From: Rhodothermales bacterium
GTDB taxonomy: Bacteria > Bacteroidota > Rhodothermia > Rhodothermales > Bin80
Reading direction: 5' to 3'
Assembly: GCA_958296045.1 (NCBI GenBank)
Contig: CATQHT010000003.1
Span: 1,933,246 to 1,997,245 of the forward strand
DNA length: 64,000 bases
Shown here: one piece after another, positions 1-64,000 of the stretch
Position numbering within the stretch: the first letter of the stretch is position 1
Layout of the letters: each line of letters begins with the position of its first letter
The notes under the pieces: generated by a model
What the model saw: the letters and a program-made list of their open reading frames with translations, nothing else
What the model was told of the DNA's origin: nothing
The model's database searches: none
Program-made: the position numbers and the translations under genes

Positions 1-930
1 GGACGCCAGGTGATTCGGGACTACGGATTCGGCCGGTGGATCAATGTCGAGCCGAAGTTCGGCGGGCGCTACCTGCCAGAAAACGACTCGTACGCCATGC
101 AGACCGTGGCGCACAACACCGTGGTCGTAGATGCTACGACGCAAAACGGGTTTGATGAGGACGCCGCAGAAGTCACCTCAGGGCAACGCCACTTCTTTAA
201 CAGTTCCGACCCGGCGGCACAGATCGTCAGCGCACGGGCAGACACCTACTACGATGGCGTGGAAATGCAGCGGACCATGCTGCTGCTGCGCCACGAATCG
301 GTGCGGTGGCCGGTCGTCCTCGACCTTTTTCGCCTAACCAGTGATTCGGCTCACAAGTACGACTACCCGCTCCACTATCGCGGACAGCTGATCTCCACAA
401 ACCTGGACCTGGAGACGCACACCACGGCCCTAACACCGCTCGGCGAAGATTATGGCTACCAACACATATGGAAGACAGCCGAGGCGGCAACAGACTCCAC
501 GATACGGATAAGCTGGCTGGACGGAAGTCGCTATTATTCCGCGATCAGCGCTGGCGCAGATGGAACGATCGCGATCCTGGGCAGAACGGGCGCCAACGAT
601 CCTGAATTCAACCTTCGGTCTGAGCCGCTGATAATGCTGCGGCGCCAAGGCGCCGACCATCTCTTCGTAACAGCCATCGTCCCCCACGGGTACTTCAACG
701 AAGCACGCGAGCGCTCCGACGGAGCACGTCCGGAAATCGTCGATGTGCGCGTGGCAGGCCACAACGATGACGGCAGCGTTATAGAGGTTATAGGTATCCA
801 AGGCCTGCTTTGGCGCGTAATGGTGACCAATCACCAACCTGCTGACAGCACTCGCACCCACACGCTGACGTTGGACGGCGTGACCCATGAATGGACCGGA
901 ACACATCACGTCGAAACTTTCCGTTACTGA
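1..930 (+). CDS. Oligo-alginate lyase, PL17-like, C-terminal part
   Basis: This gene enters from the left edge in frame 1, so only the last 309 residues are visible and the true start lies outside the window. The first visible residues, G-R-Q-V-I-R-D-Y-G-F-G-R-W, followed by N-V-E-P-K-F-G-G-R-Y and A-H-N-T-V-V-V-D, are the heparinase II/III-like beta-sheet domain as found in PL17 oligo-alginate lyases. Those enzymes cleave alginate oligomers exolytically to unsaturated monouronates (DEH). The toroid domain with its catalytic Tyr/Asn is not visible. The gene lies 22 bp before an SDR reductase and TRAP genes on the same strand, which fits a periplasmic enzyme of an alginate locus. Another heparinase-fold lyase specificity remains possible; the PL17 call is by motif recognition only. 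Confidence 0.82.
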   Translation, partial: GRQVIRDYGFGRWINVEPKFGGRYLPENDSYAMQTVAHNTVVVDATTQNGFDEDAAEVTSGQRHFFNSSDPAAQIVSARADTYYDGVEMQRTMLLLRHESVRWPVVLDLFRLTSDSAHKYDYPLHYRGQLISTNLDLETHTTALTPLGEDYGYQHIWKTAEAATDSTIRISWLDGSRYYSAISAGADGTIAILGRTGANDPEFNLRSEPLIMLRRQGADHLFVTAIVPHGYFNEARERSDGARPEIVDVRVAGHNDDGSVIEVIGIQGLLWRVMVTNHQPADSTRTHTLTLDGVTHEWTGTHHVETFRY

Positions 931-952
931 CGCACATTAGAACTTCACCCAC

Positions 953-1717
953 ATGACACGCATACAGCAATTCGAGCGCAAGGCAGCCCTGGTAACCGGA
1001 GCAGGGCGAGACATCGGGAGAGCCATCGCCATCACACTCGCCAAGGGCGGGGCCTCGGTAGCCGTGAACTACAATTCCAGCGCGACAGGCGCTCAGGCCA
1101 CGGTAGACTACATTCACAGCCAGGGAGGCCAAGCGGTGGCCATCCAGGCCGATGTCACGCAAGCAGATGAAGCACAAAGGCTCGCCCAGGAATCGGCAGC
1201 GGCCTTCGGAGGATCGCTGGACATTCTCGTCAATAATGCCGGCGGACTCCTAGCCCGCAAAAGGATTGACGAGATGGACGAGTCCTTCTGGGATGCCGTG
1301 ATGGCCGTCAACCTTAAGAGCGTGTTTCTGGTGACCCGTGCCGCCCTGCCGCTAATGACCGGTGGCGGATGCATCGTGAACGTGGGATCTCTGGCGGCGC
1401 GCGACGGCGGCGGCGGCGGCTCCGTCGCATACGCGACAGCCAAAGGAGGCGTACTCACCATGACACGCGGAATGTCCAAAGAGCTGGCAGGGCGCCGGAT
1501 CCGCGTCAATTGCGTCTCACCAGGACTCATCAACACGACGTTTCATGACACCTTCACGCCCGCTGCGGTGCGCAAAATCGTGGCAAGCCGGACATCGGTA
1601 GGTCGCGAAGGAGAGTCAGTAGATGTGGCACGCGTGGTGGCCTTCCTGGCATCGGACGCTGCGGCCTACATCAACGGTGAGTCGGTTGAGGTCAATGGCG
1701 GCCTGTATTTTACCTGA
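953..1717 (+). CDS. SDR-family dehydrogenase, probable DEH (alginate monomer) reductase
   Basis: This is a 254-residue short-chain dehydrogenase of classical length. The NAD(P)-binding T-G-x-x-x-x-I-G motif is at residues 15-22 and N-N-A-G at 94-97. The catalytic tetrad is visible as N120, S146, Y160 and K164 (Y-A-T-A-K). The C-terminal V-N-G-G is typical of the family. It sits between a PL17-like lyase and a TRAP transporter. By analogy with alginate loci, the likely job is cytoplasmic NAD(P)H reduction of 4-deoxy-L-erythro-5-hexoseulose uronate to 2-keto-3-deoxygluconate. That substrate is inferred from context; the sequence itself proves only the SDR fold. The KDG kinase and aldolase expected downstream in the pathway are not in this window. 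Confidence 0.85.
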   Translation: MTRIQQFERKAALVTGAGRDIGRAIAITLAKGGASVAVNYNSSATGAQATVDYIHSQGGQAVAIQADVTQADEAQRLAQESAAAFGGSLDILVNNAGGLLARKRIDEMDESFWDAVMAVNLKSVFLVTRAALPLMTGGGCIVNVGSLAARDGGGGGSVAYATAKGGVLTMTRGMSKELAGRRIRVNCVSPGLINTTFHDTFTPAAVRKIVASRTSVGREGESVDVARVVAFLASDAAAYINGESVEVNGGLYFT

Positions 1718-1763
1718 TCCTGGGCGCTGCCACCGCCTTGAGAAGGTCCCTGATCCCAGTACC

Positions 1764-2747
1764 ATGTCATGGAGGTCCCTGACGCTGCTGGCGGCTCTGG
1801 TGCTCCTGGCGACGCTGTCGGGTTGTCGCGACGCCTCTGACTCCGTAGAGCTGCGGCTAGCCCACATCCTCGACGCTACGCATCCTGTGCATCAAGGGAT
1901 GGCCTTCCTGGGCGAACGCCTAGAAGAATTCTCCGAAGGTACTATGCGGGTAAAGATCTATCCGAGTGGCCAACTGGGAAACGAGCGGGAGTCCGTAGAA
2001 CTGCTCCAGTTGGGTATGCTCGACATGACGAAGGTGGCTTCCAGCGTGATTGAGAATTTTGTGCCCGCCATGGGCGTGTACAGCCTGCCGTATCTCTTCG
2101 AAGATCACAACCACTTCTGGACCACCCTGAACGGACCCGTCGGCAATGAGATACTGCTGCAGGGAACCCCATTCCGCATCCGCGGCCTCTGCTACTATGA
2201 CGCGGGGTTCAGGAGCTTCTACATCAGCGACCGCGCGGTAAGAACTCCAGAAGATCTTGGCGGACTGAAGATCCGCGTGATGCGCAGCAACCTCTCTATC
2301 CAGACGATAAACATGCTCGGCGCCAATGCTACGCCGATGGCGTACGGGGAACTGTATACCGCACTGCAACAGGGCGTGGTCGACGGCGCAGAAAACAATC
2401 CGCCCAACTTCTATGGCTCCAAACACTTCGAGCAGGCACGGTACTACACGCTCGACGAACATGCCGCGCCGCCCGATGTGCTCCTAATAGGCACGCATAC
2501 CTGGAATGGGCTGACTGCTCAGCAGCAGGAGTGGCTTGCACAAGCCACAGCAGAGTCTGTCACGCACCAGCGACGCCTCTGGATGGAGGCCACCGCAGCA
2601 GCGCTTCAAGCCGTGCAGGATGCGGGGGTAACGGTGATCCGGCCTAACAAGGCGCCGTTCCAGGAGGCGGTGGCGCCCATCTATGATTCTATTGAGGGCA
2701 CAGAGCTCGGCAGATGGGCCGAGCGCATCCGGGTTTCGACACAGTAA
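1764..2747 (+). CDS. dctP: TRAP transporter substrate-binding lipoprotein DctP
   Basis: This 327-residue DctP-family solute-binding protein belongs to a tripartite ATP-independent transporter. The ATG at 1764 was chosen because it gives a clean signal peptide ending in a lipobox, L-S-G-C with C21. A longer frame reaching back into the SDR gene has no such feature. Family hallmarks include A-H-x-x-D near the mature start, the Y-P-S-G-Q-L-G loop, and the G-L-K-I-R-V segment carrying the arginine that salt-bridges the ligand carboxylate. The context suggests a uronate or oligouronate ligand. Lipid anchoring is unusual for a Gram-negative DctP, which is normally free in the periplasm. The stop codon overlaps the next start by one base, so the three TRAP genes are translationally linked. 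Confidence 0.92.
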   Translation: MSWRSLTLLAALVLLATLSGCRDASDSVELRLAHILDATHPVHQGMAFLGERLEEFSEGTMRVKIYPSGQLGNERESVELLQLGMLDMTKVASSVIENFVPAMGVYSLPYLFEDHNHFWTTLNGPVGNEILLQGTPFRIRGLCYYDAGFRSFYISDRAVRTPEDLGGLKIRVMRSNLSIQTINMLGANATPMAYGELYTALQQGVVDGAENNPPNFYGSKHFEQARYYTLDEHAAPPDVLLIGTHTWNGLTAQQQEWLAQATAESVTHQRRLWMEATAAALQAVQDAGVTVIRPNKAPFQEAVAPIYDSIEGTELGRWAERIRVSTQ

Positions 2748-3229
2748 TGACGCGCCTGATCACCAGAATTCTGGCCGTGGTGCTCATCGCATTGATGTGT
2801 GTCATGGTGGTGACCGTGTCCTGGCAGGTCATCACACGTTATCTGCTTAACAGCCCCAGCTCGTATACGGAAGAGCTTGCCACGTACCTGCTGATCTGGA
2901 TTACCCTTTTGGGAGCAGCCTATGCGCTTCAGATTCGCGCACACCTGGGTATCGACATCCTGGTAAGGCGACTGCAGCCGGGCCGCAAATACATAGCCCG
3001 GCAGATCGCCTACAGCACCATCATCGTGTTTGCGCTGGTCGCGCTCGTGTTTGGCGGTGGATGGCTGGTATACGTGACGCTGGACCTCAACCAGCTGTCG
3101 GCTGCCTTTCAAGTACCTGTCGGTTACGTCTACACCGTGCTGCCATTGAGCGGTCTGCTCATCACCTACTACTGCGTCGTAGCCATGCGCGGACTGCGTG
3201 CGTCTCACCATTGTTCTGCTTCCGGTTAG
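2747..3229 (+). CDS. dctQ: TRAP transporter small permease DctQ
   Basis: This 160-residue protein has four predicted hydrophobic helices, as expected for DctQ, which bridges the large permease and the binding protein in the inner membrane. The start at 2747 overlaps the dctP stop (TAATG). A longer frame beginning at 2714 inside dctP is rejected. Typical features are W-Q-V-I-T-R-Y-L-L after helix 1, followed by E-E-L-A-T-Y-L-L-I-W and G-A-A-Y-A. The stop lies 4 bp before the chosen dctM start, so the gene is in an operon with both neighbours. Identity follows from the family pattern and position; it says nothing further about substrate. Confidence 0.92.
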   Translation: MTRLITRILAVVLIALMCVMVVTVSWQVITRYLLNSPSSYTEELATYLLIWITLLGAAYALQIRAHLGIDILVRRLQPGRKYIARQIAYSTIIVFALVALVFGGGWLVYVTLDLNQLSAAFQVPVGYVYTVLPLSGLLITYYCVVAMRGLRASHHCSASG

Positions 3230-3233
3230 TGTG

Positions 3234-4526
3234 ATGAGCACAGCCATCCTGGTACTGATCGTCACGTTTGTGATCCTGCTGCTGCTGGACGTTCCGGTGG
3301 CATTCTGTCTGGGCATGGCCACGCTGACCACCATGTTAGTCGCAGGAGACTTTGTACCCGCGGCCAGCACCACTGCCCAACGCATCGCCGCTGGGCTCGA
3401 CAGCTTCACGCTGTTGGCTATCCCATTCTTTATCCTCGCTGGCCACCTGATGGGGCGAGGGGGTATAGCACGGCGATTGATTGCCTTTGCGCGCGCACTA
3501 ATTGGCGCTCTGCCCGGCGGGCTGGCGCTGGTGAACATCATTGCGTGTATGCTCTTCGGCTCCATCTCGGGTTCAGGCATTGCCGCTGCCGCCGCCATTG
3601 GCACCGTGATGCACCCCAAGATGCTGGAGGTAGGCTACTCCCCCGGCTTCAGCACCGCGGTGAACGTGTCGTCCGCCACGACCGGCCTTCTGATACCACC
3701 CAGCAACGTACTTATCGTCTATTCGCTGGCCAGCGGCACGGTATCTGTCGCGGCCCTATTTATTGCAGGCTATCTCCCGGGGATCCTCATCGGCGGGCTG
3801 CTGATGGTAGTAGCTGCTTTTGTGGCCCACAAAAAGGGATACGGCCAAGGAGAAAGAGTCCGGCTCGGTGAGGCGCTGAGACAATTCGTCCGGGCCTTCC
3901 CCAGCCTGACCCTAGTGGTGGTTGTGATCGGCGGCATCGTGGCTGGCATTTTCACGGCAACCGAAGCCGCGGCTATTGCGGTGCTTTATGCCCTGGCGCT
4001 GGTGCTCATCTATCGGGAGGTACGTCTGAAAGATCTTCCCGACATCCTCCTGGGCAGCGTGACAACCACAGCCGTTGTGATGCTGCTTATCGGCACGTCG
4101 CTGGCGCTCTCATGGGTCTTGTCCTTCGAGGATATTCCGCAGACTATTGCTGGCACGCTGGTGTCACTGAGCGAGAATAAGATTGTAGTTCTGCTCATCA
4201 TCAACGTGTTGCTTCTGATCGTGGGGACGTTCATGGACATGACGCCCGCCATCCTGATTTTCACGCCCATTTTCCTTCCTGTGGTTGTAGGGCTTGGGGT
4301 TGATCCACTCCACTTCGGGATCCTAATGGTGGCCAACCTGTGCATCGGGCTGTGCACGCCACCGGTGGGCACCATCCTGTTTGCCGGGGCCGGCGTCGCC
4401 AACGTACCCGTCCAATCAATCATTCGGCCACTGGTGCCACTATATGTGGCGATGCTTGTCGGACTTGTGCTCATCACCTTTGTGCCGGCGATTTCCACCG
4501 TGTTGCCTCAGCTGTTTGGGCTGTAG
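3234..4526 (+). CDS. dctM: TRAP transporter large permease DctM
   Basis: This 430-residue polytopic inner-membrane protein is of normal DctM length (12 helices expected). The ATG at 3234 is preferred over an upstream GTG at 3198, which would overlap dctQ by 32 bp and add a non-membrane tail. Recognisable DctM segments include D-V-P-V-A-F-x-L-G, the A-I-P-F-F-I-L-A-G stretch, G-S-I-S-G-S-G-x-A-A-A-A-A-I-G and the I-P-P-S-N repeat region. The second half carries N-L-C-I-G-L-C-T-P-P-V-G. It drives Na+- or H+-coupled uptake with DctP and DctQ. Lying between an alginate lyase/reductase pair and a TonB receptor, it is the best candidate for inner-membrane import of lyase products. Confidence 0.94.
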   Translation: MSTAILVLIVTFVILLLLDVPVAFCLGMATLTTMLVAGDFVPAASTTAQRIAAGLDSFTLLAIPFFILAGHLMGRGGIARRLIAFARALIGALPGGLALVNIIACMLFGSISGSGIAAAAAIGTVMHPKMLEVGYSPGFSTAVNVSSATTGLLIPPSNVLIVYSLASGTVSVAALFIAGYLPGILIGGLLMVVAAFVAHKKGYGQGERVRLGEALRQFVRAFPSLTLVVVVIGGIVAGIFTATEAAAIAVLYALALVLIYREVRLKDLPDILLGSVTTTAVVMLLIGTSLALSWVLSFEDIPQTIAGTLVSLSENKIVVLLIINVLLLIVGTFMDMTPAILIFTPIFLPVVVGLGVDPLHFGILMVANLCIGLCTPPVGTILFAGAGVANVPVQSIIRPLVPLYVAMLVGLVLITFVPAISTVLPQLFGL

Positions 4527-5029
4527 AAGAGGTTGCATTCCCACGGACCCCAACTCACCTTAGCAATGATGCCAGACGCCTCCTAATGGACGTACCACAT
4601 GCGAAGCACACAAAGGCGGCATGATGAAAACTGACGGCGCCGAAAAGATCTGGACAGATTCTCACCCAGCGATTCCAAGTTTGGATTCACGTTGAGGGGT
4701 AGGTTGTATCGTCATCCGCCTCCGATGGAGCCCTCCGCTACCAGAGCCTCAACGATGGCTCGTTAAAAACAGGATAACCCGGCCTTCCAGATGCCTGTAA
4801 AGACCGTCGTGTCTCTCGGGCGGATGGATGGCGACCCAAATCTGGCTTCTCGTTACCCATGCCAGCCCTTTCAAAAACCTCTTCTGCAACTCGGGTGCGT
4901 GTAGCCTATCGTAAAATGACCCGTTCCTCCACCGAAAACCCCAAATTCAGAATTGCTGATTCTTACCGTATGATTGTGCGTTATTGGTGTTCTTTTGTTA
5001 CCATAAAAGCTCAAGGTAAGGTGCCGCCT
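4527..5029. other. Intergenic region dctM to TonB receptor
   Basis: This roughly 500-bp gap is mostly the MITE at 4667-4958. The 140 bp before it (4527-4666) and the 71 bp after it hold no gene or clear hairpin that I can see. Any promoter for the receptor must lie in or just after the element. The AT-rich stretch at 4959-5015 is the most promoter-like part, but I cannot assign boxes. Confidence 0.5.
4667..4958. mobile_element. MITE copy 1 (292 bp, 9-bp target duplication)
   Basis: This is a 292-bp non-coding element. It begins CAGCGATTCCAAGTTTGG and its far end, read inverted, begins CAGCAATTCTGAATTTGG: imperfect inverted repeats of about 18 bp. The flanks are ATTCTCACC on the left (4658-4666) and ATTCTTACC on the right (4959-4967), an 8/9 match that reads as a target duplication with one later mutation. 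The element is clearly homologous along its length to the copy at 22621-22910. Its right half matches, in inverted orientation, the 3' end of the insertion sequence at 58395. It sits 71 bp before the TonB-receptor start and leaves that reading frame open upstream. Confidence 0.85.
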
Positions 5030-7849
5030 ATGGCTAGACTGTTTTTCGTCGCTGCATTAGCCATGGTGTCGTGCGGGCTTGCGGGCCCGGCACCGGCTGT
5101 GGCCCAGTCTGGGAAGGTTACTGGACTGGTGACCGACGACGTCGGCGAGGCCCTCTTCGGCGCTAACGTGATAATTACCGGCACCGGGCGAGGATCCGCT
5201 ACAGAGATTGACGGGCGCTACTTCATCCTCAACGTGGCTCCCGGTACGTACAACCTGACAGCGTCGTACGTCGGCTACCAGTCCGTAACAACGCTGGAGG
5301 TTATTGTCAACCTCAGTCGCACCACCACCGTGGACTTCACGCTGATTCCCACGGCGACCGAAGGCGACGAGATTGTCGTGTCAGCAGTGCGCCCGGATGT
5401 GGAAAAAGATCAAACCGCGACACTCGAAATAGTGCGCCCCGAAGAGGTGGAACAGATTGCTGGACTGACCGACCTTTCCGGCATCCTGGGCCTGCAGGCT
5501 GAAGTCAGCGACGGCCACTTCCGCGGAGGCCGCTCCAACGAAGAGCTCTACGTGCTCAGCGGTATGGGCATCGTGAACCCGCTGAATTCCTCGCGCTCAT
5601 TCACCCCCATGCTCAGCGCTGTCGAAGAAGTGGAAGTCATCACAAGCGGCTTCTCCGCCGAGTACGGGAACGCCATGAGTGGTGTCATCAACATTTCTAC
5701 GCGAGAAGGCGGACCCGTCTGGGCCACCCGGGCAGAAATCCGTACGCGGGCACCAGGCTACAAGCATTTTGGCGGCAGCGTCTTTAGCCCGCAGACGAAT
5801 CCGTATATCCGCCTCATGGATAACGTGGAATGGTGGCAGGCCCCCGACCCGGAAAACGATGACCGCCCCCGCTGGCAAGGCGCGGTAGGGCGCGGCTTCG
5901 GATCGCGGATTGACCCCGAAGAGGGCGCTCAGCTAGCCTACGACCTCTGGCGGCGAACGCACCGAGACATCGGATACGAATACAACAACCGATGGGACGC
6001 CCTGATGGACTTTACCGTAGGCGGACCCCTCTCATCTAGAAGCGCACTCTTTGTGGCCACGCAGATCAATCGTGTGTGGCCAATGCTGCCGACTCCAGAG
6101 CCGAACCGACAGGCTCAGGTGATGGCAAACCTCGTTGTGCGGCCCTCGGCTGGCGCAAAGATCAAGTTGAGTGGGCTGCATGGTTCCGTATATGAGCAGG
6201 AATTCAGTTACTCGTCGGGCGGATTCTACCGCTGGATCTATGATCGCGTGATCGGTGCAAACAAGGTACGTGACCTTAGCACCGGCGTGGGCCTGATGTA
6301 CTCGCATGTGCTGAGCGACCGGACCTTCTACCAGATGACAGTCAATGGCCTCCGCACAAAGCTGAGGGAAGGTGTAGATGTGATCGATCCAGACCGGTTC
6401 CGGGACGATATCTACGACCGATCCGTATGGGAGCGGCTGTACTGGGAAGACGGATTCCGTACGGGGGTCATGGATGACGACTTTTTCAGCGAGACGTCCT
6501 GGACCTGGTCTGCGGTGGGGTTCATCAATAGCCAGGTATCCAACAATCACGAAATCAAGGCCGGCATCCAGGCAAACCTGTACGACATCGATGTACAGAA
6601 CCGGCTCAACAACTCCTCAAGCACCAGCGCGGTCCGCGAAGTCTATCGAGCAAGTCCGTACGAGGGTGCCATCTATATCCAAGATAAGATGGAGTTTGAG
6701 GGCATGATCACAAACGTCGGGGTTCGCCTCGACTTTTATGATCAGAACGTGCTGTACTACGCGGACACCTTCTCCCCTTTTCGCGATCCGAACAACCCCG
6801 CGGTAGTCGACGAAGAGGCGGCCGCCAAATTGAAGACGCCTGCCATCGTGCGGCTGCAGCCCAGGCTCGGGTTTTCTTTCCCCATCAGCGAACGCGCCGT
6901 ATTCCACCTCAACTATGGCAACTACCTGAAGCGGCCCGGGCTGGAAAGCCTGATTGGCCGGAGAACGACCCTGTTCAACGAGAACCTGGGTACGGTGGAA
7001 CCGCGGCGGCTGGGGAACCCGCTGCTCAAGCCGGAAGAAACCAAGAGCTACGATGTGGGCCTGGTGCTCGGCGTGGCGCGCGGCTTTACGCTGGACATGA
7101 GCGGCTACTACAAAGACGTCAAGAACCTCATCCAACGCGTCGTTTATATCGACACGAACGATAACCTCTACGAATCCCTGGGCAATCGCGATCACGCGAA
7201 CGTCCGGGGCTTCAGTCTGCGCCTAAACAAGCGCCAGGGGATTATTTCAGGATCCGTCCGCTACCACTTTTCGGTTGCAACAGGAAAGAACTCGACCCCA
7301 ACGGGACGGAGCCCAATCATCGACGAAACCGATGAGCAGACGCAGCAGCCAAGCCCGCGCGATATCCTGCTCAACTATGATCGGAGCCACTCCATGATCC
7401 TTATCAGCGGTGTCAACCTTCCCACAGCGTGGGGGCCTCGCATCGGAGGGGCACACGTATTTGGAGGCCTACGGATCAACTTGCGGCACAGCAGCCGAAG
7501 CGGTCGCCCCTACACGCCCAGTGAACTTCTGGGCGACAACTTCGCTAAGCTGAATACGCTGCGGACCCCCTGGGAGCACAACACCGACCTGAAAGTGACC
7601 AAACGGCTCCAGCCGCGCGGAGGCAACGTGGATGTGTTCATCGAAGTGTTTAACCTGTTCGACCGGCGGACCTTTAACTACAACAGGGTCTTCCTGGACC
7701 CTGAAACGCTGCGCAGATACGAGAACGGCGAGGACATCGAGTATGCGCTTCCCGACAGCAACAACCCGGACCTTGCAGCGCTGCAGACCTTCCGCATCTA
7801 CAACAATGCACCCCGCTCAGTCCGCCTGGGCGCGGTGGTTAACTTCTGA
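5030..7849 (+). CDS. TonB-dependent outer-membrane receptor
   Basis: This 939-residue protein has a signal peptide (residues 1-26, ending A-V-A-Q). It is followed by a carboxypeptidase-regulatory-like domain (about 27-115, G-K-V-T-G-L-V-T-D with the A-P-G-T-Y core). Next come a plug domain (about 140-270, with R-G-G-R-S-N-E and A-E-Y-G-N-A-M-S-G-V-I-N-I) and a 22-strand barrel ending in an aromatic (V-V-N-F). ATG 5030 was chosen for its signal peptide; the frame stays open upstream only because of the MITE. The layout is like SusC receptors, but no SusD follows. Instead a T9SS-exported protein comes 16 bp later. The likely substrate is alginate oligomers, judged from neighbours only. Confidence 0.9.
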   Translation: MARLFFVAALAMVSCGLAGPAPAVAQSGKVTGLVTDDVGEALFGANVIITGTGRGSATEIDGRYFILNVAPGTYNLTASYVGYQSVTTLEVIVNLSRTTTVDFTLIPTATEGDEIVVSAVRPDVEKDQTATLEIVRPEEVEQIAGLTDLSGILGLQAEVSDGHFRGGRSNEELYVLSGMGIVNPLNSSRSFTPMLSAVEEVEVITSGFSAEYGNAMSGVINISTREGGPVWATRAEIRTRAPGYKHFGGSVFSPQTNPYIRLMDNVEWWQAPDPENDDRPRWQGAVGRGFGSRIDPEEGAQLAYDLWRRTHRDIGYEYNNRWDALMDFTVGGPLSSRSALFVATQINRVWPMLPTPEPNRQAQVMANLVVRPSAGAKIKLSGLHGSVYEQEFSYSSGGFYRWIYDRVIGANKVRDLSTGVGLMYSHVLSDRTFYQMTVNGLRTKLREGVDVIDPDRFRDDIYDRSVWERLYWEDGFRTGVMDDDFFSETSWTWSAVGFINSQVSNNHEIKAGIQANLYDIDVQNRLNNSSSTSAVREVYRASPYEGAIYIQDKMEFEGMITNVGVRLDFYDQNVLYYADTFSPFRDPNNPAVVDEEAAAKLKTPAIVRLQPRLGFSFPISERAVFHLNYGNYLKRPGLESLIGRRTTLFNENLGTVEPRRLGNPLLKPEETKSYDVGLVLGVARGFTLDMSGYYKDVKNLIQRVVYIDTNDNLYESLGNRDHANVRGFSLRLNKRQGIISGSVRYHFSVATGKNSTPTGRSPIIDETDEQTQQPSPRDILLNYDRSHSMILISGVNLPTAWGPRIGGAHVFGGLRINLRHSSRSGRPYTPSELLGDNFAKLNTLRTPWEHNTDLKVTKRLQPRGGNVDVFIEVFNLFDRRTFNYNRVFLDPETLRRYENGEDIEYALPDSNNPDLAALQTFRIYNNAPRSVRLGAVVNF

Positions 7850-7865
7850 GCCTGCTGTGACCGCC

Positions 7866-10133
7866 ATGACCTGTCGCCCTTACGTGTTCCTGATGACAGT
7901 GCTGATGACAGTGCTGCCAGCCGCACTGGTGACCGCACCGCAGGCATTAGGACAAGAGCTGCGCGACAAGCGGGTGCATCGGCGCGGTATGCTGCACGAA
8001 ACAGTTTTCAACACCGGAGAGATCGGCCGCAAATGGTTTTACCGGGACCACGACATCACCCTGGATCCGCTCATGGAATGGCCCGGCAATTCGGCAACCG
8101 TGATCGACGGTCTCGAATACAGCGGACAGCACAACATCATCGGGGGCGGCATCTCCATTTCGGCCAACTACGAAAACACCAACATCTTCGACCTCACCCA
8201 GCGCCTGTATGCATTTTGCGGGTCGTCTGGACAGCACATTCCCATCACGGTGGCCGGAGTGTACTCGTTCCCGATATCGGTCGAACGCGTGGAGAACTAC
8301 CCGTTGTCGGCCGACGGCACCCTTAATCCGGCCTACGATCCGAACGAAGCTGAAGAGATCATCACCTCCAGCTGGCATACTAATACGGGCGTGACGGTGA
8401 CGCGGACCAGCCGGGCATGGAGCTATCCCGACTATGACGACCTGATAATCTTCGAATACACGTTTGAGAATACCGGCGACACGGATGGAGATGGCGTTTC
8501 AGATAACGACGAAACGTTGTACGAGGTGCTCATCGGTTTCCATTATGGCGTAGCACCTTCAATGCTGGGATTCCAGCGCTGGTACGGTACCTGGGAGTAT
8601 GACTTCATGTACAAGAATGATCTCCGGGGCTACTTTGACCGGCATCGCTGGCTGCGCTACGTGGTTAATACCGGCAATGGCGTTAATGCGGACTTTGCCG
8701 AGTCTGGCAAGCCTGATCCCAAATATTTCTCAACGTTTGCCGCGACCGGGGCCCAGGGAGGCGGGCTGGGATCCCCCCAGACGCCAGGCATTCAGATGCT
8801 GTATTACGACCGCAATAATCTGGCTACGAAAGGGAACACTATCGCGCTTGACGAACGGGTTGCCAGCGAACTGATGATCGATTCGGACAGCACGCTCAAG
8901 CAGCCTTTCATGAACAAGGTGGAGAGCGGCAACGCACGAGAAGACAAGATGCAGCCCAAACTGGTGCCCTACACGCGGTGGAGCGGCACCTATACGCACT
9001 ATCGTGAAACCGTTTGGCCCCCGCCTACGGGCACCGAAGATCCAGACTCGCTCAAGTGGATGGGAAGGGGTGCATTCAACTTTCGCCAGTCATACAAGGC
9101 CGTCGGCCACCATATCGTGTTCGGCCCCTACATTCTCAAGCCCGGCGATAAGATTGAATTCTCGCTCGCCGAGGTGGTCGGCTACGGAGCGACCGACGGC
9201 CCTGGAGAGTGGGACGAAGGCGGAGGACTCGGCGAAGTCATCGACGAACAGATGCCATGGCACGAGGTGCCCCACTTCCATGACAAGGTCATCAACCCCG
9301 CCGACGGCCAGACGCTGAGCCAGAACTATATTGGCGAATACGGCCACCCGGACTACGTCAATTCCGAGGTCCGAACCCTGAAGGATGTAGCCGACATGGC
9401 GTACAATGCGTACACGGGGAGGCCTCCGGTGTTGCCTTTCTGGCCGGAGGACAACCCGGCCGACGGCGTCTATGACGTGCCCATGCCGCCTCCAGCGCCT
9501 GTGCTTAAGATCACCAGCAACGCCCGGGCGCACTCGGTAATCCGCTGGGGCACCGCCCAGGAAGCGTTCGTTCACCCGCGCCTTACCGGGCCCCCGGTCG
9601 CGTACCGGGTATACCGATCCGAGGCGGCTATCGGACCATGGACCCTGTTGGATGAGGTGGCCGTCGGTAGCGCGGCTGCTATGACCACCGATGGCGAGTA
9701 TCAGGCGATGGATGCGAGTACGGTGGTCGGGGAATCCCAGTGGTACGCGGTCACATCCGTGGACGCGCAAGGGAACGAGAGTGGTAAGACCAACCTGGAA
9801 AAGGTGACGAGCAGCCTAGGGCCGGTCGATGAACTCACAGAGGTGCACGCGGTACCCAACCCGTTTTACCTTACAAGCGGGTTTACGACGGGTGGTGGGG
9901 GCAATGCGGCGCAGCAGATTGGATTCTACGGGCTCCCGGAGCGGGCAACGATAGATATCTACTCCTACAGCGGGCAGCTGGTGGAAACGATAGAGCATGA
10001 CGCCGCCCGCTATTCAACGCCCTGGTTTCAGGTGACCCGCAACGATCAGGTGATTGCTTCGGGGGTGTACTTCTTTGTTGTTCGCGCGCCCGACGGGGCT
10101 ACCTTCCGCGGCAAATTTGTCGTCATCAAATGA
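7866..10133 (+). CDS. Secreted protein of unknown function with T9SS sorting domain
   Basis: This 755-residue protein has a signal peptide (M-T-C-R-P-Y start, cleavage near A-L-G-Q). I do not recognise the main domain. It is rich in aromatic and acidic residues and has an insert D-T-D-G-D-G-V-S-D-N-D-E that looks like a calcium-binding loop. A fibronectin-III-like region (about 545-640) precedes a C-terminal sorting domain beginning V-P-N-P-F near residue 662 and ending G-V-Y-F-F-V-V-R-A through K-F-V-V-I-K. ATG 7866 is preferred over a much longer frame starting inside the receptor gene. Position after the TonB receptor and before a PorV-like gene suggests a cell-surface partner of the receptor, occupying the place SusD takes elsewhere. 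That role is inference. Confidence 0.8.
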   Translation: MTCRPYVFLMTVLMTVLPAALVTAPQALGQELRDKRVHRRGMLHETVFNTGEIGRKWFYRDHDITLDPLMEWPGNSATVIDGLEYSGQHNIIGGGISISANYENTNIFDLTQRLYAFCGSSGQHIPITVAGVYSFPISVERVENYPLSADGTLNPAYDPNEAEEIITSSWHTNTGVTVTRTSRAWSYPDYDDLIIFEYTFENTGDTDGDGVSDNDETLYEVLIGFHYGVAPSMLGFQRWYGTWEYDFMYKNDLRGYFDRHRWLRYVVNTGNGVNADFAESGKPDPKYFSTFAATGAQGGGLGSPQTPGIQMLYYDRNNLATKGNTIALDERVASELMIDSDSTLKQPFMNKVESGNAREDKMQPKLVPYTRWSGTYTHYRETVWPPPTGTEDPDSLKWMGRGAFNFRQSYKAVGHHIVFGPYILKPGDKIEFSLAEVVGYGATDGPGEWDEGGGLGEVIDEQMPWHEVPHFHDKVINPADGQTLSQNYIGEYGHPDYVNSEVRTLKDVADMAYNAYTGRPPVLPFWPEDNPADGVYDVPMPPPAPVLKITSNARAHSVIRWGTAQEAFVHPRLTGPPVAYRVYRSEAAIGPWTLLDEVAVGSAAAMTTDGEYQAMDASTVVGESQWYAVTSVDAQGNESGKTNLEKVTSSLGPVDELTEVHAVPNPFYLTSGFTTGGGGNAAQQIGFYGLPERATIDIYSYSGQLVETIEHDAARYSTPWFQVTRNDQVIASGVYFFVVRAPDGATFRGKFVVIK

Positions 10134-11122
10134 TGCGTTTCACGATCACGCTGGGTATGGTGCTCTTGTGCCTGCTGCTGCCGCCCGAGGCAGCTGGGCA
10201 AAAAGTTGGCACGTCGTCTATGCAGTTCTTGAGTGTGGCTCCAGATGCCCGCTCGTCCGGGTTCGGGACCGCCTTCGTAGCCATGGCCGCAGGCGCCCAT
10301 GCGCTGTACTGGAATCCGGCAGGGCTTGCGCGCGCTGGCGGGCACACGCTGGCCCTCGATCGCGTGAATTGGCTCCTGGATGCTACCCACTACGCCGTGG
10401 GCTATGGCGTCAACCTGGGCTCGTTTGGCCATCTGGGGGCTCAGTTCTATCTGGCCGACATGGGCCAGTTTAAGGAGACGCGCGTCGATCACCTGGGATT
10501 TGTCGACCGCGACGGGACGTTGGTATACAACCCGGGGCTTACGGGCAACACATTCTCCTTGAGCAGCTGGGTGCTAGGCCTCACGTATGCGCGCAACTTC
10601 ACCGATCGCTTTGCGGCAGGCCTTTCCACCAAGGTGGCCCGAGAGGATCTCTGGCTCGCTTCCGACGTGGCCGTGCTGTTTGACTTCGGGATCACCTATG
10701 CTACCGGCTTCCGGTCGTTGCGCCTGGCAGCGTCGGTAATGAATTTCGGCGCGCCGGTCTCCTATGGAGAGGATTCTTTCCCTGTGCCGCTCCTGTTTCG
10801 GCTCGGTGGCGCCATGGACCTAGTGGGGAGCGCCGGCCTGGTACCTGTGCATGACTCCAGCCGCCTGACGGCCACTTTCGACCTGATTCAGCCCAACGAC
10901 TACGATCAGCAGTGGGCTGCGGGTCTGGAGTACTCGCTATTCCAGCGCTTGTTTGTACGGAGCGGTTACCAGCACAACTTTGACGCTGTCGGCTTCAGCT
11001 ACGGACTGGGGGCTCTGCAGACGATCGGCCCCGTTCGGCTAGGCGTGGACTACAGCTACACGGATATGACCGAGGCTTTGGGCGTGGTGCACCGTCTGGG
11101 TCTTTCATTGACGACGGACTGA
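10130..11122 (+). CDS. PorV/PorQ-like outer-membrane barrel protein
   Basis: This 330-residue protein has a signal peptide and the pattern of the PorV/PorQ (UPF0164) family. The N-terminal segment is F-L-S-V-A-P-D-A-R-S-S-G-F-G-T-A, followed by A-L-Y-W-N-P-A-G-L-A, and then alternating beta strands to an aromatic-poor end. PorV shuttles T9SS cargo from the translocon to the attachment complex in the outer membrane. The start overlaps the previous stop (ATGATG at 10130; the second ATG at 10133 is possible). It directly follows a T9SS cargo gene, so a dedicated export or uptake partner is plausible. A locus-specific channel rather than the general T9SS PorV is the other reading. Confidence 0.78.
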   Translation: MMRFTITLGMVLLCLLLPPEAAGQKVGTSSMQFLSVAPDARSSGFGTAFVAMAAGAHALYWNPAGLARAGGHTLALDRVNWLLDATHYAVGYGVNLGSFGHLGAQFYLADMGQFKETRVDHLGFVDRDGTLVYNPGLTGNTFSLSSWVLGLTYARNFTDRFAAGLSTKVAREDLWLASDVAVLFDFGITYATGFRSLRLAASVMNFGAPVSYGEDSFPVPLLFRLGGAMDLVGSAGLVPVHDSSRLTATFDLIQPNDYDQQWAAGLEYSLFQRLFVRSGYQHNFDAVGFSYGLGALQTIGPVRLGVDYSYTDMTEALGVVHRLGLSLTTD

Positions 11123-11124
11123 CC

Positions 11125-12519
11125 ATGTTTCGGATATTGGCGCTGTGCTTACTCCTGGCGCCCCCTGCTGCGCATGCCCATGCCCAGGGAGTAATCGAGC
11201 CGCTCGGCATTCAGGGCATTGAGCAACAGGAACTCGCGTCGGTGCGTGCCCGGGGCATGGGCGGCGTATTTGCTGCGGTACCCGGTTCGCCAGAATCTGT
11301 TGTGCTCAACCCGGCGGGTCTGGCACATGTGGAGCGTCCATCGGTCGCTATTGCTGGACACTGGAAGTCGCGCAGCTGGGCCGAAACCCAACACTGGAAC
11401 CCGAATCGGTATTATGCGGGGCTGTCCTTGTTTTTCTCAGACCCTGACGACTACACTACGGAGCCTCTCAAGAACCCGGGCTGGACCCACAGCCAGCAAT
11501 CCATGCAGTTGGCATCCGCCCTTGGGGTGTATCCGGTGCAGCTGAACGGGCGCAGCCTGGTGTTTGGGGTCGGGTTTCATCTGGTAGCGCATCTGGGTGA
11601 CTTTGATCGCAACAACAATGTCCTGGACCCTTATATAGGGCAGTTCCGTCCAGAGCCTGTCCATCGTCCGAATCCGGGAGAAGAGATCACGGTGCACTGG
11701 TCGGCTTTTGAGCGCGAGCGGCTTGGCCATCTCAATGCACTGGTGACGTCTGCCGGGTACGAGCTTGCGCGTAACCTTACCATCGGGCTGCGGGTGGCGC
11801 ACACATGGGGCAGCACGTCCGATCGCCAGGAGATAACACATCGCGGCTTGTTTATCCTCAGAGAGGCGGCGCACGACTACAGCCACGAGCCGGGATCCGG
11901 CACCCTGGCCTGGTCGGGAACGTCGTCGTTCTCTAGTCTTGAGAGTACGGTAGGGATGCAGTGGCAGATCGGAGTGCTGAGCCTGGGCGCCACATGGCAG
12001 CTTCCGACGACGGTGACACGCGAAGTTGAGTACCAGAAAACCGGGCAGCTGGAGCAGTCACCCGTTGAGGGCATGGTCACCACCAGCACACAGGAGATTG
12101 AGGTGCCAACCAGATTCGTGCTGGGTGTCGCGCTGCAGCCTGCGCGGTCTTGGCTGATGGCCTTCGATTATGTGCGGCAGGACTATTCCGCGCTCTCAGC
12201 CAACGGTTATACTCCTGACTGGGGCCTAGTGCAGGGCATCGGGCTCGGGCTGGAGTGGCACATTCGCTCCACCACAGTGATTCGCGTAGGCTACAGGGAG
12301 GATCCCCAGCCGTTTCGGATAACCGGATCCGGCCTTCTGGGCGAAACAGCCCGCGGAGAAGGGTACAGTGCGGGCATATCCCAGCAGCTGCGCCGGCTGC
12401 AGGTGCATGTCAGCTACGAGCTGCAGCATCTGCGTTATCATGACCGCTGGGAGTCAAACGTGGATTACAACAAGATCGACAAGCACAACGTCCTTGTCGG
12501 TGCGACCTACGCATTCTGA
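11125..12519 (+). CDS. Outer-membrane beta-barrel protein, FadL/OmpP1-like
   Basis: This 464-residue protein has a signal peptide ending A-H-A-Q. It carries the motif A-R-G-M-G-G-V-F-A-A-V-P-G, then V-V-L-N-P-A-G-L-A, as found at the start of FadL/TodX-type and related barrels. Alternating amphipathic strands run to a final Y-A-F. It starts 2 bp after the PorV-like gene, in the same operon. The two barrels share the N-P-A-G-L motif and may be distant paralogues. Function is not evident; a channel or docking protein for the locus substrate is an inference. It could equally be a second PorV-type protein. Confidence 0.68.
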   Translation: MFRILALCLLLAPPAAHAHAQGVIEPLGIQGIEQQELASVRARGMGGVFAAVPGSPESVVLNPAGLAHVERPSVAIAGHWKSRSWAETQHWNPNRYYAGLSLFFSDPDDYTTEPLKNPGWTHSQQSMQLASALGVYPVQLNGRSLVFGVGFHLVAHLGDFDRNNNVLDPYIGQFRPEPVHRPNPGEEITVHWSAFERERLGHLNALVTSAGYELARNLTIGLRVAHTWGSTSDRQEITHRGLFILREAAHDYSHEPGSGTLAWSGTSSFSSLESTVGMQWQIGVLSLGATWQLPTTVTREVEYQKTGQLEQSPVEGMVTTSTQEIEVPTRFVLGVALQPARSWLMAFDYVRQDYSALSANGYTPDWGLVQGIGLGLEWHIRSTTVIRVGYREDPQPFRITGSGLLGETARGEGYSAGISQQLRRLQVHVSYELQHLRYHDRWESNVDYNKIDKHNVLVGATYAF

Positions 12520-12533
12520 GAGGACGGTCCGTA

Positions 12534-15122
12534 ATGTTTCGCATTCTGAAAGCCCTGACCATTGCAGGTTTGGTAGTGGCACCTAGTGCTGCTGCCCAGC
12601 ACCCGAGGTACGACACGTATAACGGGTTCGAGGTCGATACCACTCCCACGCTGCCGGCAGCAGAGGTTCACCCATCGCTGTATTTCGAAGACGGTGATAT
12701 AGCAGCGCTGCAGGCGCGCAAGGGTGACGTCAACTCACGCTACTTCGCTCTTTGGCTGCAGATTCGGGGCGACGCGCTGCGCTTTCGGGACGACGATATG
12801 GCCACGCTGGACGAGAATGATCGGCCAAGGGCAGCGAAGACGCTAGCATTCTGGTCGATCCTGGAAGACGACACCGTCGCGGCGGACAAAGCCATCGAGG
12901 CGTTGCTGCTGGCATACGATGGTGTGCCGCAGACCGGCCAAAAGCCCTACGACGAAATCTACCGGGCCACATGGCTTCAGAACTATGCGGCGGCCTATGA
13001 CTGGGTGCATGTGCGCCTGACGACTGCGCAGGACTCGACGATACGGCAGCGTATCGCGGACGAGACGCAGTACCTGCGCGATAACCTTATGTCTGGGGAT
13101 CGCCTAGCACCCAGGCCCCATAATCATCGTTCGAAGCCTGCATGGGCTGTCGGGACCGCGGCACTGGCACTATCCGACCACCCCGAAGCCAGAGACTGGC
13201 TGTCCTTTGCGCTAGATGCCGCCAACACGGTAACCCGTTACCAGTTCAGCGCCGACGGCATCTATCGCGAGGGAGGCCACTATTGGATGTACAATGCTGT
13301 CAACCTGATCCCCTTTCTGTGGCACTACCTCAACGTGTCCGAGGTGGATCTCTTTGCGGCGTACCAGCCGGCGTTTGAGTGGCCGATACGCATACGGACT
13401 GGCCGCGGCCAGATTCCCAACCTGGAAGACGGGTACCTGAAGCCGGCTCCCACCCACATGGTGGCCGCGGCCTACACGGGCATACCGACGGATCTTAATC
13501 CAACGGCGGACTTTGCCGCGATCTGCCAGTGGAACTATGAGCACACGCGCGTCATCGATCCGAACTACACCGGAGCGACCGCAGATGTGACCTGGGAGAT
13601 TGACGAATACATCCTGTATGACACGACGATTGTGGCGGCTGCACCGACCGCGTCCCCGACGCAGTTCCTCGAAGGCGGGCAGATAGTGTTTCGCAGCCAC
13701 TGGGCGGCGGATGCCAGCGATCGTTATCTGCTGTTTCACGGGGTGGCTGAAGCCGACAACCACAACCATCCAGACCAGCTCTCCTTCTTTCTCGGAGGCT
13801 ACGACGCGATATTAGCGCCGGATGCCGGGTATGGTCCAGACGGGTTTTCTGATGACCGCCGCAGCTCGTGGTATACAACAGGAAAGGCGCACAACATAGT
13901 GACGGCCGATGGCTACCCGCCGGTGACAGATCAGCTTTGGTCGTCGCCTATCGAGTACAATGTGACGCCGCCGTCGCGCTACCATGTCAATGCTTCATTC
14001 TTCGCGTTCGCGGAAAAGGAGAGCGGCTATCTTCGGCCCAATGATGTCAGCTTAAAGCGGGCAATCGGCATGCTGAGTCAGGACTACTTCGTGGTCGCCG
14101 ATGTTATTGTAGGCAGCAGCTCGCACGTGTACCGATCTTATCTGCATGGGCGCGGCTCATTTCAGCGTCAGGGAAACTATGCGAGTTGGGCTCCCTGGGC
14201 GAACCGGTACGGGGAAGCCGCGCGCCTCGATGCGTACCTGTTTCCGGCATCGGCGGATATCGTGGATGCCACCGGGTACGTGAGCCTTTTCAAGGACGAG
14301 CGTTGGGAGCGATATGTCGAGGTATCGCAGACGGCTGAGACAGCCACGTTCTTGCAGCTGCTTGTCCCGGCACCGACAGGCGGCGTCGCGCCCGCAGCCA
14401 CGGACTTGAGCACCGAGGACTTTACGGCTGCGCGGCTTGTTGTCGCCGACACGGTCGATCATTTTATGGTGCAGCCCTCTGCAACCTGGCGCCAGCTTGA
14501 CTCGATGGCCACCGATGCTACGCTATTATGGGAGCGGCGAGTCGCGGACGCGCTGACGATGGTGGCCGTGCGCGAGGCTCGTGAATTGGAAAGCGGTGCT
14601 GTGACGCTCACTGCCAGCGTGCCCGCGACCTTAGCGCTGGATGTGCGTGACGCCAATGCATTGCATATTGCCGCGCCGATGGCGCATCCTGCCATCGACC
14701 TGGAGATTGCCTATCCTGGAGCGGACGGCGTTCAGGAGGTGCAGGTCAACGGCCAGTCAGTGGCTTTCAGCTACCAGGACGGACACCTGAAGGTCGGCCT
14801 TATAGCTACCGGCTCTGAAGAGTCGGCAAGCCTGCCACGACCATCGCCCGTGGGCAATGCTTTGTCGGTCTATCCCAATCCCTTCAGCAGCGAAGTCACG
14901 GTGGTGGCTCCAGGGCAGGAAGACGGGCCATTCGTCGTTGCCATCTACAACGTCCTCGGGCAAGAGGTGCGCAAGATGCGTCTTGATCGTTTTCATCGAC
15001 AACTGACCTGGGATGGAACCTCTGATTCCGGTGCGCCGGTCCCGCCTGGCCATTACCTAGTGTGGTGGACGGGCTCGGACGGCGCCGTATTCAGCGGCAC
15101 CGTGGTACGGGCATTGCGATAG
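12534..15122 (+). CDS. Secreted heparinase II/III-type polysaccharide lyase with T9SS tail
   Basis: This 862-residue enzyme has a signal peptide (1-22) and an alpha-toroid domain (about 45-330). That domain contains H-N-H at 196-198 and D-G-I-Y-R-E-G-G-H-Y, in which Y244 and H249 are likely catalytic residues. A beta-sandwich domain follows (about 375-700) with the heparinase signature around H410 and H412 (N-H-N-H-P-D-Q-L-S) and D-A-G-Y-G. The tail from about residue 775 is a T9SS sorting domain: V-Y-P-N-P-F, then Y-N-V-L-G-Q-E-V and P-G-H-Y-L-V. The substrate is probably alginate or a related uronan by context. The exact PL family (PL17, PL39 or another) cannot be fixed by eye. It differs from the gene at position 1, which is a separate lyase of the same fold. 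Confidence 0.8.
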   Translation: MFRILKALTIAGLVVAPSAAAQHPRYDTYNGFEVDTTPTLPAAEVHPSLYFEDGDIAALQARKGDVNSRYFALWLQIRGDALRFRDDDMATLDENDRPRAAKTLAFWSILEDDTVAADKAIEALLLAYDGVPQTGQKPYDEIYRATWLQNYAAAYDWVHVRLTTAQDSTIRQRIADETQYLRDNLMSGDRLAPRPHNHRSKPAWAVGTAALALSDHPEARDWLSFALDAANTVTRYQFSADGIYREGGHYWMYNAVNLIPFLWHYLNVSEVDLFAAYQPAFEWPIRIRTGRGQIPNLEDGYLKPAPTHMVAAAYTGIPTDLNPTADFAAICQWNYEHTRVIDPNYTGATADVTWEIDEYILYDTTIVAAAPTASPTQFLEGGQIVFRSHWAADASDRYLLFHGVAEADNHNHPDQLSFFLGGYDAILAPDAGYGPDGFSDDRRSSWYTTGKAHNIVTADGYPPVTDQLWSSPIEYNVTPPSRYHVNASFFAFAEKESGYLRPNDVSLKRAIGMLSQDYFVVADVIVGSSSHVYRSYLHGRGSFQRQGNYASWAPWANRYGEAARLDAYLFPASADIVDATGYVSLFKDERWERYVEVSQTAETATFLQLLVPAPTGGVAPAATDLSTEDFTAARLVVADTVDHFMVQPSATWRQLDSMATDATLLWERRVADALTMVAVREARELESGAVTLTASVPATLALDVRDANALHIAAPMAHPAIDLEIAYPGADGVQEVQVNGQSVAFSYQDGHLKVGLIATGSEESASLPRPSPVGNALSVYPNPFSSEVTVVAPGQEDGPFVVAIYNVLGQEVRKMRLDRFHRQLTWDGTSDSGAPVPPGHYLVWWTGSDGAVFSGTVVRALR

Positions 15123-15144
15123 CCTGTTATATTCACACTCACTC

Positions 15145-15162
15145 TTGCCTCGTTCGAGGCAA
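15145..15162. promoter_or_regulatory. Perfect 8-bp-stem hairpin between lyase and beta-helix genes
   Basis: TTGCCTCGTTCGAGGCAA is an exact inverted repeat (8-bp arms, 2-base centre) in the 60-bp gap between the stop at 15122 and the start at 15183. It has no following T-run, so it is not a classic intrinsic terminator. It could be an operator, an mRNA-processing or stabilising stem, or a weak terminator separating the upstream genes from the beta-helix/PL6 genes. Confidence 0.45.
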
Positions 15163-15182
15163 TCACCCCAACTTGCAGGATT

Positions 15183-17558
15183 ATGAAACACGTTACTACT
15201 CTACTTAAAGCCGGACTGTCGGCAGCGCTCTGCGCGCTCCTCGTCACCGGAACCGGGCTTGCGCAACAGCGCATTGAGGTGCCGGCAGCCTATGACACAC
15301 TTCGGGGTGTCGTGCACAATATGGCCGCCCCGGGCGACACCATCGTGCTCATCACCGACGGCGGCAACTATGAGAATGAAGACGAGATCCGAAACAACGG
15401 CTTGCCCCTGGTCATTATGGCCGCGCCTGGCCTTTCAGAGCGTCCTGTCATTTCCAATACGGGTCCCGATGGTACGAAGGACATCATACGGCTGTACGAC
15501 GACCTGACGCTCATCGGACTGGAGTTTGATGGGAAAGACCCGGACCAGCAAACGAAGTATGGGATCCGTACCGGGAGCGGATCCGGCGATGCCGACACGA
15601 ACGTCAAGAAGGGATACGTCCTGAAGATTATCGACTGCTACTTCCACGACTTTGTCCACGGCTCAGACGGCAACGCGTTCCGGGCCTATTCCATGACCGA
15701 TGCGGACTCCATCATCATCCAGAACTCGATCATTGAGAACACCGGAAAAGAGGCCGTGCGTGTTCGTGATGAGGACAGTGACAGACCGGGCTTCGGATTC
15801 TACAACGTGGACTACTTTGAGGTGACCAACTCCACGTTCTGGAAGATCAGGAACGACGCCATCTCCGTCTACGGTGGTGATGAGGACCCCAACACGCCGG
15901 GACCCAAGGTGATTATCGATCATGTGACCATCTATCAGGCGGGGCACTACGTCCTGAACCTCAAGGATGTCGAGGACGCTACGGTGACCAACACCATCTT
16001 GGTCGACAACTATGACATCGTCAATGCCACCAACAAGACGCTGGGGCTGCCGTGGATGGTGCCGGGATCACGCATCGCCTACAGCGATACGCTCAACCTT
16101 AGTGACGATGGGGATTGGACGGGCAATCGAGGAGATCCGACGATAGAGAACCTGCTCGCCGTGGATCCCATGTTCGCGGATCCAGACATGGGTGACTTCA
16201 CGCTGCTGCCGGGCAGCCCCGTGATCGGTGCGGGAATGAACGGCATGACGATGGGGGATCCAAGGTGGTGGCCAGCAATCACGAGCGTCGCAGCGGGTCA
16301 GAACACATTGATGGATGCCGTTAACAACGCGATGCCCAACGAAGTCATTCTGCTGACCGATGGCGGCGGGGAATACCTCAACGACAACAACATCAACGTA
16401 ACCATGCCGCTAACCATTATGGCGGCACCGGGGGTCATGACACGGCCGGTTATCAAGAACAATGAGCCCAACGAAAGTACACGGGTGATATTCGACATCT
16501 TCGACTCCTTGCATCTGGACAATGTCGAGATCGACGGCCAGGCGGGCACAGAATTCAATGCTAAGTACCTGCTACGCATCCGCAACAGTAGCTCCACCAT
16601 GGTGGACACTACTATGGTGCTCAAGGTGACCAACAGCTACCTTCACGGGGTCATCGCTGGCAGCGACGGCAACTTCTTGCGCCAGTACAGCGAGACCTAC
16701 GCGGATTCGGTCATTTTCCAGAACTCCATCCTTGATAACAGCGGTAAGGAAGGCATCCGCATCAAGGATGAATCCAGCGACCGCCCAAACCAGGGATTCT
16801 ACAACGTGGGCTATTTCGAGCTATCCAACACCACGATCTCAAGAACCAAGCGCTCGGCGATCTACGTGTATGCGGGCGATGATGACCCCAACACTCCAGA
16901 ACCCGAGTTCATGGTAGACCATTTGACGTGTTACATGTGCGGCTACGACAACGGTCGTGCCGTGTGGCCCCGGGACATTCAGAATGCTACCGTCACCAAC
17001 AGCATTTTCGCCAGCAGCAAAGAAGACGGTGACTTCAGCGTCCGGCTCTATGGCAACTCGAGCATCTCGTACTCCGACACCTTCATGGTGTCGCCCGTGG
17101 TCTTGAGCGGCAGCGCCACCGAGAGCGACAACTATGACGTGGATCCAGAATTCGCTGACCCGGACAACGGGGACTTCACCATCCCGCAGGGATCGATGCT
17201 GCGGACGGCAGGATCGAACATGATGGGCATCGGAGATCTCCGCTGGATCCACGGCGTCACCGACGTCGAACCTTTGGAGCTTCCGCAGGAGCTGGACGGA
17301 ATGCTAGGGCAGAACTACCCCAACCCCTTTGTCAGCACGACGACCATTCCGTATCGGGTCCCCGAGTCAGGGTATATGCGCCTTGAACTCTTTGACCTGC
17401 TCGGTCGGCGAGTCCTGATCTTAGAGGAGGGCGACAGAGCGAAAGGGGATTACTCCGTGTCGTTTTCGATGCCGGATATGGCAGCGACGGGCGTCTACTT
17501 TTACCGGTTGACCGTGGGCGGGCAAACCGAGTGGCGCTCGCTGATGCGCACGCGGTAG
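15183..17558 (+). CDS. Secreted protein with two tandem parallel beta-helix units and T9SS tail
   Basis: This 791-residue protein has a signal peptide (1-27). Unit 1 (about 28-365) and unit 2 (about 366-690) are clear internal duplicates. Each has N-G-x-x-x-x-I-M-A-A-P-G-like strands, H-G-S-D-G-N / A-G-S-D-G-N, then E-N-T-G-K-E-A-V-R-V / D-N-S-G-K-E-G-I-R-I, then F-Y-N-V-x-Y-F-E, then G-D-D-D-P-N-T-P, and a closing G-D-(P/L)-R-W. The sorting tail starts N-Y-P-N-P-F. Neither unit has the E-x-E...K...R catalytic set of PL6. It may therefore bind substrate, or cleave by another site; similar helices are annotated in Bacteroidota only as DUF4957/DUF5123-like. It lies immediately before the PL6 lyases. 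Confidence 0.78.
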   Translation: MKHVTTLLKAGLSAALCALLVTGTGLAQQRIEVPAAYDTLRGVVHNMAAPGDTIVLITDGGNYENEDEIRNNGLPLVIMAAPGLSERPVISNTGPDGTKDIIRLYDDLTLIGLEFDGKDPDQQTKYGIRTGSGSGDADTNVKKGYVLKIIDCYFHDFVHGSDGNAFRAYSMTDADSIIIQNSIIENTGKEAVRVRDEDSDRPGFGFYNVDYFEVTNSTFWKIRNDAISVYGGDEDPNTPGPKVIIDHVTIYQAGHYVLNLKDVEDATVTNTILVDNYDIVNATNKTLGLPWMVPGSRIAYSDTLNLSDDGDWTGNRGDPTIENLLAVDPMFADPDMGDFTLLPGSPVIGAGMNGMTMGDPRWWPAITSVAAGQNTLMDAVNNAMPNEVILLTDGGGEYLNDNNINVTMPLTIMAAPGVMTRPVIKNNEPNESTRVIFDIFDSLHLDNVEIDGQAGTEFNAKYLLRIRNSSSTMVDTTMVLKVTNSYLHGVIAGSDGNFLRQYSETYADSVIFQNSILDNSGKEGIRIKDESSDRPNQGFYNVGYFELSNTTISRTKRSAIYVYAGDDDPNTPEPEFMVDHLTCYMCGYDNGRAVWPRDIQNATVTNSIFASSKEDGDFSVRLYGNSSISYSDTFMVSPVVLSGSATESDNYDVDPEFADPDNGDFTIPQGSMLRTAGSNMMGIGDLRWIHGVTDVEPLELPQELDGMLGQNYPNPFVSTTTIPYRVPESGYMRLELFDLLGRRVLILEEGDRAKGDYSVSFSMPDMAATGVYFYRLTVGGQTEWRSLMRTR

Positions 17559-19306
17559 TGAGCCGCTACCCGAAGGTCGGGACCCTCATTTGCATGCTCT
17601 GCCTCTATCTGCCTGCGCCCGTAGTCAGGGCGCAGGCAGAGCGGTTTGTCACAACGCCCGCCGAGCTGGCGGCAGCCATTGCCGCTTCGGATCCGGGGGA
17701 TGCGGTCGTGATGGCAAATGGAGTGTGGACGGATGTGACGATCTCCTTTTTTGCCGAAGGGCTCCAGGGGGATACGATCACGTTGCGGGCAGAGACGCCC
17801 GGGCTGGTGGTACTCAATGGCTCCTCTCGCCTGAAGATCGGAGGCTCCTACCTCAAGGTGGATGGCCTGTGGTTTGACCAGGGCGCGCTAACCAGCGGCC
17901 ATGTGGTAGAGTTTCGGCGCTCCTCGTCGTCTTTGGCGCATCACAGCCGCCTAACGAATTGCGCTGTGACGAGCTACAACCCACCCGGCCGCCTTACCCA
18001 GTACAAGTGGGTATCCATCTACGGGACACACAACCGCGTCGATCACTGTCATTTCGCCGGCAAGACCCACGATGGCGCCACGGTTGTTGTCTGGCTGCAG
18101 AATCCGCCCAATGACAGTCCAAGGTGGCACAGGATAGATCACAACTACTTCGGGACGCGTCCAGACCTGGGCAAGAACGGTGGTGAATCGCTGCGGATTG
18201 GCACTAGCAGCCGATCCATGCAGCACAGCCATGTCACCGTCGAGCACAACCTATTCGAGGAATGCGACGGAGAGATAGAGATCATCTCGAACAAGAGCGG
18301 ATCCAACATCTTCCGGCACAACACTTTCCGGCGTTCCAGTGGCATGCTGACGCTGCGTCACGGCAATGAGGCCGACGTCTACGGCAACTTTTTTCTGGGG
18401 GAAGGTAAGTCAGGTAGTGGCGGTGTTCGCATCATCGGTGAGCGCCACCGTGTCTATAACAACTACTTTCAGGATCTGACCGGCACGGGCTACCGGGCCG
18501 CCGTGTCATTGGTCAATGGCGTGCCCAATTCGCCGCTGAACCGGTACTTCCAGGTCAAGGGGGCGCAGGTGATTTCCAACACATTCGTGAATGTCAGGGA
18601 GGCCTTCGTCTTTGGCGCTGGCAAAAGCTCCGAGCAGTCGTTGCCACCGGACAGCGTGGTGGTAGCCAACAACCTAGTTTCCACGACCAGTGGCCCCATC
18701 GTCGAATACGTCGACGAGCCTCTTCGCGTGCAGTACGCGGCGAACATTTTTCATGGCGCGAGCGTCGGGCTTCCAGATACGACGGCTGGCATCACAGCAG
18801 AGGATCCGCTGCTTGAGCAGCGGGACGGCTTATGGCGTCCGACGGCCACCAGTGTTGCGTTAGATAGCGCGGTGGTGTTTTCGTTTGTGGATATGGATGT
18901 GGACGGGCAGGTGAGGGATACCTTGCCCGACATTGGAGCGGATGAGCGCTCCTTGGACCCGATCGTGTACAGAGCGCTTACGCGAAGCGATGTCGGGCCC
19001 GAATTCCAGGACCTTGTCCTGCAGATCGTAGAGGATGAATTGCCTGGCCCGCAGGCTGCATTGCGCGCCTTTCCCAACCCGTTCATAGCTGGCACCACGC
19101 TGGAGTTCACCTTGGACCGAAGTGCTCCTGCCCGCCTTGTGGTGTACGACATCTTAGGGCGCGAAGTCGCGATATTACTGCGCGGGTATCATCCCCCAGG
19201 CACGCACCGCATTGAAATTGATGCGTCCCGGCTCGCGGCTGGCACCTATTTCGCTGTACTGCACATCGAAGACCGCCGCCAAGTGGAGGCACTGGTAAGG
19301 CAATGA
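17558..19306 (+). CDS. PL6 alginate lyase with T9SS sorting domain
   Basis: This 582-residue secreted lyase starts at GTG 17558, which overlaps the previous TAG stop and gives a normal signal peptide ending V-R-A-Q. The chondroitinase-B-like parallel beta-helix spans about 28-440. The PL6 active-site layout known from AlyGC and chondroitinase B is complete. Calcium-binding E239-x-E241 is followed five residues later by catalytic K246 and 21 residues on by R267 (within T-L-R-H-G-N). N-G-G-E-S-L-R-I-G lies just before. The sorting domain begins F-P-N-P-F near residue 500. Expected action is beta-elimination of alginate at or outside the cell surface. Endo or exo mode cannot be told from sequence. 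Confidence 0.9.
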   Translation: MSRYPKVGTLICMLCLYLPAPVVRAQAERFVTTPAELAAAIAASDPGDAVVMANGVWTDVTISFFAEGLQGDTITLRAETPGLVVLNGSSRLKIGGSYLKVDGLWFDQGALTSGHVVEFRRSSSSLAHHSRLTNCAVTSYNPPGRLTQYKWVSIYGTHNRVDHCHFAGKTHDGATVVVWLQNPPNDSPRWHRIDHNYFGTRPDLGKNGGESLRIGTSSRSMQHSHVTVEHNLFEECDGEIEIISNKSGSNIFRHNTFRRSSGMLTLRHGNEADVYGNFFLGEGKSGSGGVRIIGERHRVYNNYFQDLTGTGYRAAVSLVNGVPNSPLNRYFQVKGAQVISNTFVNVREAFVFGAGKSSEQSLPPDSVVVANNLVSTTSGPIVEYVDEPLRVQYAANIFHGASVGLPDTTAGITAEDPLLEQRDGLWRPTATSVALDSAVVFSFVDMDVDGQVRDTLPDIGADERSLDPIVYRALTRSDVGPEFQDLVLQIVEDELPGPQAALRAFPNPFIAGTTLEFTLDRSAPARLVVYDILGREVAILLRGYHPPGTHRIEIDASRLAAGTYFAVLHIEDRRQVEALVRQ

Positions 19307-22014
19307 TGCGTCGCCTCGGCCATGTCCTGTTAGGGTTGCTGGCCATCGGGTTGGCCGAGCCTGATGAGACGGTTGTGCACAACGCGGCGGAGTTTGCTAA
19401 GGCAGTTGAGCAGGCTCGTGGTGGGGACACGATTGTGCTGGCGGATGGCATCTGGCATGATGCGACATTGACGTTCGACGCCGATGGGGCACTGGGCGAC
19501 ACCATCACCGTCCAGGCTGAGACGCCGGGCGGCGTGATACTGACAGGCTCTTCGCGGCTCCGTATTGGGGGAAGCTATCTGAAGGTGGAGGGGTTGTGGT
19601 TTCATCGGGGAGCACTCAGCGGCGGGCATGTGATTGCTTTTCGCACCGACCGGCATGCTCACCACAGCCGCCTTACGGCGTGCGCCGTGACCGAGTATAA
19701 CCCATCGAACTGGCTGGTTCAGTACAAGTGGGTCTCCATGTACGGGACGCACAACCGGGTGGATCACAGCTATTTCGCTGGTAAGACGCACGATGGTGCA
19801 ACGCTGGTGGTCTGGCTGGAGGACGCCCCAGACCACGTTCGAAACCATCACCGCATTGACCACAACCATTTTGGCCCCCGTCCGAGGTTGGGCAAGAACG
19901 GTGGTGAAACCATCCGCATCGGCACCAGCCATCGCTCGATGCAGTCTTCGCATACGATCGTTGAAAACAACTTGTTCGAGCGAACTGATGGCGAGCACGA
20001 GATAATTTCCAACAAGACCGGGCACAACGTCTTTCGCGGCAACACCTTTTGGGAGGCCCAGGGAGCGCTGACGTTGCGCCATGGCAATGCTGCCACCGTT
20101 ACCGGCAACTATTTTTTGGGCAGGCGACGTCCAGGTACCGGTGGAGTCCGGATCATCGGTGAGGACCACCGTGTGGCGGACAACTATTTCGAAGGACTTC
20201 GGGGCGACTCGTCTCGGGCTTCGCTATCGATCATGAACGGCATTCCTAATTCGCCGCTGAACCGCTACTTCCAGGTCAAGCGTGCGGAGGTTGCCCACAA
20301 CACGTGGGTAGACACGAGGGTAAGTCTACTGTACGGGTTGGGTGCGGACTCAGAAAAGTCATTGCGACCCGAGGGGGTAACGATACGAGACAACGTGATT
20401 GTGGCTCAGGCGGATATGCCGGTCATACGGTCTATGGTGCCGTTCGATGGCGTTGTCTTCGATGGCAACGTATTCCATGGGCTGCCGCCTGCGAAGGGTC
20501 CGCCGGGGATAGCGTGGCAGGATCCCACGTTGCAGCAGGGTGATGACGGGCTTTGGCGCCCTTCTCCTGACGGACCGGCGCATCTGAAGGGTGCGCGCCT
20601 TGGTCACCCTCCGGTCACTGAAAGCGACGTGGGCCCGCCGTGGTGGGGCATGCCCTGGACGCCGACCATATTGGCCGATTCCACGGTGAGTCTTCCCGAC
20701 TTTTCCTGGGCTGGATACCGTTGGGGCGAACAGCCGATACCGGAGCTTCCAGTCACTATGGACGTTACCGCATTTGGTGCTACGGGCGATGATATGCGCG
20801 ACGACACCGCGCCTTTCCAGCGGGCTCTGGCTGCAGCGCACCAGCACCCGGGCCCAGTGGTGTTGGGCATTCCAGCGGGGCGGTTTCATCTGTCGGGCAT
20901 CTTGCGGCTTGAGCGAGACAGTCTTGTTCTTCGCGGCCGTGGACCGGATTCCACCTTTCTGGTCGTCGAGAAGCCTTTGCGCATCCTGGACACGCCCGCC
21001 CAGCAGCAGGAAGAAGTCGCTGGCGCACCATCTTCCCAAGGCCTTGGCTTATCCCCGTTTGCTTACCAGGGGGGTATCATCTGGGTGCGCAGCCCGAGCG
21101 GGATTCACGCGCAGGACAGCATATCTGTCTTGAGTGCCCAGGGCCAGACCATCACCGTTGCGGAGCGTGGAGCGTGGACATTGCCAGCGGACGCACAGCT
21201 GCGCTGGACCACCCAAGGTCGCCGCCATGCTCAGGTGGTCACCGTGATCGCGCAGCAGGGTCTCGTGTGGCGCACTAAAGAGCCATTGTGGGAGCAACAC
21301 ATCACTGGTGCCATGGACGCGCATATCTCGGCTATCAATCTCTTGCGGGAGGTTGGTGTGGAACATCTGTCCGTGGTTTTCGAACCGGTTCCTTACCGAG
21401 GTCATCAATTGGATGATGACTACAACGCCGTCTTTTTCGATGGCGTCCGGCACGGATGGATACGTGATGTGACCATAAGCAACGCTGACAACGGCGTTCT
21501 TCTTAGGGCGAGCGCCAACGTGACCATGGCTGGTCTTGTCGTAAGGGGACGTGGTGGGCATTCCGGCGTATTGTTCATGGACACCCGGTATGGGCTGTTG
21601 GCCGAATCCCACCTCAGCCAGGCGGTGCACCCTGTAGGATGTGTGCAAGGTGGCGGGTACAACGTAGTGCTGGGCGGCTCGGCGGCGAGCCTCTACGAGG
21701 CAGGCTGCATCATGCCCAATCTGTACGACGGATCCACCTTGGAGTCTGCTGGCGATGTCCTCTGGCAGCTGTCTCCAGCGTCGCGGCCGGTACTCTGGAA
21801 CGTCACGGCACGGTACGAACACCCGGACCATGTGCGGCTGCCGGTATTCACAGGCTTTCTTGGAAATGATGCCACGGTGATAGGGCTGCGCGCCGGCGTG
21901 CCGTTGCGCTTGGGTATCGCTACCGGCGCGCACGTGGAGGGCATTAATCGCGCGCCATTGGCGGTGCCATCTCTGTACCAAGCTCAGCTAAGCGGTCGCG
22001 CACCAACCTGGTAG
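19303..22014 (+). CDS. Two-domain lyase: PL6 helix fused to a pectate-lyase-3-like helix
   Basis: This 903-residue protein overlaps the previous stop by 4 bp. A short signal sequence is followed by a full PL6 domain (about 22-450) with E231-x-E233, K238 and R259 in the canonical spacing and the same N-G-G-E-x-x-R-I-G stretch. A linker rich in proline and tryptophan leads to a second right-handed helix (about 484-890). This helix begins V-T-A-F-G-A-T-G-D, the usual start of the Pectate_lyase_3 fold, with A-F-Q-R-A-L and I-P-A-G-R-F-H-L following. Unlike its neighbour it lacks a T9SS tail, so it probably stays in the periplasm. A bifunctional lyase, or a lyase plus carbohydrate-binding helix, is likely; which one is not visible. 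Confidence 0.85.
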   Translation: MMRRLGHVLLGLLAIGLAEPDETVVHNAAEFAKAVEQARGGDTIVLADGIWHDATLTFDADGALGDTITVQAETPGGVILTGSSRLRIGGSYLKVEGLWFHRGALSGGHVIAFRTDRHAHHSRLTACAVTEYNPSNWLVQYKWVSMYGTHNRVDHSYFAGKTHDGATLVVWLEDAPDHVRNHHRIDHNHFGPRPRLGKNGGETIRIGTSHRSMQSSHTIVENNLFERTDGEHEIISNKTGHNVFRGNTFWEAQGALTLRHGNAATVTGNYFLGRRRPGTGGVRIIGEDHRVADNYFEGLRGDSSRASLSIMNGIPNSPLNRYFQVKRAEVAHNTWVDTRVSLLYGLGADSEKSLRPEGVTIRDNVIVAQADMPVIRSMVPFDGVVFDGNVFHGLPPAKGPPGIAWQDPTLQQGDDGLWRPSPDGPAHLKGARLGHPPVTESDVGPPWWGMPWTPTILADSTVSLPDFSWAGYRWGEQPIPELPVTMDVTAFGATGDDMRDDTAPFQRALAAAHQHPGPVVLGIPAGRFHLSGILRLERDSLVLRGRGPDSTFLVVEKPLRILDTPAQQQEEVAGAPSSQGLGLSPFAYQGGIIWVRSPSGIHAQDSISVLSAQGQTITVAERGAWTLPADAQLRWTTQGRRHAQVVTVIAQQGLVWRTKEPLWEQHITGAMDAHISAINLLREVGVEHLSVVFEPVPYRGHQLDDDYNAVFFDGVRHGWIRDVTISNADNGVLLRASANVTMAGLVVRGRGGHSGVLFMDTRYGLLAESHLSQAVHPVGCVQGGGYNVVLGGSAASLYEAGCIMPNLYDGSTLESAGDVLWQLSPASRPVLWNVTARYEHPDHVRLPVFTGFLGNDATVIGLRAGVPLRLGIATGAHVEGINRAPLAVPSLYQAQLSGRAPTW

Positions 22015-22620
22015 GACTGCCCGTACGTCAGAGAAGGCTGAAACGCGTTGGGGTCGCATATCCGAACCTGTCTGGTCGTTGGTACCAACGGAGATGCCCC
22101 ACATCCCCATGTTGCCCGAAGCTTGGCATCCTGCTCCGGTCCCGCCTTGGCATTGCGCAACTCTTTTGCGGACGATGGCGAGTGTCACCGATAGGCATGG
22201 GGAGGTGAGCGTATTGCGTACGGGAAGCTATCTAGGCGCTCGGCGAACTGGCGGCTAGATGACCAGGAAGGTGATTCCGCCATGCTGCCATAGGCCGAGG
22301 GAGGGGCAGCTTCCAAAGACGCTGGAAGACCGCCGCGGGGCGCACAGCTTAATTCTGTCTTTCCGCAATACGCAACGGTGCACGATAGAAGCTGATCGCA
22401 CACGATAGGTTTGCGCACATCGGCAGGATGTGTGTAGGGGGCCGTGCCTTTTACGGTTTGCACTGAGCTTTGCGCGTGGAATTCGTATCGGGGTTTGCAT
22501 GGAGAAACAAGAGGTCGCTCTTGTTACCAGCCGAAGAACGGTGCCCAACGCCCCCGTGCATCCCGTTCATCCGTCCGTACTGCCGCCGGACACCGACGAC
22601 CATCCCCTCCTCCAGACCTG
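22015..22620. other. Non-coding or unassigned stretch
   Basis: This region of about 600 bp lies between the last PL6 gene and MITE copy 2. Short frames on both strands show no recognisable domain or consistent coding pattern. From about 22444 a + frame with R-P-S-P-P-P-D-L at 22600 is continuous with the recombinase remnant once the MITE is removed. The last 100-180 bp may therefore be the eroded start of that gene. Confidence 0.4.
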
Positions 22621-22910
22621 CAGCGATTCTAAATTTGGGTTCGCGGTGAGGGGTAGGTTGTATTGTCATCCGCCTCCGCTGGAGCCTTCCGGTACCAGAT
22701 CCTCAACGATTGCATGTCAAGAACAGGATAACCAGGGATTCCAGATACCTGGAAGGCCGTCGTAGTCTCTCGGGCGGAAAAATGGCGCCTCAAATGTGGC
22801 TTCTTGTTGCCCATTCGGACCATTCGACAGCCTCCTCTGCAGCTCGCGTGCGTGTAGCCTACCGAAAAAAGACTCGTTCCTCCACTAAAACCCCACATTC
22901 AGAATTACAG
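22621..22910. mobile_element. MITE copy 2 (290 bp, perfect 9-bp target duplication)
   Basis: The element starts CAGCGATTCTAAATTTGG. Its other end, read inverted, starts CTGTAATTCTGAATGTGG. It is flanked by exact 9-bp direct repeats CCAGACCTG at 22612-22620 and 22911-22919, a clear target-site duplication. It is homologous over its length to copy 1 at 4667-4958. From about 22735 to the right end it matches the reverse complement of 58395-58575, the 3' end of the intact IS. It carries no transposase and interrupts the N-terminal part of a tyrosine recombinase remnant. Confidence 0.9.
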
Positions 22911-23430
22911 CCAGACCTGGGGCTCCACGGCAAGGCCCCTGGCACCATCGAAGGATACCGGCGAGACGTACGCTCACTGATGATCCAGATCCCCGACGGC
23001 TTCCGCACCCTCACGCTGCCGCAGCTCCAAGCGTGGGCTGATGCGCTTGTGTCCCTGGCTCCTGGCACCCGGGCGCGCAGAATCACTGCCGTAAAGAGTC
23101 TGCTCACCTTCGCCTTTACAATCGGGTACACCCTTTTCAACGTTGGAGGTGAACTCCGACTGCCCCGGCACAAAAACATCCTTGCTGCTCGTATCCTGTC
23201 CGAAGCCGCCGTCCATCGCATGATTCACTGCACCCCGACCCCAGAGATTACGCTCTTCTGCTCACCCTCGACGGCGCCGGCGCCCGCGTCTCCGAGATGG
23301 TCCCCCGCCTGGCAAGACCGTACAGACACCGAACACCGGCGGACAGTTCACGCTCTACGGCAAAGAACAGCGCACCCGACACATGGCCATGCCTGCCGCC
23401 GCCAGCTATGCCATCGGACGAGAGCACAAA
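22911..23430 (+). pseudogene. Tyrosine recombinase (phage-type integrase), decayed fragment
   Basis: The frame after the MITE reads L-H-G-K-A-P-G-T-I-E-G-Y-R-R-D, the SAM-like core-binding start of an XerC/D-type recombinase. It continues through a four-helix core to the start of the catalytic domain (I-L-S-E-A-A-V-H-R-M-I). After about 23240 the reading shifts: D-Y-A-L-L-L-T-L-D-G-A-G-A-R-V-S-E appears in another frame, and T-G-G-Q-F-T-L-Y-G-K then R-T-R-H in a third. At least two frameshifts are needed, and the catalytic H-x-x-R and Tyr are absent before the NYN gene begins on the other strand. It is dead and was additionally split by the MITE. It probably belonged to the same former mobile element as the relaxase remnant nearby. 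Confidence 0.75.
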
Positions 23431-24029
23431 TCGAGAGTTTCAGCGTAGCGAGGCTGAGCAAGCGGAAAGCCGGGGCGGGATGGTTCCAAATAGGTGACGG
23501 CGCCATAGTAGTCATCCAATGGCACGAATGCGCCATTCTCCTTGGCCCAGAGACGCATACGCTGGTTGCATGAATGTGCCCACGATAGAATCTCTATGCG
23601 CCAGCCGCGCCGGTGCATGCGCTCCAGCGTCCTGTGGAATCCTACACCCTTCTGGTAACCCGCCCCGTCGCCTGTGAGAAGCACCACGATGCCAGGGTCC
23701 CCGTTGTTATCCAATGCATCTTCCAGCATGATCAACTGCAACAGGCGATCGGGCATATCCTGTTCGCTCCGAGATCCTCCGCCTCGATCAAATAGGGACA
23801 CCGTAAGCCCGTCGTTCTCCAAACGATTCCAGAGTTGCTCCATCTCTGGAGGTATTGATCCCACGGCTATGGCTCGCGCGATTGATCGGTCCGCGTGAGC
23901 TAGTCGAAGCATATTGTCGAAGTGGACCCGAACGCGGTACCGTGCATCGGGTTCATCAGACAACTCGGCCATGCGCTGTGCTTCGTGGAAGATGTTCGAG
24001 TTATCCCAGTAAATGAAGACGCTATCCAT
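23406..24029 (-). CDS. NYN-domain (PIN-like) ribonuclease family protein
   Basis: This 207-residue single-domain protein has the NYN signature. W-D-N-S-N-I-F at residues 8-14 supplies the first acidic metal ligand. L-L-T-G-D-G-A-G-Y provides the second acidic pair, in place of the usual S-G-D-x-D-F. G-W-R-I-E-I-L-S-W follows, as in LabA/YacP-like NYN proteins. These act as metal-dependent RNases or RNA-processing factors. The ORF is intact and runs against the decayed recombinase, whose last bases it overlaps. It stands alone in a mobile-DNA region, so it may be accessory cargo. A role in defence or RNA turnover is possible but not shown. Confidence 0.8.
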   Translation of the reverse strand: MDSVFIYWDNSNIFHEAQRMAELSDEPDARYRVRVHFDNMLRLAHADRSIARAIAVGSIPPEMEQLWNRLENDGLTVSLFDRGGGSRSEQDMPDRLLQLIMLEDALDNNGDPGIVVLLTGDGAGYQKGVGFHRTLERMHRRGWRIEILSWAHSCNQRMRLWAKENGAFVPLDDYYGAVTYLEPSRPGFPLAQPRYAETLDLCSRPMA

Positions 24030-24344
24030 ATCGTTGTGCTACTCGTCAAAAGCACTGCTCTGGGCACGCTGCCAGCTATCCAAAGCCATTGACCGTCTGC
24101 GCAGTCATGCTTATACCCGCGGTCAGGTCACACAACCCAATCACCTGTATTACCGTGCCTTGTATGGCAACATTATATGCCCAGCCCTCGATCTTGCTCA
24201 CGCATGTGTTCCTGGTGCACGCGGTAGTCCATCATATCCAGGACTCCGCTTTCCATGCCGCGCTCGTGCGCCTCTTTTGCCACCTCTGAATGCTGATGCT
24301 CCGGTGTCCGCTCCAACACCGTGCCGACTACTTAGCCACGGTGT

Positions 24345-25205
24345 TTCTACAGCTGCTGCACATCGCGTTGGTGCTTCTTCCGCGTTTGGGTAAGCACCTC
24401 TTCGGCCAGTCCCGCGCGCCGGCGCCGTGCGTCCCTCTGCTGGAATAAGCCCTGGATCTGCGGGCGCATACGCGCCCACATGCTCCTGGCTGTTTCCAGG
24501 CGTGAGGCCCCCTTCAGGGATGGTACCTCCTCGGGTGTCAAGGTTTGAATGCGCTGCTCTACCTCTCGCACGTGTTCTTGCTCGATCCCGGGTACGCGCC
24601 AACCGTCAATGCCCTTCGTATACTGTGCGTACCATGCGGCCTTGATTGATTGCCAAGTTAGAGGCTACGCCTAACGGCTCGACTGCCTGCACGTAGATTT
24701 GTTGCATCTCGAGTAGCTTGTGAGCACCGCTGAAATACACCTTGTGCGACAGGTGTCCCTCGCTATTGACCGGAGTCACCGCACCGTGAACGTGGGGACG
24801 CACTTCGTCCATATGCAGCACGGCATAGGCCAGCGGCCCCGGGCATTGTTCCTGCAGCCACTACAGGGTGGTCTTTGCCCACGAATCCACCGCGGGCACA
24901 TCGTCTGTGTCAAGCTGCTGCGGGAGCGTGCAGTTCATGCTCGCCGCCACATTGGCATCCTTCCAGATCTTGTGCCCGGCGCCGGGCTGGCGCTGCGGCA
25001 CCGCCGAGAGCGCCCTCTCCCCGCCGAACAGTAACCCGATTTTGCGCCAAGCGGTCGGGGTTGACCTGCAGGGGAAGTGCGTCAGGCGCGTAGCAACAGC
25101 AGTCGTGCCGTAGCATGCCGGTGATGTCGGGGCGTATTCTAGGACGGACATTGAGAGCAACGGGTATGTCGGGGTGGTGCACGCCCGGCCCCCTTGATTT
25201 CACTA
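24345..25205 (-). pseudogene. MobV/Pre-family relaxase, decayed
   Basis: Pieces of a plasmid mobilisation relaxase lie in order on the minus strand but in different frames. I-T-G-M-L-R-H-D with N-P-D-R-L-A-Q-N-R-V comes near 25130-25040. A-G-H-K-I-W-K-D-A-N-V-A-A-S-M then T-D-D-V-P-A-V-D-S-W-A-K-T-T-L comes at 24980-24865. After an in-frame TAG, W-L-Q-E-Q-C-P-G continues into V-L-H-M-D-E-V-R-P-H-V-H-G near 24790; this is the metal-binding histidine motif of MobV/Pre enzymes. A coiled-coil tail follows to about 24347. At least two frameshifts and one stop make it non-functional. With the recombinase remnant it marks a dead integrated mobilisable element. Confidence 0.72.
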
Positions 25206-25347
25206 ACAGGCATGAACAGGCATCGCCCGCCCGTTGCGCGCCGCAAGCTCCCCAAAAGGGCGTTATTCATTCACCTTTCTCCATGGCATGGGAACCAATT
25301 CACACCCTAGGTATAGGTTAACCGGTTAGATTGTACGGTGTCGCGCT

Positions 25348-26898
25348 GTGAAGGTCCTCGGTCCGCTTCTTCTCACTCTCCTGCTCACCACACTACCCGC
25401 GACTGCGCAGTCGGGATCGATCACCGGCGACAAGACAGCCTGCACGGGCGGCTACGCAAAGAGCTACCCATGTACCGACATCACGTTGCTGTCCAAGTTG
25501 GCACGCAGCGACTTGGACGCTTCGTACCTGAATGATGTATGGGGCTGGGCCGACACCGCGTCTGGGCGCGAATTCGCGCTCGTGGGCACTTCATCTCACG
25601 TGGCCTTCGTCGAAGTCACCGATCCGGTGAACCCGGTCTATGTCGGTAAGCTCCCTTCTCACTACACGTCGACAAACAGTTTCTGGCGCGACATGAAGGT
25701 GTACCAGGATTTCATGTATGTCGTGGTCGATGGAGGTGGCCCCAACGGGCTGCAGATCTTTGACCTCACAGAGCTGCTGTCACCGCCGTCCACGCCGCAT
25801 GACTTTTCCGAGTCTGGGTACTACGACGGTTTCACAAACGCGCACAACGTAGTCATCAACGAAGACACGGGGTTCGCCTTTGCGGTCGGCACCGGAGGTG
25901 GGGGCAACAATGCCTGCCCTCGCGGCCTGCACATGATTGATCTAGCAGACCCGCTCAACCCGGCCTATGCTGGCTGCTTCAGAGACTCGGACACAGGACG
26001 CCACTCGGACGGCTATTCGCACGACGCGCAATGCGTCATTTATAATGGTCCTGACTCGAGCTATTCCGGGAGGGAGATCTGCATCGGGTTCAACGAGAAC
26101 GCTATCAGCATCTCGGATGTCACCAACAAGGGCGCGCCGGTCAAGGTGTCCCATGCCGACTACCCGGATGTCTCCTACACGCACCAGGGGTGGCTGACAG
26201 AGGATCACAAGTATGTTTTCCTGAACGACGAGGGCGACGAATTCAGCCTGCTTACCCCCGATGGTCGCGGCACAGGCACACGCACCCTGGTCTGGGATGT
26301 CACCGACCTGGACGACCCTGTAGTGTATATGGAGTACTGGGGAACGACCAAAGTTACGGACCACAATCTGTATGTGAAGGGCGAGTATGTATACCTGGCG
26401 AACTACTCCAGCGGCTTGCACATCCTGGACATTTCCGATATCGACGACCCCACCGAAGTAGCCCAATTTGACACGGAGCCCAATTTCGATGGCACAGGAT
26501 ACACCGGAGCATGGTCCAACTACCCGTTCCTGCCAAGCGGCATTGTTCTGGTCAACAGCGATCCAGAAGGACTCTTTGTGCTTGACCCCGTGGGAACCGC
26601 CGCGACGGCCGTAGAGGATCCTCTCGAGGTACCTGCCACCTTTGCGCTTAGCAATGCTTATCCCAACCCCTTTAACCCTTCAACTGTATTTTCGGTAACG
26701 CTGGCTGAGGGGCAGGCAGTGGATCTTCGAGTGTTTGACAGCATCGGCCGTGAGGTTGCAGTGATCCACCAGGGGTTTCTCAACGTTGGCACCCATCCTT
26801 TCACCTTTAGTGGAGCCAACCTTAACAGCGGCACTTACCTGATTCGCGCCAGCGGTGGCGTCGCATCGCAGTCGTTGGCCGTCACCCTTCTCAAGTGA
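25348..26898 (+). CDS. Choice-of-anchor-B family secreted protein with T9SS tail
   Basis: This 516-residue protein starts at GTG 25348, followed by a signal peptide ending A-T-A-Q. The body (about 55-425) is a beta-propeller of LVIVD-type repeats typical of choice-of-anchor-B proteins: D-V-W-G-W-A-D, H-V-A-F-V-E-V-T-D-P-V-N-P-V-Y, then H-N-V-V-I-N-E-D-T-G and G-L-H-I-L-D-I-S-D-I-D-D-P. The C-terminal 85 residues are a sorting domain (Y-P-N-P-F-N-P-S, then V-F-D-S-I-G-R-E-V). It should be exported and anchored at the cell surface. Its molecular function is unknown in the family. It is flanked by relics of transposons and is monocistronic. Confidence 0.85.
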   Translation: MKVLGPLLLTLLLTTLPATAQSGSITGDKTACTGGYAKSYPCTDITLLSKLARSDLDASYLNDVWGWADTASGREFALVGTSSHVAFVEVTDPVNPVYVGKLPSHYTSTNSFWRDMKVYQDFMYVVVDGGGPNGLQIFDLTELLSPPSTPHDFSESGYYDGFTNAHNVVINEDTGFAFAVGTGGGGNNACPRGLHMIDLADPLNPAYAGCFRDSDTGRHSDGYSHDAQCVIYNGPDSSYSGREICIGFNENAISISDVTNKGAPVKVSHADYPDVSYTHQGWLTEDHKYVFLNDEGDEFSLLTPDGRGTGTRTLVWDVTDLDDPVVYMEYWGTTKVTDHNLYVKGEYVYLANYSSGLHILDISDIDDPTEVAQFDTEPNFDGTGYTGAWSNYPFLPSGIVLVNSDPEGLFVLDPVGTAATAVEDPLEVPATFALSNAYPNPFNPSTVFSVTLAEGQAVDLRVFDSIGREVAVIHQGFLNVGTHPFTFSGANLNSGTYLIRASGGVASQSLAVTLLK

Positions 26899-27236
26899 TC
26901 GAAGGGTCCTGTTACCCGGCGCCTCAGGGGCCTTGAATACAAGCACTGATTCTGCGCAGCCACGCGCAGCACCGCCTTGCAGAGCGTTCGCAGGCTGAAC
27001 GTGCTCTGCTTCTTACGTTGGTCGCAGGGCACCATACTCGGTGCAAGCTGACGCCATTCTCATCCATATGGCTGCGAAAGTCGTGGCATAGAGGGGCAGC
27101 GCCTCCGTACGGTTCCGACTCAGCTATTGGCTGCCGGTTGATTTGCGCTGCAGGCCACGATGGCACCAGGTAACGATTGATGCCTTGCGCTTGGCGCGAC
27201 TCCTCTCGTCTTCTCTTGGGCACGGATCCAAGGTGG
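26899..27236. other. Unassigned stretch with degenerate reading frames
   Basis: About 340 bp lie between the choice-of-anchor-B gene and the IS256-type remnant. Minus-strand frames contain short plausible protein pieces but no domain I can name. It is probably eroded insertion-sequence DNA. No clear terminator is visible after 26898. Confidence 0.4.
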
Positions 27237-27835
27237 TCAGACCTCTGGAGGTGGGCCAACATTAGCGGGAAGAGGGCTAGAAGTGGATTTTCGGGTCTGG
27301 TAGCCGGGTCCTGCCTTCATAAGCGCCATTCGGAGCTTGAGCAGGTGTTGGGGATTGGGGATGGTTTTCAGTTTGAGCTCTGCATACATGAGCGCCAGCG
27401 CCATCCAGCGGTGTACCTGTGCCGAGTTGTTCCAACTGCAAACATTGCGTATCAATCTGCCGAGGGTACTATTGAGATTCTCAATACAGTTGGTGGTGCG
27501 CAGGCTTTGGCCGAGCTCTTTGGCTATTGCGAGCCTTTGGGTCGTGAGCGTGTCCTCCATGCCTTCCTCCAGACTCTTCATGGCCTTGAGTTGGTTGGAG
27601 GCTTCCAGGTCGTCCTTGATCGATAGGAGCTCCGCCTTAACGTCTCTGTAGTCTGGAATTTGATAGGCTTTCTGCAGGCGCGCCCGATATACGAGCTTAT
27701 CTTCTTTGCTCATGTGGGCCACGACGTTTTCCCGCTTGTGCCAAAAGCAGCGCTGCACCTGCACGAAGCCGCCGAAGACCTCTTTGATAGCGGCGTGGGG
27801 CCCTTTGGCGCCATCGAAGTCGTCAGATTAGGTCG
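27237..27835 (-). pseudogene. IS256-type (mutator) transposase, C-terminal remnant
   Basis: The minus strand encodes the second half of a Transposase_mut protein. D-G-A-K-G-P-H-A-A-I-K-E-V-F-G is followed, after a stop at the front, by V-Q-V-Q-R-C-F-W-H-K-R-E-N-V-V (the R-C-x-x-H-K signature). Then come E-L-G-Q-S-L-R-T-T-N-C-I-E-N-L-N-S (the region with the last catalytic Glu) and R-N-V-C-S-W-N-N-S. The first half, with the first two catalytic Asp residues, is missing. Upstream minus-strand sequence to 28080 is broken by several stops. This is a dead fragment. Confidence 0.75.
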
Positions 27836-28178
27836 CGATATGGGTAACGGGCAGGGCTAGAAAGTCAAACGGAGCCTCTCAGCCAGGCCGGGGAGGGCTA
27901 GCGAACCGTCGCCCCCAGGGCAATCCCGCCTCAGAGATAAGGTCTTAATGAGCTTGGAATCGATGCGCAAACACCAGGAAGATCGCCGCCTGGCATGCCT
28001 TGCAACCATGGATCCAGAGCAGCGATCTGTCTGTCCCTCCGCCGTGTCAAGATACTGTAAAATAGCGCGAAGCACATGTTGAGCATGTATGTCACTTTCA
28101 GCGTTTAATTCCTAGTTTTGCAGGGTGCCCGCGGCGCTACCGTTTCGGTGGCGATGCACAGGGAGACGACACTGCTCC
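27836..28178. other. Degenerate region upstream of amidohydrolase
   Basis: About 340 bp lie between the transposase remnant and the amidohydrolase start. All frames are interrupted on the minus strand and none resembles a known domain. The promoter of the downstream gene must lie in the final part. The A/T-richer patch near 28085-28120 is the most likely place, without identifiable boxes. Confidence 0.35.
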
Positions 28179-29948
28179 ATGCTCACCACCGCCATGATTG
28201 CTTATCCTGCTTCTCGCTTATTGCTGGTTGCCTTGCTGCTACCTGCAGCGGCCCCTGAGCTCCTCAATGCCCAGGACCGCGCCAACACCGCTGCGTTTGA
28301 CATAGTGATCCGCGGCGGCATGATCTATGACGGATCTGGAGAAACACCATACCTTGGCGATGTGGCCATCAGCGCAGACACCATTGCTGCTATCGGTGAA
28401 GTGGAGGGCCAAGGTGCGCAAGAGATTGATGCGACAGGGCTGGCGGTAGCCCCAGGCTTCATCAACATGCTTAGCTGGGCTAACGAGTCGCTCATCATTG
28501 ACGGCTCGTCGCAAAGCGACCTGTACCAGGGTGTGACGCTGGAAGTCTTTGGCGAAGGCTGGTCAATGGGGCCGCTCAATGCCGCAATGAAAGAGAATGA
28601 GCTGCGCGGCTTCGCTGACTATGTGGGCGGCCTGGACGAAGCAGCTCGACTGTTGGGGCCGATGCCGGGCGATTCTATTGCGTTGCCATGGACCTCGTTG
28701 GGCGAATACCTGGAGTTTATGGAGGCGAGAGGTGTCGCTCCCAATGTAGCCTCGTTTGTGGGAGCGACTACCGTGCGGATCCACGAGATAGGTCACGTCT
28801 ACCGGGCTGCCACACCTGAAGAACTCTCGCGCATGCAGGAACTGGTACGAGAGGCCATGCGCGAAGGCGCGCTGGGGGTGGGCTCTTCTCTCATCTATGC
28901 ACCTGCCTTCTATGCGGACACCGCGGAGCTTGCAGCCTTGGCAAGCGCAGCAGCGGAATACGACGGCATGTACATCTCGCATATCCGCAGCGAGGGATGG
29001 CAGCTGGTCGAAGCAGTCGACGAACTGATCACTATTGCGCGGACAACCGGCATTCGAGCCCAAATCTATCACCTGAAGGCCTCTGGGCGTACGAACTGGC
29101 ACAAGCTTGACACCGTCATTGCCCATGTGGAAGCCGCGCAGAATGAAGGACTACACATCACGGCCGACATCTATCCCTATGTAGCCAGCTCTACGGGCCT
29201 CAATGCCGCGATGCCGCTTTGGGTGCAAGAAGGAGGCTTTGGCGCATGGCGCAACCGGATGATGGACCCTGCCGTGGCCCAACGCCTAGAGCAGGAGATG
29301 ATGGCGGCCTCGGACACCTCAGAAAGCCGCCTAGTGCTGGCTGGCCCAGAGAATGTGATGCTGGTGGGATTTCGTACAGACAGCCTGCGCCAATACATCG
29401 GTCAGCGACTTTCAGATATCGCAGCCCGTCGGGGTGTGACGCCCGCGCGCGCGGCCATCGACCTGGTAATTGCGGACAGCAGCCGCGTGGACGCCGTCTA
29501 CTTCATGATGTCCGAAGATAACGTAAAAAAGAAGCTGGCGCTGCCGTGGGTCAGTATCGACTCAGACGCTGCATCCATCGCACCAGAAGGTCTGTTCCTC
29601 AACAGCAACCCTCACCCTCGGGCCTATGGTGCCTTTGCCCGAGTGCTGGGCAAGTATGCGCGCGAGGAGCAGGTGCTGTCGCTGCAAGAAGCGATCCGGC
29701 GTATGACGCACCTGCCAGCCACGAACCTCAAACTAGAGCGCCGCGGCGCGCTGCGTGCCGGCTACTATGCGGACATTGCCATCTTTGACGCGGACACCAT
29801 CATTGATAACGCGACATTTGAAGCTCCGCACCAACTGGCGACAGGCATGGTGCATGTGCTGGTCAACGGCACCCCGGCACTTTTCAATGGTGAGCTGACA
29901 GGTGCACGGTCCGGGCGCTTCGTGCGCGGACCAGGGTGGAACCGATAG
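28179..29948 (+). CDS. Exported amidohydrolase, N-acyl-D-amino-acid deacylase-like
   Basis: This protein of about 589 residues starts at ATG 28179, with an alternative at 28194. A signal peptide ends near N-A-Q. The amidohydrolase core shows V-I-R-G-G-M-I-Y-D-G-S-G, A-P-G-F-I-N, I-S-H-I-R-S-E-G, Y-H-L-K-A-S-G and S-I-D-S-D-A. This order of metal and substrate sites is that of D-aminoacylases. The strand-1 H-x-H expected after P-G-F-I-D is replaced by N-M-L-S-W-A, so the bimetal site cannot be canonical. Some D-aminoacylase relatives share this change. Likely role: periplasmic hydrolysis of N-acyl amino acids or peptidoglycan fragments. It is monocistronic. Confidence 0.8.
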   Translation: MLTTAMIAYPASRLLLVALLLPAAAPELLNAQDRANTAAFDIVIRGGMIYDGSGETPYLGDVAISADTIAAIGEVEGQGAQEIDATGLAVAPGFINMLSWANESLIIDGSSQSDLYQGVTLEVFGEGWSMGPLNAAMKENELRGFADYVGGLDEAARLLGPMPGDSIALPWTSLGEYLEFMEARGVAPNVASFVGATTVRIHEIGHVYRAATPEELSRMQELVREAMREGALGVGSSLIYAPAFYADTAELAALASAAAEYDGMYISHIRSEGWQLVEAVDELITIARTTGIRAQIYHLKASGRTNWHKLDTVIAHVEAAQNEGLHITADIYPYVASSTGLNAAMPLWVQEGGFGAWRNRMMDPAVAQRLEQEMMAASDTSESRLVLAGPENVMLVGFRTDSLRQYIGQRLSDIAARRGVTPARAAIDLVIADSSRVDAVYFMMSEDNVKKKLALPWVSIDSDAASIAPEGLFLNSNPHPRAYGAFARVLGKYAREEQVLSLQEAIRRMTHLPATNLKLERRGALRAGYYADIAIFDADTIIDNATFEAPHQLATGMVHVLVNGTPALFNGELTGARSGRFVRGPGWNR

Positions 29949-30175
29949 CTCCAGGGCATGCACTGGCCGGTGCTCACACCACGATGATAAGGCGGCCAGC
30001 AGCAGAGGAACCGAATCGCCACGCCACGGCAAGGGCCAGAAACCCAAGTCCTGACCTTACCCCTAAGGCTCCTTCATGACCGCGGCCCCTCACGACACCT
30101 CCCGGTCAGACGACAAGCACATGGACGGAATCGCTCGTGAAGACCACACCTTTTGTGGGCTGCTATATTGCGCTT

Positions 30176-30194
30176 GTTAATGGAATACATTAAC
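30176..30194. promoter_or_regulatory. Inverted repeat upstream of lytic transglycosylase, candidate operator
   Basis: GTTAATG, a 5-bp centre, then CATTAAC form a perfect 7-bp dyad. It sits 50 bp before the GTG start at 30245, in an AT-rich patch of the 296-bp gap 29949-30244. The arms and spacing fit a dimeric regulator site better than a terminator, as no T-run follows. The rest of the gap shows no gene. Confidence 0.45.
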
Positions 30195-30244
30195 TTAACA
30201 GGTATGGGTGTATCAACCAAGCCCGGGATAGGGCGGAGGTACGT

Positions 30245-32824
30245 GTGACGAAGACGCTATTGATGGTGGCAGCAGGGGTGCTAGCGGCGCTCCCCGCCTG
30301 GTCCCAGCAGACACAGCAATGGTGGGAGCGACCGGATCTCCCCATTCCCGTGGAGGAGCTGGCGCAATGGGACAGGTACGTCCAGAATCAGGAATTGGGA
30401 TCCTTGGCCACAAGGCTGACCAATGAGCAACTGGTGCGCAGATTCAGCCTGTTGTACGGGAAGCAGGCCTACCTGCTCGGAATTCGGGCGCATGGCAAGA
30501 CGGACTCGGGCAAGCAGATTCTGCGCGATGCGTTTGAAGAGCTGGAACGCCTGTCCGATCAGCGACGCATCGTAGATAACCAACGTTTTCGCGAACTCTA
30601 TCGCACCATCATCACCGAGCACGATTACTACCACGGCCGGTTCCTGGAGAATGAGTTCAGGAGCCTTTTGGCGCTACGCGAAGTGATCTTTGAGTCCGAT
30701 GATTACATGGAGGCGCTGGACACAAATGTGCAGAACCAGGAGTTTGGGTCGTCAGACCATGCGTTGACCGACAATCAATTGCTAAGGAGGCTCAGCCAGC
30801 TGTACCGACACCAGGCCGGCCTACTCTGGGCTTTTGCGGAAGGCAGCACGGACTCTGGCGCACAGACGCTGCGCAGTGCGTTTGTTGGGCTGGAAAGCCT
30901 GTTAAGTCAGCCGGGCATCGCTGAAGACCGGCGCGTTCGCGAATTCTATCGATCCATTATCACCGAGCACGACAACTACTTCGGCCAGGTTTTGGCGAAT
31001 GAGTACGGCAACGTCTCGGCGTTGCACAGGGAGATCTTTGGGGTGCAAGACGTCATCGCAGCACAGCGACCGCTTGGGTCCCCAAAGACCGTGGCGCCAC
31101 CTGTCCGCCCGACAATCCCGATGGAGGAAAACCAGTCTGTAGCAAAGTTGCGCAACTGGTTTCTGGAGTACAGAAGGGAAGAGCTGATGCGATGGATGCG
31201 CCGGGCCGAGACCTATTTTCCCATGATCGAGCAGATCCTAGAAGAGGAAGGACTGCCCGATGAGCTCAAATACCTGGCGGTCATTGAGAGTGGCCTCAAC
31301 CCCCGGGCACGCAGCAAGTGGCGTGCCGTGGGGATGTGGCAATTTATGAGCGCGACCGGGCGCGCGTACGGGCTGCGGTCAGACAACTGGCACGATGACC
31401 GGATGGACCCCGTGCTGGCGACGCGTGCAGCAGCTAGGCATCTGAGCGATCTGTACTACAAGCAGTACGGACAAGACTGGCTTGTGGCTCTGGCTGGATA
31501 CAACTGCAGCCCCCGGTGCATCAACCGGGCCATCCGTGCCAATGGAGGGCGTCGTGACTACTGGTCCATGCGGCGCCACCTTCCAACTGAAACGCAAAGC
31601 TATATTCCCAGCTTTATCGCTGCAGCACAGATAATGTCCAACCCGTCGGAATTTGGGTTTCCTTCAAACGTATTCAGTTCGGAGGTTGCGAACGATGGGG
31701 TACAGGTCTTAAGGTCGGAGGCTACAGTCGCTGAGTTTTCAGGCATCGGACAGGCGTACGCATACGATGAGGTTCCCGTCACCGGCATGCTGACCATCAA
31801 GGACATCGCCCAGATGGTGGGTACAACCGAAGACGTGATTCGACACCTCAACCCCGCGCTGGTTCGCGATCACCTGCCCCCCGCGCGCTATGCCCTTCGC
31901 CTCCCAGTAGGCACCGCTTCCCGCTTTGTGACAGCGTTTGATAACCTGCCCAAAGATGCGGTGCGGAGCATATCCCGATACACCATAAAAAGAGGTGACA
32001 ACCCGAGCAGAATCGCGTCCCGGTACGGAATATCCCCCCGTGCGCTGATGGCTGCTAACGGCAAGAGGGTGAACGCTACGATCTATCCGGGGCAGACCCT
32101 GATCGTGCCCGAGACCCAACAAGGCGGAACCGCCACCGTGGATTCTGACGCTATCTTAGCAGTCAATTGGGGCCAACATGTGCGTCAGCCGATCGTGCTG
32201 GACTATACCCCCACGCCGGTCCGCCTGACAGACCCCACGCCGGTCCGCTTGACCAGTACCACTTCCACTCAACAGACGACCGCTTCGAGGACTAACGAGA
32301 CGTCGACCCAGCGCGCTCCCGTACGACATGTGATACGCCGCGGAGATACCCTTACCAAACTCGCTAAGAAATATGGTACCACCATCTTACAGATTCGGCA
32401 AGAAAACGGTCTTCGAAGCAACACTATCCGACGCGGCCGGATATTGCGCATCACCCCGGGTCATGAGGTCTCCTCTATTGAGCGAGCGACTGCCTCCAGC
32501 GCAGCCAGCACGTCGACCCAGCGCCCGACGATACGGCACCTTGTGCGCCGCGGAGATAACCTAAGTAAACTCGCGAGCAAATATGGCACCACCGTTTCAA
32601 AGATCCGACAAGAAAACGGCCTTCGAAGCAACCAGATCAACCGTGGCAGCACGTTGCGCATCACTCTGGGGCAGAGCAAGACGATCAATCACGTTGTGCA
32701 GCGCGGCGAGAATCTGACAATAATTGCACGGAAATACGGGACGACCGTGACCCGACTACGGTCCACCAATAACCTGCGCGGCTCCAGGATCTACCCAGGT
32801 CAGCAGCTGGCGATTCTTAGGTAA
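30245..32824 (+). CDS. LysM-containing lytic transglycosylase, MltD-like
   Basis: This 859-residue exported protein starts at GTG 30245 with a signal peptide to about residue 21. Residues 40-155 and 158-265 are two copies of a helical repeat (Y-V-Q-N-Q-E-L-G-S / N-V-Q-N-Q-E-F-G-S, then I-I-T-E-H-D-Y-Y / I-I-T-E-H-D-N-Y) that I do not recognise. The SLT domain (about 325-450) has catalytic E348 in A-V-I-E-S-G-L-N-P, with G-M-W-Q-F-M and L-A-G-Y-N-C-S. One degenerate and four clear LysM modules follow at about 513, 578, 693, 762 and 813. It cleaves peptidoglycan to anhydro-muropeptides during wall remodelling. The duplicated N-terminal module is unusual for MltD. Confidence 0.9.
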   Translation: MTKTLLMVAAGVLAALPAWSQQTQQWWERPDLPIPVEELAQWDRYVQNQELGSLATRLTNEQLVRRFSLLYGKQAYLLGIRAHGKTDSGKQILRDAFEELERLSDQRRIVDNQRFRELYRTIITEHDYYHGRFLENEFRSLLALREVIFESDDYMEALDTNVQNQEFGSSDHALTDNQLLRRLSQLYRHQAGLLWAFAEGSTDSGAQTLRSAFVGLESLLSQPGIAEDRRVREFYRSIITEHDNYFGQVLANEYGNVSALHREIFGVQDVIAAQRPLGSPKTVAPPVRPTIPMEENQSVAKLRNWFLEYRREELMRWMRRAETYFPMIEQILEEEGLPDELKYLAVIESGLNPRARSKWRAVGMWQFMSATGRAYGLRSDNWHDDRMDPVLATRAAARHLSDLYYKQYGQDWLVALAGYNCSPRCINRAIRANGGRRDYWSMRRHLPTETQSYIPSFIAAAQIMSNPSEFGFPSNVFSSEVANDGVQVLRSEATVAEFSGIGQAYAYDEVPVTGMLTIKDIAQMVGTTEDVIRHLNPALVRDHLPPARYALRLPVGTASRFVTAFDNLPKDAVRSISRYTIKRGDNPSRIASRYGISPRALMAANGKRVNATIYPGQTLIVPETQQGGTATVDSDAILAVNWGQHVRQPIVLDYTPTPVRLTDPTPVRLTSTTSTQQTTASRTNETSTQRAPVRHVIRRGDTLTKLAKKYGTTILQIRQENGLRSNTIRRGRILRITPGHEVSSIERATASSAASTSTQRPTIRHLVRRGDNLSKLASKYGTTVSKIRQENGLRSNQINRGSTLRITLGQSKTINHVVQRGENLTIIARKYGTTVTRLRSTNNLRGSRIYPGQQLAILR

Positions 32825-32985
32825 CAGCGCTCCGTCCCGCTTGGGCTCAGCAGCTTCCGAATGTCAGAATTCGCTGCCGCTGGATATGCTCACAGGGACC
32901 ACGATATCCGCTGCCACGTAACCAAAACCTGGACTTACGGCCGCGCAGCCAAGGCCCCATGGCCCCGTGGCGGATGTGCTTGATG

Positions 32986-34236
32986 TCACACGTACAAGAG
33001 CGCCAGAAACACGACGAAGCCACCCACCAAGAGCGCACCCGGAAGAGGCGTGATGCGCCGCGTCCGTAAGACCGGGACCACCGCAAGCGTGAACAATACG
33101 GAGCACGCGATAGAAAGCCCGGCCTCCATAGTGTAGCCGGTAACCAGCGGAGAAACGACGCCGCAGACGCCCATAGCCAGGAACACATCAAAAGTGTTTG
33201 ACTGAAGTATGTGGCCAAACAGCAGCATGTGCCTGCCCCGACGAGCCACCTTGATGGCAACAACAATGTCTGGCAGTGACGTGCCCACGGCGAGCGCGGA
33301 AGCGGCAAGGACGGCATCGCCCACGCCAAGCAGCGCAGAGGTCCATTCAATAGCCTCCACGATAGCAACGCCGGAATAATAGACGACAAGAACCGTGACG
33401 GCCACGCACACCAGAAGCACTAGGCGCGGCAGCGTCATCAGAGAGGCCTCTATGGCCGCGTCAAATTCGGTGGGCTGTCCGCTGCGATGCCAACGAAGCA
33501 CCAGCCAGCCCAAGATGCCAGTGATCACCAGAAGCCCAGCCAGATAGGTCCACTGAGCCAACCGGCTGGCACGAAATATCTGCAGGTCGTCGCGCTGCAC
33601 ATCCGCGGCCAGAAAACTAAAGAACAGCAGTACCGCCACAATCGGCACGAGACGGGCCAGCACCCGCCATGCGGGCGCCCGCCTCGGGGCGGCATTCACG
33701 TAGGTGTCGGCCGCTTCCGACGGCCCATCCGCGGCCTGGGCAGGATCCGACTCGCTACGCTTGAGCTCCCACGTGATAAAGACACCGTACAGCAGCAGAA
33801 ATACGACTGCGTGCCAGAATCCGAAGTAGCCCGTCAAATAAAACACGCCGGTCAACGCCACCGAACCAACCGCAAAGGCAACAGGGATCCCCAAAAACCG
33901 CGAGACGGCCGGTGCGGCCGCAAACGAAAGCACACCTCCCGCCAAGGGTGCATGCCTTGAAACCAGCCTTACGCGACCCTCACTAGGTACCAAAACATAC
34001 AGGGCCAAAACGCCTAACCCGAATCCCGCAGCCAAGTTGGCTATGATGGTCCCGTAGATCGTAGGTACGACGAGCTGCGGCACATTCCCGAATACCGCAG
34101 CCACAGACGTGAACAGCTCCGGGAGTGACGTGCCAATGCCTACGATGAAGCTGCCGATGAAATAATCCTTCAGCGCGAGCTTCCGGCCCAACGTGGAGGC
34201 GATGCCGATCAGCAGGTCCGAAGACCTCAGGATCAC
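32986..34236 (-). CDS. Sodium/calcium exchanger family (CaCA) membrane protein
   Basis: This is an integral membrane antiporter with the two alpha repeats of the CaCA family. G-I-G-T-S-L-P-E-L-F-T-S-V-A lies in the first half. A-V-G-T-S-L-P-D-I-V-V-A followed by Q-S-N-T-F-D-V-F lies in the second. They are separated by a cytoplasmic linker rich in charged residues. The only standard start (GTG 34236) falls inside the first helix. Translation upstream in frame (L-I-P-V-L-I-L-A-A-A-I-Y) would complete that helix, and the frame stays open back to the sdhB stop at 34336. A non-standard start such as CTG between 34236 and 34335 is therefore likely. It is co-directional with and downstream of sdhCAB. 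Confidence 0.85.
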   Translation of the reverse strand: MILRSSDLLIGIASTLGRKLALKDYFIGSFIVGIGTSLPELFTSVAAVFGNVPQLVVPTIYGTIIANLAAGFGLGVLALYVLVPSEGRVRLVSRHAPLAGGVLSFAAAPAVSRFLGIPVAFAVGSVALTGVFYLTGYFGFWHAVVFLLLYGVFITWELKRSESDPAQAADGPSEAADTYVNAAPRRAPAWRVLARLVPIVAVLLFFSFLAADVQRDDLQIFRASRLAQWTYLAGLLVITGILGWLVLRWHRSGQPTEFDAAIEASLMTLPRLVLLVCVAVTVLVVYYSGVAIVEAIEWTSALLGVGDAVLAASALAVGTSLPDIVVAIKVARRGRHMLLFGHILQSNTFDVFLAMGVCGVVSPLVTGYTMEAGLSIACSVLFTLAVVPVLRTRRITPLPGALLVGGFVVFLALLYV

Positions 34237-34335
34237 GTAGATGGCAGCCGCCAGGATAAGTACGGGTATCAGAGGCTCAGTGCTGGAATGGTCCTTGGAA
34301 AGGCCAAGGGCGTAGCGCCTTCGGCCCAGCGCACG

Positions 34336-35088
34336 TCAGCGCAACGCCGCCCGCACATACGCACGGCGCATGCGTGCAATCCCCGCGATAGAGATGCCTT
34401 TGGGGCATACCGCCTCGCATTCCGCATGGTTGGAGCAGTCACCAAACCCTTCCTGGCGCATCTGGTCCACCATGGCCATCACCCGGCGATCGGCTTCCAC
34501 GTGGCCCTGCGGTAACAGGGACAGGTGTACTACCTTCGCGGCAGTAAACAGCGAGGCCGACGCGTTGGGGCACGCCGCCACGCAGGCGCCACACCCGATA
34601 CAGGCGGCGTAGTCCATTGCCTCGTCCGCAGCACGCTTGCTTATCGGCAGCGCGTTGGCGTCTGGGGCCCCTCCGGTCGTGGCGGACACATAGCCTCCGG
34701 CCGCGATAATCCGGTCAAAAGCACTGCGGTCCACCACCAGATCCTTGACAAGAGGAAACGCGCGCGCGCGAAACGGCTCCACCACGATTCGGTCACCATC
34801 GGAAAACGTGCGCACATGTAATTGGCAAACCGCGGTACGCCGCTGCGGACCATGCGCGATGCCACCCACCATCACGCCGCACGACCCGCATATGCCCTCG
34901 CGGCAGTCACTGTCAAACGCCACTGGCTCCTCATTGCGCCCGACAAGCTGCTCATTAAGCACATCGAGGAGCTCCAGAAATGACATGTGCTCGCTGGCAT
35001 CCTCAACAGTATAGTCTACCAAGCGGCCGGGGGCGTCAGGGCCCGCCTGGCGCCAGACGCTCAGATGGATAGTCATGCGCTCGGCCAT
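34336..35088 (-). CDS. sdhB: Succinate dehydrogenase iron-sulfur subunit
   Basis: This 250-residue SdhB/FrdB protein starts at ATG 35088, 22 bp after the sdhA stop. The 35310 reading would intrude into sdhA. The 2Fe-2S ligands are in [14 protein letters not shown], with a later C in A-V-C-Q-L-H. The 4Fe-4S and 3Fe-4S sites are in [13 protein letters not shown] and [14 protein letters not shown]. It passes electrons from the flavoprotein to the quinone-reducing cytochrome b. It is the last gene of sdhCAB, with the exchanger following in the same frame after the stop. Confidence 0.95.
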
Positions 35089-35110
35089 AGTCAGAGAGGT
35101 CGGTTCCGAG

Positions 35111-37045
35111 TCATTTGTAACTCCGACGTGTGAGCTCCACCGTTTCAAAGGCCAGCGCCTCCTGGTGATGCACCGGAGTGCTGTTGCTGCCCGTATGCTC
35201 CCAGGCCGATACGTGGGCAAAGTCGCGATCGTTGCGCAGCGCTTCCCCTTCTGTAGTCTGGTATTCTTCGCGAAAATGGCCGCCGCACGACTCCTTGCGC
35301 GCCAGCGCATCGCGTGCCATCAACTCCCCCAACTCCATAAAGTCGGCCACCCTTCCTGCAAACTCGAGGTCCTTGTTGAAGGTGTTGTTCTCGCCCAGGA
35401 TGCGCACCCGCCCCCAGAACTCTTCCCGCAATGCAGCAATGCTGTCGATGGCTTCCTCAAGCCCAGCCCGGGTTCGGGCCATGCCCACATCGTTCCAGAG
35501 CAGCCTGCCGAGCTCCCGGTGGAACTCTGTTACCGTCTTATCACCCTTCACTGCAAGCAGCGCTAAGAGCCGCCCTTGGGCAGAGGATTCCGCCTCACGG
35601 AAGGCATCATGATCGACCGTGACCTGCTTATCTACGCGCGTTCCGCTCAGGTAGGCGCCGAGCGTGAAAGGAATGACAAAGTACCCGTCGGCCAGCCCCT
35701 GCATCAGCGCACTGGCACCGAGCCTGTTGGCACCATGATCTGAAAAGTTGGCCTCCCCCAGCACGAATAGCCCATTAATGGTGCTCTGTAGCTCATAGTC
35801 CACCCAGAGCCCTCCCATCGTGTAATGCACGGCCGGGTAGATGCGCATTGGCACCTCATAAGGATTCTCGCCAGTGATGCGCTCGTACATCTCGAACAGA
35901 TTGCCGTAGCGCTCGCGGATGGCCTGTTGGCCAAGTCGCCCGATCGCGTCGGCAAAGTCCAGGTACACCGCCAGACGCGTGTCTCCGACGCCCCGCCCAG
36001 CATCACATTCTTTCTTGGCGGCCCGGGACGCCACATCGCGCGGCACGAGGTTGCCGAAGCTGGGATACCGCCGCTCCAGGTAGTAGTCGCGATCCTCTTC
36101 GGGGATACGATGCGGTGCGCGCCTGTCCTGCGAGTCTTTCGGCACCCATACGCGCCCGTCGTTGCGCAGACTTTCGCTCATCAGGGTGAGCTTGGACTGA
36201 TAGCTGCCCGACACCGGAATGCACGTGGGATGAATCTGCGTGAAGCACGGATTGGCGAAGTACGCGCCGCGCCGGTAGCACCGCCAGGCGGCGGTCACAT
36301 TGGAATTCTTAGCATTCGTCGACAGATAATACGCGTTGCCGTAGCCGCCGGTAGAAAGCAGTACCGCGTCTCCGAGGTGCCGCTCAAGTTGGCCAGTCAC
36401 CAAGTTGCGCGTAATCACGCCGCGCGCATGGCCGTCCACCACCACGAGGTCAAGCATTTCGCGGCGGGGAAGCATTGTGACCTGACCTGCGGCTATCTGA
36501 TGGCTCAATGCCTGGTAGGCGCCCAAAAGCAGCTGCTGACCCGTCTGGCCTCGCGCATAGAAAGTACGCGACACCTGCGCTCCCCCGAATGACCGATTAG
36601 CCAGAAGGCCTCCGTACTCGCGGGCGAACGGCACACCCTGCGCTACAGCCTGGTCGATAATGTTGCCGGATACCTGAGCCAAGCGGTAGACGTTCGCCTC
36701 GCGCGAACGGTAGTCTCCGCCTTTGATGGTGTCATAATATAGGCGCCAGATCGTATCACCGTCGTTGGGATAGTTCTTGGCCGCATTGATGCCGCCTTGG
36801 GCCGCGATAGAGTGTGCGCGCCGCGCGGAGTCCTGGATGCAGAAGCTCTTGACCTGGTACCCCAGTGCGCCGAGGGTGGCAGCCGCCGAGCCACCAGCCA
36901 GGCCTGTTCCGATCACCAGGATGGTGCGCTTGCGCTTATTGGCGGGGCTGACCAGCCCCACGGTGTCTTTGTAGGCGTCCCACTTGTCCTGCAGCCGGCC
37001 GGCGGGGACTTTGGCATCAAGGGTGCTGCGCGCCGATTGCTGCAT
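35111..37045 (-). CDS. sdhA: Succinate dehydrogenase flavoprotein subunit
   Basis: This 644-residue FAD-binding catalytic subunit starts at ATG 37045, overlapping the sdhC TGA by one base; a TTG one codon upstream is ignored. The dinucleotide-binding motif is [21 protein letters not shown] carries the His that binds FAD covalently in this family. The substrate site is around H-P-T-C-I-P, and [10 protein letters not shown] lies near the end of the FAD domain. It oxidises succinate to fumarate at the cytoplasmic face of the inner membrane. Length and order (C-A-B) are those of Bacteroidota-type complexes. Confidence 0.96.
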
Positions 37046-37749
37046 CAAATGAACTGGCTGAAGTAAATCCAGAGCGGCACAAGGATAAACCCTGCACCCA
37101 CGATCAGCCCCAGCACCGCGCCCATCGGGTAGAGCACACGACTGAGTCTGGGTGACGTCAGGCTCAGCGACTGCAACGCACTCCAGAAGCCGTGCCTAAG
37201 GTGAAATCCCATAAGGATGATGACCAGCGGGTATCCGAAGGCATACAGCGGTGACTGAAACTGCTCCGTCATCAGCCGCCGAAGGTCACGCACCTGCTCT
37301 CCATCCACGGTGGCCACATAGCCTTCCCCTATGCCAGGCCCGAACTTGAAGTGTAAGAGGTGCAGCACAAGAAACACCAGTAGCACCAGACCGGAAACTA
37401 TCATGGTACGCGATGCGAACGTCTGGCGGCTGGGTGCTCTGGCGCTCCTGTATTTTGCATACCTGCCGCCCCGTGCCCGACGCTTTCTTAGCCAGATGCT
37501 TATGCCGATGTATGCGTGGAGGACGAAGAAGGCAGCAAGCCCAACCTCCAGGGCATATAGAACGACGCCATAGCCGGCGAGCTTATGGGCATACAGATTG
37601 TACGCATCCTCGCCTTGGAGGTAGGTGAGGTTGCCGAGCATGTGCACGATGACAAACAGCACCAGTCCGAGTCCGGTAAGACCTGTCAGCACTTTGCGGC
37701 CTACCGGGGAGGCTACGGCTTGGAGCACAGACTTGGCGCTTGGCGGCAT
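37045..37749 (-). CDS. sdhC: Succinate dehydrogenase cytochrome b558 subunit
   Basis: This 234-residue protein has five hydrophobic helices, the single-subunit diheme anchor (b558 family) that replaces separate SdhC and SdhD. Likely haem-ligand histidines are in [23 protein letters not shown] and G-F-H-L-R-H-G-F-W. It anchors SdhAB and exchanges electrons with menaquinone. First gene of the operon; it is separated by a 239-bp divergent intergenic region (37750-37988) from the TPR gene on the other strand. Confidence 0.94.
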
Positions 37750-37988
37750 TGGCGAAGCAACTTATGAGGGTGGATCAACCTTGCGGCACGCCAAGAGCAG
37801 CCGCATGGGCTTTGTGGTACCCCCAAGTACCGCATCCGGTTCAGAGCGCTTCAAGGCGCCGGGCCAAAACGTAGCGCAAGGCTGCACCCAAGGCCGTATT
37901 TTATCGTATGCAGCCGGCAGGCTTGGCCCAGCCACAGTGCACTACACTGTCTACACCACCGATTCCGCACACGAAACCATTGGCGTCC

Positions 37989-38561
37989 ATGCGATTCGAA
38001 CTCAGGCAGGTCAGCCTTGACAGTATTCCCAATTCACTGCGCAAGGCCCACCAGTACCGCCTGCTCAATGAGCCTTCTCATGCGGAAAGTATCTGCCGGG
38101 ATGTGTTAAATGTGGATGCACATAACCAGCAGGCCCTCGATATCCTGGCGCTTGCGCTCACGGATCAATTCTGGCTGCACCAACACCTTGCTGAGCGTTT
38201 CGCAGAGGCCATGGCTTTGCGTGCGCGCCTGACGGATCCCTACCGGCGCGCCTATCTGACCGGGCTGATACTTGAGCGCCGGGCCATGGCCATGTTTCAT
38301 CATGATGGCAGCGCATCTGCTTTCCCCGTTTATGAGGGTCTGCTAAGCGCCATGGAGGCCTACGAACGCGCCATCCAGGTGAGTCCCAACCGCGACGACA
38401 ACGCGATCTTGCGGTGGAATGCCTGCGTCCGCATTTTGAGGCGGCACCCGGTGCTGGCGCGGCAGGACTCCAAGCAGCCTTCGCCTTCGGACCTGCGCCA
38501 GCCTGCCAGAGGGACGGGGGGCCGACCTGAGCGCCCTCGGACCTTCAGGCGTGCGTCATAG
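37989..38561 (+). CDS. Small TPR-like protein of unknown function
   Basis: This 190-residue protein starts at ATG 37989, within a longer frame whose first 27 residues look non-coding. It contains TPR-like helices (A-E-S-I-C-R-D-V-L-N-V-D-A-H-N-Q-Q-A-L-D-I-L-A-L-A and A-M-E-A-Y-E-R-A-I-Q-V-S-P). A basic, proline-rich tail follows (S-P-S-D-L-R-Q-P onward). It probably mediates protein contacts in the cytoplasm. It is divergent from sdhCAB and followed by the truncated IS66 element, so its C-terminus may have been altered by insertion. No specific function is recognised. Confidence 0.62.
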   Translation: MRFELRQVSLDSIPNSLRKAHQYRLLNEPSHAESICRDVLNVDAHNQQALDILALALTDQFWLHQHLAERFAEAMALRARLTDPYRRAYLTGLILERRAMAMFHHDGSASAFPVYEGLLSAMEAYERAIQVSPNRDDNAILRWNACVRILRRHPVLARQDSKQPSPSDLRQPARGTGGRPERPRTFRRAS

Positions 38562-38663
38562 ACCTGTACCCTAATCCTTGCGGCTTGCTGCGCACGCCTG
38601 CAGCGTAGGTCGATCCACTCTCTGCGGTAGCTGGCGATCCGCAAGCTCCATTGGAAACTCTTT

Positions 38664-39023
38664 TTAATGCGTATCTGCAGGATGACATTGGGCTGTGGAG
38701 CCACACATTCCTGGCCCAGATTTGGCCCCGGCGCCTAGGCCTGCCCTGTACTCGCTCAAGCAGCTTAACAACGAGCCCTCAAGGTGCATAGGGCGGGCGA
38801 AGATCTTTCGGGAGAGCTCACTGAGCCAGTCTTTGAGATTGGCCATATCCTCGACCAGACCTGCGGTCGTTACCTCCGACAGCTGCCGTTGCGTACGCTC
38901 CTCGCTATGCAGGCGCCGCCGATGGTCACGCTCCGAACGAAGCCGCTCGACCACCGCGCGATGGTCCAGCTCGAGCCTCGCGCAACGCGGACAGGGGTGC
39001 TCCTGGGCAGGGATACTTGGCAC
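38664..39023 (-). pseudogene. IS66 transposase (TnpC) N-terminal remnant
   Basis: Minus-strand frame directly downstream of the IS66 tnpB. It begins with a C-P-R-C pair and a charged coiled coil ending L-S-E-L-S-R-K-I-F-A-R, a pattern like the N-terminal leucine-zipper region of TnpC. After about residue 80 the similarity ends, and no DDE domain exists before the TPR gene. The element has therefore lost more than three quarters of its transposase. The call relies largely on position, since the N-terminus of TnpC is poorly conserved. Confidence 0.55.
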
Positions 39024-39078
39024 GCCCTATTAACTCATGGCATTTGCAATTCGTTTCGTCAATTTTATGTGAAGATAG

Positions 39079-39432
39079 TTATGAATCGGAACCTCGCAAT
39101 CGGCGTCGATAGCGTACCGTCGCAAGCCGTACCCCGTCCAAGAGCATCATGAGCTCCGTCCATAAAGGCGTCGCGGTCTCTGGCAGCTCAAACGTCCGTG
39201 ACTCGAGACGCTTGTAGTACAAAACCCAGCCGCTGCGATCCCAAACCAGAAAGGTGATATGTGTCCGACGGCGGTTGATGAAAACGAACATATCGCCCGA
39301 GTGAGGATCACGCTTCATGCCCGAGCGCACCAGACCGCACAACCCGTCAAAGCCCTTGCGCATGGCCGTAGGCTCCCAGCAAAATGAAACACGTGCGACG
39401 GCCCCAATGCTAACATGACTGGCTTCGCTCAC
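39079..39432 (-). CDS. tnpB: IS66 family accessory protein TnpB
   Basis: This 117-residue protein has the IS66 Orf2 hallmark. P-T-A-M-R-K-G-F-D-G-L is followed by H-S-G-D-M-F-V-F-I-N-R-R-R and W-D-R-S-G-W-V-L-Y-Y-K-R-L-E. It is required for IS66 transposition together with TnpA and TnpC; the exact role is unclear in the literature. The frame is intact and overlaps tnpA by 23 bp. The element is dead because its TnpC is truncated. Confidence 0.9.
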   Translation of the reverse strand: MSEASHVSIGAVARVSFCWEPTAMRKGFDGLCGLVRSGMKRDPHSGDMFVFINRRRTHITFLVWDRSGWVLYYKRLESRTFELPETATPLWTELMMLLDGVRLATVRYRRRLRGSDS

Positions 39433-39724
39433 GCTGTAACGCAGATCCGAGAAAGTCCGCCGATACCGGCATGTATCCGCGCAGACGCGCGCCGCCTGGA
39501 AACTCGACCTCCATCAACGCCCGCTCATGTACCTCTGGTGACGATACCTCCACCAAGGCGCCCGAAGCCCGAGACACAGATGCCGCGTACTTCTTGCACC
39601 AGTAGTAAAAACCACGCTCCGACAGGCCGTGCTCAAGGCAAAACGCCTTCAGACTCTGCGCACCACCCAAGAAACGCTCCACCAGCGGAAACATGTCCTC
39701 CGAACTACGATGTAACGATGCCAT
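39410..39724 (-). CDS. tnpA: IS66 family accessory protein TnpA
   Basis: This 104-residue protein has a short N-terminal helix-turn-helix region (F-C-L-E-H-G-L-S-E-R-G-F-Y-Y-W-C-K-K-Y) typical of the IS66 Orf1/TnpA protein, and the usual C-terminal V-E-F-P-G-G-A-R-L. First gene of the element. The 276-bp stretch 39725-40000 beyond it shows no gene. I could not identify the terminal inverted repeat of the IS there. Confidence 0.85.
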   Translation of the reverse strand: MASLHRSSEDMFPLVERFLGGAQSLKAFCLEHGLSERGFYYWCKKYAASVSRASGALVEVSSPEVHERALMEVEFPGGARLRGYMPVSADFLGSALQRERSQSC

Positions 39725-40000
39725 TGCACCCCCCAGTTAAGTTTCTCACTGACCGATGTAACAATATCGGCAGCTCAAGCCCCTCAACGTAATATGTACA
39801 CTACGGGACACATATTCCCCGCCGGTGACGACCACTACATGCCTCGAGCAATCCTATAGAGACCTGCTCGTTATCGCAAATCCAAGCCGTCAGGTCACGA
39901 CTGGGGAAGGTCCCAACCTGCCTGGAGCAGAGGCTACGGCATAACCACGTAGAACCCCATCAAAACATAAGATGGCCACATGGCCTACATTTGATGCTCT

Positions 40001-41164
40001 CTACGGGACGCTTACTCTACGGTCGCTGATGGGCACCACATGCAGGTCGTGAAGACCAGTATAGCGGGCAAGCGGCCGGATAAGACGGTTGGCATGCCAC
40101 TGCTCCATCAGGTGCGCCGTCCACCCGGTGATGCGGCTCATCGCAAATATCGGGGTGTACAGGTCCGCATCGATGCCGAGCATGTAATACATCGGCGCCG
40201 TATAGTAATCCACATTGGGCGCCAACCCCTTCTCCTGCCTCATCACCTCGAGGATCTCCTCGCAGATTCTCTCCCACTTGCTGGTATCCTGCTCTTTGGC
40301 CAAATCCTGCATCATCCCGCGAAGGATGGACGCACGTGGATCGATCACCTTGTAGACGCGATGCCCAAAACCCATGATGCGCTCCCTTCTGGCCAAACGC
40401 CTGCGCACCCAGGAAGCAGGTGACTCGCCAGAGGCATCAATCGCCTTTAGCATCTTCATGACGCGCACGTTGGCACCACCGTGCAACGCACCCGCTAACG
40501 CCCCGACAGCACCAGACACCGCCGCATACAAGTCGGACAGCGTGGATCCTATCACACGCCCCGCAAAGGTGGAAGCGTTAAGACTGTGCTCCGCATGCAG
40601 CACCAGCGCGGTATCCAGCGTCCTCTCCGCATGCGGCGCGGGACGCTCGCCGGTGAGCATGTACAAGAAGTTGGCCGCCGTGGAACCGTCCGTGAGCGGC
40701 TCGATAGGCTCGCGCCCGGTGCGCAAACGGGCAAATGCCGCAATAATGACTGGCATCCGAGCAGCCAAGCGCACCGACTTGCGCATGTTGGCCGCAGCAC
40801 TCATGTCGTCCGCCTCCTGGTCAGCATGAGCGAGAGCCGATACACACGTCCGCAGCACTGCCATCGGGCTGGCGTCCCGGGGCATAAGCTCCAATATGCT
40901 CAGCACTAACGGAGGTAACACCCGCTCCGAACACAGGCAACTGCTTAAGCCATCCCGCTCGCGCGATGTAGGCAATGCACCCAGCCATAAGAGGTGTGCT
41001 ACCTCCTCAAAGGACACATGGCCCGCCAGGCGTCGGATGTCGTACCCGCGATACACCAGCTTCCCCGCTCTTCCATCGATGAAACAGATCGAGGAATCCA
41101 AAGCGATCACACCATCCAGCCCGCGCGCGGTGCCGCAATGTGCCGCAGTGGTAGAAGTGGCCAT
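40001..41164 (-). CDS. gltA: Citrate synthase
   Basis: This 387-residue citrate synthase is of the short (type I dimeric, Gram-positive/archaeal-like) length. Active-site residues are visible. H193 lies in L-H-A-E-H-S-L-N-A-S-T, H228 in A-L-H-G-G-A-N, H268 in M-G-F-G-H-R-V-Y-K, and the catalytic Asp in P-N-V-D-Y-Y. R-I-T-G-W-T-A-H is the C-terminal substrate arginine region. It condenses acetyl-CoA and oxaloacetate as the entry to the TCA cycle. The gene is divergent from the RNase gene. A 2-methylcitrate synthase cannot be excluded by sequence alone. Confidence 0.93.
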   Translation of the reverse strand: MATSTTAAHCGTARGLDGVIALDSSICFIDGRAGKLVYRGYDIRRLAGHVSFEEVAHLLWLGALPTSRERDGLSSCLCSERVLPPLVLSILELMPRDASPMAVLRTCVSALAHADQEADDMSAAANMRKSVRLAARMPVIIAAFARLRTGREPIEPLTDGSTAANFLYMLTGERPAPHAERTLDTALVLHAEHSLNASTFAGRVIGSTLSDLYAAVSGAVGALAGALHGGANVRVMKMLKAIDASGESPASWVRRRLARRERIMGFGHRVYKVIDPRASILRGMMQDLAKEQDTSKWERICEEILEVMRQEKGLAPNVDYYTAPMYYMLGIDADLYTPIFAMSRITGWTAHLMEQWHANRLIRPLARYTGLHDLHVVPISDRRVSVP

Positions 41165-41492
41165 TCCAGACCGTTTGGGTGCTCAAGAAGTAAACGCCAG
41201 CGCTTCGGCAAGGTGCCCGCAAGGGCGCAACGGATCCAAACGGCGCGCCGCCCGTTGCAGCATTCACCTGTAGTGGTATACACCATACCCCACCCAGGAA
41301 ACCCAATCGTTGTGGCCATCAACGGGCCACTTGTCTCTTTCTCATCAATTCTTGTGTGCATGCCGCGGGACAATTACCCGGTGCTGCTGCGCACAGGACG
41401 CGTGCGCCACATGCCGTACATACCCGATTCCGAACCTCCTGCGGCCCAGGCGGCCCAGGCGGACGGCCGCGTAGGCGCGCCCCATTCACTGT
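41165..41492. other. Divergent intergenic region gltA / RNase E/G
   Basis: This gap of 328 bp holds the divergent promoters of citrate synthase and RNase E/G. I see no RNA gene and no strong hairpin. A short GCGGCCCAG repeat lies near 41440-41458. No boxes can be assigned confidently. Confidence 0.4.
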
Positions 41493-43121
41493 ATGACCAA
41501 AGAAATTGTTATCGCTGCCAGAGCGGGCAGGACGAAGATCGCCATCGTGGAAGATGGCTCGCTGGTAGAACTTCACCTTGCCGACGCTGACCATAAACGC
41601 ACCGTAGGCGACATCTTTTTAGGACGTATCGACCGTGTAGTGGCCAGCATTCCCGCTGCCTTTGTCAACATCGGGAAGGACCAGAATGCGTTCCTGCATT
41701 TCACGGACCTCGATCGGAACCTGCCGCTGCTTCTGGCCTATTCCAAAAAGGCAGCGCCAAACCTTCGAGCCCACCAGCCGGAAATACCGCCCCCCACGCC
41801 CGGGGGCAAGGTGGCCGCGATCCGCCGAACTGAGAAGGCGAAAGTCTTTAAACTCCTGGCCAAAGGCCAGCGCATCCTGGTCCAAGTTACCAAGGAACCC
41901 ATATCAGGCAAGGGCATGCGCGTCAGCGCGCGACTGTCGCTTGCGGGGCGTTTTCTGGTGCTGCTCCCTTGGGCCAACTTTGTGGCGATTAGTCGCAAAG
42001 TCAAGCCGCAAAAGGAACGCCGACGCCTCCGTACGCTGATCCGGCAGCTGCAGCCGAAGGGTTTTGGCATCATTGTGCGCACCGTGGCCAAAGGCAAGGA
42101 TCGCCAGGCACTGAAAAAGGATCTAGAGCTCCTGCTTAAACGCTGGCGCCAAATGGAGGAGAAGATAGCCGCCGTCCGCAAGGTACCCGCGTGCGTACAT
42201 ACCGACGTGGGAATGGTAGCCTCAATCATGCGCGACGTATTTTCCAGCGATTATGACCGCATACTGGTGGACGATCCGCGCCTGCACCGCAACATTCAGC
42301 GATATGTCCACGCCGTGGCTCCTCATCTGGAGCATACGGTGAAGCTGCACACCAATAAGCGGCCCGTCTTCGAAGCCACCGGACTTCAAAAAGACGTCGA
42401 CATCGTCTTCGGCAAAACTGTGCAGGTCCCTTCGGGCGGCTATCTGATCTTCGAGCAGACAGAGGCTATGCATGTGGTGGACGTCAACTCGGGCAACGCC
42501 CGGCCGGCCGCTTCCGTAGAGGCAGAGCAGCATGCGCTGAACATCAACGTTGCGGCTGCACGAATGGTAGCACGCCAGGTACGCCTGCGTGACCTGGGTG
42601 GCATCATTGTCGTTGACTTCATCTCCATGCGGGGTGCCCAGCATCGCCGGCTGGTGTTCGAAGCACTCAAAGAAGGCTTTAAGGCAGACCGCACTGCGAC
42701 CAGCGTCCACCCCATGAGCGACAATTGCCTGATCGAGATCACAAGGCAGCGTACACGGCCGAGCCTTACGGCAAAGGGCAACGAGCCATCGGCAGGCGGG
42801 GCACACCCTGCTGCTTCGACCACGCCAGAGGACCTGGTAGCCAGCATGGAGGCGTGGCTGCAAGCGCAGCGCAGGAGCACCACCGGCAAGCTCACGGTCC
42901 ATGTGCATCCGTTTACCGCAGCCTACCTCAAGAGGGGGGCCTGCAGCCTGTGGCTCCAGTGGCAGGTTCGCTACAAGGTGCGTATCCAGCTCAAGGAATC
43001 GACCAAGGTGGGCATCATGGCATTCCAGTTCGCATGGTCTGGCACGCAGCCAAAGCCCAAGCCCAAAGCTGCCGCGCAGCCTCTGCGCCATGTGCTAAGG
43101 TCGAAGGCCAGCGCAACATGA
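41493..43121 (+). CDS. rng: Ribonuclease E/G family endoribonuclease
   Basis: This 542-residue enzyme has an S1-like domain (G-D-I-F-L-G-R-I-D-R-V with A-F-V-N-I-G). The catalytic DNase-I-like domain carries both metal-binding Asp motifs: V-D-V-N-S-G near residue 330 and D-L-G-G-I-I-V-V-D-F near 370. T-R-Q-R-T-R follows. The C-P-x-C zinc link that joins dimers in RNase E and G is not visible after that motif, so oligomerisation may differ. It cuts single-stranded A/U-rich RNA in rRNA maturation and mRNA decay. It overlaps the next start by 4 bp. Confidence 0.9.
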   Translation: MTKEIVIAARAGRTKIAIVEDGSLVELHLADADHKRTVGDIFLGRIDRVVASIPAAFVNIGKDQNAFLHFTDLDRNLPLLLAYSKKAAPNLRAHQPEIPPPTPGGKVAAIRRTEKAKVFKLLAKGQRILVQVTKEPISGKGMRVSARLSLAGRFLVLLPWANFVAISRKVKPQKERRRLRTLIRQLQPKGFGIIVRTVAKGKDRQALKKDLELLLKRWRQMEEKIAAVRKVPACVHTDVGMVASIMRDVFSSDYDRILVDDPRLHRNIQRYVHAVAPHLEHTVKLHTNKRPVFEATGLQKDVDIVFGKTVQVPSGGYLIFEQTEAMHVVDVNSGNARPAASVEAEQHALNINVAAARMVARQVRLRDLGGIIVVDFISMRGAQHRRLVFEALKEGFKADRTATSVHPMSDNCLIEITRQRTRPSLTAKGNEPSAGGAHPAASTTPEDLVASMEAWLQAQRRSTTGKLTVHVHPFTAAYLKRGACSLWLQWQVRYKVRIQLKESTKVGIMAFQFAWSGTQPKPKPKAAAQPLRHVLRSKASAT

Positions 43122-43810
43122 CTCACGCTCGCCACTGTCACATCTGGGCTCTAGCACTTGGTGCCAGCTTCCTTGCAGATGTACAGGCGATTGCACAGAC
43201 GGTGGGCGTGCGCACCATTTCCATCGGGGCCGGGATGGAAGACTTTACCTATGCCGGTGGGGTTGGCGATGTGCTGCGTTACGACTACCGGGGGCCAGCG
43301 ATTGCGGTGTTCTACACGCAGTCAGGCCATTCAGCGTACGCGGCCTTGGGGGCACGCAGCCCCCTGCTTTTTGACATCGGGGGGAGCGGATGGATTAACC
43401 TGCGGGCGCTCACAGTACCACAGCATGGCTTCAGCGTACCTGTAATCTTGTCGCTCGGCCATCGTCGCGTGGAGAGAACTGGCGGGATCAGATGGGATGC
43501 ATCCCGTCTCGGGATCGGAGCAGGCGTACTGTGGACACCCGCGCGCACGGGCCTCACGGTGCGATTGGCTCCTATGCTCACTTTGGTATCCACAACGCTG
43601 TCAATAGAATACGCGTTGGCGTTTGGGGCGGAGATGGACATGACACTGCTGGTGCTTAAGCTTGGGCCGGGCAAACACCTCGAACTGGGTTATATGGCCC
43701 GGTTCCAGCAATGGGACATCAGGGCACCGGCCGTCCTGCAAAACCAGGCCAACCGCGCCTTCGACTACCGGAGCGTAACACACCTCTTACGATCCGGCAT
43801 CCGCTTTTAG
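43118..43810 (+). CDS. Exported outer-membrane-type protein of unknown function
   Basis: This 230-residue protein starts at ATG 43118, overlapping the RNase stop (ATGA). A signal peptide ends A-I-A-Q. The rest is an alternation of short amphipathic strands (I-S-I-G-A-G-M-E-D-F, R-L-G-I-G-A-G-V-L-W, L-E-L-G-Y-M-A-R-F) ending in I-R-F, as in small outer-membrane barrels. No named family is recognised. Coupling to an RNase gene is probably only transcriptional. Confidence 0.65.
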   Translation: MTHARHCHIWALALGASFLADVQAIAQTVGVRTISIGAGMEDFTYAGGVGDVLRYDYRGPAIAVFYTQSGHSAYAALGARSPLLFDIGGSGWINLRALTVPQHGFSVPVILSLGHRRVERTGGIRWDASRLGIGAGVLWTPARTGLTVRLAPMLTLVSTTLSIEYALAFGAEMDMTLLVLKLGPGKHLELGYMARFQQWDIRAPAVLQNQANRAFDYRSVTHLLRSGIRF

Positions 43811-44106
43811 CAGCACCCATTTGACAACACCATGCGACACTCGCTTTCGCGCGGAAATGCGCTACTAGCGCAATGTCACCAAGACGATTGGACTCGATCA
43901 AGATATCGCCGGTACACTTGCTGTCTACCGCCCTTACGAACAAGGTGTGATCGATACTGGTTGCGGTGACCATTATCGATCTGAATCCAGTCTTGAACTT
44001 ACGCTTGCCTTACGCAGTCGCTGCCCATGCTGCACGTTGCTGACACTTTAGCCATAAAGCCCTTGATCGTACGCGAATTCCGTCTTGATACGATCTGCGC
44101 AGTCTG
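43811..44106. other. Intergenic region before restriction-modification gene
   Basis: This gap of 296 bp holds no recognised gene. A minus-strand frame (43719-43973) overlaps the preceding gene and matches nothing I know. The segment probably carries the junction at which the restriction gene was acquired, and its promoter. No target duplication is evident to me. Confidence 0.4.
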
Positions 44107-46914
44107 ATGCGCCTCTCATGGAACGAAATACGCGCCCGAGCCTCCCGCTTTGCCAAGAAATGGCAGAATGCGGCATACGAGAAGGGCGAGACGCAGAGCT
44201 TCTATAACGACTTCTTCGACATCTTCGGCGTTAAGAGACGATCTGTTGCGCGATACGAGCAGCATGTTAAGAAGCTCGACAACCGCTCAGGCTATATGGA
44301 CCTGTTCTGGCCTGGCGTGTTGATGGTCGAGCAGAAAAGCGCTGGGCACCGTCTTGACCGTGCCTACGACCAAGCCGGAGAGTACTTCGACGCACTGCCG
44401 CAACACCGTCGCCCCCGCTACATCTTGGTAAGCGACTTTCAAACGTTCCAACTTCATGACCTCGGCGAACGGGAAACCGTGGCCTTTACACTTGCGGACT
44501 TGTCCAGTCATGTCGAAAGGTTCCGGTTCATTGTTGGCGTGCAGCGTCGCAATTTCCGTGATCAAGACCCCGCCAACATTGAGGCTGCAGAGCTGGTTGG
44601 CCGGCTGCACGACGCTCTTGCAGATGCGGGATATAGGGGCCATGATCTTGAACGCTTCCTGGTACGGATCGTCTTCTGCCTGTTCGCGGATGACACCGGC
44701 GTCTTCGAGCCGCGCGACATCTTTCTCGACTTCATTGAGTCACGCACAGGTGAGGATGGGACCGACCTTGGACTGTGGTTATCGCAACTGTATCAGGTGC
44801 TTAATACGCCGGTTGCCGATCGCCAGAAGTCACTTGACGAGGACCTTGCCCGCTTCCCGTTTGTCAATGGAGCCTTATTCGAAGGGTCGTTACGGATTCC
44901 GGCCTTTGATGCTGGCATGCGCGCAAGGCTGTTGGATGCCTGCCGCTTTGATTGGTCGAACATCTCCCCAGCCATTTTCGGGGCGCTGTTTCAGTCGGTC
45001 ATGGACGCGACCGAGCGCAGGGCACAAGGTGCACACTATACTACGGAGAAGAACATCCTCAAGGTGGTCGAACCACTCTTCATGGACGACCTTTATGCTG
45101 AATTTGAGCGACTGAAGACACGCAAGCGTGAACGCAAAAAGAAGCTTCGGGAATTTCAGTCCAAGCTTGGGCAGTTGACGTTCTTCGACCCAGCCTGCGG
45201 TTGCGGCAATTTTCTCATCATCGCATACCGTGAGTTGCGTCTACTGGAGATTGAGGTGATTCGGGAGATTCGGAAAGTCGAAGACCTTGGTGCACAAGGT
45301 GTATTGGATGTGAGTTGGCGGTCGGTGGTGGATGTGGATCAATTCTATGGCATTGAGCTTGGTGAATTCCCTGCCCGGATCGCGGAGACGGCAATGTGGA
45401 TGATGGACCACATTATGAACAACCTGATGAGTCTGGAGTTCGGCCAAGCCTTTGCACGCATCCCATTGGACAAATCTCCGTCTATCATCCACGGGGACGC
45501 ACTGGAAACGGACTGGACGGAATTACTTCCATCCAAGGGTTGCGACTATGTGTTGGGTAACCCGCCATTCGTAGGAGCGAAGTTGCAGACAAAGGCGCAG
45601 CGCGCACAGGTGCGTCGGATCGCGGCATTGGGTGGAAGCGGTGGCACACTTGACTATGTGGCGGCGTGGTTCATTAAGGCTGGCGAGTATGCGAAGGCCA
45701 GCGGCGCACGCATCGGTTTCGTAGCCACCAATTCAATTACGCAAGGCGAGCAAGTGGCGCAGCTTTGGCCCATCTTGTTCAACCGATGTGAACTGGAGAT
45801 CGCATTTGCGCATCGCACCTTCGCCTGGGGATCGGACGCGAGTGGTAAGGCGCATGTGCATGTGGTCATTCTCGGACTCTACCGGCAGGAGAACGTAACG
45901 CCCAAGAAGCGACTATTCAGCTATCCCGATGTTAACGGGGAGCCCGAGGAATCTTCCCACGCTGCGCTCTCGCCTTATCTGATTGATACCAGCGGACTTG
46001 AAGACCCATATCTGACCGTTCGGAAGGAAAGCCAGCCAATCAACGGAATGAAGAAAATGATCATCGGTTCCAAGCCCATTGATGGTGGCAGCTACATATT
46101 CAGGGCAAACGAGCGTGCGGCTTTCCTTGAAGCAGAGCCCGGCAGCAGGCCCTTCATGCGGCCGTTCATTGGACCCCGCGAATTCCTGCAAGGTGGAACA
46201 CGCTGGATTCTCGCCCTACATGACGCACCGCTGGAGGCACTGGCCCGGATGCCGCGGGTCCGCGAACGGGTCGCCGCTGTTCGCCTGTACCGAGAAGCCA
46301 GCCAGAGTCGCCCAACTCAAAAGCTGGCAGGTACGCCCACGCTCTATCACGTAAACGTTCTCCCCACAGGCCCGTTTCTGGTTATCCCTAAGGTCAGTTC
46401 AGAACGCAGGCAATATGTACCGGTGGGGTGGTTGGAGCCGCCCGTGATCCCAAGCGACGGGCTGAGGCTTCTCCGCAACGCGACACTCGCCGACCTTGCT
46501 CTGCTGACCAGTGCTATGCACATGGCGTGGACGCGGACCGTGACGGGGCGGCTAAAGAGCGACTACAGCTATTCCGTCGGCGTTGTCTACAACACCTTCC
46601 CGACACCGCCCGGCTTCGCGACTGGCGAAGCGGATCTTTCCAAGCTAACGCCGCGGGCGCAGGCTGTACTCGACGCTCGTGCAGCCCATCCCGACGCTAA
46701 GCTGGCCGATCTTTACGATCCAGACCTGATGCCGCCCAACTTGCGCAGGGCACACCAAGCCCTCGACCGCACCGTGGATCGACTCTATCGTCGCAAACGC
46801 TTTGACTCCGAGCGCGAGCGAGTGGAGCACCTGTTCGTACGGTACGCAACAATGTGCGAACCACTGTATGCACAAGGGACAAAGGACAGGAAAACACCGC
46901 AACGGCGACGGTAG
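44107..46914 (+). CDS. MmeI-like type IIL restriction-modification enzyme
   Basis: This 935-residue single-chain enzyme has a nuclease domain with D65-x9-E75-x-K77, the spacing known from MmeI. A helical connector leads to a gamma-class adenine methyltransferase with A-H-Y-T-T-E, motif I F-D-P-A-C-G-C-G-N-F (about 360-370) and catalytic N-P-P-F near 484. A target-recognition region (about 630-800) and a C-terminal helical part follow. One protein thus both methylates its site and cuts at a distance, protecting against phage and foreign DNA. It is a standalone gene between housekeeping genes, consistent with horizontal gain. Its site cannot be read by eye. A methyltransferase-only relative is unlikely, given the intact nuclease motif. 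Confidence 0.85.
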   Translation: MRLSWNEIRARASRFAKKWQNAAYEKGETQSFYNDFFDIFGVKRRSVARYEQHVKKLDNRSGYMDLFWPGVLMVEQKSAGHRLDRAYDQAGEYFDALPQHRRPRYILVSDFQTFQLHDLGERETVAFTLADLSSHVERFRFIVGVQRRNFRDQDPANIEAAELVGRLHDALADAGYRGHDLERFLVRIVFCLFADDTGVFEPRDIFLDFIESRTGEDGTDLGLWLSQLYQVLNTPVADRQKSLDEDLARFPFVNGALFEGSLRIPAFDAGMRARLLDACRFDWSNISPAIFGALFQSVMDATERRAQGAHYTTEKNILKVVEPLFMDDLYAEFERLKTRKRERKKKLREFQSKLGQLTFFDPACGCGNFLIIAYRELRLLEIEVIREIRKVEDLGAQGVLDVSWRSVVDVDQFYGIELGEFPARIAETAMWMMDHIMNNLMSLEFGQAFARIPLDKSPSIIHGDALETDWTELLPSKGCDYVLGNPPFVGAKLQTKAQRAQVRRIAALGGSGGTLDYVAAWFIKAGEYAKASGARIGFVATNSITQGEQVAQLWPILFNRCELEIAFAHRTFAWGSDASGKAHVHVVILGLYRQENVTPKKRLFSYPDVNGEPEESSHAALSPYLIDTSGLEDPYLTVRKESQPINGMKKMIIGSKPIDGGSYIFRANERAAFLEAEPGSRPFMRPFIGPREFLQGGTRWILALHDAPLEALARMPRVRERVAAVRLYREASQSRPTQKLAGTPTLYHVNVLPTGPFLVIPKVSSERRQYVPVGWLEPPVIPSDGLRLLRNATLADLALLTSAMHMAWTRTVTGRLKSDYSYSVGVVYNTFPTPPGFATGEADLSKLTPRAQAVLDARAAHPDAKLADLYDPDLMPPNLRRAHQALDRTVDRLYRRKRFDSERERVEHLFVRYATMCEPLYAQGTKDRKTPQRRR

Positions 46915-47033
46915 CGTGACCATGCCATTCTCGGCCACGTTGCAAACAAGGCTGCGCCCGTAGCCCATTGGGCGCCAGTAACCTTCACTGAATAGACAAT
47001 GGTTGAGCAACTTCAAAGACAGGCCCTCTTAAC

Positions 47034-47297
47034 GTGCATTTGAACACAGAACGACTGCTGCAGGCGATGGCGGATGCAGCCACCCGTCTGGGGGTCACCA
47101 TCCGATGGGAGAAGGGCAACTTTCGTGGCGGACGTTGTGTGATCGCAGGCACCCCCGTAGCGATCCTTAACCGTAGCCACCCCGCCGAAGCGCATCTGTC
47201 CGTCCTGGCCAGCGTCCTAAAGGAGTTGCCTCTTGACACCATCTACCTTAAACCAGCGGTGCGGGAAGACATCACCGCGCTGATCGCCAGGCTGTAA
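47034..47297 (+). CDS. Small conserved-type protein of unknown function
   Basis: This 87-residue protein starts at GTG 47034 and ends one base before the MBL-fold gene, so the two are likely co-transcribed. The sequence is compact and mixed alpha/beta (I-R-W-E-K-G-N-F-R-G-G, then A-I-L-N-R and L-D-T-I-Y-L-K-P-A-V-R-E). It looks like a genuine protein rather than a shadow, but I do not recognise a family. Confidence 0.62.
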   Translation: MHLNTERLLQAMADAATRLGVTIRWEKGNFRGGRCVIAGTPVAILNRSHPAEAHLSVLASVLKELPLDTIYLKPAVREDITALIARL

Positions 47298-47298
47298 G

Positions 47299-48093
47299 GT
47301 GCGAATCACGATGCTTGGCACCGGGGCATCCATCGGAGTTCCGGTTATCGGCTGCCGCTGCCGGGTCTGCACCTCGACGGATCCGCGCGATTGCCGCACT
47401 CGTAGCGCATGCCTAATCCGCACAGATGCGCTGACGGTCCTTATTGACACCGGCCCCGACTTCAGGCAGCAAGCGCTCCGGGAAGGTGTGAATCGCCTCG
47501 ATGCGCTCCTTATTACGCACCACCATCAGGACCATGTGGCTGGTCTGGATGACCTCAGGCCGTACTTTTTTCGCAACGGTACGCCCCTTCCATGCTACGC
47601 GTCAGAGGAAACGCGCCGCGCCCTCCGCCAGATGTTTCCCTGGATCTTTAACGACCTCTTGCGGTACAGCGCTGCGCCTAAACTGCTCCTGCAAGACGGC
47701 GCACGCCCATTTGTGGTGGTTGGCCGCCATGGGCAGCCAGCATCTCTTGAGGTCACGCCCATCGTGTTGCCGCACGGTCTCATGCAGGTGCTCGGATTTC
47801 GGATTGGGCGCTTTGCATACCTTACCGACATGAGTGCCGTGCCGCAGGAGGCTTTCGAGCACTTGGGTGACCTTGATGTGCTCGTGCTTGATGCACTGCG
47901 CTATGAGCGAACGCCCATACACCTTTCGATCGGTCAAGCACTCAGAATAGCCGCCCGCGTGCGCGCGCGCCAGACCTACCTCACCCACATGACGCACACG
48001 GTCCTGCACCGCGAAACGGCCGCTCGCATGCCCAGAGGCGTGGCACTGGCGTACGACGGACTCTCTTTCGAAGTGCCGGGCAGCCTCGAATGA
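47299..48093 (+). CDS. MBL-fold metallohydrolase, PhnP-like
   Basis: This 264-residue protein starts at GTG 47299, giving the expected first strand M-R-I-T-M-L-G-T-G-A-S. The metallo-beta-lactamase signature T-H-H-H-Q-D-H-V-A-G-L-D-D-L-R is present, with later ligands in Y-L-T-D-M-S and T-H-M-T-H-T. C-R-C-R-V-C near the start resembles the cysteine zinc site of PhnP-type phosphodiesterases. It is a probable cytoplasmic phosphodiesterase; substrate unknown. It overlaps aroQ by 4 bp. Confidence 0.86.
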   Translation: MRITMLGTGASIGVPVIGCRCRVCTSTDPRDCRTRSACLIRTDALTVLIDTGPDFRQQALREGVNRLDALLITHHHQDHVAGLDDLRPYFFRNGTPLPCYASEETRRALRQMFPWIFNDLLRYSAAPKLLLQDGARPFVVVGRHGQPASLEVTPIVLPHGLMQVLGFRIGRFAYLTDMSAVPQEAFEHLGDLDVLVLDALRYERTPIHLSIGQALRIAARVRARQTYLTHMTHTVLHRETAARMPRGVALAYDGLSFEVPGSLE

Positions 48094-48539
48094 TCCTCAT
48101 CCTCAACGGTCCAAACCTGAACCTTCTGGGAACGCGTCGCTCTGACCTATACGGACGTGAAACCCTTGCATCGATCGTGCGCATGCTCAAGGAGCGGTTT
48201 GCGGACACCCAGTTCGAGTCTTTTCAGAGCAACTCGGAAGGTGCGCTCATCGACCGGATCCATGCGGCGCACTACGCCGGTGCACAGGGCGTGATATTCA
48301 ACCCGGGCGCGTACACGCACACCTCCGTTGCGCTTCGCGACGCCATCGAGGCCATAACGCCTCCGGTGGTCGAAGTGCATCTCAGCAATATCTACGCACG
48401 TGAATCCTTTCGGCACCACTCGTTGCTGGCTCCCGTCTGCGTCGGACAGATCACTGGTCTGGGACCGGAAGGTTATGTGCTGGCTGCCTCCTACCTTACC
48501 AGGATTCCGCTGCACGTTACCGGTGAACCCGACGCATAA
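48090..48539 (+). CDS. aroQ: Type II 3-dehydroquinate dehydratase
   Basis: This 149-residue protein is of exact family length. N-G-P-N-L-N-L-L-G-T-R precedes the catalytic tyrosine loop (S-D-L-Y-G), N-P-G-A-Y-T-H-T-S carries an active-site Asn, and E-V-H-L-S-N-I-Y carries the catalytic His. It dehydrates 3-dehydroquinate to 3-dehydroshikimate in aromatic amino-acid synthesis, as a dodecamer in the cytoplasm. The 3' end overlaps the convergent nadE tail by 23 bp. Confidence 0.96.
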   Translation: MILILNGPNLNLLGTRRSDLYGRETLASIVRMLKERFADTQFESFQSNSEGALIDRIHAAHYAGAQGVIFNPGAYTHTSVALRDAIEAITPPVVEVHLSNIYARESFRHHSLLAPVCVGQITGLGPEGYVLAASYLTRIPLHVTGEPDA

Positions 48540-50178
48540 CGACGGGCAAGCACCTGCCAGGGCCGAAAGCTTTGGATGAGGTGCGCAGGCAGGGGGCCGC
48601 CTGGCGCCGCTTGTATTCGTTCCGATCGACGTCGGCAAGAATCCGAGCCACCAGCTCGCGTGAAAACCCGGTGGCTTCGCCTATCTCGTCGAGGCTTTCC
48701 TGCTCTTCGATATAGCGGCGCAGCACCTCATCTAGCTGCTCGTACCGAGGCAACGTATCCTGATCCTTCTGGTCGGGGCGGAGCTCCGCCGAAGGCGCTT
48801 TGGTGAGCGTGCGTTTCGGAATCACGGTTCCATCTTTGTTGATGTACCCAGCCAGTGCATAGACACTGCCCTTGAACACATCGCCGAGCACGCTCAAGCC
48901 GCCGTTCATATCACCATAGAGCGTCGCGTACCCTACCGCCAGCTCACTCTTGTTGCCGGTAGCGAGCACCAGGTACCCATACTTGTTGGACAGCGCCATT
49001 AGCAGCGTGCCGCGGGCGCGCGCCTGGATATTCTCTTCGGCCACCCCCGCTTCTGTGCCCGCGAAGCTCACTTTAAGCGCTTGATCCACCGCCGCCACCA
49101 CACCACGTATGGGGATGTCCAAGAGCGGGATCCTGAGTGCTTCGGCCAGGTGGACCGCGTCCTCCACGCTGTGATCCGACGAAAACTTCGATGGCATCGA
49201 GACGCCAACCACGCGATCGGGGCCCAAGGCGCGCACCGCGAGTGCACACGTCACCGCGGAATCGATGCCGCCGGAGAGCCCCACCACGGCTTTGGTGAAA
49301 GCCCCCGTCTTATGAAAATAGTCCCGGATTCCCAGGACCAAGGCATCATGAAGGTCTTGCATAGGCTGCCGCGCCGTGTACCCGGCATCCGGGCCATCCG
49401 TCTTGGACATACTATCGGGCCATTCCCAGAGCTGCAGCGCCTCCTCGAAAGCAGGTAATCGGGTCGCAAGGCGGCCATCAGGCAGGCATACGCAGCTGGA
49501 TCCGTCAAAGATCAGCTCAGTGTTAGCACCAACCTGGTTCACAAAGACGTAGGGCAGACCGCTGAAGGTGGCAGCGCTCTGTATCAGAACATCGCGGCTT
49601 GAAAGCTTTAACTGCGAATGTGGCGAAGCGGAGATGTTGATGAGTAGGGTCGCGCCACTTTGGGCCAGCTCCTTGACGGGGTTCAGTGAATACTTCGGGT
49701 GCGCCTCGGGACCGACATTCCAGAGATCTTCGCAGATGTGGAGTCCGATCCGATCGCCGCGCCAGCGTATCGGGCTGCAGCCGAAGCCTGGAGCAAAGTG
49801 GCGCAGCTCGTCGAATACGTCATAGGTGGGCAAGAGGGCTTTGTGCGCCACGCCCAGCTCCTCGCCGTCCTCGTAGAGGTAGGCCGAATTGTGTAGGTGC
49901 TTACCTGTACGGCGTTCGCTGGGCGCCAGTCCCCCCAGGATCAGGCCTATCTCGGGCGGCACTAGGCGTGCCACGGCAAGGCGCTGTCGCTCCTCTTCGC
50001 GCACAAAGCTTTCGTACTCCACGAGATCATGTGGCGGATAGCCGACAAGCGTCAATTCAGGAAAGACCGCCAGATCCCCGCCCATCGCGTAGGCCCGATG
50101 GGCATAGTCCAGCACCTTGTCCGCGTTGCCCTTGAGGTCCCCTACTACGGGGTTGATTTGCGCAATGGCTATCTTCAT
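48517..50178 (-). CDS. nadE: Glutamine-dependent NAD+ synthetase
   Basis: This 553-residue two-domain enzyme has an N-terminal nitrilase-type glutaminase (about 1-255). Its catalytic triad is E in F-P-E-L-T, K in H-K-A-L-L-P and C in L-H-I-C-E-D-L-W. The C-terminal synthetase (about 285-530) has the P-loop G-L-S-G-G-I-D-S-A and T-G-N-K-S-E. It amidates nicotinic acid adenine dinucleotide to NAD+ using glutamine. The last 20 residues or so overlap the aroQ 3' end antisense and look like an added tail. It is divergent from the amidohydrolase at 50234. Confidence 0.95.
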   Translation of the reverse strand: MKIAIAQINPVVGDLKGNADKVLDYAHRAYAMGGDLAVFPELTLVGYPPHDLVEYESFVREEERQRLAVARLVPPEIGLILGGLAPSERRTGKHLHNSAYLYEDGEELGVAHKALLPTYDVFDELRHFAPGFGCSPIRWRGDRIGLHICEDLWNVGPEAHPKYSLNPVKELAQSGATLLINISASPHSQLKLSSRDVLIQSAATFSGLPYVFVNQVGANTELIFDGSSCVCLPDGRLATRLPAFEEALQLWEWPDSMSKTDGPDAGYTARQPMQDLHDALVLGIRDYFHKTGAFTKAVVGLSGGIDSAVTCALAVRALGPDRVVGVSMPSKFSSDHSVEDAVHLAEALRIPLLDIPIRGVVAAVDQALKVSFAGTEAGVAEENIQARARGTLLMALSNKYGYLVLATGNKSELAVGYATLYGDMNGGLSVLGDVFKGSVYALAGYINKDGTVIPKRTLTKAPSAELRPDQKDQDTLPRYEQLDEVLRRYIEEQESLDEIGEATGFSRELVARILADVDRNEYKRRQAAPCLRTSSKAFGPGRCLPVVMRRVHR

Positions 50179-50233
50179 AAGGGATCAACTGTTTGTTGCT
50201 CCTGTTCTACGCAGCGAACCACGAGCACCTGTC

Positions 50234-51559
50234 ATGAAACGCAAAATCCTTTTACTTGTCGCGACCGCGTTCGCTGCAATGCCAGCCAGCGCCCAGGAGG
50301 CGGCTTCTCGAGTAGCGTTCGTGAACGCCCATGTGCTCACTATGGAGGATGCCTCCGTGTCACATCCCTCCACTGTGCTGATACAGGGTGACCGCATCGT
50401 TGCCGTTGGAACGTCTATCACCGTGCCAGAGGACGCCATGCGCATCGATGCCGAAGGCGCGTACATTCTGCCTGGTCTGGCTGAGATGCACGGACATGTA
50501 CCGCGGCCCGACGAGCCGGACCAGTACACGGAAGATGTACTCTTCTTGTATGCCGCCAACGGCATCACCACGGTACGCGGAATGCTGGGGGCTCCGGGAC
50601 AGCTGGAGCTTCGCCAACGCGCCAACAGCGGCGAGATAGTCTCACCAACGTTGTACTTGGCCGGTCCAAGCTTTAACGGAAGATCGGTCAACTCGCCCGA
50701 GGAGGCAGAGGCCAAAGCGCGTCGCCAGAAGGAAAAAGGGTGGAACCTGCTTAAGATTCTCCCGGGCCTCACGATGGAGGAATACGACGCCATGGCCACC
50801 ACAGCGCATGAGCTGGGCATCCGGTTTGGAGGACATGTACCTGCCGACGTGGGACTTATGCACGCGTTGGACCGCGGCCAGGAGACCTTCGACCATATAG
50901 ACGGATACGTGGAATACCTGCGCACGGTGAACCCCGACTCGCTGGACGAGAAAGCTCTGGCGCATGCCATTGCTCGTACCAAAGAAGTAGGTGCGTGGGT
51001 CGTGCCCACGATGGCACTCTGGGAATATCTTTATGGTGTGGTGGATGCTGAGCTGCTGGAGGCCTACCCTGAGCTCAAGTACATGCCGCCGGCTGTGGTG
51101 GAGAACTGGGCCGGTCGTACAAGACGGGTACAAAATAGCCCCAACTTCGATCGTGATTCGGCAGTGGAGCTAATAGAATGGCGCATGCATGTCCTAGGCG
51201 CGCTGCACGAGGCCGGAGCGCGCATCCTGATGGGTACGGATGCGCCGCAGGTATTCAGCGTACCCGGATTTTCGCTACATCGCGAGCTGGAGCGCATGGT
51301 AGATGCTGGCATGGATCCGTATGCCATCCTTATGTCTGGGACAGCCAACGTGGGGGAATATTTTTCCAATGAGGACGTGTTTGGCACCGTGACACCCGGC
51401 TCCCGTGCTGACCTGCTCATGGTGGCAGCCAATCCGCTGGAGGATGTCAAGCACCTGGCTAATCCTCTGGGCGTGATGGTACGCGGGCAGTGGCTGTCGC
51501 GCAAAATGCTAGATGACGGCCTTACCGCCATCGCGGACCGCTACAGCAATAACCCCTGA
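50234..51559 (+). CDS. Exported amidohydrolase, imidazolonepropionase-like
   Basis: This 441-residue protein starts at ATG 50234, chosen for its signal peptide (ending A-S-A-Q). Amidohydrolase sites are in order: G-L-A-E-M-H-G-H-V with the H-x-H pair, L-L-K-I-L-P-G with the lysine often carboxylated, F-G-G-H-V-P, F-D-H-I-D-G-Y, and G-T-D-A-P-Q with the final Asp. Such secreted relatives include prolidase-like and organophosphate- or acyl-amino-acid-hydrolysing enzymes. Substrate unknown. It is followed 9 bp later by the TPR peptidase gene, so probably co-transcribed. Confidence 0.85.
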   Translation: MKRKILLLVATAFAAMPASAQEAASRVAFVNAHVLTMEDASVSHPSTVLIQGDRIVAVGTSITVPEDAMRIDAEGAYILPGLAEMHGHVPRPDEPDQYTEDVLFLYAANGITTVRGMLGAPGQLELRQRANSGEIVSPTLYLAGPSFNGRSVNSPEEAEAKARRQKEKGWNLLKILPGLTMEEYDAMATTAHELGIRFGGHVPADVGLMHALDRGQETFDHIDGYVEYLRTVNPDSLDEKALAHAIARTKEVGAWVVPTMALWEYLYGVVDAELLEAYPELKYMPPAVVENWAGRTRRVQNSPNFDRDSAVELIEWRMHVLGALHEAGARILMGTDAPQVFSVPGFSLHRELERMVDAGMDPYAILMSGTANVGEYFSNEDVFGTVTPGSRADLLMVAANPLEDVKHLANPLGVMVRGQWLSRKMLDDGLTAIADRYSNNP

Positions 51560-51568
51560 CCTGGCCGC

Positions 51569-54169
51569 ATGACGCCGGGTCCACGACGATGGTTTTGGGG
51601 GCTGCTGGTGCTGCAGGCGGTATACTGCACCGCTGCGTGGGCGCAATCCGCCAGTGCCTTACTTAACAGTGGCCAGTACCTGCGTGCCCGGTCGGCATTC
51701 GAAGACAGTCTGGGCGCAGACCGGCAGGAAGCGATAGAGGGTTTCTTCGAGTCATTTCTGCAGCGCGGCGACTTCCAGGAGGGTTTGGCAGAGGCGGAAC
51801 GCCTACTGGCCCGCTGGCCGAGAAACGCCTTTGTCCTGTACGGCAAAGGGCGCTTGCTGCAAGAAACAGGACAGCTGATAGCATCCGAAGAGGCATTTAT
51901 TGCAGCCGTCGGTGTTAAGCCAGACTATTGGCGGGCTGGGCTGGCACTGGCTGAGCTGTTTGAGGCGGTAGGGCAAGAGCGCCAAGCTCGGCGCCTGTAT
52001 GAGACGCTGCACAGCAACCTCAGGTACGGGTCCTTTGACACAGCAGAGGCACGCGCCATCGGTGCGCGCGCGGCTGCCGGGCTGCAAGAGTACCATGACG
52101 CTAACGACGCGCTGTCCACGGCACTGGCGCTGGAGCCCGGCCATGTGCAGCACCTCCTCTGGCATGGAGAGCTATACCAAGTCACCTACGATGTGGCGCA
52201 GGCGCAGACGCTTTATGAAGAAGCGATCTCCATCAATCCGCACCGGGCAGAGCTGTATGTGGCGCTCGGACACGCCACCGCGAGTTATGCTCGTAAAGAA
52301 TCACTGGCGCGGCGGGCCCTGGAACAGATGCCCAACAGCGTGGAAGCGCGTGCGCTTCTGGCCAGCCTGCATATCCTGGACGGTCGGCATTCGATGGCAG
52401 AAGCTCTTTTGGACGAGGCACTGGACATCAACCCTGCCTCCATGGCCGCGCTTGCCCAGTTGGCTACGCTGCAGCACCTCAACGCAGATAGCGCCGCCTT
52501 CGCGCAGACAGAAGCGCGGGTGCTAGCAAACTATGCACGGCCCGTTGACTTTTACCGCACCGTGAGCGAGGGGCTGGCGCTCCGGTTTCGTTACCCGGAC
52601 GCCGCGGTGATGGCCTCCAAGGCAGTTGACGCGAATCCAGATGATGCTGCTGCGAATGCCACCCTTGGGACGGCTCTGCTACGGTTGGGCCGCCGCACGC
52701 AGGCCCGCAGTCACTTGGAGCGGGCCTATGAGCGGGATGCCTTTAATCTCTTTGTGGCCAACACGCTCAGCCTTCTTGATGACAATGCATCGTTTAAGGT
52801 TTTGGAGAGTGTGCATTTTCAGCTGCGCATTCACAGCCGGGAGGCCGACATTCTGGGCCCGATCATGTTACGCGAAGCGGAGGCTGCCTACCGGGCGATG
52901 GCGCCGCGGTACCCGTACCGGCCTACAGGTAAGGTGGTGATCGAGGCCTACAACGATGCGGACGATTTTGCGGTGCGCATCGCGGGTGTTCCGCACATGG
53001 GTCTGTTGGGCGTTAGTTTCGGGGATGTCGTGGCTGTCAACACGCCGGAGGCGCGGGGCGGTACCCCGTACAACTGGGCCCGCACGCTATGGCATGAGAT
53101 AGCGCACACGATGGCGATCGGCACCAGCCATTTTCATGTGCCGCGATGGTTGACCGAGGGGCTTGCGTTGTACGAAGAGCAGCGTGCGTATCCCCAGTGG
53201 GCTCGCGAATATGAGCTGCGCTTCTTTATGGCCTTCGATCAGGACCGGCTGCATCCTTTAGAAGAGATTGATCGGGGCTTTACGCGGCCAGCATTTCCGG
53301 GTCAGGTGATGATGAGCTATTACCATGCATACCGAGTAGTGGACTATATCGTCCAGCAGCACGGTTTTGGTGCCGTGACGGATATGTTGGAGGAGCTTCG
53401 TGCGAGCCGGACCCAGGAGGAGGCACTGCGATCGGTCTTGGGGGTGTCACGTCGGGCGCTGGATGAGGCGTTCCGCGCATCGCTTGATGCGCACCGCGCC
53501 CAGCTGCGTGATGTACTTCAGGGGTGGCCTGATATGCTGACGGAGGAGGCGACGGGTGAATCTTTGGAGGCGTGGCTGAAGCAGCAGGGCAGGAATTCTC
53601 TTATGGGTTCACTTAGGGACGGTGCGGAAGCCATGACTCGCGGGGACGACGAAGACGCTGAAGCGCATTTTCTTCAGGCGCTCGAGTTGTATCCCCCATT
53701 CACCGGTGCGGGCAATGCTTACGAGGGGTTGGCCACCCTTTACCGGCGTCGCGGGGACGAGACTCGGCTGGCGAGCATTCTGGAGTCCTATCTTGCTGTC
53801 ACGCCTTATGGCGCAGCTTGGGCGCGCGAGCTGAGCGCGATCCACGAGAGGCGGGGAGTCTTGGCCCGGGCGCGGGCCCTTCTGGAGCGGTCGCGCCGGA
53901 GCACGCCGTATGACGAGGAACTCCTGCGCAAGGTGGCGGAGCTTGCCGCTAGAGCGCAGGATCACGATGCCAGGGTGGAGGCTCGCCGGGCGATACTGGC
54001 TCTTAGCCCCGTGGACCTAGCGGGTGCGTACTATGCGCTGGCGAGCGCCCTGTATGACGATGACCGGATTCTGGAAGCCAAGCGCGCCGTCCTGCAGTCT
54101 TTGGAGATTGCGCCTGGCTACAAGGAGGCGCAGCTGTTGCTTCTGGAATGCGTCGATGGAGCGCGTTAA
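51569..54169 (+). CDS. TPR-repeat protein with peptidase MA-like domain
   Basis: This 866-residue exported protein has a signal peptide ending W-A-Q. TPR-type repeats cover about residues 25-400 and again 660-860. Between them a gluzincin domain carries H-E-I-A-H near 508-512 and a downstream Glu in W-L-T-E-G-L-A-L-Y-E-E, as in peptidase MA-like proteins. The family's proteolytic targets are mostly unknown. A role at the envelope, with TPR arms presenting partners, is an inference. It sits 3 bp before the DUF4159 gene. Confidence 0.82.
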   Translation: MTPGPRRWFWGLLVLQAVYCTAAWAQSASALLNSGQYLRARSAFEDSLGADRQEAIEGFFESFLQRGDFQEGLAEAERLLARWPRNAFVLYGKGRLLQETGQLIASEEAFIAAVGVKPDYWRAGLALAELFEAVGQERQARRLYETLHSNLRYGSFDTAEARAIGARAAAGLQEYHDANDALSTALALEPGHVQHLLWHGELYQVTYDVAQAQTLYEEAISINPHRAELYVALGHATASYARKESLARRALEQMPNSVEARALLASLHILDGRHSMAEALLDEALDINPASMAALAQLATLQHLNADSAAFAQTEARVLANYARPVDFYRTVSEGLALRFRYPDAAVMASKAVDANPDDAAANATLGTALLRLGRRTQARSHLERAYERDAFNLFVANTLSLLDDNASFKVLESVHFQLRIHSREADILGPIMLREAEAAYRAMAPRYPYRPTGKVVIEAYNDADDFAVRIAGVPHMGLLGVSFGDVVAVNTPEARGGTPYNWARTLWHEIAHTMAIGTSHFHVPRWLTEGLALYEEQRAYPQWAREYELRFFMAFDQDRLHPLEEIDRGFTRPAFPGQVMMSYYHAYRVVDYIVQQHGFGAVTDMLEELRASRTQEEALRSVLGVSRRALDEAFRASLDAHRAQLRDVLQGWPDMLTEEATGESLEAWLKQQGRNSLMGSLRDGAEAMTRGDDEDAEAHFLQALELYPPFTGAGNAYEGLATLYRRRGDETRLASILESYLAVTPYGAAWARELSAIHERRGVLARARALLERSRRSTPYDEELLRKVAELAARAQDHDARVEARRAILALSPVDLAGAYYALASALYDDDRILEAKRAVLQSLEIAPGYKEAQLLLLECVDGAR

Positions 54170-54172
54170 GGC

Positions 54173-54901
54173 ATGATGTTGGGCAAAGTGGCAAGGCTGG
54201 CGTGGTGTGCGTGTGCGCTGATGCTGGTGGACGGTGCGCCGTCGCTCGCGTTTGCGCAGGCCGATTACGGTTTTCGTTTTATTCGGATTCGTTTTGAGAG
54301 CCCTTACGGTGGGCGCGGCTGGGGTGGTGAGATGTGGGCGCATGATTTTCCTACAGCGGAGGAGAATTTCTATGTCGCTCTTAGGCGCACCACGACGATT
54401 CATGTACAGGAGCCTTACCTGGTTCTTGATCTGAAGGATGATCGGATCTTTGAGCATCCGATTCTCTATTTGTGTGAGCCGGGGTACTGGCAGATGGATG
54501 AGGAAGAGGTTCTGCGGCTCCGGGAGTATTTGGAGCGCGGGGGTTTCATCTTGTTCGATGACTTTCGTGGCGACTACGAATGGGTCAATTTGTACCAGGA
54601 GATGCAGCGCGTCTTGCCTGGCAACGAGCCGGTGGAGCTTCCGCCCACGCATCCGGTGTGGTCGATATACTTTGATGTTGATCCTGTTGCTGCGCCCTCT
54701 TTGGTTAGCGGCTATCAGGGTTCGACGGATGCCGACCGGTACATGGCTTATTTTGACCGGGAGGGACGTTTGATGGCGTTGGCCAACCGCAACCAAGATA
54801 TTGGTGACGGGTGGGAGTATCCAGACAGAGATTTTGCGAATGCTTCCACGGTGAGTTTCCAGATGGGCATCAACTTCGTCATGTATGCACTGACTCATTA
54901 A
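54173..54901 (+). CDS. DUF4159 domain exported protein
   Basis: This 242-residue protein has a signal peptide ending F-A-Q. It then shows the DUF4159 pattern: F-I-R-I-R-F-E-S-P, H-D-F-P-T-A-E-E-N-F, P-I-L-Y-L-C-E-P-G-Y-W, E-Y-L-E-R-G-G-F-I-L-F-D-D-F and N-F-V-M-Y-A-L-T-H at the end. The fold resembles glutamine-amidotransferase-like or Rossmann proteins. In several phyla such proteins are encoded beside MoxR/DUF58 genes. Here the neighbour is a TPR peptidase. Function unknown. Confidence 0.85.
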   Translation: MMLGKVARLAWCACALMLVDGAPSLAFAQADYGFRFIRIRFESPYGGRGWGGEMWAHDFPTAEENFYVALRRTTTIHVQEPYLVLDLKDDRIFEHPILYLCEPGYWQMDEEEVLRLREYLERGGFILFDDFRGDYEWVNLYQEMQRVLPGNEPVELPPTHPVWSIYFDVDPVAAPSLVSGYQGSTDADRYMAYFDREGRLMALANRNQDIGDGWEYPDRDFANASTVSFQMGINFVMYALTH

Positions 54902-54962
54902 CGTGCACGGTCCGCGTGTCGTGTGGCTGGGCCCGCCGGTGGCACGTATCTACGGGCCCTCT

Positions 54963-55271
54963 AGCAGGTAGATCTGGCTATGTCTCCCATTTTCTGAAAC
55001 TGCTGAAGCAGTTGACGCGCTTTTGGCTCCTGGTGGTCTATGACTGGGGCGTATCATGAATCAATGCGCTGCACCAGCGGGACCTGCTTGAGCTTACCGA
55101 TGATCGGTATCAGGAGGGATCCATCGTCGTTACGAGCCAGATGCCAGCTAATGTGTGGCACGAATGCATGGAAGACCAACTCTCGCAGATACCATCCTGG
55201 ATCGCCTCATTCACCATGCACACCACATCGCGCTCATGGGAGCATCCCTGAGAAAGCGTCTTCCACAATAG
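54963..55271 (+). pseudogene. IS21 helper ATPase IstB, C-terminal remnant
   Basis: The + frame reads L-L-K-Q-L-T-R-F-W-L-L-V-V-Y-D-W-G (Walker B region, with the usual D-D-W-G altered to Y-D-W-G). After an in-frame TGA at 55057 it reads R-D-L-L-E-L-T-D-D-R-Y, V-T-S-Q-M-P-A-N-V-W-H-E, and after a one-base shift near 55180 T-I-L-D-R-L-I-H-H-A-H and S-L-R-K-R. This is the second half of IstB with one stop and one frameshift. The sequence at 55272-55450 resembles a non-coding IS end but I could not define it. Confidence 0.8.
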
Positions 55272-55577
55272 CAGCACCCTCCAGAGAAGACCAGCGCAAC
55301 CGACTCCAAACAGCCGTGACAATGGTACCCAGAACCGCCAAGATGCAGAGCCATCCAGCGCGGACTCAGTCCGCCGCCACAAGTGGTTGATTTAAATCGG
55401 AATGGGGAGTCGATATACCCCGGCACAAGTGGTTGTTGTCGGAACATTCGACCAATCGGGGGTTACAGCGTTCTGTACTTCGCAGTACTGCCCACCTGAT
55501 AGTGGTACCGTCGAGATCGTCAATCCTGCAAATTAACTTGCACATATCATGAACGGTCATCACGCTCGCATAGCGGA

Positions 55578-56036
55578 TCAGTTTTCGATATTCGCAAAGC
55601 CTGTAGTATTGCTTCTCGTTGCGATTGTCGTTACCTCCTGCTCCAGGCGCATGTCCACGCTCGGATCGCTCCTGCGCCAGTCACCATACCGCTTGCAGAA
55701 CTGACTGTACTCCAAGCCATTCGGATGCTCCTCCTTGTACTCGAGCCATAGCATTCGCAGCGTCAAATACGAGAACTCCAGCCGCTGCCGGTGAACCTTA
55801 TCCCAGTCCGGTAATGGACGATCCGTGGCGCGCTGCGGCCCAGACGAGCCGTGAAGCTTGTTCTGTAGATCGATATCGCTCTACTCCTTGCACTGCGCCC
55901 AGGTCAATCCCGACAGCTTCAACCGCGAAAGCGTGCGAGATACCGTACGACGACCAACTCCTACATGCTGAGCTATGCGGCGCTCAGAGTAGGATCGCTC
56001 AAAGTAAAGCACCAAAATGCGCCTAACTCTCTTCAT
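55578..56036 (-). pseudogene. IS21 transposase IstA, N-terminal remnant
   Basis: From ATG 56036 the minus strand reads M-K-R-V-R-R-I-L-V-L-Y-F, then the helix-turn-helix S-E-R-R-I-A-Q-H-V-G-V-G-R-R-T-V-S-R. An in-frame TAG follows near 55880, then L-R-M-L-W-L-E-Y-K-E-E-H-P-N-G and Y-S-Q-F-C-K-R-Y. Similarity stops after M-R-L-E-Q-E, where the DDE catalytic domain should begin. It is therefore a truncated, stop-containing copy, in the opposite orientation to the IstB fragment at 54963. Confidence 0.8.
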
Positions 56037-56299
56037 GGGAATACGATGGGTTGCCATGGCTCTGGGCCTCTTGTCTGATTAAACAAAGACCCAGAATAAC
56101 GATGAAAAGGGGACCTTCTACACGACATTATACCCCCGATCACACCAGCTCCAACAGCCCCAACAACTACCATGCACACATGTGCATGTACGTGGCGCAC
56201 TTGCTCCGGAATCGGTGGCGCACTTCCATCGGAATTTGCAAACAGCCTCTGGACCTTACGGCTCCATCGGGATGCCAACGCGCTCGCCAACCCCTTGCC

Positions 56300-56435
56300 C
56301 TGCCAAATCAAGTGTTGCACTTGCTTGTTAAATGGGCCCTCTTGCCCACGCCGGTAGGGCCGGTGAAGATCACGTTCTGGTTTTGGCGTATCCAGTCGCA
56401 TTCAGCCAGATAATGTACAGTCACCCATGCACACT
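56300..56435 (-). pseudogene. IS21 helper ATPase IstB, Walker A fragment
   Basis: A minus-strand stretch Y-L-A-E-C-D-W-I-R-Q-N-Q-N-V-I-F followed by the Walker A G-P-T-G-V-G-K matches the middle of IstB. Sequence on either side is out of frame or unrelated. It is a second, separate IstB scrap, perhaps from the same element as the IstA remnant in the same orientation. Confidence 0.72.
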
Positions 56436-57018
56436 CCGTGCACGCGCCGCTACCTCCCCCAGAGCACCCATCAGGCCGCTTGGGCAACTGCCGTAGTACA
56501 GTCACGCCAGCAAGGAAAGCTGCCAACCGAATGAGCCCAGCATCCCCACGACCTTGTAGTAACCGGCCTGGAGCCAATAAATGGCGCCAAACCACCTCCG
56601 CGCGGCACCAATCAGCAAGAATGCACTCAAATCACCGGACTTTCTGGCGGATACCGCGTAGCCCCACACGGTTGCCGTCGGTCTCTGGCACCGTTTGCCC
56701 TACTGCTACATACGTGCTGAATGCTGTATAGCGTCGAGACCATGTCTGGAACCTGCGGCCGAAACCTGTGAGCTTGTGATATGAAGCGGATTCGCGGGAA
56801 TGCGCTTTCGGTCCCGCCGTTGGCGTACGGCATTGAATCATACGCCGTGCGCGGGCCGCACGGCATAACACGGACTTTCAACGGATCGGGTCACATTTGC
56901 GGATCATCCGCCGGAGGTCCTTAGACGGTTCTGCATTTGCCTGGAGTACATACACCTCGACGGGCACAGGTTCCAAGGAGCATGCCAGTTGCCATCAAGC
57001 CGTCAACCATACCGTTGC
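56436..57018. other. Unassigned accessory stretch
   Basis: This region of about 580 bp lies upstream of the AAA ATPase. Frames on both strands are short and match nothing I recognise. It is likely composed of insertion-sequence scraps. I see no RNA gene. Confidence 0.35.
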
Positions 57019-57091
57019 ATTTCAATTGGTCACGTACTAACTTTGCAATTGGTTACCACTCTAGTTTGCAATCGGTCATGACTCGCATGGC
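57019..57091. repeat. Three 23-bp-spaced direct repeats at the AAA ATPase start
   Basis: The core CAATTGGT occurs at 57023 and 57046 and as CAATCGGT at 57069, exactly 23 bp apart. Extended similarity is the 15-base pattern ATTTCAATTGGTCAC, TTTGCAATTGGTTAC, TTTGCAATCGGTCAT. The third copy contains the ATG at 57078. Such evenly phased copies (about two helical turns) are typical of iteron-like protein-binding sites. They are placed to repress or control translation or transcription of the ATPase gene. Confidence 0.7.
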
Positions 57092-58349
57092 TCATTCTGG
57101 CCTAGGCTTCTCCAAATCGCTTTATGCGCGACTGGTAACGCCGCGCATTAGTGAAGCATTGTTGGACACCAGGGTCGTACTCCTTGTGGGGCCGCGCCAG
57201 GCGGGCAAGACCACGCTGGTGAAGGCCTTCGCTCACGATCGACTTCCGTACTTCTCACTCGACGATCACACTACGCAGCATTTTGCACGGGCGGATCCCA
57301 CGGGATTTGTCCGGCGTCTGGATCGTGCCATAATCGACGAAGTGCAGCGGGCGCCGGATCTGCTCCTCGCTATCAAGCAGACGGTTGATGCCGACCCCCG
57401 ACCTGGACGGTTCCTGTTGACAGGCTCTGCCAACGTGTTTCGACTTTCAAGTGTGGTGGATTCGCTTGCTGGACGCGTGGAGACGGTGCGTTTGCTTCCG
57501 TTATCGCAGGCTGAAATGCATGGTCAGGCATCGACCTTCCTCGCGAATGTGTTCGCGGGTCGCCTGCCGAAGCGTATGTTGCCTCTCGTTTTGGACGATG
57601 CACTTGTGGATGTGGTTCTTAAGGGCGGCTTCCCGGAAGCGGTGAAGCGCCCTAAGGCGCGGCGCCGGGTGGATTGGCTGATGAGCTATCTGGGGTCCTT
57701 GCTCCAGCGTGATGTGCATGACTTAGGCCAGATCAACCGGGCCGTCGTTTTACCTAGGCTGGCACAGATTCTTGCAAGCATGTCGGGTCAGCTACTAAAT
57801 GTCACTCGCGTCGCACAGATGCTGGGTGTAAGTCGGTTAACAACGCAGCGGTACATTGACGCACTGGAAAACCTATTCCTAGTCTACACGCTGCCGCCAT
57901 TCCATTCCAACGCGTTAAAGCGCCTGATCAAGTCGCCAAAACTTCATCTCTTGGATTCCGGTCTACTTGCAGCCGTGGGCAACAGCACGGCCGAAGCCTT
58001 GCGCTGGGATAGGACACCGCTTGGTCGGCTATTGGAATGCTTTGTCCTGGGCGAACTCCTAAAGATGTCCGACAGTGCGAGTGGGCGTTATCGGCTGTCG
58101 CACTTCAGAGATAAGCAGCAGAACGAGGTGGACTTCGTCTTGGAAGATTCCGGCGGTTCAGTAGTGGGCATTGAGGTCAAGGCAGCGGCAACGGTTACCG
58201 GGAAGGATTTTCGCGGATTGCTGCGATTGCGGAACGGCTGTGGTACGCGATTCAAGATGGGCATAGTGCTTTACAACCACGACCGTGCATACTGGTACGA
58301 CCGCAACATTGCGGCGGTGCCGATTTCTTCTTTGTGGTCTGCCGGCTGA
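57078..58349 (+). CDS. AAA_14/DUF4143 ATPase
   Basis: This protein of about 423 residues starts at ATG 57078, with an alternative at 57087. Walker A G-P-R-Q-A-G-K-T-T is at residues 38-46 and Walker B A-I-I-D-E-V-Q near 85-91. T-G-S-A-N-V-F is sensor-like. The C-terminal DUF4143 region contains a winged-helix-like part (R-V-A-Q-M-L-G-V-S-R-L-T-T-Q-R-Y) and a D-x(n)-E-x-K set (E-V-D-F-V-L ... G-I-E-V-K-A) as in PD-(D/E)xK nuclease folds. The family is widespread in prokaryotic accessory DNA, with unproven function. It lies in a transposon cluster and is preceded by phased repeats. It is probably autonomous and self-regulated; this is inference. Confidence 0.88.
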   Translation: MTRMAHSGLGFSKSLYARLVTPRISEALLDTRVVLLVGPRQAGKTTLVKAFAHDRLPYFSLDDHTTQHFARADPTGFVRRLDRAIIDEVQRAPDLLLAIKQTVDADPRPGRFLLTGSANVFRLSSVVDSLAGRVETVRLLPLSQAEMHGQASTFLANVFAGRLPKRMLPLVLDDALVDVVLKGGFPEAVKRPKARRRVDWLMSYLGSLLQRDVHDLGQINRAVVLPRLAQILASMSGQLLNVTRVAQMLGVSRLTTQRYIDALENLFLVYTLPPFHSNALKRLIKSPKLHLLDSGLLAAVGNSTAEALRWDRTPLGRLLECFVLGELLKMSDSASGRYRLSHFRDKQQNEVDFVLEDSGGSVVGIEVKAAATVTGKDFRGLLRLRNGCGTRFKMGIVLYNHDRAYWYDRNIAAVPISSLWSAG

Positions 58350-58394
58350 TTTTCCGATTGTCCACTCTACGAAAGCCGAGAGCAACCCCCATAA

Positions 58395-60108
58395 CAGCGA
58401 TTCTAAATTTGGGGCGTTCGGTGGGGGAACGGATCTTGTTTTGCGGTAGGCTACGCGCATGCGGGCTGTGAGTTAGGCGGTTGGTGGACGGAAGCAGGCA
58501 ATAAGAAGCTACATTTGAGGCGCCACCAATCCGCCAGAGGCATACGACGGCCTTCCAGGTCTCTGGAATTCCCGCTTACCCTATTTGTGACATACAATCT
58601 TTCAGGCTCTCGCGACGGAAAGCGCCAGCGGAGGCGAACGACGGTACAACATGCTTTCCCAGAGACTTCGCCAGTCGGGAAAGCAATATCTCGTCGTAAG
58701 CACGCGCACTTCCTGAAAGAAAGCGCGCCGCACCTGGTAGGATGCTCGGCATTGCCTCCACAACCCTTTTACTTGGTCGAGCATCGTATGCAGGGCAAAT
58801 GCCAACAGGTTGAGGGTAGCTAACAGGTTTGCCAGCCCATTTTTGCCATGCCCGAAGTTGTGTTTGAAGTTCTGTCCGTGTCGTGCGAGGATGTTGAAGC
58901 ACTCGTTCTCGATTTTCCAGCGCGCCCGCCCACAAAGAGCAACCTCCTGTACATTGTGCTTCGTTACCGTCAGGCTGGTGAAAAGCGTCGTGTAGAAGGT
59001 CTGCTTGTAGGTGCCCTGCTTTTGGCGTACCCGCACGGTCTTTTCCACCCATGTGCCGTGTACGGCATCGTCCGTGTTCCGAATCGGCAGATCGGTCATC
59101 CAGCGATAGCAGTGCTCTTCGTAGCGACGTGTCTTCTTGTTCTGCACCCGAATCCAACCGGTGCTCTGGATATAGCGCTCGTGTAAAAACTTGAATAGCG
59201 TTTGATGCGACTTGGGTTTGACCACAAACAGGAAATCGGCGCCCGCATGGAGCACCTGTTGGCAGAAGGGGTGTGTAGCATATAGGGCATCTCCCAGATA
59301 TACCGGACGATAGCGAGCCATGCGAGCTCCCCACTTCGTTAACCACCGCTTAGCGGCATTGATCTCGCAATCCTGCTTGCGACGCCGCACCGAGTGCTGG
59401 TCGCCAGGATCATCCTGTGTGCGGACAAACTCTGGCATCAACGGTACCACCCGGCTGTGCCCTGGAGCCACCACAACCGCCGCCACCATGGTATGGAAGA
59501 ACGAAGGACGCTTGTCTTTCCCCGTGCGACGAGAGGAGCATTGCTTACAATGGATTGTCCGAGAGGAATGAAACTCGATGCCATCAAGCGCCACAAGGAT
59601 GCGATCCCTCAGACGCACAAACGGCGAAAAGTCTCCCTTGGAACGAAGCGTATCCAGCAGGTGCAGAAACAGGCGCTGAAATGAATCTGGCACCAGGCGG
59701 TCCAGCAGGTTGCGGATCTGCCCGTCAGAGGGAATGCCTTGCATACCAAACAGCGTCTGGCAGGTGGAACGGCCCACGTCGTCCTCCATCCTCCGCTGAA
59801 AAGCAAGAAAGGAGGGCGATTGCAGAAAGAAGCAGGCAAATGCGCTCAACACGGCATCGGCCAGCGTGTAGCGCAGATTGGGCCCCCGACGGTTATCTTC
59901 AAATGTACCGGCGGCCGATCGGATGCGTTTCAGCGCATCGCGCAGCAGCTTGCTTGGTTTCATGGGTATACCTCAGTGAAAGACAAAAGCACGCTATAGC
60001 AGGGCATCGCAGGACCGGTATTGCCAGTCCATACACCCATGATACACATAACGTCTGCTGAACAGGCATTCCCGTAAACCCTACATGCATCTAAATTTAG
60101 AATCGCTG
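58395..60108. mobile_element. Intact insertion sequence (1714 bp) with 16-bp TIRs and 9-bp target duplication
   Basis: Both ends read CAGCGATTCTAAATTT inward (left at 58395, right end at 60108 in inverted orientation): 16 of 16 matching. The flanks are identical 9-bp direct repeats CCCCCATAA at 58386-58394 and 60109-60117. One DDE transposase gene fills the minus strand. The left 180 bp, 3' of the transposase, is the source-type sequence of the right half of both MITEs in this window. The target duplication includes the terminal bases of another IS end (CCCATAAGCG), so this copy inserted into an older element. Confidence 0.93.
58602..59963 (-). CDS. DDE transposase (IS4-like/ISNCY type)
   Basis: This 453-residue protein occupies nearly the whole IS. 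An RNase-H-type catalytic triad is visible: D127 in V-A-L-D-G-I-E-F, D225 in Y-L-G-D-A-L-Y-A, and E352 in R-W-K-I-E-N-E-C-F-N, followed by the family-like H-N-F-G-H-G-K-N-G-L-A-N. The frame is uninterrupted and the ends are intact, so the copy may be active. Family placement is tentative: it resembles IS4-superfamily proteins but lacks the strict Y-R-E-K spacing of true IS4. It is a candidate to mobilise the two MITEs in trans. Confidence 0.9.
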   Translation of the reverse strand: MKPSKLLRDALKRIRSAAGTFEDNRRGPNLRYTLADAVLSAFACFFLQSPSFLAFQRRMEDDVGRSTCQTLFGMQGIPSDGQIRNLLDRLVPDSFQRLFLHLLDTLRSKGDFSPFVRLRDRILVALDGIEFHSSRTIHCKQCSSRRTGKDKRPSFFHTMVAAVVVAPGHSRVVPLMPEFVRTQDDPGDQHSVRRRKQDCEINAAKRWLTKWGARMARYRPVYLGDALYATHPFCQQVLHAGADFLFVVKPKSHQTLFKFLHERYIQSTGWIRVQNKKTRRYEEHCYRWMTDLPIRNTDDAVHGTWVEKTVRVRQKQGTYKQTFYTTLFTSLTVTKHNVQEVALCGRARWKIENECFNILARHGQNFKHNFGHGKNGLANLLATLNLLAFALHTMLDQVKGLWRQCRASYQVRRAFFQEVRVLTTRYCFPDWRSLWESMLYRRSPPLALSVARA

Positions 60109-60172
60109 CCCCCATAAGCGTTAACTTGTCAATATCAAGTTAATCCTGTACGTTGCCAGCATCTACACTGAC
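60109..60172. mobile_element. Solo left end of the IS4-type element
   Basis: About 62 bp beginning CCCATAAGCGTTAACTTG (60111) match the left end of the complete IS4-type copy at 62179, through TGTTGCCAGC-like sequence to CTACACTGA. No transposase follows; sequence then passes directly into the hsdS remnant. It is the scar of a deletion or a one-ended event. Its first bases were duplicated when the IS at 58395 inserted. Confidence 0.75.
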
Positions 60173-60224
60173 AGCGGGCGATCTGCTACATTGGAGGCAT
60201 GGACCACTACCGGATGATGATTAC

Positions 60225-61031
60225 CCCTCCCTCCCCTCCCCGAGCTGCGGGCCATCGCAGCCGTCCTCACGGATGTGGACGGCCTTATCGGGTCGTTGGA
60301 AGCGCTGATCTCAAAGAACCGGGCGATCAAGCGGGCCGCGATGCAGCAACTCCTGACTGGTAGGACGCGGCTACCGGGGTTCAGTGGGAAGTGGGCTAAA
60401 GTCACTGTCGGTCGGATCGCGGAGACCTACTACGGCGGGCTGGCAGGAAAGACCAAGGCAGATTTTGGAACCGGGTCCGCACGGTACATTTCGTTTCTCG
60501 ATGTCTTGGAGAACGTGAGTAACACTCGACGCAGATTCGACCGAGTTCGCATCGCCGACTCCGAGTCACAGCACCGCGTCCGAACCGGCGATGTGTTGTT
60601 CAATGGGACATCCGAGACGCCCAAAGATCTCGGGATAGACGCGGTCGTCGCGGTCGATGTAGATAATCTTTACTTGAACGGCTCTTACTTCGGCCATCGC
60701 ATCCATGACCGCAGCCGATGCGATCCGTTTATTCTCGCCTAATTGTCTCGGGGAGCACTAGGTCGCGCTGCAGCGTATGCTCTGGCGCAGGGTGGCACGC
60801 GCTATAACCTCACGACGGTTTCTCGCTTTGGACCTTGCTCTCCCACCCCTCCCCGAGCAGCGGGCCATCGCCGCCGTCCTCACCGACATGGACGACGGGA
60901 TCGCCGCGCTGGAGCGCCGCGTGGACAAGACCCGTGCGATCAATCAGGGCATGATGCAGCAGCTTCTCTCCAGAGCGGTCCGCATGCCCGTACCCGATGA
61001 CGAACTGGAAGGTGAATCACATGACGCCTGA
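60225..61031 (+). pseudogene. Type I restriction specificity subunit HsdS, decayed
   Basis: The first conserved coiled-coil (L-R-A-I-A-A-V-L-T-D-V-D, then N-R-A-I-K-R-A-A-M-Q-Q-L-L-T-G) begins at about 60240. It is followed by the second target-recognition domain (G-S-A-R-Y-I-S-F-L-D-V-L, G-D-V-L-F-N-G-T-S-E-T) to a stop at 60742. After a frameshift the second conserved repeat appears (P-P-L-P-E-Q-R-A-I-A-A-V-L-T-D-M-D, then N-Q-G-M-M-Q-Q-L-L-S) to 61031. The first recognition domain is missing, replaced by the IS end at 60109. The two coiled-coil repeats are also alike at nucleotide level. The protein cannot be functional. Confidence 0.85.
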
Positions 61032-62178
61032 AACCCAGCACGTCGAATGGAAGCGGTCCTGGTAGGATGAGCACCTGAGGTGGATCTGCGGGTTTGCCAG
61101 CGCGCAGGGTGGCGTGCTGGAGATCGGCAACTAGGACCGAGGCGAGGTGGTCGGGGTCAAGGGGACGCTCCGGCCGCTCGAAGAGATCCCCGGCAAGGTG
61201 CAGTCGCTGCTTAGCATCGTCGTGGACGTGAGTCTGACGTCGGAGTCCGGCCGCGAGTATCTCGAAATCACAGTCGAGCCGCATCCGAACCCAATCAGCT
61301 ATAAGGATCAGTTTCACTACCGCACCGGCAGCACCAAGCAGGTGCTACGAGGTGCCGCGCTGAGCCGGTTCCTGCTCGCGAAGTACGGGAAGACGTGGGA
61401 CGAAATGCCGCTGCCCAGAGTCGGACTGAGGGACCTTGACGACCGCGTAGTCGATGCATTCCGCCGCAGGGCCGTGGGGAGCGGGCGGCTTCCGGCCGAG
61501 GTCCATGGCGAGCCCATCGAGAACCTCGTCGAGAACCTGAGCCTGCGGGACGGAGAGCACCTGACGAGGGCTGCAGCGCTTCTATTCCGTCCGTCGCCTG
61601 GACGGCTCGTGCCAGACGCGTATCTGAAGATCGGCTACTTCCGGGGGTCGGAGCTGCTGCTTCAGGACGGGATCGAGGGCGACCTGTTCGCACAGGTGAA
61701 CCGTGCGATGGACCTGCTCTACACGAAGTACACTCGCGGCCTCGTCTCCTATGACGGCGTCTATCGTGTCGAGACCTTTCCGGTGCCGCGCGAGGCAATG
61801 CGGGAGGCGGTGATCAACGCGGTCATCCACCGCGACTGCGTGACCCCACGACGATCCAGATTCGGGTCCGTGACGACCGGATCTCGATCTGGTACGCGGC
61901 CCACCTGAACCCCGAATGGACGGCCGAACTGCTTGCCGAGGAGATGTCGTCGCGCCCGCACAACCCGCGCATCGCCTACGCCTTTTTTCGGGCCGGGATG
62001 ATCGAGGCGTGGGGGCGCGGCATTCGTCGGATTCTGGACATCGGCCGCGAGGCGGGGAACCCGGCACCGACATGGCGGCTCGACGCGGGCGGGGATGGCC
62101 TGTGGGTGCGGTTCCCGTTCTCGGAGACCTATCGGGCCGCCGACGCCGCAGCACGCGGGAACACGGCGGGGAACACTC
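61021..62178 (+). pseudogene. AlbA_2 (Schlafen-like) ATP-binding regulator, 5' part, decayed
   Basis: From ATG 61021 the frame reads Q-H-V-E-W-K-R-S-W, an in-frame TAG (61063), W-I-C-G-F-A-S-A-Q-G-G-V-L-E-I-G-N, a second TAG (61135), then D-R-G-E-V-V-G-V-K-G. These are the signature of the AlbA_2 domain. A GHKL-like ATPase region follows (R-E-A-M-R-E-A-V-I-N-A-V-I-H-R-D). A one-base shift near 61845 then leads to F-R-A-G-M-I-E-A-W-G-R-G in another frame. The gene is cut at 62178 by the IS4-type element, and its winged-helix tail lies beyond it. Such proteins are often encoded inside type I restriction loci, as here. Confidence 0.85.
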
Positions 62179-63680
62179 CCCATATGCGTTAACTTATTAA
62201 TGTCAATGTGATCCTGTATGTTGCCAGCGTCTACACTGAGATATGGCCACCAAGGGGGATCATGCTGAGAAGTGAAGACCGTTGCGGGCAACGACGACCA
62301 GGAATGTCCAGAAGCATGGCGTACTCTTCGGCCGCGAAGTGGAGAGCGCACTGTCACCTCATCGTTAGTCTGGAGAATAGATGAAGTGGACCGTATCAAA
62401 GGCAGCGGATGACAAGGAGTGGGGCCTGCTGGTGTCGTTCCTGCCTGCGAATTGGCAAGAACTAGCCGCCTCTACCGGCGCATTACGCGGCCTGCGTAAG
62501 GACAAGTCACCGGAAAGGCTCCTTCGGACATTGCTGATTCACTTGGGGTGCGGACACTCGTTGCGGGAGTCAGTCGCGCGGGCTCGTCAGGCTCAACTGG
62601 CCAACTTATCTGCAGTAGCGCTGCTCAAACGATTGCGTAAGTCACGAGACTGGCTCTATGCTATGTGCATGGAGCTGTTTCACGAGCATGGAATTGAAGT
62701 GTCCACAGGCGGCGGATTTCAAATGCGGGCATTTGACGCCACTGTTGTGAGTGAGCCTGGTCGCACTGGCTCAACATGGCGGCTGCATTACAGTGTTACT
62801 CTGCCATCACTGGGCTGCGATTTCTTTAAATTAACTGGAACGAAGGGAGCTGGCACGGGGGAATCGTTCAAGCAATTTCCAATCCGGGCAGGTGATTACA
62901 TACTGGCTGGCCGCGGGTACGCTACCGGTGCGGGTATTGAGCATGTGACCACAGCGGGCGGCTACGTAACGGTGCGCGTCAATACCGGTGCGCTGCGCTT
63001 TCAGAAAGCTTCCGGTCAGCCCTTTGACCTGCTGTCATCGGTAGAAACGCTGCAGCAGGCTGGGGCTGTGGGATTCTGGGCCACAGCCGTTAATGCAGAA
63101 ACGCCAGTGGTGGGACGCATTTGTGCACTACGAAAGACGGAGGAAGCAATCGAAGATGCACACAAAAAGATCCACAGGACCGCACAGCGTAAAAGAAAGA
63201 CGCCTCGCAGAAAGACCTTGCGGTACGCGCGCTACGTCATCTTGTTCACCACCTTCCCCGAGGACAAGTATACCGTAAAAGAGGTGCTTGAGTGGTACCG
63301 GCTACGCTGGCAGGTTGAACTGGTGTTCAAGCGCTTCAAATCGCTAGCACAACTGGGTCATTTGCCCAAATCCGACGATAACAGTGCCAGAGCATGGCTC
63401 TACGGGAAGCTGCTAGTAGCCCTGCTCACCGAAAAGATCGTCCGTCATGCGCGGACTCTTTCCCCTTGGGGCTACGACGCGCAGGCGTACGAGCAGTACG
63501 TGGAGGGACTTCAAGTTCGCGCTTAACCAAGTTAAGCGGACGATTGAGCCCGAGTGCTCATTATCTGAAATGATTCAACACTGACCTACTATTTCTGGGC
63601 AGTTGGCGGCACCTCCGAGAGTTAGAGTCAACCAAGTGGAACGCTATTTCCCAAGCTTTTTACAAGTTAACGCTTATGGG
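62179..63680. mobile_element. IS4-type insertion sequence (about 1.5 kb)
   Basis: The left end CCCATATGCGTTAACTT (62179) and the right end, inverted from 63680, CCCATAAGCGTTAACTT, agree at 16 of 17 positions. One transposase gene fills the + strand. I find no matching 9-12-bp target duplication: left flank GGAACACTC, right flank AATCCCTCA. The flanks may therefore have been rearranged or have diverged. It splits the AlbA_2 regulator gene. A second, solo left end of the same element is at 60109. Confidence 0.85.
62381..63526 (+). CDS. IS4 family transposase with altered catalytic residue
   Basis: This 381-residue transposase has the first catalytic Asp at D119 (R-A-F-D-A-T-V-V) and the IS4 signature Y-x2-R-x3-E-x6-K exact at Y306, R309, E313 and K320. 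The second catalytic Asp normally lies in a D-R-G-Y motif. Here the sequence is A-G-R-G-Y with G177 (GGC) where GAC would be expected. If real, this single change should abolish DNA cleavage. The frame is otherwise intact. A sequencing error or a truly inactive copy are the two explanations. Confidence 0.92.
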   Translation: MKWTVSKAADDKEWGLLVSFLPANWQELAASTGALRGLRKDKSPERLLRTLLIHLGCGHSLRESVARARQAQLANLSAVALLKRLRKSRDWLYAMCMELFHEHGIEVSTGGGFQMRAFDATVVSEPGRTGSTWRLHYSVTLPSLGCDFFKLTGTKGAGTGESFKQFPIRAGDYILAGRGYATGAGIEHVTTAGGYVTVRVNTGALRFQKASGQPFDLLSSVETLQQAGAVGFWATAVNAETPVVGRICALRKTEEAIEDAHKKIHRTAQRKRKTPRRKTLRYARYVILFTTFPEDKYTVKEVLEWYRLRWQVELVFKRFKSLAQLGHLPKSDDNSARAWLYGKLLVALLTEKIVRHARTLSPWGYDAQAYEQYVEGLQVRA

Positions 63681-63919
63681 AATCCCTCACCACCACCCGA
63701 TGCTACCCAGAAGACTACCCAGAAGCCAACCGGAAATCCACCCGCGACCGGATCGTGGATTGTCTCCGAGCCGAGCCCGGACTGACCCGGGCAGCGCTTG
63801 CCGAGCGCGTCGGCCTGTCTCAAGACGGCGTTAAGCACCACTTGCAGAACACGAAGGCGGTCGGGGTCATCCGTCGTGTCGGCACGGCCCGGGCGAGACA
63901 TTGGGAGGTGCTGGGGTGA
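63681..63919 (+). pseudogene. AlbA_2 regulator, winged-helix 3' part beyond the IS
   Basis: After the IS a frame encodes the usual T-Q-K-T-T-Q-K linker. A winged helix-turn-helix follows in a shifted frame: T-R-A-A-L-A-E-R-V-G-L-S-Q-D-G-V-K-H-H-L, then I-R-R-V-G-T-A-R-A-R-H-W-E-V-L-G, stop at 63919. This is the standard C-terminus of AlbA_2 ATPases. With the 5' part at 61021-62178 it shows that one gene was interrupted by the IS4-type element. Confidence 0.8.
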
Positions 63920-63947
63920 GATCGGCCGAGCTGGACGAGGCGGTGAA

Positions 63948-64000
63948 ATGAGCGCCGTCGGCGACCTTGAGACTATGACCCAGCGGCACGTCATCATGCT
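63948..64000 (+). CDS. hsdR: Probable type I restriction subunit HsdR, first codons
   Basis: ATG 63948 opens a frame M-S-A-V-G-D-L-E-T-M-T-Q-R-H-V-I-M that runs off the window. V-G-x-x-E-x-x-T-Q-x-x-V-I is how many HsdR proteins begin. It follows an hsdS remnant and an AlbA_2 regulator, the usual order in type I loci. Only 17 codons are visible, so the call rests on that short motif and on context. Confidence 0.5.
   Translation, partial: MSAVGDLETMTQRHVIM

Follow-up and report, generated by a model that had tools for sequence, protein, structure and literature searches.

The first 22 kb of the window, a stretch of 64,000 nt from a marine Rhodothermales bacterium, encodes a PL17 lyase, an SDR-family reductase, a DctPQM transporter of the TRAP type, a TonB-dependent receptor, an unannotated protein (hypA), a PorV-family barrel, a second barrel (hypC), a PL39 lyase, a DUF5123 beta-helix protein and two PL6 lyases. 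On balance, we favour the view that this run makes up a complete locus for the use of alginate, whose outer-membrane uptake module works independently of SusD; hypA would take the role of SusD and the TRAP transporter would import DEH, the unsaturated monouronate. Its identity as an alginate locus, put forward in an original prediction, was borne out, and PL17, PL6, the SDR, DctPQM and the TonB receptor were all found on the + strand in the predicted order. The gap from dctM to the receptor ORF measures 332 nt, and in sister genomes PL17-SDR-DctPQM lies on the strand opposite to the PL6 genes and the TBDR-hypA-PorV-hypC quartet. For these two reasons the run probably comprises two transcription units, and a single operon over its whole length is doubtful.

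In PL17, PL39 and both PL6 enzymes, the catalytic residues that were checked are intact. The window opens within the gene of the PL17 oligoalginate lyase (3' part at 1..930, +), which starts 1257 nt (1.26 kb) upstream; the complete gene (C3:1931989-1934175 of the genome, L002:16744-18930 of the locus) encodes 728 aa, matches Alg17c over the full length (E 2e-163) and keeps both the His and the Tyr mutated in 4ok4 and 4ojz. The PL39 alginate lyase (12534..15122, +), left unnamed in the original prediction, is a full-length match to Dp0100 (E 1e-159) and keeps the His mutated in 6jpn. Both PL6 alginate lyases match AlyGC: the first (17531..19306, +) keeps the Arg of R241A and the NKSG Lys, and the second, a two-domain enzyme (19303..22014, +; 1e-99), keeps the same Arg. 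The product of 15183..17558 (+) was considered as a PL6 catalytic protein and rejected, since it consists of a beta-helix/DUF5123 domain, known as the C-terminal part of PL6 enzymes with two domains, twice in tandem; it is possibly a binding protein. With the T9SS tail model TIGR04183 (cut-off 23 bits), clear tails were found on this beta-helix protein (36.8 bits) and on the first PL6 (30.2 bits), a weak one on PL39 (19.1 bits), and none on PL17 or the second PL6. The claim that the lyases are exported by T9SS thus does not extend to all of them, given the two tailless enzymes. PL17 is probably periplasmic because it carries a signal peptide and no T9SS tail, and the second PL6 probably shares this location.

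Glycan uptake in Bacteroidota is commonly recognised by its SusCD pair, taken as a hallmark, and searches for loci start from that pair. The receptor of this locus (5030..7849, +; likely start 5030 in an ORF from 4859) has an N-terminal CarboxypepD_reg domain and reached 75 bits with the SusC/RagA model TIGR04056, against a cut-off of 368, and is not a SusC by this NCBI model. No SusD adjoins it, which sets the locus apart from PULs of the SusC/SusD type, and no SusD gene was found in the window. One SusCD pair does exist in the genome, as would be expected if this were an ordinary Bacteroidota PUL whose SusD had been lost or was encoded elsewhere, but such an origin is very improbable: this sole SusD, at C3:801757 and 1.1 Mb off, belongs to a different locus, where it comes immediately after its own SusC and next to a GH4 gene, and the receptor falls far short of the score required of a SusC. 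A conserved SusD paired with the receptor at a distance was looked for and rejected, for among 34 carrier genomes SusD was never beside the quartet, was absent altogether from 14, and came no nearer to any quartet than 38 kb. The predicted lack of a SusD partner therefore held.

Instead of SusD, the receptor is followed by a T9SS-type protein and two barrels, an order that agrees with the prediction. The gene of the former, hypA (7866..10133, +), lies 16 nt from that of the receptor. No match to hypA was obtained in Pfam or NCBIfam, and it reaches no T9SS model score; its AF2 model (pLDDT 85) is a beta-supersandwich with FnIII-like domains that finishes in a C-terminal beta-sandwich of the T9SS type. 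The best Foldseek rows were FnIII tandems that matched one region, with TMq mostly 0.10-0.14, and the supersandwich came from a second structural comparison, in which about 256 residues matched the N-terminal beta-supersandwich of GH94/GH116-type enzymes at Z 17-19.5. An enzyme of this type was rejected, as only the N-terminal beta domain is matched and the catalytic (alpha/alpha)6 domain that usually adjoins it is missing from the model; other activity is conceivable. The fold of SusD is helical and TPR-like; the hypA model is mostly beta, and no SusD was among the matches listed, which does not prove absence. We propose hypA as the surface glycan-binding partner of the receptor, held by the barrels; a common fold alone is no proof of binding, and we infer both properties. 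The first barrel (10130..11122, +) belongs to the PorV/PorQ family (NF033709, 177.7 bits; cut-off 90). The second, hypC (11125..12519, +; AF2 pLDDT 88), is predicted to have a FadL fold, with BamG and FadL as the nearest folds (target TM 0.65-0.73). Its assignment as BamG was rejected at 67.9 bits with NF053685 (cut-off 250), the FadL fold alone being in common.

The quartet was intact in 63 of the 66 loci with enough flank, across several phyla, in a set that was gathered by hypA similarity and is hence non-random. Alginate lyases of PL6/17/39 neighbour it at 53 loci, pectin enzymes of PL9/GH28/GH88 at 13, and both at none, 30 of the 96 loci being unlabelled by enzyme. As to the three exceptions to the quartet, L147 has N runs, L155 is at a contig edge, and L176 has hypC with an ORF extent outside the distance rule. 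On the hypA tree a single change between alginate and pectin was counted, whereas shuffled labels gave a mean of 12.1 and none of 500 shuffles was as low; one change was likewise found on the tree of each of the four quartet proteins. Correlations of tree distances among the four ranged from 0.75 to 0.92, values inflated by shared species history. In Rhodothermus marinus, the four proteins occur in the same order and are all homologous to those of the window (identity 42% for TBDR, 46% for hypA, 43% for PorV and 34% for hypC), and the hypA counterpart is annotated as T9SS type A (PMC9530828).

On another reading, hypA, hypC and the PorV-family barrel would make up a T9SS branch dedicated to this locus that exports and anchors the lyases, and the TonB receptor alone would take up oligosaccharides. 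Cargo proteins of the T9SS are taken over by PorV, which acts as a shuttle (PMC8564354), so that the barrels may serve lyase export instead; SprA of the T9SS translocon, which the uptake model also calls for, was present in all 33 carrier genomes tested, and in polar Proteobacteria the alginate clusters contain susC-like genes and no susD (PMC7874173). We nevertheless consider this reading unlikely, with perhaps one chance in four or five, as the closely spaced receptor and hypA genes have one history in common with the barrels, and the genome has a PorV of the core-secretion type at another place. Four further triads of TonB receptor, T9SS protein and PorV also occur in this genome with no such lyases adjoining, as one would sooner expect of uptake modules than of a lyase exporter. 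The quartet is most likely a SusCD-like uptake module for polyuronates. The chances stand about even for a wider proposal, namely that it represents a class of glycan uptake system in the outer membrane that does without SusD, has gone unrecognised and is spread across several FCB-group phyla, in which a T9SS-delivered beta-supersandwich is held by PorV/FadL barrels instead of SusD's lipid-anchored helical lid, and whose versions for alginate and for pectin separated earlier than the lineages of their hosts.

Downstream of PL17 lies the SDR gene (953..1717, +), whose product matches the DEH reductases A1-R/A1-R' at E about 1e-39, is 67% identical to R. marinus kdgR and is by this similarity a probable DEH reductase; DEHU reductase activity of kdgR was stated to be verified, as unpublished data (PMC9530828). 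The three TRAP subunits are all present and adjacent on the + strand: the solute-binding DctP with lipobox LSGC (1764..2747; PF03480; ORF open from 1623, likely start 1764), the small membrane subunit DctQ (2714..3229; PF04290, 4e-30) and the large membrane subunit DctM (3198..4526; PF06808, 6e-119). In a synteny comparison, eight Rhodothermales genomes had TRAP genes linked with either PL17-SDR or PL39, and a Calditrichia genome (L146) had the window order PL17-SDR-DctPQM-receptor unchanged. Within one genus, the importer slot reads PL39-MFS-PD40 in R. marinus and PL39-DctPQM-PD40 in its congener G050. These gene orders support the predicted import by TRAP, and DctPQM most likely carries DEH, the ligand of DctP being assigned from context. 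The best PDB matches of the window DctP are other DctP proteins, mostly solved with saturated uronates, and the genome also contains a closely paralogous TRAP set (51%), so that import of saturated hexuronates or another acid, with DEH using a different transporter, has to be weighed. We regard it as distinctly improbable: alginate lyases end at unsaturated uronates, the window DctP falls with alginate-locus DctPs of Rhodothermales and Calditrichia in a supported group to which the paralogue does not belong, and TRAP occupies the exact MFS slot in the sister species. The other DctP adjoins a mannitol-dehydrogenase-family (uronate reductase-like) gene, so that it plausibly serves other uronates in a system of its own. 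KdgA and KdgK genes are adjacent at C3:1551 kb, 380 kb from the locus, and a KdgF-like cupin is at C3:1576 kb; unlike in R. marinus, no KdgF gene was found in the locus.

In the proposed mechanism, PL39, a PL6 and the beta-helix protein, exported by T9SS to the surface, would cut and hold alginate. The non-catalytic supersandwich of hypA would bind oligosaccharides there, with its C-terminal domain tethered to the membrane by hypC, the PorV-family barrel or both, and the oligosaccharides would enter through the TonB receptor; thus hypA would fill SusD's job without being SusD. The periplasmic second PL6 and PL17 would then release DEH, to be carried over the inner membrane by DctPQM, and reduced to KDG by the SDR; KDG kinase would phosphorylate the product and KDPG aldolase cleave it. 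If the quartet does the job of SusCD, SusD-based surveys would be missing polysaccharide use in Rhodothermota, Ignavibacteriota, Calditrichota, KSB1 and Marinimicrobia, T9SS would be tied to nutrient uptake as well as export, and three proteins now called hypothetical gain a testable role in the published, cultured R. marinus.

Several known systems resemble the locus in part. In Saccharophagus degradans, DctPQM was proposed as the DEH importer in 2011, where it lies next to the candidate KDG kinase and not with the lyases, in a bacterium with a gammaproteobacterial outer membrane (PMC3124978); no test of this proposal was found in the open-licence literature. The alginate locus of Vibrio sp. 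C42 also uses a binding-protein-dependent secondary transporter for alginate products, but one of the tripartite tricarboxylate (TTT) family that takes oligosaccharides and works with a porin, and the known types given there (pit-ABC, SusCD-MFS and porin-SSS) include neither TRAP nor the quartet (PMC13390454). BamG and PorV, too, are barrels of the outer membrane with surface proteins attached to them, BamH in the case of BamG and cargo and PorU in that of PorV, and a PorV of C. hutchinsonii was co-purified with a TonB receptor (PMC12611786, PMC8564354); hypC differs from BamG in its score and in being encoded with a nutrient locus. No paper on PorV in Rhodothermus or Por secretion in Ignavibacteria was found in the open-licence literature, a weak absence. 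With the SusC/SusD-MFS alginate PULs of Flavobacteriaceae, the locus shares surface lyases, a TonB receptor, an exolytic lyase, an SDR and the KDG route, whereas it has no SusD, a receptor below the SusC cut-off, a T9SS beta protein and two barrels instead, and TRAP for MFS.

The nearest relative is the Alg-PUL of R. marinus MAT378/DSM 4252, equated here with genome G008 by gene order and exact lengths (transporter 1278 nt, PD40 gene 2844 nt). As described in 2022, it is SusD-less and combines TonB receptor-hypA(T9SS)-hypB(PorV/PorQ)-hypC with PL6, PL17, PL39 and a DEH reductase; hypA, hypB and hypC were left hypothetical, and no quartet elsewhere is reported in the section consulted (PMC9530828). 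The label of a distinct type of alginate system thus fits the conserved quartet, with its separate pectin version, but not a claim to be the first, as this simpler relative had its core published and DctPQM had been proposed for DEH before. New here are the spread of the quartet, the alginate/pectin split, the hypA fold, the TRAP-for-MFS swap within one genus and the TRAP order recurring in Calditrichia. The R. marinus Alg-PUL holds an MFS importer, kdgF, kdgK and kdgA (PMC9530828), whereas the window holds DctPQM, a second PL6 and the DUF5123 protein. In the window, a conserved four-gene outer-membrane set stands in place of the usual SusD, and TRAP in place of the usual inner-membrane importer.

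In the window (G000:C3:1933246-1997245, from a 4.78 Mb genome of the order Rhodothermales), positions 1-22014 carry, all on the + strand and in this order, genes for PL17, an SDR (the probable reductase of DEH, the unsaturated monouronate from alginate lyases), DctP, DctQ, DctM, a TonB receptor, hypA, a PorV-family barrel, hypC, PL39, a DUF5123 beta-helix protein and two PL6 proteins. PL17, its gene truncated by the window edge, is matched over its entire length by Alg17c; PL39 is matched by Dp0100 and both PL6 proteins by AlyGC. The window proteins retain the residues that were mutated for the published crystal structures of such lyases. The predicted run of lyases, reductase, full DctPQM set and receptor was thus borne out, and the locus is almost certainly an alginate locus. 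KDG kinase and KDPG aldolase are encoded side by side 380 kb from it, with a KdgF-like cupin gene 25 kb from that pair.

The locus adjoins a mobile region. Just upstream, in the overlapping stretch L002, a pair of methyltransferase-like ORFs, each of 1022 aa and with almost the same domain scores (L002:9085-12153 and 13391-16459), adjoins IS21 and IS1595-type transposase genes. Immediately 3' of the locus, on the opposite strand, are an integrase N-terminal-like ORF and an NYN-domain ORF (window:22710-24029). Farther along, window:44107-46914 encodes an MmeI-type restriction-modification protein having all five MmeI domains.

The original prediction that no SusD is paired with the receptor was confirmed. 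The receptor scores far under the SusC cut-off, and the genome's single SusD comes directly after a SusC of its own, with a GH4 gene nearby. Among 34 genomes bearing the quartet of receptor, hypA, PorV and hypC, none has a SusD near it (the closest is 38 kb off on the same contig), and 14 lack SusD entirely.

HypA matches no Pfam or NCBIfam family. An 18-sequence alignment scanned against 84,980 species genomes gave 80 hypA loci, and the quartet stands in order on a single strand in 63 of the 66 with sufficient flank, the other three departing for technical reasons. Hosts include Rhodothermota, Ignavibacteriota, Calditrichota, Marinimicrobia and KSB1, and SprA of the T9SS translocon is present in all 33 carrier genomes tested. 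The quartet is probably an uptake module. In one genome two hypA quartets lie ~17 kb apart with PL6 genes in between (L077 and L087, G243 contig C33), and in Ignavibacteria ~1420-aa non-lyase DUF5123 beta-helix proteins adjoin the quartet (L070:442-4707, L094:950-5206).

Some quartet loci lack alginate lyases and by Pfam encode pectin enzymes, namely PL9-like beta-helix, GH28 and GH88 proteins (L080, L091, L162, L170, L171, L175, L177 and L178, in Rhodothermales and Ignavibacteriota). Among 96 non-redundant loci, 53 were labelled alginate, 13 pectin and 30 neither, and none combined both enzyme sets; the sample was picked by hypA similarity from a seed containing both clades, so these frequencies are not population estimates. 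The hypA tree requires one alginate/pectin change (shuffled labels, mean 12.1, as low in 0/500) and fully supports its pectin side. Over the 68 loci having all four proteins, one change each is likewise enough for the trees of the receptor, PorV and hypC, and the tree distances of the four correlate at 0.75-0.92. Shared species history inflates these correlations, but the alginate and pectin quartets of a single genome, G030, are placed on opposite sides. Genomes of the R. marinus type also hold one copy per clade, the second unlabelled by the enzyme models used.

The own genome holds four further triads of TonB receptor, T9SS protein and PorV (L023:10503-16773, L024:4534-11581, L025:1700-9941, L026:3669-10920), their T9SS proteins mostly unlike hypA; the scope of the arrangement may be broader than polyuronates. 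L025 has two near-identical 1163-aa T9SS proteins (5289-8780 and 10210-13698), a recent duplication; a PorV-family gene follows the first, and an ORF with the same N-terminus the second.

An AF2 model of hypA (44 sequences, pLDDT 85) begins with a beta-supersandwich resembling the one in GH94 phosphorylases and in GH116 enzymes (~256 residues, highest Z 19.5), lacks their (alpha/alpha)6 catalytic domain, and continues with FnIII-like and then C-terminal beta-sandwich domains. HypA is a candidate surface glycan-binding partner, slightly more likely than not. The hypC model (pLDDT 88) shows a barrel of FadL type, with BamG and FadL as its nearest folds. Because BamG holds a surface subunit on the BAM complex (PMC12611786), PorV binds T9SS cargo (PMC8564354) and PorV from a Cytophaga was co-purified together with a TonB receptor (PMC12611786, PMC8564354), anchoring of hypA by a barrel is plausible by analogy.

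TRAP is linked to PL17-SDR or PL39 in eight Rhodothermales genomes of three families, the window's included; in the seven others the adjoining DctP closely resembles the window's (62-78%). The window DctP clusters with these and with that of a Calditrichia genome, separate from the genome's second DctP, whose gene adjoins a mannitol-dehydrogenase-family gene; the DctPs of L130 (KSB1) and L114 fall outside the group. The Calditrichia genome repeats the window order save PL39 (PL17-SDR-DctPQM-TBDR-hypA-PorV-hypC-DUF5123-PL6-PL6). On such gene linkage, TRAP is the likely DEH importer, as was proposed in S. degradans (PMC3124978). Listed alginate importer types are pit-ABC, SusCD-MFS, porin-SSS and, newly, TTT (PMC13390454). 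Within genus g4, MFS and TRAP are exchanged at the same slot: R. marinus G008, recognised as such because its gene lengths agree exactly with the published ones, has PL39-MFS-PD40 whereas its congener G050 has PL39-DctPQM-PD40.

The suggestion of a distinct type of system holds in part. The published description of the R. marinus Alg-PUL gives the same SusD-less core, namely tonB, hypA (T9SS type A), hypB (PorV/PorQ) and hypC, three of them named as hypothetical (PMC9530828); since that core was already described, the window locus is a variant of a published one. What is added to the published locus is that the quartet is conserved across phyla and has a pectin version, together with the hypA fold and the importer swap.

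What the first reader, a model, noticed from the sequence alone, without database searches (positions are those of the whole stretch)
57019..58349. Phased 23-bp repeats overlapping the start of a DUF4143 ATPase
Three copies of a 15-base core at 57019, 57042 and 57065 are spaced exactly 23 bp, the last including the start codon. DUF4143 ATPases are abundant, have a PD-(D/E)xK-like C-terminus and a winged-helix-like part, and no agreed function. Iteron-like sites at the gene itself suggest the protein binds its own start region. This could make a self-regulating, perhaps mobile or toxin-like, DNA-binding unit.
Basis: partly seen in the sequence, partly recalled or inferred. Interest (0 to 1): 0.68.

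Follow-up and report, generated by a model that had tools for sequence, protein, structure and literature searches.

The report
Self-tagged start sites of DUF4143 ATPases
One of the commonest untested candidate anti-virus gene families in bacteria carries, right in front of many of its genes, a row of short DNA repeats spaced exactly 22 or 23 letters apart (or, in other branches, a long mirror-image sequence) that the gene's own protein probably binds, which offers a first handle on how these genes work.

Summary
In detail: three copies of TTTSCAATYGGTYA at 57019, 57042 and 57065 (period 23) form the best three-copy phased repeat in the 64 kb window. It is a family trait. Of about 180 DUF4143/AAA_14 genes tested, 73 have a significant phased array just upstream of the start, and 72 of these have period 22 or 23 out of 26 periods tried; controls: 1 of 199 other gene starts, 2 of 94 3' sides. 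The repeat sequence changes with the protein subfamily, the spacing does not. Of 68 members without an array, 26 have an inverted repeat, mostly within 40 bp of the start (controls 2/200, 2/64, 0/68). The protein is PADLOC's untested defence candidate PDC-S01, predicted as a STAND-like ATPase joined to a PD-(D/E)xK-like domain. Best reading: an operator bound cooperatively by the gene's own product. Self-binding is inferred, not shown; co-variation with the repeat peaks after the winged helix, not in it. No 3' copy was found, so a transposon end is unlikely.

The parts
57019..57032 (+). repeat copy 1 (ATTTCAATTGGTCA)
57042..57055 (+). repeat copy 2 (TTTGCAATTGGTTA), 23 bp after copy 1
   Evidence: exact pattern unique in the genome apart from copy 3
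57065..57078 (+). repeat copy 3 (TTTGCAATCGGTCA), 23 bp after copy 2; ends on the A of ATG 57078
57087..58349 (+). AAA_14 + DUF4143 gene (PADLOC PDC-S01); likely start ATG 57087, alternative ATG 57078
   Evidence: low confidence of residues 1-13
57189..57218 (+). Walker A region (residues 38-47 from ATG 57078); G38, R40, G43, K44, T46 invariant in 16 diverse members
   Evidence: A2
57741..57893 (+). winged-helix-like part, about residues 222-272
   Evidence: AlphaFold2; weak phmmer match of residues 221-273 to TtgV, E 0.0075
58125..58181 (+). PD-(D/E)xK-like signature E350-x-D352 ... E366-x-K368, invariant in 16 diverse members
   Evidence: A2

Best explanation
The repeats are an operator: a row of binding sites for the gene's own product, laid over its start and probably its promoter. 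SHOWN by computation: phased repeats at 22/23 bp stand in front of many related genes, the spacing is constant while the sequence changes with the protein subfamily, the core is kept between copies while the spacers are not, and family members without an array often have an inverted repeat in the same place. PREDICTED: the protein is a STAND-like ATPase with a winged helix and a PD-(D/E)xK nuclease-like domain. INFERRED: subunits sit one per 22-23 bp repeat and assemble side by side through the ATPase module, which both represses the gene and holds the protein on its own DNA. Nucleotide state or a phage signal would then release or rearrange the assembly, raising expression and freeing the nuclease-like domain. 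The gene and its sites travel together because they form one self-contained regulatory unit.
For: Array at the start in 51/94, 10/46, 8/29 found by protein alone in viral contigs and 4/15 plasmid/phage rows (4 of those 15 were already). 72 of these 73 have period 22 or 23. Controls: 1/199 starts of other ORFs, 2/94 3' sides. After clustering at 70% identity 24 of 79 still have one. Spacings inside 45 arrays: 97 x 23, 71 x 22, 1 x 21. In 32 arrays of L008-L039 the TTTCAA and GTC positions are 75-96% alike between copies, most spacer positions 8-39%. Motif distance follows protein distance, rho 0.49 over 36 genes. Whole-genome pattern scans: 21 of 22 hits in 14 rhizobial genomes lie at DUF4143 genes, reversed control 0. 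Inverted repeat in 26/68 array-less members, controls 2/64 and 0/68 and 2/200. TTGACnTTCA, -35-like, overlaps one copy in 31/32 of L008-L039.
Against: No binding was measured. Motif-protein correlation can arise from shared descent. Co-variation does not peak in the recognition helix. The promoter scan found no consensus promoter in the window or in L018. 42 of 140 members showed neither array nor strong inverted repeat, including the four other DUF4143 genes of the window's own genome. Three orphan arrays without a nearby gene exist. Same-genome pairs were too few to exclude a host reader; one pair (L114/L048, 48% identical) has nearly the same motif.
Confidence: 0.7

Rival explanations
1. 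The repeats are one end of a mobile element, bound by the DUF4143 protein acting as a transposase or transposase helper.
For: Array plus gene forms a unit with edges near the first repeat and about 30 bp past the stop in unrelated surroundings (L046/L048 and L065/L116). The family has a nuclease-like domain. Many copies per genome.
Against: No inverted copy on the 3' side: in 50 array genes the best 3' inverted match reached p<=0.05 in one (L034, p 0.04), no more than chance. No target duplication was shown. Array-less relatives have similar gene-sized edges.
Confidence: 0.1
2. A host protein, not the gene's own product, reads the repeats.
For: One same-genome pair with only 48% protein identity shares nearly one motif (L114/L048).
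Against: Arrays occur with the gene in Pseudomonadota, Bacteroidota, Actinomycetota and phage-derived contigs. Same-genome relatives can have clearly different motifs (L105/L049, L106/L051). Motifs are absent elsewhere in the genomes scanned apart from relics.
Confidence: 0.13
3. The array is a tandem-duplication by-product without function.
For: Some arrays are long and look expanded: L060 has 16.2 copies of a 46-bp dimer, L113 15.8 copies, L062 11.6.
Against: Core conserved but spacers diverged between copies. Period fixed at 22/23 across phyla. Other branches keep an inverted repeat in the same place.
Confidence: 0.04

Closest known systems
PADLOC PDC-S01 (phage defence candidate, single gene)
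   Same: The window protein matches model PDLC04790 at E 3e-159; all 16 diverse members of A2 and nine further members match PDC-S01 models. Described as an ATPase fused to a PD-(D/E)-X-K domain (PMC12988326, passages seen).
   Different: In the passages seen nothing is said about binding sites at the gene; the arrays and the inverted repeats are new here.
STAND NTPases, in particular the transcription activator MalT
   Same: The model matches archaeal ATPases 2qen (Z 15.2) and 2fna (Z 14.8) and NLR, CED-4, Apaf-1 and Avs5 chains over about residues 11-300. MalT multimerises and binds its MalT boxes cooperatively (PMC4381067, one passage seen).
   Different: No sensor repeat domain is seen; a PD-(D/E)xK-like domain follows; the sites seem to lie only at its own gene.
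Iterons of plasmid replication initiators (recalled)
   Same: Direct repeats of about 20-23 bp in phase, next to the gene of a protein with a winged-helix-like part.
   Different: No replication-initiator family match; the gene lies on a 2.88 Mb contig; the repeats lie at the gene start.
Type II toxin-antitoxin operons (recalled)
   Same: Small autoregulated unit with its operator over the promoter; in Rhizobium it lies in a cassette row with ParDE-like and PIN/Phd-like modules, named from sequence by eye.
   Different: One gene, no partner; no toxicity tested.

Membership tests
PADLOC PDC-S01 | match to a PDC-S01 profile over the whole protein | tested here: met
   PDLC04790 E 3e-159, residues 10-418 of 420
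PADLOC PDC-S01 | anti-phage activity | not testable with these tools
   candidate only; PMC12988326 says validation is pending for most such candidates
Pfam DUF4143 + AAA_14 | both domains above curated cut-offs | tested here: met
   both families in 16 of 16 diverse members
STAND NTPase | NTPase core plus helical and winged-helix parts in the STAND arrangement | tested here: met
   2qen Z 15.2, rmsd 3.9, 252 aligned; plant NLR, CED-4, Apaf-1, Avs5 in the list
STAND NTPase | C-terminal sensor repeats | tested here: inconclusive
   Pfam finds only DUF4143 after the ATPase
PD-(D/E)xK nucleases | conserved acidic and lysine residues of the active site | tested here: met
   E350, D352, E366, K368 invariant in 16 of 16; E350, D352 invariant in 37, E366, K368 in 90% or more
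PD-(D/E)xK nucleases | nuclease activity | not testable with these tools
   needs protein
Transposon with terminal inverted repeats | inverted copy of the end repeat on the other side | tested here: not met
   50 genes, no excess over shuffles
Iteron replicon | replication-initiator protein family | tested here: not met
   only AAA_14, AAA_16, DUF4143
Type II toxin-antitoxin | two adjacent small genes, toxin and antitoxin | tested here: inconclusive
   single 420-aa gene; one search lists overlapping ORFs only, but no partner search beyond that list was made

The most novel reading that the evidence does not exclude
The array is not only a thermostat but the safety catch of a one-gene immune or addiction device: PDC-S01 protein is held as an inactive row of subunits on its own 22/23-bp sites, and loss, occupation or destruction of that DNA (phage takeover, loss of the element) frees an armed STAND-nuclease. 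Array length (2.5 to about 32 copies) would set how much protein is held. The DNA array would play the part that an antitoxin or a sensor plays elsewhere.
Probability: 0.15. Interest if true: 0.93.

Novelty: new variant of a known kind. Interest (0 to 1): 0.77.

Why it matters
PDC-S01 is reported as the fourth most common defence system across prokaryotes, with 29,494 bacterial and 9,986 archaeal cases, and the passages seen give no tested mechanism for it (PMC12988326). A recognisable DNA site at the gene gives a first concrete candidate ligand for the protein. It lets one test binding, autoregulation and de-repression on phage infection, predict sites from sequence, and classify the family by site type (22-bp array, 23-bp array, inverted repeat). 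One published transcript change fits regulated expression: a DUF4143 gene of Thermus thermophilus (TT_P0211) rose 6.6-fold with a plasmid when Argonaute was present (PMC4406477, section 7 read); the gene that I take to be it has no array.

Tried and rejected
Transposon end: no 3' inverted copy. CRISPR-like or genome-wide repeat: pattern scans find the repeats almost only at DUF4143 genes. Consensus promoter: none found by the tool. The first structure job was poor (pLDDT 58); the second with 37 diverse sequences gave 91. Three viral-contig scans with single proteins gave nothing. The T-arm-like site pattern was too strict (0 hits); a weight matrix was used. Papers: 'DUF4143' 1 paper, 'COG1373' 7, 'PF13635' or 'PF13173' 1, 'DUF4143 domain-containing protein' 0, 'PDC-S01' 3, and four further searches. 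Seen: the listings, passages found by term in PMC4406477, PMC12988326, PMC13356809 and PMC4381067, and one section of PMC4406477. That no paper describes these repeats rests on those searches of an open-licence library only.

Rows dropped: seven loci had no gene by the Walker-A pattern (L040, L041, L043, L044, L057, L066, L073), L001-L003 were left out as copies of the window locus, and genes with a repeated protein start or a short upstream stretch were skipped by the script; L117, L134, L139, L147 and L156 had no gene by the pattern and L119 was a duplicate (L147 and L156 were tested); 34 loci, 5 duplicates set aside. L008-L039 are close relatives of each other (31 labelled Rhizobiales or a genus of it, one Exilibacterium MAG, L019) and make up 32 of the 51 positives; one search gives the clustered count. 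The sets were not compared with the 140 for duplicates beyond the four loci named. Shuffle p-values have a floor of about 0.005 (200 shuffles) or 0.0025 (400). The first look for a 3' inverted copy was suggested by L046-L048 and failed when tested on 50 genes.

Full report
WHAT IS THERE. Three copies of a 14-base core stand at 57019, 57042 and 57065 with a step of exactly 23, the last reaching the A of ATG 57078. Over the whole 64 kb window and all periods from 15 to 40 no other place has a three-copy phased repeat as good. The core is found nowhere else in the 4.78 Mb genome. The gene has AAA_14 and DUF4143 domains. From the homologues and the model the likelier start is ATG 57087, which puts the array immediately upstream of the coding part.

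THE REPEATS ARE A FAMILY TRAIT. The protein found 37 loci in bacterial genomes and matches in 57 of 148 related genomes. The upstream stretches of L008-L039 (31 Rhizobiales, one Exilibacterium MAG) show TTTCAA-N3-GTC copies at a 22-bp step, and all 32 reach the p floor in the formal test. That test, the best three-copy phased repeat in 225 bp upstream against 200 dinucleotide shuffles, was made on every gene found by a Walker-A pattern: 51 of 94 and 10 of 46 reach p<=0.005. Twenty-nine distinct viral-contig relatives, chosen by protein only, give 8, and 15 plasmid and phage rows give 4, among them Collinsella aerofaciens, Bacteroides ovatus and Caulobacter. Of the 73 positives 51 have period 22, 21 have 23, and one (L093) was first scored at 15 but also has a 22/23 array. 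Starts of other ORFs give 1 of 199, 3' sides 2 of 94. At 70% protein identity, 24 of 79 representatives are positive: 9 of 10 at 45% identity or more to the window protein, 13 of 26 at 36-45%, 2 of 36 at 28-36%, 0 of 7 below. Outside that set, relatives of only 23-33% identity in viral contigs also have 22/23-bp arrays, so the trait is not confined to one clade.

ANATOMY. In 45 arrays measured one by one the steps are 23 (97 times), 22 (71) and 21 (once); most arrays keep one step throughout, and the last copy often ends 14-20 bp before the assumed start. Lengths run from 2.5 copies to about 32 (L060: 16.2 copies of a 46-bp dimer; L113: 15.8; L062: 11.6). In the 32 arrays of L008-L039 the core positions agree between copies in 75-96% (TTTCAA 83-96%, GTC 75-96%), most spacer positions in 8-39%, which is what selection on a binding site leaves and what fresh duplication does not. 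In 31 of these 32 loci TTGACnTTCA, a -35-like hexamer that overlaps a copy, is present, with TAGTTT 18 nt later in 18 of 31. The consensus promoter scan found nothing in the window or in L018, so the promoter placement is inference.

THE SITE FOLLOWS THE PROTEIN. Motifs differ by subfamily: TTTCAATYGGTCA (rhizobia), TTTGCAATYGGTCA (window), AATCCCAATTGTCC and TTCCCAAATTT (L051, L050), TGACAATCAGCCG or TGCAAATCTACCG (L105, L059), TTCCACCAC (L056), AAGCCAAACTGCCG (L217). Over 36 non-redundant genes motif distance correlates with protein distance, rho 0.49. A sliding-window scan, controlling for the whole protein, peaks at reference residues 271-340, model residues about 283-352, the stretch from the end of the winged helix into the nuclease-like domain (partial r up to 0.31, permutation p 0.0005), not at the recognition helix (0.03-0.12). 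Shared descent is not removed by this test. Eight same-genome pairs show no uniform tendency to share motifs. Whole-genome pattern scans put 21 of 22 hits in 14 rhizobial genomes at DUF4143 genes (by coordinates) with 0 in the reversed control; five of the 14 had no exact hit; the exception, L158, is a two-copy relic. In 12 genomes of the window's family 20 hits fall in eight genomes, again with 0 in the control; two sites, L161 and L162, have no DUF4143 gene within about 2 kb.

THE OTHER SITE TYPE. Of 68 family members counted as lacking an array, 26 have an inverted repeat at p<=0.005, mostly spanning about -40 to +5 (for example L084, L094, L099), against 2 of 64 3' sides and 0 of 68 internal stretches and 2 of 200 starts of other ORFs. 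A second batch of 32 rows, three already in the first, gives 5. The four other DUF4143 genes of the window's own genome have neither type at that level. Overall 72 of 140 were counted as array-bearing on the looser criteria as inverted-repeat-bearing, and 42 as neither.

THE PROTEIN. A model from 37 diverse sequences has mean pLDDT 91 and pTM 0.91. Its first 300 residues match archaeal ATPases 2qen and 2fna (Z 15.2 and 14.8) and then NLR, CED-4, Apaf-1 and Avs5 chains, the STAND arrangement. The C-terminal part carries E-x-D ... E-x-K, invariant in 16 of 16 diverse members. PADLOC names it PDC-S01 at E 3e-159; all 16 members of A2 and nine further members with an array, an inverted repeat or neither match too. 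PMC12988326 (passages) calls PDC-S01 the fourth most common defence system in prokaryotes and an ATPase fused to a PD-(D/E)-X-K domain, and says that validation is pending for most such candidates.

HOW IT MOST LIKELY WORKS. The simplest reader is the encoded protein, a STAND-like ATPase, whose relatives assemble into rings or rows. Sitting on the array it would shut its own promoter. MalT is a STAND protein that binds its boxes cooperatively after multimerising (PMC4381067, one passage); here the target is the protein's own gene. Steps shown: the sites, their spacing, their link to the family. Predicted: the fold. Inferred: binding, repression, release, nuclease action, role in defence.

MOBILITY. 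Pairs of relatives in unrelated surroundings share a stretch that begins near the first repeat and ends about 30 bp after the stop (L046/L048, L065/L116); array-less pairs are also gene-sized. No inverted copy lies on the 3' side. In Rhizobiaceae the gene is one cassette in a row of directional cassettes bounded by a tRNA T-arm-like 30-mer: 58 sites in gene orientation, 0 opposite, 0 in shuffles over 34 loci. The matrix was built from 28 sites of the same loci, so those score by construction; the strand bias of the rest does not. In L167 its neighbours in the row read as toxin-antitoxin modules (named by eye, not by a profile search).

VERDICT. The kind of thing, an autoregulatory operator, is known; its presence as a constant 22/23-bp array or an inverted repeat across a vast untested defence family is, as far as these searches show, not described.

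Noticed in passing
L008-L041, e.g. L167:13880-19204 (R. mesosinicum HU56): Directional rows of single-module cassettes bounded by a tRNA T-arm-like 30-mer (GGGTCGCAGGTTCGATTCCCWTCAAGRGC): 58 sites on the gene strand, 0 on the other, 0 in shuffles. Cassettes hold toxin-antitoxin-like pairs and the DUF4143 gene. No integrase was identified; integron-like in plan, but the site does not look like an attC (recalled).
   Followed up: partly
L158:2571-2604, L161:2451-2593, L162:2423-2454: Orphan repeat arrays with no DUF4143 gene within about 2 kb; L161 lies upstream of an ORF that starts like an outer-membrane receptor (by eye).
   Followed up: partly
L060 upstream (-759 to -15), L113, L062: Very long arrays, up to 16 copies of a 46-bp unit made of two alternating 23-bp repeats.
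   Followed up: no
L047 (and a single copy in L046), about 100 bp upstream of its own array: A second short array of another motif (CCTTGCATTCAGCCG), suggesting a relic of a different family member.
   Followed up: no
L146 (Pseudomonas mendocina plasmid): Two different sites: a four-copy 22-bp array at -263 to -178 and a two-copy motif at the start codon.
   Followed up: no
L196, L201, L098, L155, L212, L214 upstream: Array-less members from different sources share inverted CCTTGCA...TGCAAGG-like arms at the start.
   Followed up: no
window 58602-59963 (-) and 62381-63526 (+): Two DDE transposase genes lie downstream of the DUF4143 gene.
   Followed up: no
L220:4854-6074 (T. thermophilus HB27, annotated TT_RS11170): An ATP-binding gene that I take to be TT_P0211 of PMC4406477 by position; no array upstream, weak inverted repeat.
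   Followed up: partly
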